In this document: positions 1-28,281 of the stretch, piece after piece
How positions within the stretch are numbered: the first letter of the stretch is position 1
Layout: every line of letters begins with the position of its first letter
Assembly: GCF_000003605.2 (NCBI RefSeq)
Contig: NW_003156257.1
Location: 2,368 to 30,648 of the forward strand
Length of the DNA stretch: 28,281 nt
Direction: 5' to 3'
Origin: Saccoglossus kowalevskii
Lineage: Eukaryota; Hemichordata; Enteropneusta; Harrimaniidae
The notes under the pieces: model-generated
The model's input: the letters and a program-made list of their open reading frames with translations, nothing else
Database searches by the model: none
What the model was told of the DNA's origin: nothing
Translations under genes and position numbers: made by a program

Positions 1-12
1 AACAAGACTTAC

Positions 13-445
13 CATAGATTGTTTGTCTGGTTCTATATGTTTCTCATGGTGTACGATACTCACATGGCGATAATCCTTATCCATGTATTCTGGAATTATA
101 TTTCGAGACAATAATTGTTTTCACAATAGCAATGTGTCAATTGTTATAGTTGCCCATATAACTGACCGCGTTTAAATCACAAACTTGTAGTTATCGCATG
201 TAAAGTTGAATCATATGAAAATAATATTGTGATGTTCATATCAATCGTGGAGCAATGCATACAACTTGAATTCTAGTGACAATGAAGACATCAACTTACC
301 TCACAAATAACTAAAGAAATAATACCTTCAACTTACCTACAATTAATTTTCTTGTTACAGATTTGTTATATTCACCCACAAAGAGAATACTCATTGTGAT
401 TAATACGATATATATTATCTTTTTAGACCATGTTGTGATTGCCAT
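13..445 (-). CDS. Type II membrane protein, exons 1 and 2 (partial, runs off left edge)
   Basis: Minus-strand gene start. Exon 1 is complement(337..445): it begins MAITTWSKKI and encodes 36 residues plus one base. Residues about 10-23 are a hydrophobic signal anchor after a short basic N-terminus, the usual layout of a type II Golgi or ER protein. A GTAAGT donor follows. Exon 2 is complement(13..89), after an acceptor reading TTCCAG; it adds 26 codons rich in His, Glu and Lys and ends at another GTAAGT donor at the window edge. The joined frame stays open for 62 codons. The right-arm copy keeps 31 of 36 exon-1 residues and the same splice donor, which supports real coding. The rest of the protein lies outside, so the enzyme class is unknown. 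A glycosyltransferase or sulfotransferase is plausible from the anchor and from the sulfotransferase remnants in the spacer, but this is inference. Confidence 0.68.
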
Positions 446-1540
446 GTTGCTGTAGCGTCTCTATATAGAATATCAATAGGAGCAAAACAAAATTATGATT
501 AAGTTATACGTAATCTCACAAAGTTGAACTTTTGTACATGCACATTTGTTGTAACTAAACTAAATAAGTTTGGCTTTATGACGTCGTTGGTTATTTATTT
601 GTGACGAATAAGCAGACAATCCCCTGAGATATGATGAGCTAAATTGGCAAAATTTGGGTATTTCCTTGTTAAAATAAATACGCTGATCGAATTTGGTTTA
701 GGAAATAAATCACAGATGGGTGCAATTTGCGGTAAGGTAAAATAAACTTATGTCTGGTACCCGTGTATGTAACATTGGAACTGTATAGCATAGTTGTACC
801 ATAGCGCCAGCTGCTAGGCAAGAATGATGTGATAGTCTACTTATTGAATTTATGCTAATTTGATATCATCTACATAAACACCAATGTAACAATACTATAT
901 GATAAAAAAATATATACAAGGTGTTCATTTAAAAACTTCTCCAGATAGATATTGGGCGATAATTGCTGGTCATTTTTTTTTTCAGAAAATTAAAAGAATT
1001 TTAATGATTTTGTTATACAGTTATAACAGCTGCGAGAATTACATATAGTCTGGTTAATATATTCGGTCTGGTGATTTAATTATAATATATCATTTTGGTC
1101 TATTAAGTTAAAAAAAAAACAAGAATCGAAATTGAAGTCAATTATAATTGTTAAATAATCATAATAATTCTCCCCAATATATTATAAATACTCGTCTAGG
1201 GTATTTCGGTTTGGTTAATGCGTTACTGTATAGTTTATATTGCAATGCACTTTATTGTTATACCTATTGATTTGAGTAGACATTGTATTAACGAACTTGT
1301 GTCTACTTGTAGATGTTGCTTCTTTTTCTAATCATATATCTCTTGTTTTCAAAAGTACCAAATATGGGTTCATTCACTGTCACCATTATTAAAGAATCTC
1401 GTACCTCTTTCCATGAATATACTCTTTGATGTTGTCTCTGTATTGTTATACCGGTATAGTGTCAATGATATATATTGAGGAAGATGTGATAATTTAAAAC
1501 AGGTCTCGAGCTATATTAAGTTTCGTGTCAATATTCACGT
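446..1540. other. Upstream and intergenic sequence of the left-arm membrane gene
   Basis: AT-rich sequence with no convincing open frame on either strand. It aligns, reverse-complemented, to 22245-22440 and 23433-24650 of the right arm. It should hold the promoter and 5' UTR of the minus-strand gene that starts at 445, but I see no clear TATA box or initiator. Confidence 0.6.
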
Positions 1541-1958
1541 CACCAAGAATGACAGACGTTTTACCAATAGCAAGCAGACAACTTGTTAAAACTAAAACAT
1601 AATTTTTAAATTTCAAACTTTGGTCCTATGGGACTAAACACTTACGAGGATGCTATTGTTGGCCTTGTTTTGGCCCTATTTTCAATAGTTGTATACGTGC
1701 ATCTGACAAAAATGTGTTAGGCTAGTAGTTCGCAGTAAATAATCACTGATATCGGTGTCACATTTATGAGATTTCCAGCCATATTTCGTTTCACATAACG
1801 AAATGTACAAGTCAAAAGCAAATGACTGACATCGGTGTCACATTTATGGCATTTCCAGCCATATATCGTTTCACTTAACAAAATGTACAAATCAAAATAT
1901 TCCTGACAATCGAAAAACCAATCTGCAAGAACAGAGGCGGCGGCACGAAATTTTGCAT
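1541..1958. repeat. Left-arm-only insertion with an internal 80-bp tandem duplication
   Basis: The right arm goes straight from the homologue of 1507-1540 to the poly-C tract, so these 418 bases are private to the left arm. Inside, a unit of about 80 bp occurs twice (starting at 1746 and 1826), sharing the core ATCGGTGTCACATTTATG and the following CATTTCCAGCCATAT-like segment. I found no terminal repeats and no clear target duplication. The long minus-strand open frame across it looks fortuitous. Confidence 0.6.
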
Positions 1959-1972
1959 GGGGGGGGGGGGGG
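1959..1972. repeat. Poly-G tract (14 G)
   Basis: Uninterrupted run of 14 G. It is retained as a 15-C run at the equivalent place in the right arm (22221-22235), so it predates the arm duplication. It sits exactly at one edge of the left-arm-only insertion 1541-1958. Confidence 0.85.
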
Positions 1973-2140
1973 CTCTGTTCACCTAACTTGCGCCGAAAGC
2001 GCGACCTTACATAACGTAATAAAATCAACAGGAAACAGCCGTCATCGTCTATCTACAATGCAATATTCTAATTTCAAATATTACTGTTTTATTTTTAACT
2101 TCGAGACGCGAGAGTAAATAAAAATAGGCAAACTGTTTAA

Positions 2141-3036
2141 GGTAGAGATGCAGGTTCGTGGGCACTTGGGAGTGATTTTTTTTTGCTTGTTATTATCCAA
2201 ACAGTCTTGGCTATAGACTGTTAACATTTTGTAGAATTTTGGACATACTCAAAAAACGTTTTTAAAATATAGATAACTGGTGCAAACATTATCTCTTTTG
2301 AATGCTTAGCAAGATTTAGCAAGGCTGTACATAAATAATAAAAAAGGAACATGGTGAAAAAAAGAAATGACGACGGAATCTCCATATTATGCACTATATT
2401 TAACTTCTAACAAAACGATAATACATTTAAATTTGGAACTGTTACAGTCATTTTAATTTTGAGCATTAGCAAACTTCTTCCTGAGTGAATTGTTATGCAA
2501 ATTAACAATTATCTCAGTTTCTTGTTAGTGCACATCCCAGACAAAAATAGCTCCTAGACGCTTTGACCTTTTGTTTTGAAATTTTCACAAATGATTGACA
2601 ATGTGTTTATGTTCAAAACACCGTCGGGGCATTGTTTTTGGTTGAACAGTGTACAACAGTCGTACAGACAACTAGCCTGTTAATTTATGCATAAACTTGA
2701 AGTAGTGAAATTTGAGCTGCTGCTCTGCAAAATTGACAACTGGTAGACAGTTTTCAAGACGGCACTTTTTTCATAGTTAACAGATGTACCCATAAACCAA
2801 TTTTGACAGGAAACAGAAGCATGGCGTAGAAGCCAATTTTTTGTAAATCACTTTTGACCAAAAAAGCACATTTGTGTGCTTATTTCAAACTACACTGTTC
2901 ATAAAAAAATACTAACAAAATTTTAAAATTCATACAATAAGCTTTCCGAAAATATACAGTTTTGTTGGCAAGGAAGGTCATCTTGGTTTCCTAATTAACT
3001 AATTAAAATACCTGTCAGGTAAGCTGCATCTCTACC
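2141..3036 (+). mobile_element. Non-autonomous DNA transposon with TTAA target duplication (Kolobok or piggyBac-like)
   Basis: Perfect 13-bp terminal inverted repeats: GGTAGAGATGCAG at the left end and its complement CTGCATCTCTACC at the right end. They are flanked by TTAA at 2137-2140 and 3037-3040. The right arm has the empty site with one TTAA (22113-22116). The 896-bp interior has no transposase-sized frame. TTAA duplication is shared by the Kolobok and piggyBac superfamilies and I cannot choose between them. It inserted after the arms were duplicated. Confidence 0.88.
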
Positions 3037-3040
3037 TTAA

Positions 3041-3590
3041 ACGGTCTTTCTAAATACAAATCATAATGAAAAATGACGAGTCATTCGAAATAGATGTTAA
3101 TGTAAGTAAAACAAATCATTTACGTGTGCCGATATGCCGCGCCCGTGGCCGTATTATAACGATGTTTCAGCAGTTCTGTATCTCGAGCACAGGAATGTGT
3201 TTTTGTGAAAAAAACGCACATTTTAAATTACTCGAAAATTAATAGTTATATATCAATGCACTCACCTTGTCTGGCGTTCAATATTACTTGCTAACGGTGC
3301 TGTCAATAATGACGACCGGATTCCGTGACATCTGTTTGCTGGTTTAAATTTATTGCATGTGATACACCGATAATTTGAGGTTTTAAATATTACGCCGTGG
3401 TAATTTCAGTCCTGATTTATTCAACAGCTGATGTCATATATAAATTGTTAACACATATATTACGATTCGAATGTAAAAAACAATTGCTTTTAAAATGATT
3501 CAATTTCCCATGGTAATTTAAAAGTATGCTGTATGAATATTCAGGCGTTCTTCTAATAAATTATATTCCCATCATTGCAAAATTGTATTC
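3041..3590. other. Non-coding arm sequence
   Basis: Collinear with the complement of 21620-22110. No open frame, RNA gene or element terminus recognised. Confidence 0.6.
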
Positions 3591-3593
3591 TAA

Positions 3594-3840
3594 AGGTATG
3601 AATGTAGGTTCGTTGGCACTTGTTTGTTTTTTGCTTTTTCTAACATGGTGAAAAAATGGTGAAATAAAAATAATGACGGAGTCCCGATATTATGCACTTT
3701 ATATAACTTTTTACAAAACGATAATAAGTTTAAATTTGGGATTTTACAGTTATTTTACAGCACAATTCTTCTGAATAAATTGTAATCCAAATTAGCCATT
3801 ATCTCCACTTGTGTTTTTCAGTTTACCAGGGAAGTTCAAA
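3594..3840 (+). mobile_element. Older relic of the same TTAA element family, left-arm copy
   Basis: It shares with 2141-2520, in the same orientation, an end resembling GTAGGTTCGTTGGCACTTG, the AACATGGTGAAAAAA segment, the block around ATTATGCACT and a run around ACAAAACGATAATA. The terminal repeat is decayed, the far end is not recognisable and the internal spacing is shorter. A matching relic lies in the right arm (21340-21602), so this insertion is older than the duplication. Confidence 0.7.
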
Positions 3841-3913
3841 TGTAAATAGCTCTCACAATTATTGTTTCACGTGACACATTATTTTCGTCAGATATTTAAT
3901 AATAAATGGGCGT

Positions 3914-4055
3914 CCTTACGTGTAGATAGTTTGTTTTTCATAATACAAAGTTGTCGAGCAGGATGTTGCCTATTTTAAATCCCTGCTCAGACTACTATAC
4001 CAGACACGCTACGCCTATTGTAGGTTGTAGGTGTCAATTAGGGATTACGCCCGTA
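3914..4055. repeat. Left-arm-only block of about 140 bp
   Basis: The right arm joins the homologues of ATGGGCGTCC and AGTTTATTGACACTC directly, so this piece is private to the left arm, or was lost from the right. No terminal repeats or target duplication could be established, so the boundaries are approximate. Confidence 0.45.
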
Positions 4056-4236
4056 GTTTATTGACACTCGTTTGTCGTCAGAGTCTAAGGCTAACCCGAA
4101 GATTTCCGAACGCTCTCGCATTAACACGCTTCGTGTGTTTTTTGTCTGTTTTGATCTTTCGATTGCCTTCGTTTTTGGGGCAAGTTACAGCATTTTTAAT
4201 ATTCCCTGCTTTCTTCAGCGATACTCATCAATTCAA

Positions 4237-4280
4237 AATAGAATAGAATAGAATAGAATAGAATAGAATAGAATAGAATA
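4237..4280 (-). repeat. (GAATA)n pentanucleotide tail of the LINE
   Basis: About nine GAATA units on the plus strand, read as TATTC units at the 3' end of the antisense LINE. Microsatellite rather than poly-A tails are typical of several LINE clades. Confidence 0.88.
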
Positions 4281-4435
4281 ATGCTTTATTACATCCTTAA
4301 TGAAATCTGACATTTCAGTTTTGGTAATTGCTGTATTAAAGCTTTTTAAAATAAACTACACATACAATACAATAATTGATTTCAAATAAACAACAAACTA
4401 AATCACACTGAAAATATAGCACAACAATACATTAA

Positions 4436-4935
4436 TTAATTAATTATCACCTTTTCTTTTCTTATTTTGTAGGCTTTCTGTATGTAATTTAATAACCCGA
4501 GAAGACATTGTTTGTCAGTTGTGTTTAAAATGTGTATAAATTGATCTTTGTTGTAATTTTTGAAATTTGGATTGCAGAATAGACTATATAATTCTAGTCT
4601 ATTTTCTGTATAGAGATCACACTCAGTGATGAAGTGGATTTCATCCTTAATCATGTTACATTTGTCACATTTCCTGTCCTGAATTTTTGTTTTTGGTTTT
4701 GTGTGTCTACCCACTTCTATGTATAGTTGATGGCAGCCAATTCTAAATTTGCTGATTGTTTGAACCGCTTGCCTATCAGTTAACTGTTGTAAATAATATT
4801 CCTGTCTTTTTTGAATAAACTGTAAGTCCTCAGTTTAGATTCTGTTCTTTGCATGTCTATGTTCCATTTGTTAATGCAGTACTTTGCTGCTGTCGCACCT
4901 GGAATTTGACAGTCAGAAATGTATTTCTGTTTTTT
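4436..4935 (-). pseudogene. LINE ORF2 C-terminal region (connection region and Cys/His knuckle)
   Basis: Reading leftward on the minus strand, the first part gives a segment with KLRTYSLFKKD, typical of the region after the RT domain. After a stop and a frame change comes KFRIGCHQLYIEVGRHTKP, then a C-x2-C-x8-H-x4-C motif (RKCDKCNMIKDEIHFITEC). This is the conserved C-terminal finger of many LINE ORF2 proteins: a short helix ending IE.GR, then a cysteine/histidine knuckle before the ...Y..NR..LY tail. Only the last part, complement(4436..4714), is an open frame. The disruptions show that the copy is dead. The clade is not determined. Confidence 0.8.
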
Positions 4936-4944
4936 CATTATTTA

Positions 4945-6420
4945 TTTGAGACTAATTGGGTTAATTACAGAGAATACGCAGTGTCTGCATATTTGTATGA
5001 TTCCTGTATGAGTGTTTTCCCCATGTAATGCATTATCACGCTTTCCTGTATACGCTGCGCAGCAACAATGATTGACAACACCACAAAGGATGATGGGAGA
5101 AACCAGAGGTGCAAGAAACGAAAGCGCAGGAGCATGATACCAACTCTTCACTCTGCCGTGTTTCACTGAAATAACAGACTGTGCGTTATAATCTTAGCAC
5201 ATACTGGCGAACGATAGTACTGAGATCTGCCAGGACTCGTGGTTCGAGTTGAAATTGATTGCAACTCTCAGAATACCAAAAGTTCAAGTTACTGACGACG
5301 ACTAAAGAAACCGCCATATTGGGAGCACGAGATCGTACAAACAAATACGCGTTCAAGCCAGTGAGCGTTCTCTGCGCAGAAACGACCCAGTGATCACGAA
5401 GAAAACCGTTTCTTTCAACGAGCAAATTCGCATCGTAGATGCCATCCTACCACAACACTGAAGTAGCAACCTTTATCGACAGGTACTGTTCCCTTTATAT
5501 AGCGTGACAAGTTTCACTGAACTCCACCGATAAATATAAATTAATCGCGTGAACTCAGCGTTGAAGCCACACTTCGCATTACAACCCCGTGTGATTTGGA
5601 GAGTGTTTGTAGATTATAATATGAGTTCTGGATAGATCTGTGCCATTTATTTCGTTCGGTGATTCACAAAACAGGCTAAATTGAGTTATTTCAGACGAGA
5701 TATTATAATCGAGTGAATTTGTATATGTGAGGCTACGTATTCTGTTTTAATTAGAGTACTTGCTAGGCCATATTTTGAAGTCACATTTATTTAACAGCCA
5801 CAGTGAAAGGCTATTTGTGCTATGGTTAACCATCGCTGTTAATGCTAATTTTCGAGTAATTGTGAATGCTTTTCTGACGTTGTTATAGTATTATCGTTTA
5901 ATCAGTATGTCAATATTTGAACGTGGAACTACCACTCATACGATTCTGAAGACTGTAATTAAGCAGATATTACATTCTTTATTGTAAGCGATATCGCGTT
6001 ATAGCAGTAACTGTGTTCGTGTTCTATAAATGCTAGAGCACATTCTGGTGAGTTACCTTTACCAGCATATTGGTCGCCTGACAGAGCAGTCCTTAGTGTT
6101 GGTGGATAGCGCCATCATCGGTCAGTTCTCATTTGACTGGTCTTTCGTTTTTTTGATAATTACATGGAAGTGCTTTTTCAAAGACTTACATTTGTATTTC
6201 TTATAGTTGTTGAGCTTTTCCAATACCCATTGTGATAGTGCATTGTGGGTAGCGTTGTACTGTTTGCCGTTAACGGTCTGTTGATTAAATGTTGTTCCTC
6301 TGAGATTTGGAGAAGACTGAAACACAAGTTTGACAGGTGTAAGTGTGAGTTTATTTCTATAACAATAATTAGCATTTTATTTCGTGGTGCTATTACTCTC
6401 AGAGCCAAACAAGTTATTAA
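4945..6420. other. Unexplained 1.5-kb block inside the LINE
   Basis: LINE coding similarity stops at about 6600-6560 and resumes near 4935. In related ORF2 proteins these parts are normally separated by far less sequence. The block is less AT-rich than its surroundings in places (5040-5450) and has only short open frames without recognisable motifs. I could not find terminal repeats or a target duplication. It is probably a nested insertion of unknown type; the boundaries are approximate. Confidence 0.45.
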
Positions 6421-6599
6421 TGATCTGTGAAAATATATAGGTTCCCGAGTACCGTATAACAGATATCCCAGTGCAGTGGTGATTGATACCATTCAAAGTT
6501 TTTACCCTTGCTACACCAAGTTTGGGGTGTGGCACTGCCATTTTGTTGAAGTTTTGTTTTGTAATATCCATATGGATTTTTGTTCATTCACAATTTTGT

Positions 6600-7455
6600 T
6601 GAGTCTTGTTAGCCAGTAATCATTTTCTTTGTTTGTTTCCATTTCTTCATAGCATTGAAAGCTATGTTGTCTTTCTTCAATGTAATTAAATGTTTGTACA
6701 TAGTTATTGCCTTATAGTATAGTAAGTGTAACAATGGTAATCTACCAGTATCCATTCTTACTGTAATGTTGCTTGACCTGTTATTCACATTTAGAATGTG
6801 CCTTCAGAATCTGAGGTGGACTTTTTCAGTTTCTGTCTTGTCCCAGTTTTTGTTCGTACATACTCACCATATCCCCCCCCATATGTTAATATTGGTATTT
6901 GTGTAGTTTCAAACAATTTTGTTTTAATAGTAATATTGTTTCTATTGTTATTATAGATAGGTGATTGTGCCCTTTCTGCTCTCCTTGCTTTTTTTGCTAG
7001 TGTTGACATTGTTAAGTCCATAGATCCATTACTATTAAAATTAACACCCATATAGGGGAAGTTTGTTGTTTTCTCAATTATATCATTTCCATACCTTATA
7101 TTTAGCTTCTCTGTACTGTAACCATTTCTATTAAATATAATTGATTTTGTTTTCTTTATGTTTACTTGTAGTCCCCATTTGTTTGCATACCTACCTTGTG
7201 ACATAAGGATGATATCATATGCATGTAACAGACATGGAAATGGTGTGTTATATAATTGTGGTGGGAGACTGTCTTCTTTATCCAACTCGTCAATTAAGTC
7301 AATAATGTAGATATTAAATAGTGTAGGACTCAGTGCACAGCCTTGTTTTACACCGTTTTCCAGCTTGAATGTCGAGGTTACTTTATCTTCAAGTTTGACT
7401 GCACATTTCTTGTTCAGATACATATGTTTAATGACATTGTAGACATTGCCATTGA
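6600..7455 (-). pseudogene. LINE reverse transcriptase domain, catalytic motif lost
   Basis: The main open frame is complement(6791..7423). It contains the RT motif GVKQGCALSPTLFNIYI, then a degraded active-site box reading LLHAYDIILMS where the family has (Y/F)ADD, then GLQVNIKKTKSIIF, then LTYGGG. After a frameshift near 6830 the alternative frame continues with HILNVNNRSSNITV and a GRLPLL segment, typical of the region after the thumb. The first catalytic Asp of the ADD box is replaced by Tyr, and the fingers domain is missing because of 5' truncation. The protein would be inactive. Confidence 0.85.
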
Positions 7456-8465
7456 TATTATATGAATAATAATAGTAGTATTTTTATTATTGTGATTTTT
7501 TCTCCGAATTTGTAGAACTTTTTACAGTTTGAGGGAAACGGACGACAAATCGATCTCGAAATTACAACTTTGCGTAAAGAAATCAGCGAGCACGTTAAAA
7601 TACATTTTAAGCTGCAATTTATAGTAGATTGAAGCTTTATTCCTGGTTTTTAGTGTGTGTTTTATTTTTAAACCCCATTTACAAGAAATTGGCGATGCAA
7701 AGGTCAAGATTGGAAGAACCCGTTCTACTACCAGCTATTCAAATTCACAGCATAATTTAGTTTCTTTTTTTGACATCAACGTTTATATATATTTATATAT
7801 ATATCTTCGAAGAAGAAATGTTGTATAGAGGGCGTGTACTCGCTCATTCTACGTCCCAAACCTGGAACTCGACAGTCATCAAGTCTGAGTACTGAGTATT
7901 TTCTGATCTTTTGTACACGTCTATCCCGTGATTTTTTAATATATGTAATGAATTGCAACTAAATTACTACTATGACGATTGTAATTGCGTATAGTAATAC
8001 TCATGCAGATAGGCAATCACGTTCTAGGGAATGAAATCAAGTGATAAATGAAATTTAAATTTTTCTATTGTCATATTTATTTCTAAATTCTTCGTGCTAT
8101 ATGTCAAACACTAATTTGAATGATTGAAGTATAATCAAGCAGCTAAGAAGCTTACTCTGTAAATATTGTAATCTCTACCATTACCCTAAAACGATTGCAG
8201 CACTATCGGGTATACTTTTTTTTAATAGATGAACAATGTAACTAACGGAATGTAACTACATATAACCCTCCGTTCAAAAATTGCAGGGATACTACACAAA
8301 ACAAAAGTGCTTGACAAAGTATCTCAAATATCGCAATAAAAAGATTCTTTACTTAGGTATAACACACTGTAGTCTACTCAGGCAACCAAGTGAACCAACA
8401 GGCGAAAGAAAACCCATGAAAATCATGATGCATAATCATTTTAATCGCTTGTTTCATGAACCCAC
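7456..8465. other. Non-coding arm sequence
   Basis: Aligns to the complement of 19797-21060. The right arm has about 110 extra bases near 20430-20540. Short open frames on both strands are not conserved between the arms and look fortuitous. Confidence 0.6.
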
Positions 8466-8661
8466 CCGTGGTCAATTTTAAAAACATTCACATGTCATTA
8501 GCTTCCAGTGATTAAATGGTGCTTTAGCGGGTTACTGATTAAACTAGCTATTTTGTTGTAAAAGGGAAGTTTGACCAGACGGAAATCTTAGAATAGCTGC
8601 ATAATTATAATACAATTTGTGCACTGCCTCATAGTTCTGATTTTAATCTGCGCTTGTGTTG
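8466..8661. mobile_element. 196-bp insertion with 9-bp target duplication
   Basis: TGAACCCAC occurs at 8457-8465 and again at 8662-8670. The right arm has it once (GTGGGTTCA at 19788-19796) and continues with the homologue of the sequence after 8671. The insert has no clear inverted repeats, A-tail or tRNA-like promoter boxes, so the type is unknown. A 9-bp duplication would fit a Mutator-like MITE or a short retro-insert. Confidence 0.78.
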
Positions 8662-8670
8662 TGAACCCAC

Positions 8671-10265
8671 GTGTGCTTCAAGAGCGCCATATCTTATTAA
8701 TGTGTTTTATTGAGTCGATAATGAATGACAATGATACACCTCACTTAGTATACAATATAAGAAATGCCTAAAGAAACAAGATAAAATGGAACTTTTTTCT
8801 ATATCCTAGTAGCATGGTGGTAAATTACATATAATTTTCATCAAACATTGTCAGTAAACATTTTAGAGTAGTATAACTACCTGCATGAGAAATCTAGAAT
8901 ATAGATAGCCTTGGTTCCACGGCGTAGATGATATTTACATTCTACCTTAGGATTTCTACGCAAACATCACCATCGATCCTGTTGCAGTGGAGGCGCGACA
9001 AATTGGTACGCACTGTTTTTGACTAAAAAATTATCAACTAAACGCAACCTAAAAATGACAAATACACGATTTGTCTATAAATACGCCTTCTACATCCAAC
9101 ACACATTTTATTTCATTACGTCACATATAATGTCAACGAAGTGTCATGATATTACTTAACATGCTTGTATACCTTGCCTCATTTGCATCAATAGGTAAAA
9201 ACATTACTTTAATCATCTCAACCGCATGACGCATACGTTGAAAATACGTTGGTGGCGCTGTATGATTTCGAAATTGTTAGTGGCTCGCAAATGTTTAGTA
9301 CGAAAGAAAGCGTGTACAGACATCTAGTAACCACAATATACATAGTGGGGTATAGGCCAAAACATTTGTGCCTGTTGCGTTCCATAATGAATGTTATCTT
9401 TTAATACTTGCACCGTTATATATTCTTCATAAAATATGTCTACGTAATACTAGTAACCTCATTAAAGTTATTAGCATATTGTGTATGTAGTATGCATGTT
9501 TCAGATCGTTATTATGTGTTCCACAACGCATGACAATGTTGGCGTATAGTTTGTAAAAAATGATGTCGATCTGGAGAGGTAATGCCACTTAATCGTTGCA
9601 AACTGTGGTGAGAGAAACTTTTGAGCTTCGTGTTTACTGGCTTTACCATCCATTCTTTAATAACTCCCTCCACAACCATCTACATTCTCTCTCCCTCAAA
9701 ACTAAGACGCAACCCTATTTTTCCTTGAAAACAAACAATATGCAATAAATAACCCATGTCTACTTGAGTGAACTTCACCAATTTATAGTACTGGTTCCTT
9801 AACTCTATAACATTTTCAACGTAATGCATTTTACATCAACACTTTTTATATGATATTAATTCCCAGTTCCCATCCAATATACATGTATGCATCCCGATAC
9901 AACGAATCCTACGTCAATTTATAATATTGAGGGCGACATACTCTATGAAATATTAAATGGTTCATTAGGGTTGATGTGCATGTGCCGCCCATGAGCCTAT
10001 TGATTTGTTCGAGCTACCTTTGGCAAATTTGTTTGTGGGATTCCTAGTAGTGCATTGAGCCAGGTGTAATTTGGGGACAAACATTTTGCGAAATATACAA
10101 AAAATGTTAACTGCAAATGGAACTTCCAATTGAGTTTTGGTACGTTTGTTCGTCGTTATATATTGCATACATTGTTGTATCTAATATACCTAGGTGACAC
10201 TGGGAACACTCAATAAATGTAATAATACGAACTATGTATATGTAAACTGTATGAGTGAACGTGTT
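8671..10265. other. Non-coding inner part of the left arm
   Basis: Matches the complement of 18545-19780 up to about 9935, is unmatched from 9940 to 10150, then matches 18080-18205. No supported gene. The best-conserved part (around 9060-9210, with CACGATTTGTCTATAAATAC) has no open frame conserved in both arms. Confidence 0.6.
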
Positions 10266-10386
10266 GTGATCTCTCCTGATGAAACCTGCCAAATTTTAGT
10301 TATTCGACTACGCAAGCAAGTACGAGACGTCTTACTAACCTTAAGTGAGTACAAGTGAGTTTCCTAAGTGTTCATCTTGTTTATAA

Positions 10387-11040
10387 ATGATTATGGCTGG
10401 ACAAGAAAAACGCCAGAGGACAAATTTTACTGACTCGAAGACGACGGACAAAGCCACTAACAATGAGGATGACGTCAGAGCAAAGTTGAAACAGTTGTGT
10501 GACGGTCAGAATGCGTTTCAACGAATAATCGACAGTAAGATAGATCGCCTGTGAACAGATTTAACTAAAACCGTAGCAAGTAAAATGAAAGAGCTTTCTG
10601 ATTCATTTGCACTTCAAATTGGTCGATTAGACGCAAAGTATCAGACATGAAAAGCAAAGTGCAACAGGTGCTCATGGCACGTTAGATGTCGACCCTTTGG
10701 ATAACCCCGACATTACATTAATTGTGTCTTGTCTTAAAATGTTGATGAAAATCCTGAAGGTGTACTTAAAAAAGGTATGCTTAAAAAAACTTGGCGATGA
10801 CGTTGCGGATAATATAACAATTATTAAAGCAGTCTGAGAACAATCTCGACAACAAGGTGTCCCGGGGTTAGTAAAATTTGCATGCAAGGATTTAGAACAA
10901 AAGAAGCAAATACTTCGTGCAAAACATCGTTTGAAAGACAGTGCCGAATTTGAACAGGTGTTTCTTCGGTCTAGTAAAACACATACGAATAGGTTACTGG
11001 AGCCTAGTGCTTGTGGGGCCCAACGAATTGCCAAATTGTA
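10387..11040 (+). pseudogene. LINE ORF1 remnant (coiled coil plus RNA-binding-like region)
   Basis: Starts at ATG 10387 (MIMAGQEKRQ). The first 55 codons are polar and charged with a likely coiled coil, then stop at TGA 10552. Further pieces in other frames continue with SKMKELSDSFALQIGRLDAK and, near 10860-10980, LVKFACKDLEQKKQILRAKH followed by a segment ending in RSSKTHTNR. The second piece resembles the RNA-binding-like domain of LINE ORF1 proteins, in which an R/K-rich segment follows a coiled coil. At least three stops or frameshifts make it non-functional. It lies directly upstream of the endonuclease remnant, in the normal ORF1-ORF2 order. Confidence 0.68.
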
Positions 11041-11173
11041 GCGACTTTCGAATCACCGGTAGTGGTAGAATTGTTCGTAAGACCTACAACCTGCGTGAAA
11101 ATCGGGGAGAAGAAAACCAATGTCGCGTAAGACTATGCGCGGTAATACAATATAATTCAACTCGGCTCGGTGG

Positions 11174-11970
11174 ACTGAAAATTGCACGCATTAACGTTTG
11201 TGGCTGGACACAATGGATCTGTAATCTCCGCGAAAGAATACTAGTATATGTAAACGCCGATATCATTAGTATTAACGAATCCCATTTACGTCGCGATGAC
11301 GTATTGATAATTACAATTGGATTCGACACAATAGATCTATTTCATATTGAGGCAAACCGGACATTTGGCGGGGTTGATTTATTTAATGTTAAGTGGTCAC
11401 TATGCAATGAGTATTTGATAGCAATAATTGACAGGGGACACGGGGACATACTCGGAGTTCGGTTTGAGAATAAATGAACTGGGTTCACTATCCTATTTTT
11501 TCTTGTTATCTGCCACCTGAGAATTTGCCTTGGGGAAGAGATGCAAATGCATTCTTTAGTCACCTACTTATTCAGCTTTATATGACATATGATGTCGATA
11601 CAATTATTATATATGGTAATCTCAATGCTGGATTGGGAAATTTGAATGATAATATTGATGTAGTGGATAACATTAGGAATAGACACGTGAATGATACTAA
11701 AATTAATCAACATGGTCACAGTTTTTGCGAGTTCCTGCAGGAAACTAAGCTATGTATTTTGAATGGTCGTTTTGATAGACACCAAAATGATTTATTTCTA
11801 GTAGGGAGAGATCTGTAGTTGATTACGTGTGCGTTCCCCAAGACCATTTAAGTTATTGTAATACTTGTAATATTATAACTATGTCGTCTCTGGTTGAGAA
11901 ATACAATTTATATGATGCACTCACAATAGAAGTATACTTCCTGACCACTCACTTTTAATTTTTGATTTTC
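11174..11970 (+). pseudogene. LINE ORF2 APE-type endonuclease remnant
   Basis: Three frames join to give the exonuclease-endonuclease-phosphatase fold. First comes KIARINVCGW (the conserved N of motif I) and ADIISINESHL (the catalytic Glu). After a frameshift near 11474 comes IIIYGNLNAGLGN, where the family has GDFNA, so the catalytic Asp is changed to Asn. NGRF follows, and after a stop at 11816-11818 VVDYVCVP and finally PDHSLLIFDF, equivalent to the SDH motif that carries the catalytic His. The order and spacing match LINE ORF2. The frameshifts and the Asp-to-Asn change indicate a dead copy. Confidence 0.85.
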
Positions 11971-12572
11971 ATGATAGAGCACTGGGTTCAATAGTGGAAC
12001 AAAGTTTGTCTAATGATATCAATATCGGTAATAACAGCACAGTGCGACTGTTAGAAATATTGTCTCAAACAGACTATTAATTTTGTAGAATCAGAAGTAC
12101 CTAGGGAAGCGTTATTACATATAATTTCTAAGATTGCAAGTTGTAGGGAAACGCAACGAGAAATAGATGAGAATTTTGATGATTTATGCAAATGTATTTT
12201 AAATGAAATGAATTCGACCATCCTAAATTATAACTGCTCCAGGGGGCACGGAAAAGATTCCGTCATCATGAGCCATACTGTAACGACGAGCTATATAGTA
12301 CGTGGCGTGATATGAGAGAACGAGAACGTTCTTACACTCGATTTGGCGACTCTATTTCAAAGCAGAGAGACGGGCATTTGATAAAAAACTTCGGTGTTCG
12401 AACGAAATTATAGAAATGATCTCATTACTAGCATGGAATAGATATGTACTGAAAACCCACATCAATTTTTGGAGCATATGCATAAATTATGGCCAGTGAA
12501 ACGTAAAGATATCCCAGTGGAAGTTTACGTTGACGGTGGTAATATTACTGATAACCTAACTTTGTTTTAAAT
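11971..12572 (+). pseudogene. LINE ORF2 linker between endonuclease and RT
   Basis: Broken frames carry SKIASCRETQREIDENFDDL and, after a frameshift near 12240, KRFRHHEPYCNDELYSTWRD followed by a charged, Arg-rich stretch. This resembles the linker of many LINEs, where a (K/R)P(W/Y)(W/F)ND.L segment is followed by an Arg-rich, Phe-Asp helix. No complete domain is present. Confidence 0.6.
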
Positions 12573-13028
12573 TTGTCATCCCTGTATAAGCAATCTGATT
12601 CAGATGGATATGACACTAATTTCTACGAACACATTTTACATCATAAATTGGTCCTAGAAAATGATTTGGGTGATCCAATGTACGGTAGTAATTATGAATT
12701 AAATCAGAATTTCTCTATTGTAGAAATTGAGGCAATGGTAGCTAAAACAAAGTCAGTGAAGGCAGTTGGAGTAGATAGAATCTCGTATGAAGTGCATAAA
12801 AATGACAGTTCGTATGCCATTTTAACACAAATTTTTTCAACTTTGCTTCCTCAGTGCAAAAGTTTCATGCATCTGGAAAAAGCATTAATTTCTCCAATTC
12901 TGAAGGTGAGGTCGAGTGACGTTCGCATACTAATGAATTATGTTCACTTAACCAAAAACAATATTGAGAAGAGAAGTGTATTGTATGGGGTGGGCTCCTC
13001 TTTTAAATATTCATTTCAGAGAAAATAA
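12573..13028 (+). pseudogene. LINE reverse transcriptase fingers, truncated
   Basis: The open frame contains IVEIEAMVAKTKSVKAVGVD followed by RISYEVHK, the standard start of the LINE RT fingers (...KA.G.D.i..E.lK). It then has KALISPILKVRSSDVRILMN, matching the P(I/L).K...sD..nYR box, although the Arg of nYR is lost. Similarity stops at about residue 128, before the palm, and the catalytic ADD box is nowhere downstream. Confidence 0.8.
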
Positions 13029-13618
13029 TTTCTGTAGTTCAATGTAATATGAAATGCAATTCATAATTCCTTTATACACCAATGCTTCCCTCTGCCAATA
13101 ATTTAATAGTATGTACTCATATACTCATTGTATGAAACGTACATTATTATTTATATAGGATATAAAGACGGGTCACACCAGTTCATATTTGTTTCTAATT
13201 ACCTATTCCTTTTTAGATAAATATATAACACGTTCTCATTTAATTTATTCGAGTTCCCATTTTTCCCGAGTTAGTTCATGTAATTGTCGTTCACTCTTCT
13301 ACTTATATTACACTCATTATTTGTACGCGACATATGTCATTTACAAGAGCATTTAGTGTGACACATTTATATTACAAAGACACGATAACATATGCTGTGA
13401 CACACGTTAGAGAAGAAAACGAAATGAATACACGACATTCTGTAAACGCATTAATTAAATGCCAGTGAAAATAAATAGTTTTTCCGTACTATTGGGACTT
13501 ACTTTCTTTAATGTGCTTCCTGAATAATACCTCTAAATACATTAGATGGGAAAACATTAGACGATGAAGCTAAAGAACGCCCCACAAACTGCATAAGATT
13601 TGTCTTATAAAACAACAT
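13029..13618. other. Unassigned sequence between the two LINE RT fragments
   Basis: AT-rich, with no open frame and no RT motifs. It occupies the place where the RT palm should be, so the LINE has been internally deleted or replaced here. No terminal repeats were seen. Confidence 0.5.
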
Positions 13619-13906
13619 GTGTTTTCAAGAGGTAAAATACAATTGAATAGCAATAAATCAGAATTATTCAATATGACTTGTGTTTGCAATTATATACGTC
13701 ACATTTACATACAACATTACACATGCATCAGCATTAATATTGTTATTTTTCAACTTAGAATAGTTGGTGATATGCGCGTGGCGTATGAAGGTAAGCTACT
13801 ACATGCATTAGGAGTATACACCAATTTAACATTCGAAAATCATATTTACCAACGCCGTGATATGGGTAATGTTATATTAATTCTACACGAGAGAAATATA
13901 TTTTAA
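13619..13906 (+). pseudogene. LINE reverse transcriptase thumb fragment
   Basis: The open frame contains KIQLNSNKSELF, like the N-x-N..Kse box after the palm, then an unrelated stretch of about 30 residues. It continues with IVGDMRVAYEGKLLHALGVY and TNLTFENHI, matching the GD..v......LGV..D..LtF..HI region of Jockey/CR1-type LINEs. It ends in a segment like the family's .G....L.....L. It is probably the 3' part of the same plus-strand LINE. Confidence 0.6.
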
Positions 13907-14045
13907 TGTGATCATCGATTATTTTTTTGTAGGATATACTTTTGTTGTTGCTTTATGTTCAATGCAGGTGAATTTGAATTTGGATAAGCTTTAGAATTCA
14001 GAATTAACTTTCCACAGAATTAACGTTTATGCTTGTGAGCAAATA

Positions 14046-15397
14046 ATGGCTAGGATGTTGCAGCTTGTTATTACTGTCATGGTAACCACTTCCTGCTTAG
14101 CTATATTCATCACATCATATTCAAATTTAGTTCAATTGAACCTCAAAACATTTCAACAAAACACGACGATAAATATATACTCGTGTAAGTCTCTGTACCC
14201 AAAGGGCATCTTAAAAAGATTAGACAAGTTATCCGAGAGGCTGAACCAACTCCGTGGCACGTTGAGCATGACAAGCGACATGGTGTCGGCAGGATTTGCA
14301 CATAATGGATCAATGTGTAGACTACATAATATATTAAATGACGTATTATCGCAAAATCGGTCTCTTAAAATTGGTATAATAGGAGGATCTATTTCAGCAG
14401 GTGGCGGTCTCGGGGAGAAGAGTTTATTTATTCCAGTATACTGGGAGATTTGCTGTGTCCTGTGTCGAATGGCCGTATTGAAATACATAACGCAGCAATA
14501 GGTGCAGCAGATAGCAGTTACTATAGATATTGTTAAAAGCACACCTCACCGCATCAGATATGGATATTATTGTATGGGAATTAGCTATCAATGATTACCT
14601 TGTGAACATTGGGCCTGATTTCCAAGAAGATTTGACAAGGCAAATCTTAGAATCACCACAGAAACCGCAGTTATTTTATGTCAATTTTGTCAATCGAATA
14701 TTATTTACCGCACCACGTCCATGCAGGGTCCTTGAAAAGCTGGAAGCGACCCACTGTCTGTTCATTATGAAATACCGTCTGAAAGTTTGCCCACCGCATC
14801 GTGCACATTGCTGCGACAAGGCCGAAATGACGTTATTAGGCAATGACAACAATCATCCAGGGCGCAAGCCACACAAAATAGCTGCGATATTTCTTGCTCA
14901 TTTAATATAAAGTGGTTTTTAAAGTATTTTATCATCAGAACAAATATATTGTATTGAAACACTTCCTCTTCCACTCTTCAATGGATCACACCCACTATTC
15001 ACACAATGCCGGTCGTCACTAAAACAAAAGAAGCCAATTACATCCTTTGACACCACTTCGATATGATAAATGTTGGGCGGTAATGGAACCAATAATTGAA
15101 GGTTAGAATGGCAGAACAGATAGCAAAACATTCTGGGGGTGTAAGAGTGAAAGAAAAACCATAGTATTTCATATAAACATTAATACAATTATAAATGTAC
15201 CAGTATTCAATGTGCATGTCGCGATGCTAGGCTGCATAGAATGAGGCCGTGCTAGGATTTTCGTTGATGCTATGAAATACACCGAAATCAATGCTTACTG
15301 GGAATGGAACGTTCCAAGAATTTTCCATATTACAGCTAATGTTGGGCCAGGGAGGCATAATGTGACAATAACCAGTGTTTCAAATCAACTTATATGA
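14046..15397 (+). pseudogene. Membrane-anchored SGNH-hydrolase-like protein, pseudogene
   Basis: Begins MARMLQLVIT with a signal anchor at residues 5-24, then a stem. Residues 107-121 read SLKIGIIGGSISAGG, the SGNH block I with nucleophile Ser115. A frameshift near 14415-14430 leads to NAAIGAADSSYYRYC (block II-like), and another near 14533 to DMDIIVWELAINDY (block III with the Asn). The same frame later gives DNNHPGRKPHKIAAI, the D-x-x-H of block V. Two stops (14908, 14917) precede a continuing cysteine-containing region. In another frame, 15069-15397 encodes a C-terminal beta-rich domain with ARIFVDAMKYTEINAYWEW and GPGRHNVTI. All catalytic residues are recognisable, but two frameshifts and several stops make it a pseudogene. 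Intact relatives are expected to be Golgi or secreted esterases acting on glycans; this role is inferred. The plus-strand sulfotransferase remnant follows 220 bp on. Confidence 0.82.
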
Positions 15398-15618
15398 CTG
15401 ATTGCTGTTATGGCTGGATAGACATGATTTTGGAAAGAGGATATGTTTAATATACAATATCGTGAGTTTTTTGTCAAACAAAATCTGGATTAAAATCATA
15501 TACAACGAATCTAATAATGAATTAGTGCTCCGATTAGGAAAATCGTCTCGTGAATGGATAAGGTCCCTAACACCTATTGTTGACTTGATGTTTGGTGAAA
15601 AACAATGATTTATATTGA

Positions 15619-16290
15619 GTATTCAATTGTAGAGACTCGTCAGACTCGGAGAAAGAGATACAAGCTAAGAACAATAATGTGACATGTATAAAACCTCACA
15701 CGGTTTACTTTGTCGTATCGGAAAAATAAAAGTTCATGTTCAAAGTGTCATCCACAACTTGGACATACTTTTTGCCGATTATGAAGTGCATGGGGATTAC
15801 AAATATGATGGAATTGTTGAACCTCACTAAAACAGATATGAAGAAATATACCAAAATAATGTTCTGCCGAGAACCACTGGAAAGACTGGTGTCATTTTAC
15901 TATAATAACATACATTACGCGGTAAACCAATCGATCCAAAATAAGCAATTTGTGGACCTCATCAAAAACATTGGATTACCCAATCACAGCGTGATAGCAT
16001 ATAACCCTTAGGGCCATGAAGTCTATTATATAACATTTATAGAATTTGTAAAGATGGTCATTCACCATCATTCATATGGGGAATATGTGGCCCTTGGTGG
16101 GCAGTTATATAATATCAAAGATCATATGTATGTTTATTTAAGTAAGATTTTCTCAGTCAATTTGAACACTTTAACCAATCCGGAAGTCATCCGGAACAAG
16201 TTGTGTGGAAACAAGATGTTGGTGATGGTGGTTATTAAATTGTGTTGTACAACAGCTGATCCTAGTTCAATGGTTGTTTCAACACTATAA
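15619..16290 (+). pseudogene. Carbohydrate sulfotransferase (HNK-1ST/CHST8-14-like) pseudogene
   Basis: A single frame, 15619-16290, is interrupted by TAA at 15727 and TAG at 16009. Before the first stop it reads CIKPHTVYFVVSEK. After it comes FKVSSTTWTYFLP, matching the 5'-phosphosulfate loop K-x-x-x-(S/T)-x-W of PAPS-dependent sulfotransferases. FCREPLERLVSFYYN follows, matching the 3'-phosphate loop (R.P..RL.S.Y). After the second stop, TFIEFVKMVIHH matches the family's tF.eFv segment. The tail beyond about 16090 no longer fits. The stop seems to replace an aromatic residue just before the PSB loop. Intact members are type II Golgi enzymes that sulfate glycans; the anchor and stem are not found here. 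Together with the SGNH remnant it suggests a former glycan-modification gene cluster. Confidence 0.82.
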
Positions 16291-16674
16291 GAGTAGGTGG
16301 TACAGTAATTACTTGATAGGTTCATACAATGGTGTTTGCCCTAATTATTGAAATTGGTAACAGAGGATGGTAAGCATGTACTATTGTTTTGTGAACTATT
16401 ATTTTGCTGTGTTTTATGTTTCAAATATCGCCTTCATTCTCAAACCAATTGTCATGCCGTAACCTTAAGTTTACAGCAATCTAAATTGACTTGATTTGAA
16501 CAGTAACATACTTTTGGAACAATACAGCATGTCAAGACATGGCATGATACAGACGGGGTATACACAGAAGAGATGGCATATAATTGTATGATATATGACT
16601 CTATATCTTGTAATAAAGATAATAACATTTTGTGTTACTAGTTTTATAAATTCATACTTACTTCATTAGTTAAC

Positions 16675-16960
16675 ATAATGATCACTAGAATTCAAATTAT
16701 ATGTTGTGCTCCATAGTTGGAATTAGAATCTTAATAATATTTGCATGTAAATTACTCTAGATCTGTATTGGCGATAACGACACGTTGCAATTTAGACCGG
16801 ATCAGTTATAGAGACAATATACTGATTATATTAATAATTGACACATAAAAGTTGTGATATTGCAAAAACAATTATTGTTTCGTAATATAATTCAAGAATT
16901 CACGAAAAGAGTATCGCCATGTCAGCCAATGGTGACGATGTTTACTTACTATGGCAATAA
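16675..16960 (+). pseudogene. Third, decayed copy of membrane-gene intron 1 end and exon 2
   Basis: Plus-strand sequence homologous to the complement of 60-290 of the left arm, that is, intron 1 and the start of exon 2. Shared landmarks are CACTAGAATTCAA, a TGCTCCA block, ATTGACACAT, AAACAATTATTGT and GTATCGCCATGT. The acceptor ends TTCAAG at 16896 and the exon-like part starts AATTCACG. The reading continues about 39 codons before a stop but soon departs from the left-arm protein. No exon 1 lies upstream. It overlaps the intron portion kept in the right arm. Confidence 0.72.
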
Positions 16961-18079
16961 GATCTTTTGTGTGTTGTTATTAACCAATCTCTCCACGGCC
17001 AATCAACGCAGCTAACGCTATTTAGATCAGACGTAGTGTGGTGATTGATCAGGAACATTTCTATGACTGATAATTACGTTTAAATGCGTTTTAAACAGTT
17101 TTAATTACTAGTTTTAAAGATTCATTTTCAAATCAATGACTGCTATTCTGTATGCGCTTACTATTTATGAGTGTCGACCAACCCTCACCAACTCCTATTA
17201 TATGGCATATGCATTAAATCGAATGAATAATATATAAATAATAACAGAGAAAATTGAAATCACTTTCGTAATATGGTCGTAAATAACTATTAGAACCATA
17301 ATAGAAAGAGAAAATTGATGTATTTAAAATGAAAATATTGATATCATAGGATATTTTTATCACAATTTACATTTTTAATATTTAACAACATGCTGCAGAT
17401 AACACTTAAACATGTGTGTTAATTGAGCGTAGTTATATTACTGTAGTTTGTACAACATGTGTTTTTCATAACGCACGTCATAATGTGATATTGTACGTAG
17501 GCTAATACATTCAATTGAGTCGAATGATTTAAATAAATGAAACAAATATATGATAGTTTGTATCATGTGCTAAGCGGATATCCCTGCATGCATATAATTG
17601 AATTTATTAAAGTTAATACTATTAAGCTTTGAATGTTTTAGTATTGACTTTGTGGTTACAATACAAAATTCAAGTTACTGTATGTGTATAGTTTGATACG
17701 ATTCATCATAATTGTTGCAAACTAATAATCACCTTTGTTAACTGTAGTACTTTCTGTATATTAAGTTACATCATACATGATATATAAAAGTGAAGTTGGT
17801 AGTCGCACCAGTTTGTAACCAATCGTATCGTTCATGGATCCCAACCAGGACACATAAAATCACAGTCTATTTAATTCCTTATGCATTTCTCGACGCAAAT
17901 GTGTACAAACTGACAGTCACTCAATGCTTTCGTAATCGGATGCACGTACATGGGTAAACAGTTCTAGAACACACTCACACATATATACACACATACATAT
18001 CCGAACTTAGCTTCGACACAATGTGAAACACGAATGTCAAATGAAAAATGAAGCTTACAACCAAGTTTATATGATGACG
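16961..18079. other. Spacer sequence without recognisable gene
   Basis: AT-rich. A TATA-like TATATAAAAG lies at 17781-17790, with a possible initiator about 30 bases on. The first ATG after it (17834) opens only seven codons, so no gene can be assigned. No homology to the left arm was seen here. Confidence 0.5.
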
Positions 18080-18205
18080 AGCCTTGGTATATAATATGTT
18101 CACACCCATACAGTTTTCATATACATATTTCGTATTATTAGATTGTTTGAGTCTTCCCAGCGTCACCTAGCTATAACAGGTTCAACAATGTATGCAATAT
18201 ATGTT

Positions 18206-21200
18206 TTTAACATCTGACGCAATTTCACGGTATATATCGCAGAATATGTCGACAAAACACAACACAAAGTAAAGTCATGTACACTAAAACACATGTACAC
18301 CCTAAAATAAAGGGAATCGGTCATTTTTAAAAGATTCCAATTTCGTTAACAAAAACGAACTCCACACACACTTCATGGTGACATCAGAATATTAAACTAC
18401 TTTTCACCGTACATCACTACATCAAACACATTCGCCACAGTTACATTTATCGTTATTTTGATTTAAAGCCCGAACCGATTTACATTAAAACAAATCAAAA
18501 ATTCCTGACATTGTTCGTGCTCATATATACATGATAATATGATACGTAATATTATAAATTGACGTAGGATTCATTGTATCCGGATGCATGTGTGTATATT
18601 GGATGGGAACTGGGAATAAATGTCATATAAAATGTGATGATGTAAAATGCATTACATTGAAAATGTTATAAACGAATATCCATAGTTAAGGAACCAGCAC
18701 TATAAATTTGTGAAGTTTACTTAAGTAGACATGGAATATTTCTTGCCTATTGTTTTGTTTTCAAGGAAAATAGGGTTGTGTCTTGGTGTTGAGGGAGAGA
18801 GAATGTAGATGATTGCGGGGGGAGTTATTAAAGAATGGATGGTGATATCAGAAAACACGAAGTTCAAACGGTTCTCTCGCCACAGTTTGCAGTGGGTGAT
18901 TGGCATTGCACTCTCCAGATCGACAACACTTTTTACCAACTATACGACAACATTGTCATGCCTTGTGGAATAGCGATCTGAAGCATGCATGTTGCATACA
19001 CAACATGCTAATAATTTTAATGCCGTCATTATGTAGATATATCTTATGAACTATCAAAAGAAAACATTTATTATGGAACGCAAAAGGCACATATTTTTAA
19101 CCTAGACCTCCACCATATATATTGTGGCTATTAGATTACTGTACATGCTTTCTACCATACTGAGAGCCACTAAACATATTTAAATTATACAGCGCCACCA
19201 GCGGCTTTTCTCGGCTCTATGCGTCAAGGTGATGAAAGTATTGTTTTTACCTATTGATGAAAATGAGGCATTGGTATACAAGCATGTTAAGTAATATCAT
19301 GACACTTCGTTTACATTATATGTGACGTAATGAAATAAAATGTTCGTTGGATGTAGAAGGCGTATTTATAGACAAATCGTGTTTTTGTCATTTTTAGGTT
19401 GCGTTTAGTTGATAATTTTTTAGTCAAAACAGTGCGTATCAATTTGCCGCGCCTCTACTGCAACAGGATTGATGGTGATGTATGCGTGGAAATCCTAAAG
19501 CAGAATTTAAATATCATCCACGCCGTGGAATCAGGGCTATCTGTATTCTAGAATGTATTATGCAGATATATAGCTACACTAAACTAAAATATTTACTGAA
19601 AATGTTCGATGCAAATTATATGTAATTTAACACCATGCTACTAGGATATAGAAAAAAAGTTCCATTTTCTCTCCTGTTCCTTTAAGCATTTTTTATATTG
19701 TATACTAAATGATGTGTATCATTATCATTTTATATTATCGATGTAATAAAATAAATTAACAAGCTATAGCACTTTTAAAGTACATAGGTGGGTTCATGAA
19801 ACAAGCGATAAAAAATGATTACTCGAGTATGCATCATGGATTTCTTGTTTTTTCGTCTCTTTGTTCACTTGATTGCCAGATAGAGAATACAGTGTGTCAT
19901 CCCTGAGAAGAATAACATCTTATTATTGACATAGTTGAGATACTTAAATGCCTCAATTTGAAAGCACTTTAATTTGTGTAGTTTCCCTGCATTTTTTTGA
20001 ACGGAAGGTTAGTTACATTCCGTTAGTTACATTGTTCACCCTTTAAATAAGGTATACTCGTCGTTTTCACTGCAACAGCTGCAATCGTTTTAATAATAGT
20101 AAAAATGAAAGTGGGGTTATGGTAGAGATTACAATATTTACAGAGTAAGCTTCTTAGCTGCTTGACTAGACTTCAATCAATCAAATTAACAATTCAAAAG
20201 AAAATTTTAAATTGAATTTAATCCCTACAACGTGATTGCCTATCCGTATGCATATTACTATACGCAATTACAATTTATAAGCATTTTTGCACGGATATTG
20301 GAGCAAAATGTTGAAAAAATACACATCCACAAAGTAATATATCATCATAGTAATAATGTAGTTGCAATTCATTACATATATGAAAAAATCACGCGTCAGA
20401 TTTGCACGAAAGATCAGCAAATATAATGAATAAATTAAGCATGTTTATGTAACGCAGGTATCTGTAACAGTGTTGAATTTAAAACGCACTGTAACTGAGC
20501 CACACTAATGATTTCAAAAATAAATGAAACATGAGTTTTATTTTAAAGTACTCAAACTAGATGACTGTCTAACTTCCAGTGGCAGAGTTTCTGATTTGGG
20601 ACGTAGGATGAGCGAACATATGTTTGTACTTCGTTGTTATTGAACGCTTTTTGCCTATAAGACATAAGATTTTAAAATTTTACACAATATTAGAAACTAC
20701 GAAGATTAAGTAAATATATAAATGTTGATGTCATAAGTTTCATTCATGAAAGCTGCATAACAATACAGTAATCAAAAAAGGAAACTTAATTATGCTGTGA
20801 ATTTCAACAGCTGGTAGTAGAATATTGAGCTTCGTATCGCCAATTTCTTGTAAAAAGGGTTTACAAAATCAAACACACACTAAAAACCAGGAATAACTTC
20901 AATCTACTATAAATTGCAGCTAAAAATGTATTTCAACGTGTTCGCTGATTTCTCTACGCAAAGTTGTATTTTCGAGGACGATTCTTCGTCCGTTTCCCTC
21001 AAATTGTAAAACGTTCTACAAATTCGGAGAAACAATTAACATAATAAAATACTACTATTATTATTCATATAATATTATGTATTCATAAGTATCCAGACGA
21101 AAGCAGGGGATATTAAAAATGCTGTAACTTGCCCCAAAAACTAAGGCAATCGAAAGGTCAACACACACACAAAAAACACACGAAGCGTGTTAATGCAGGA

Positions 21201-21339
21201 GCGTTCGGAAATCTTCGTGTTAACCTTAGACTCTGACGTCAAAGGAGTGTCAATAAACTGGATGCCCATTTGTTAATAAACAACTTACGAACATAATATG
21301 AAAGTTTCACGTGAAATAAACAACAAATGTGAGAGCTAT
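18206..21339. other. Non-coding body of the right arm
   Basis: 18206-18545 has no left-arm partner; from 18545 on it matches the left arm in reverse. No open frame is conserved between the arms. It includes the empty sites of the left-arm 196-bp insertion (19788-19796) and of the LINE (near 21075-21095). Confidence 0.6.
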
Positions 21340-21602
21340 TTAAATTTGAACTTCCCTGGTAAACTGAAAAACACAAGTGGAGATAATGGATAATTTGCAT
21401 AACAATTCATTCAGAAAAATTGTGCTGATGCTCAAAAAAAACAAATATCTGTAAAATCCCAAATTTAAACTTATTATCGTTTTGTAAAAAACTTATATAT
21501 ACAGTGCATAATATGGGGACTCCGTCATCATTTTTATTTCATCATTTTTCACCATGTTAGAAAAAGCAAAAAACAAACACTCACAAGTGTAGAATAGAAT
21601 AC
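21340..21602 (-). mobile_element. Older relic of the TTAA element family, right-arm copy
   Basis: Reverse-complement partner of 3594-3840, with TTTTTCACCATGTTAG, GTGCATAATATGG and TTATCGTTTTGT. Being present in both arms, it dates from before the duplication. Only the related 2141-3036 copy is left-arm specific. Confidence 0.68.
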
Positions 21603-22438
21603 CATTTTGCAATAATGGGAATATAGTTTATTGGAAGAACCCCTGAACATTTAAAATTACCATGGGAAATTGAATCATTTTAAAAGCAATATTTTACATT
21701 CGAATCGTAATATATATGTTAACAATTTATATATGACATCAGCTGGCCTAATATCTAAAACCTCAAATTATTGGTGTATCACATGCAATAAATTTGAACC
21801 AGCAAACAGATGTCACGCAATCCGGTAGGCATTATTGACAGCACCGTTAACAAGTAATATTGGACGCTAGACATACAAGGTGAGTAAATTGATTATATAA
21901 CTATTAATTTTGGAGTAATTTAAACTGTGCATTTTTGTTCACAATCCTTGAAAACATATTCCTGTGCTCAGATACAGAACTGCTGAAACATTGTTATAAT
22001 ATGGCCACAGGCGTGGCATATGGATACACGTAAATGATTTATTGTACTTACCTTAGCATCTGTTTCGAATGAATCGTCATTTTTCATTGTGACTTGAATT
22101 TAGAAAGACCGTTTAAACATTTGTATTTACTCTCACGTCTCGAAGAGGGTTTAATATATCTTTTTCCTATTTGATTACGTTATGTAAGGTCGCGCTTTCG
22201 CCGCAAGGTTGGTGAGCAGACCCCCCCCCCCCCCCGTGAATGACACGAAAATTATTATAGCTCTTCCTCAATATATATATCATTGACAGTACTACCGGTA
22301 TAACGAAACAGAGACAACATCAAAGAGTATATTTTTGAAAAAAGGTACGAGTCACTCTAATAATGGTGACACAGACCCCATATTTATTACTATTGGAAAC
22401 AAGCGATATGTTTTTAGACAAAAAAAGCAACATCTACA
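21603..22438. other. Non-coding right-arm sequence with poly-C tract
   Basis: Matches the complement of the left arm at 3590-3041, then 2136-1959, then 1540-1310, skipping the left-only insertions. It holds a 15-C run at 22221-22235, partner of the left poly-G. The open frame starting at 22335 runs into the adjacent insertion and is not conserved. Confidence 0.6.
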
Positions 22439-22635
22439 ACTCTCAAGTTTGACTGTCATCAGTTCTCGGGCGTTTTGTGGAAATTGCGAACTATTTCACG
22501 CGAGGGACTTTAGTCCCGAGAGACTGTCCCCGTCTGCAGGTTTCTAGTTGATATGAATAATTCATAGTTGATACTGACGTCACGAAATAAATTATATTAA
22601 CATATTGTATGTCAATTTATTCTAAATGACCCGCA

Positions 22636-22866
22636 ATGAATACAGTCATTCCAAATGAAATAGCATTGAAAACTATTAAATCGTCCAGAACCAAGAAAAC
22701 AACGTGCATTGTTTGCGGCAGTCAAAAAGAAAATATAGAAAACTGAAGGAGAAATTGAACAGAGACGATTGATCTACATCTTGTCAGTTTGTATGCGTGC
22801 AGAAAATGTAGACTAAGAGCGTCGACTCTGCATAAAAACATGAATGAGTTTAGGAAGAAATTTTAA
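22636..22866 (+). pseudogene. Broken frame with two Cys pairs, inside the right-arm insertion
   Basis: From ATG 22636 the frame reads basic residues and then TKKTTCIVCGSQKENIEN before a stop. A continuation includes LHLVSLYACRKCRLRASTLH and a basic tail. The pattern C-x2-C ... C-x2-C plus basic residues resembles an N-terminal zinc-binding DNA-recognition module. It could be the remnant of a transposase or a captured gene. I do not recognise the family. Confidence 0.4.
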
Positions 22867-23287
22867 CAAACTGAGCGAGAGTCATTGGAAAGGCTCAGAC
22901 ATTTTCATCTAAGAGAATGGCAACTGAAAGTGGGGGATCCCTGGTTTCGAAACGACTTCTTTTTGACAAGACGAACGCCAATACGGCACGCTGACGAACA
23001 CATCTCTCCCCTCTGTGTAGTGTGCGATAGTGTCTCGCTGGTTTTCCTTGCAAGACATTACAATGGTAGTATAAACGTACCAGCACTTTTATAATGCATT
23101 CGTCAAGATCGCGTATAGTACAGTCAAAACAAACTTTGCCTACGCCACTGTCGTGGGCGAACCCAGTAGCCCCTAGCCGACCCCTGAGTCTTTTTACGAT
23201 TGGCCACGATAAAATGATAGATATCTGCGCGACTATCATTTGCATATGAAAGTACCCGGATCTGGTAAGAAATCTTACCAGTGAATT

Positions 23288-23780
23288 GCACCACAGGACA
23301 GTCGGTCGTGCCTAATGGCACTCCATACTTCCTGTCCCGGTGTTCGCAATTTATTCACGCCTATTACGTTTATACACAATATTTATTAATGATAACAGAT
23401 TAATATTAGGTACGACCGACTGTCGACAGTCTACTCTCAAGTAGACACAAGTCTACTCAAATCACTGGATATACAAATTAAAGTGCATTACAATATAAAC
23501 TATACAGTAACGCATTAACCAACCTGAAATATCTAGACGAGTATTTATAAGATATTGGGGAGAATTATTATGAATATTCAACAATTTTAATTGGCTTCAA
23601 TTTTGACCCTTGTAAAATACAGCAGAAAGTTTCACAATAAATTACAAAATCGTTACAATTCTTTTAGTTTTCAGAAAAAAAATCACCAGCAAATATCGCC
23701 CAATTTCTATCTGAAGAAGTTTTTAAATGAACAACTTGTATCTATTTTATGATCGTATAGTAGATGTTGTAAACAATTGT
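23288..23780. repeat. 493-bp tandem duplication, copy 1
   Basis: Starts GCACCACAGGACAGTCGGTC and ends AAACAATTGT just before the next copy begins at 23781. It includes the last 145 bases of the right-arm insertion plus adjacent arm sequence, so the duplication came after that insertion. Confidence 0.93.
23297..23424. mobile_element. 128-bp MITE-like unit, copy 1
   Basis: Bounded by GACAGTCGGTCGTGCC and GGTACGACCGACTGTC, 16-bp inverted repeats with one mismatch. It has no coding capacity. It either is a MITE nested at the end of the larger insertion or forms that insertion's terminal inverted structure. Confidence 0.68.
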
Positions 23781-24229
23781 GCACCACAGGACAATCGGTC
23801 GTGCCTAACGGCACTCCATACTTCCTGTCCCGGTGTTCGCAATTTATTCACGCCTATTACGTTTATACACAATATTTATTAATAATAACAGATTAATATT
23901 GGGTACGACCGACTGTCGACAGTCTACTCTCAAGTAGACACAAGTCTACTCAAATCACTGCATATACGAATTAAAGTGCATTACAATATAAACTATACAG
24001 TAACGCATTAACCAAGCTGAAATATCTAGGCGAGTATTTATAAGATATTGGGGAGAATTATTAAGAATATTCAACAATTATAATTGGCTTCAATTTTGAC
24101 CCTTGTTCAATACAGCAGAAAGTTACACAATAAATTACAAAATCGTTAAAATTCTTTTAGTTTTCAGAAAAAAATCAATGAACAACTTGTATCTATTTTA
24201 TGATCGTATAGTATATGTTGTAAACAATT
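23781..24229. repeat. 493-bp tandem duplication, copy 2 (internally deleted)
   Basis: Near-identical to copy 1 (about 95% by eye) but lacks some 42-44 bases present in copy 1 near 23683-23726. The left arm has the deleted stretch (near 925-970), so copy 2 lost it. Confidence 0.92.
23790..23917. mobile_element. 128-bp MITE-like unit, copy 2
   Basis: Same unit as 23297-23424, carried along by the tandem duplication; the left repeat reads GACAATCGGTCGTGCC. Confidence 0.68.
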
Positions 24230-24653
24230 ATACACTCATTGGTGTTTATGTAGATGATATCATGTTGAAGTAGTGAGCACAAATTTAATAGGTAGACTAT
24301 CACATCATTTCTGCCTAGCAGCTGGCGCTATGGTACAACTATGCTTAATACAGTTTCAAGGTTACATACAGGGGCTGCCAGACTTACCGCAAATTTCACC
24401 CATCTGTGAATTATTTGCTAAACCAAAATCGATCAGCGTATTTATTTCAACAAGGACATTCACACATTTTGACAATTTAGCTCATCATCATATCTCAGGG
24501 AGCTGTTTGCTTATTCGTCACAAATAACTAACCGACGACCTCTAAAAGCCAAACATAATGTATTTACAAAAGTTCAACTTTGTGGGATTACGGAAAACAT
24601 AATCATATTTCTTTTCGCATTGGCATTCTATTAGGGAGAGACGCTCCCGCAAC
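24230..24653. other. Right-arm upstream region of the membrane-gene exon
   Basis: Matches the complement of left-arm 446-880 and should contain the promoter and 5' UTR of the exon at 24654. The plus-strand open frame at 24273-24527 is not conserved in the left arm. Confidence 0.55.
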
Positions 24654-24762
24654 ATGGCAATCCCAACATGGTCGAAAAAGATAATATTTATTGTATTAAT
24701 CACAATGAGTATTCTCCTTGTGGTTGAATATAACAAATCTGTGACAAGAAAATTGATTATAG
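24654..24762 (+). pseudogene. Type II membrane protein exon 1, truncated right-arm copy
   Basis: Encodes MAIPTWSKKI and a hydrophobic anchor, 36 residues plus one base, followed by a GTAAGT donor at 24763. Against the left-arm exon, 9 of 109 bases and 5 of 36 residues differ, and the donor is kept. Homology to the left arm then continues through intron 1 only to about 24946, so exon 2 and the rest of the gene are missing and the promoter of another gene begins. The copy was probably cut by the breakpoint of the inverted duplication. The exon could still be transcribed, but it cannot give the normal product unless another acceptor is used. Confidence 0.75.
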
Positions 24763-24946
24763 GTAAGTTGAAAGTATTATTTGTTTTAGGTATTTGACGT
24801 TCTATAATTTGATGTCTTCATTGTCACTAGAATAATTCAAATTATATGCTATGCTCCATGGTTGAAATGAGCATCACAATATTATTTGCATATGAATTAA
24901 ACAAGTGTGTGATTTTGACGCGATCATTTAAATGGGCCTAACAATT

Positions 24947-25148
24947 CTCGCTATCGCAAATACGCCAAAAATGCCCGGATGTAGCGTTTACACCGAAGGA
25001 TTAAGCTACTTCCGGGACTCACCCACTTCCGGCGCATGCTAAATTTGCGTGTTGGCTTGATACGGCGACGCTGCGTGTGTGATTTCTGAGCGACACTCTT
25101 TTTACACTGATACGCCGAAATATTCCTTCATATCACCTCGATTTCGCG
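24947..25148 (+). promoter_or_regulatory. TATA-less promoter and 5' UTR of the SAP/SWIM gene
   Basis: Base composition rises in GC and CpG right after the palindrome ends. Two ETS/GABP-type sites, ACTTCCGGG (25008-25016) and ACTTCCGGC (25025-25033), lie 17 bp apart, and an NRF-1-like half site GCGCATGC overlaps at 25032-25039. There is no TATA box. This is typical of a housekeeping-type promoter, and the start codon lies about 115 bp downstream in a good context (G at -3 and +4). Confidence 0.6.
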
Positions 25149-25693
25149 ATGGAAGGCCCTCCTCGAAGTTTCGAGAAAATGACTGTTCCTCAGCTTAAGG
25201 TGTTTTTACAGGAAAGAGGAATTCCTTGCCAAGGTAAACGAAAGCGCGAACTGAAGTCATTAGCTGTAAAAGCAGCTGACACTTACCAAGTTATCGAGCC
25301 CTGTGACCGGGAGGAGTCGGGAAAGAAACGTCGCAGAGTGACGGCGGTGGACGGCTCACTTAAAGACTTGAACGGAAAACTTGTAACGTGGAAGGGTAAT
25401 TTACGGGCCATACCAACCTTTACCTGTGCAGACGTTTTTGTTTATTTGACACTCGAGTGCGAGTGGACATCGCAAAAGCTGAGACAGTACAGAAGTGACG
25501 ATGGCTATCGAATGTTCGTGGATCATCATGTGGAAATGGTAGAATTTGGGACCATCCAGGATGAGAAAGACTTTCTGTACATAAGGGGGAAGGTCAAACC
25601 TGAGCAGAGACAGAGCGCTCAACGGTATTCGACGTGGGTGCTGTGCACATCGATGGGAGAAATCAAGTCAGGAGGGTGTGAATGTGTTGCTGC
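25149..25693 (+). CDS. SAP-domain/SWIM zinc-finger protein, exon 1
   Basis: The ATG at 25149 (MEGPPRSFEK) opens 182 codons. Residues about 9-45 form a SAP motif (MTVPQLKVFLQERGIP followed by a basic Lys/Arg helix), a small DNA-binding fold. A basic KKRRR stretch near residue 70 may be a nuclear signal. The region around 145-176 reads RGKVKPEQRQSAQRYSTWVL, then GEIKSGGCECVAA, the first Cys pair (C177, C179) of a SWIM zinc finger. A GTGAGT donor follows base 25693, inside codon 182. In my recollection, invertebrate proteins with this SAP plus KVKPEQRQSA plus SWIM order often carry a C-terminal YqaJ-type exonuclease domain; that part would lie outside the window. No disruption is seen and the codons look normal. 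Confidence 0.85.
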
Positions 25694-25792
25694 GTGAGTA
25701 TTACATTTAAAATCTTTAGACTTGAATATTATGTTGTTGAGTTGATAAACAAATGTTAAAAACTAGACCGGCGGGTCGTGATATTATATATC

Positions 25793-26645
25793 ACTTTTTG
25801 ACTCCCGTGTGCGAAGCACACAATCGGAGTCTTTGCGGTTAGTACGCCTGTGTCTGTGTGTGCACAGTCACTCTACCAGTAGAGTGACTGTGGTGTGTAT
25901 GTGTCTGTCTGTTCCACTGATATCTCAAAAACTAAATTATCAGATTTTATTGAAACTTAATAGTACATAGATGCTCTGGGGCAAAGCTCAGACCTGATTA
26001 GTTTTTGGTTTAAATCCATGCATATTAATTACTTAATTTGCATATTAATTAACTATTTTCTAACATTTTTACTTGTTTCTCATGTACTATTGGGCAGATT
26101 TTTATGAAACCTGGTACATAGATGCTCTTGGTAATGACTAGTTTTTGGTTGAAATTCTGCACATATTAATCACCTAATTTGCATATTAATTACCTGATGT
26201 TAAGCATTTTCACTGGTTTCTTGTGTACTATTAAACATATTTGAATGAAACTTACATGTAGTACATATCTACTCTGGAATAATGCTCAGACCTGACTAGT
26301 TCTTGGTTGAAATCTGTGCATAATATTTACCTAATTTGCATTTTTAACCATTTTCACAGGAACCATTAAATAGAATTCAATAAAGCTTGATACATACAAA
26401 TGTAGATCCTTAGGGATAAGCCATAAAAATGTTCAGTTTAGGATTAAATTTTGTGCTTACTTATTACCTAATTTGCATAAATTAACCAATATATATGTGC
26501 TCCACAGATATCTTGAGTAGCACTGATCAAATTTTAATGAAACTAGGTACATAGGAGATTTTAAATAATTCACAGATCTGATTATTTCAAGGTTGGAATC
26601 AATGCATATTAGTTTCCTGTTATTAGTTTCATATGTGTTTCTTAA
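25793..26645 (+). repeat. Composite repeat, copy 1 (about five degenerate units of about 140 bp)
   Basis: Begins TTTTTGACTCCCGTGTGC, with an imperfect inverted GACTCC...GGAGTC. A hairpin follows, and then repeated units marked by TATCTCAAAAACTA, ACATAGATGCTCT, CAGACCTGA, TAGTTTTTGGTT and ATTACCTAATTTGCAT. Unit starts are near 25918, 26080, 26215, 26358 and 26503, with growing divergence. It has no coding capacity and I do not know the family. Confidence 0.8.
25863..25892. repeat. Perfect 13-bp stem hairpin
   Basis: CACAGTCACTCTA and TAGAGTGACTGTG are exact complements separated by CCAG. It lies inside the head of the composite repeat and is absent from copy 2, so it is probably a local expansion and not a terminator. 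Confidence 0.85.
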
Positions 26646-27472
26646 TATGCATGACTGTAATGTACTAAGTACTGTTGTGCTATAAATTGTGTTGTCTGAC
26701 AATTCATATATACAAACAATTTAAATCATTAAATTTCATTAAATATTTATTAAGGTACTTGGAACCACCCTATTGCTTGCAGTTATATTTTCAAATAGTG
26801 TATTTGCTCTTATATAAGTAAATTTACTTACTGTGAATATAAATGACAGACAAGTCTATGGTCAAAACAGGACATATTGCAATGATTTTGCTTTATGTGT
26901 GTAAAAGTAAATGTGTTTTTAATATAGTATTTGTACTTCATGCCTCCAATACCTTCAGCACACAGGAGTTCTTTCTAAGCTTTTTTTGATTTTTTTCTGC
27001 TGGTGATGAATGTAATAACAATTTGAATGTAATAATAAGAAGCCCATGGAAGCTACAGACAGGTCCTATGCATCAGTCTTTTTAAAATCAGTGCATTCTC
27101 GTGAAATCATTTGCACCTCTTTATATTGGGGCTATACATTGGTACATCTTTTCATTACACCCCCCCTAAAAAAAATGTATAAATAGATAGCTGTTATTTC
27201 TTCTGCCTGGATATTTTTAACATACTTCATTTTTTGTCCTTATATTATTGTTTGTTAATTATTTAACATAGCGGAAATTAACGGAATGTAATTTCTAGTT
27301 ATTTCAACTAGTTGACATTTTGAAGTTGCTACGTGTAGCTGTGAATCCAAGCAAATTTTTTTTTAAATCAGATTTTCAGATTTTCTCACCACCAAATATT
27401 CTTTTTATAAAAATAAAATTGAAACAAAGTTTCTATAAATTGTTGTTTCAGATTCATTATCTATCTTTTGTT

Positions 27473-27810
27473 TTTGACTCCAGTGTGCAAATTACACAAT
27501 GGTAATCTTTGTAGTTAGTGTGTGTGTGTGTCTGTTTCACTGATATCTCAAAAACCGTACATCGGTTTTTGACAAAACTTGGTGCATAGATGCTCTGGGC
27601 CAATGCACATATTTGATTAGGTTTTGGTAGAAATCCACTCTTATTAATTACCTAATTTGCATGGTAATTAGCTCATTTTTAGCTGTTCCATGACTGTTCC
27701 ACTGATATCTGAAGAGCCACTCAATGGATTTTGGTGAAATTTAACTAATGCGTTTTCACTAGTTTGGAGTGAAAATCTGTGCATATTAATTACCTGATTT
27801 GCATAATTAT
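27473..27810 (+). repeat. Composite repeat, copy 2 (two units)
   Basis: Same head as copy 1 (TTTTTGACTCCAGTGTGC, then ATCTTTG.AGTTAGT and a short GT run at 27518-27533). One unit starts near 27538 with TATCTCAAAAACC and GCATAGATGCTCTGGG. A second starts near 27700, ending CATATTAATTACCTG. It has the same orientation as copy 1. Confidence 0.78.
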
Positions 27811-27942
27811 AGTTTTCTTTGATTATTTTGGGGGTGTGGGTGGAGATGTGAATACTTAAAATATATTGTGAAATGAATGATCCTTTGCAAAAATATAAAT
27901 TGTCACATATTAATATTTGTGTTCTCTTTTCTCCCCTTTCAG

Positions 27943-28281
27943 TGATGCAGGGTCCTGCAAACATGTTGTTTGTCTGCTCTTCAGTGTTGAGAATTTCATC
28001 TCCAGGCAAACCGACAAAGGAAAGGCGACGTGCACCGATGAACCCTGCATGTGGAACAGGCCGCGCAAAGAGTCACATCCTGTTCAAGCCCAAAACCTAG
28101 ATTTTCGTCATGACAAGTCTGCTCCTAAAAAAGTTAGCGTGGAGTCATCCGCACCTTTGAGATCAGTGAACAATGACATGATACATCAGATTCGCACACA
28201 GCTGATTAATGTCTGCCGAGATGAAAATCCCACACCTCTTCTTCTGTCTATGGTGGACAATGATACTGCAACGCGTGTACC
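27943..28281 (+). CDS. SAP/SWIM protein, exon 2 (partial, runs off right edge)
   Basis: Joined at the phase-2 intron, the frame continues ...ECVAADAGSCKHVVCLLFS, completing the SWIM signature C-x-C-x7-C-x-H (C177, C179, C187, H189). TDKGKATCTDEPCMWNRPRK follows, equivalent to the conserved Thr-Cys ... Cys-x-W segment after the finger. Then comes a polar linker and a helical region to codon 294 at the edge. The frame is open throughout. The plus-strand frame starting at 27873 and the minus-strand frame 27668-28009 are shadows. SWIM fingers bind DNA or protein and act in the nucleus. Confidence 0.85.

Follow-up and report, generated by a model that had tools for sequence, protein, structure and literature searches.

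A palindrome-like locus as the probable inverted junction of two old members of a segmental-duplicate cluster

Introduction

A stretch of 28,281 nucleotides of the Saccoglossus kowalevskii genome, referred to here as the window, carries two long arms in opposite orientation around a spacer, and the question it raises is whether these arms arose together as a palindrome or are two members of a larger family that happen to face each other. The window corresponds to bases 2368-30648 of scaffold C4577 (132,315 bases); the assembly comprises 4830 contigs with 572,110,611 bases in total. The window contains no N itself, and N stand directly before its first base and after its last. In what follows, U0 denotes the left, inverted arm, U1 the right-hand unit in the window, U2 and U3 the downstream units in direct orientation on C4577, and X the corresponding unit on scaffold C3533, which is either a separate locus or a diverged second haplotype.

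Extent and content of the inverted arms

By self-BLAST, positions 152-10257 match positions 18103-24937 in inverted, collinear order. The comparison yields 17 inverted blocks, 12 of which fall into one collinear chain running from an outer pair (152-929/24177-24937) to an inner pair (10158-10257/18103-18202). Over 4784 columns, 439 of them gap columns, the chained blocks agree at 3861 of 4345 ungapped columns (88.9%, or 80.7% with gaps counted), with BLAST identities of 69-90% for single blocks, and the best block scores 1301 bits, against 31-41 bits for the best score per shuffle in 20 dinucleotide-shuffled windows. The large inverted repeat of the original prediction is thus confirmed as a collinear chain beyond chance, recovered by the reverse-complement self-alignment that had been suggested as a check, and the spacer put at 7.8 kb measures 7845 bases (10258-18102). 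That the arms match is correct; that they do so over ‘almost their full length’ is too strong, as the blocks span roughly 4.6 of 10.1 kb (about 46%) in the left arm and 4.5 of 6.8 kb (about 66%) in the right, the remainder being arm-specific or too diverged and including, most notably, a LINE insertion described below. The longest exact inverted match between the arms is 47 bases. The 7.8-kb spacer, the divergence of the arms and the lack of any longer exact match make cruciform extrusion, named earlier as a possible consequence of the structure, implausible.

In self- and scaffold comparison, the left arm (1..10257, minus strand) proves to be non-coding sequence from the distal part of a duplicated unit, in inverted orientation; its homology to the right arm begins at 152, and its homology to other units reaches the window's first bases. 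The right arm (18103..24937, plus strand) is the distal part of U1, a non-coding region matching the left arm and lying in direct orientation. When 65 frames of at least 40 amino acids from the right arm (C4577:20444-27304) were compared with the other copies, matching frames lay on either strand and identity was much the same for both; by eye, the arms therefore show no coding constraint. Adjoining the right arm's outer side, where unit homology ends, an open frame of about 200 codons (25086-25697, plus strand) holds a SAP domain, scored at 30.8 and 30.5 bits against a cut-off of 23.9. Short, diverged direct repeats (67-82% alike) also lie outside the arms, 25795-26618 matching 27471-27683 and the repeats matching among themselves. 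No tRNA gene and no Rfam match at gathering scores was found in the sequence scanned.

Further copies of the duplicated unit

The arm sequences recur beyond the window. A genome search with the best arm block (50 rows; best 40 of 64 candidates scored) found, besides the arms, a copy at C4577:57993-59199 (78%) and one in two pieces at C3533:83447-84579 (83-85%); no near-identical copy is among the matches listed, the remainder of which are shorter, at 67-93% over at most about 500 bases. With the second arm block (best 40 of 766 candidates scored), the whole-block matches among those listed are the two arms and C3533 only, and 37 of the 40 listed rows match just its first 290 or so bases, a dispersed repeat.

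Comparison of the scaffold with itself places U2, in direct orientation, on C4577, where it starts near 39.6 kb and extends to 60 kb or beyond; it is followed by a further direct stretch at 64.4-75.5 kb, the first part of which may be the end of U2 and the rest the start of U3; scaffold comparison places X at about 73-90 kb of C3533. Matching parts of the direct units on C4577 lie about 29-38 kb apart, with identities of 84% between C4577:16174-18790 and 45701-48414 and 78% between C4577:20936-22718 and 57993-59793, while C4577:45701-48776 matches C3533:76615-79742 at 89%. Runs of N interrupt U2 and U3, flank the window and separate the units, so that the order of units beyond the window rests on scaffolding. 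More than two copies of an ordered unit are nevertheless present (U1, U2 and a partial U3 on C4577, and one on C3533), and they carry matching genes in the form of SGNH-like and Sulfotransfer_2-like pieces, as in a tandem segmental-duplicate cluster. Judged from sequence, both arms represent one part of this duplicated unit, and they are two of about five units, some of them partly visible.

Two further observations concern the surroundings. Several minus-strand frames at C4577:106-119 kb resemble, by eye, pancreatic-lipase-type proteins, apparently another tandem family beside the cluster. At C4577:70681-71043 (minus strand), outside the window, a frame looks by eye like a retroelement integrase, and this stretch is common with C4577:41672-42992.

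Relationships among the copies

If the arms had been formed as a palindrome, they might be expected to be each other's closest relatives, and they are not. Ungapped identity is higher between U1 and X than between U0 and U1 in all five segments compared: 0.913 against 0.867 in A, 0.954 against 0.910 in B, 0.909 against 0.873 in C, 0.917 against 0.911 in D (a gap of 0.006, with equality on shared columns) and 0.895 against 0.797 in E. With U0 as the reference instead, U1 is the most similar copy in A (0.867) and C (0.873), and X takes that place in B, D and E. Trees, which covered A, B and C, join U1 and X in three of three cases (supports 100/100, 93/91 and 77/86, respectively). The AU test of sister arms, which covered A and C, rejects a U0+U1 constraint in A (p 2e-7) and does not reject it in C (p 0.066); in segment C, the row labelled U3 (C4577:64430-65242) may belong to U2, because the start of the 64.4-75.5 kb stretch may be the end of that unit.

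Sites shared among four copies point the same way. Segment A has 41 sites grouping U1 with X, spread over columns 25 to 1278, against 6 for U0+U1 and 7 for U0+X; the corresponding counts are 7, 0 and 0 in B, 8, 5 and 4 in C, and 1, 0 and 3 in D, which sum over A-D to 57 for U1+X, 14 for U0+X and 11 for U0+U1. By these comparisons, the right arm has a nearer relative in X than in U0. On the evidence of A and B, then, the two arms did not originate as a palindrome; the evidence from C and D is weak. The arms are inverted segmental duplicates, as had been proposed, whereas the palindrome does not hold up as a unit of evolution: the nearest copy of its right arm is the unit on C3533, and the genes in its spacer belong to the right-hand unit.

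Gene conversion between the arms had also been suggested, on account of a region of high identity. As a general process, it finds little place here, since the four-copy sites favour U1+X over U0+U1 throughout A-D (41:6, 7:0, 8:5 and 1:0), leaving a general homogenisation of the arms unsupported. The high-identity tract itself exists: at 9060-9210, where the arms are more alike than elsewhere, 144 of 151 ungapped positions are identical (95%). Agreement of the two arms over this tract is lower with U2 (121/144 and 121/145) and with X (78/87 and 80/87, X lacking 64 of the 151 positions), and a short conversion tract is therefore possible at this place.

Genes of the duplicated unit and their decay

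Decayed genes between the arms had been recognized from the outset, and they can now be named. Translated comparison reveals an SGNH/GDSL-like pseudogene at 13995..15415 (C4577:16362-17782, plus strand), its frame split into several pieces, and a family match marks a Sulfotransfer_2 pseudogene fragment at 15652..16187 (plus strand). SGNH-like pieces occur at four places, namely U1, U2, U3 and C3533: the frame at C3533:76818-78248 is uninterrupted for 477 codons, counted between stops, that of U2 contains two stops, and that of U3 is partial. A genome search with this frame returned 37 rows, several of which are pieces of one copy. The open C3533 copy scores 18.5 bits (E 0.003) against Lipase_GDSL_2, short of the Pfam cut-off of 32.9 bits, and two window pieces have no match to that family at E 0.1; the frame is for this reason called ‘GDSL-like’ rather than a family member. 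It also matches a PDB entry described as a ‘GDSL-like protein’ (6hfz) at E 7.6e-7.

Sulfotransfer_2-like pieces lie downstream of the SGNH-like frame in the window, in U2 and in C3533, and another is found at C4577:65604-66364. The window piece (C4577:18163-18450) contains one stop and, at 35.4 bits, passes the Pfam PF03567 cut-off of 22 bits, and two relatives reach 47.7 and 90.5 bits. The visible part of U0 contains neither SGNH-like nor Sulfotransfer_2-like pieces. Across the genome, the Sulfotransfer_2 family search gave 71 rows, and further copies lie near the C3533 unit, at C3533:53685-54350 (minus strand), within an open frame of 369 amino acids, and at C3533:70716-71192 (plus strand). 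The same scaffold also encodes a RING/B-box/NHL protein, which together with the LINEs and the Sulfotransfer_2 genes makes up a gene content in keeping with an animal. A literature search on sulfotransferase cluster expansions returned loosely related work only, as far as the available text of those sources goes.

Changes private to each arm

The left arm contains a LINE insertion of about 3.2 kb (about 4251..7454, minus strand), recognized by an RVT_1 open reading frame at 6791-7423 (minus strand, E 2.3e-8), a tail of short tandem repeats at 4237-4280 and sites that appear, by eye, to be empty in the right arm and in the C3533 copy. Self-comparison of the right arm shows an internal tandem duplication at 23287..24235 (plus strand), with two copies of about 0.45-0.5 kb that are 88% alike; as far as the comparison rows show, this sequence is single-copy in U0 and C3533. 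With a private LINE in one arm and its own tandem duplication in the other, the copies have aged separately, just as the original prediction had it, and the broken genes likewise show that they decay independently.

The dispersed repeat of about 290 bases lies at 21260-21550 and partly at 2348-2515 and 3653-3805. It occupies a corresponding place in both arms (21380-21548 and 3653-3805) and therefore probably predates the duplication; 2348-2515 is a second left-arm copy.

A truncated LINE at the probable inverted junction

Between the left arm and the right-hand unit lies a further sequence, at 10258..12941 (plus strand), which belongs to a dispersed repeat with matches on nine further contigs. 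Its classification as a LINE draws on an endonuclease-RT match of 21.5 bits, below the Pfam cut-off of 27.4 and followed by the start of reverse transcriptase, and on a reverse-transcriptase-like frame seen by eye in a relative. The left end of this LINE abuts U0; two other copies, read at the same point, stay alike for another 40 bases or so. At the other end, its 3′ side is cut off inside the RT region: matches elsewhere stop at window positions 12939-12941 in five places, those on the other four contigs stop earlier, and matches to U2 and U3 start at 12956 (two places). Two of the five copies, read onward, are alike for about 40 bases past the cut, and one of them continues in an open frame that looks, by eye, RT-like. 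LINE insertion normally truncates the 5′ end, whereas here the 3′ part is lost, which indicates a break inside the LINE. Where the LINE matches end and the unit matches begin, we infer a rearrangement breakpoint between the LINE and the right-hand unit, at 12942..12955.

Origin of the inverted arrangement

Taken together, the comparisons make it very probable that the ‘palindrome’ is an inverted junction at which U0 and U1, both old members of a segmental-duplicate cluster, meet. A unit in which long non-coding stretches accompany an SGNH/GDSL-like gene and a sulfotransferase gene would have undergone several duplications; a piece of DNA carrying U0 and the adjoining LINE would then have broken inside the LINE and been joined, inverted, upstream of the SGNH-like gene of U1, perhaps in a single inversion event. 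It is conceivable, but in our judgement unlikely, that the LINE caused the rearrangement, with the break occurring during or after its insertion, and that the arm stretch at about 8975-9210 was later exchanged by gene conversion, the old inverted pair still recombining.

The assembly might instead have joined an alternative haplotype of the region in inverted orientation, as its scaffolding across large N runs and the position of the left arm, with which the readable part of the scaffold begins, would allow. Within the window, however, the LINE joins both units in gapless sequence, the arms are set apart by large indels and by differences at about 11% of ungapped positions, the C3533 copy is closer to U1 than U0 is, and the best arm block matches strongly at two further places (at 78-85%), with none near-identical among the matches listed; a misjoin of this kind seems improbable. 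More improbable still is that U0 and U1 arose from one another by inverted duplication and that gene conversion involving U1 and the C3533 unit subsequently blurred their relationship. The collinearity of the arms, the 95% tract and the indecisive AU result in segment C fit such a history, but the 41 U1+X sites are spread through segment A, and with A, B and C all grouping alike the blurring would require several kilobases to have been converted. A reading of the arms as long terminal inverted repeats belonging to a single giant mobile element can be set aside almost entirely: the arms do enclose a region with LINE-like and other genes, and the integrase look-alike lies further along the scaffold, yet other units continue past the right arm's end, whole-block matches of the two arm blocks are confined to the cluster among the matches listed (the rest being shorter dispersed repeats), and none of the eight window ORFs scanned matches a transposase or integrase.

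Comparison with known systems

The junction of U0 and U1 thus appears real but ordinary, an inverted member of an old, decaying segmental-duplicate cluster with a LINE at the breakpoint. Because its arms are two old, separately decaying copies, one of them flipped, it would reflect ordinary genome history rather than a special hairpin, and no function is indicated for the inverted arrangement as such. A striking palindrome in one window can be a glimpse of just a pair of copies from a larger duplicated cluster, and here the nearest relative of the right arm sits outside the window. Within the genome, the locus flags an SGNH-like/sulfotransferase cluster in decay, together with one rearrangement breakpoint associated with a LINE.

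Non-LTR retrotransposons (LINEs) occur at rearrangement breakpoints, and the present case resembles these in having a LINE cut at the junction of an inverted segment, with one LINE copy known at this place. Sex-chromosome palindromes likewise have large inverted arms around a spacer; their arms are described, in the portions of the literature available, as near-identical and subject to gene conversion (PMC9122934, PMC3403216), whereas the arms here are about 11% apart at ungapped positions and one is closer to another copy. Tandem birth-and-death gene clusters are similar in comprising several diverged, gene-bearing units, mostly in one orientation and with some pseudogenes. Among tandem genes in vertebrates, 72-94% are in parallel orientation, so that inverted members would be usual, on the figures in the accessible part of that study (PMC2547482); the locus differs from such clusters in that what is visible of its inverted copy is confined to non-coding sequence of the unit.
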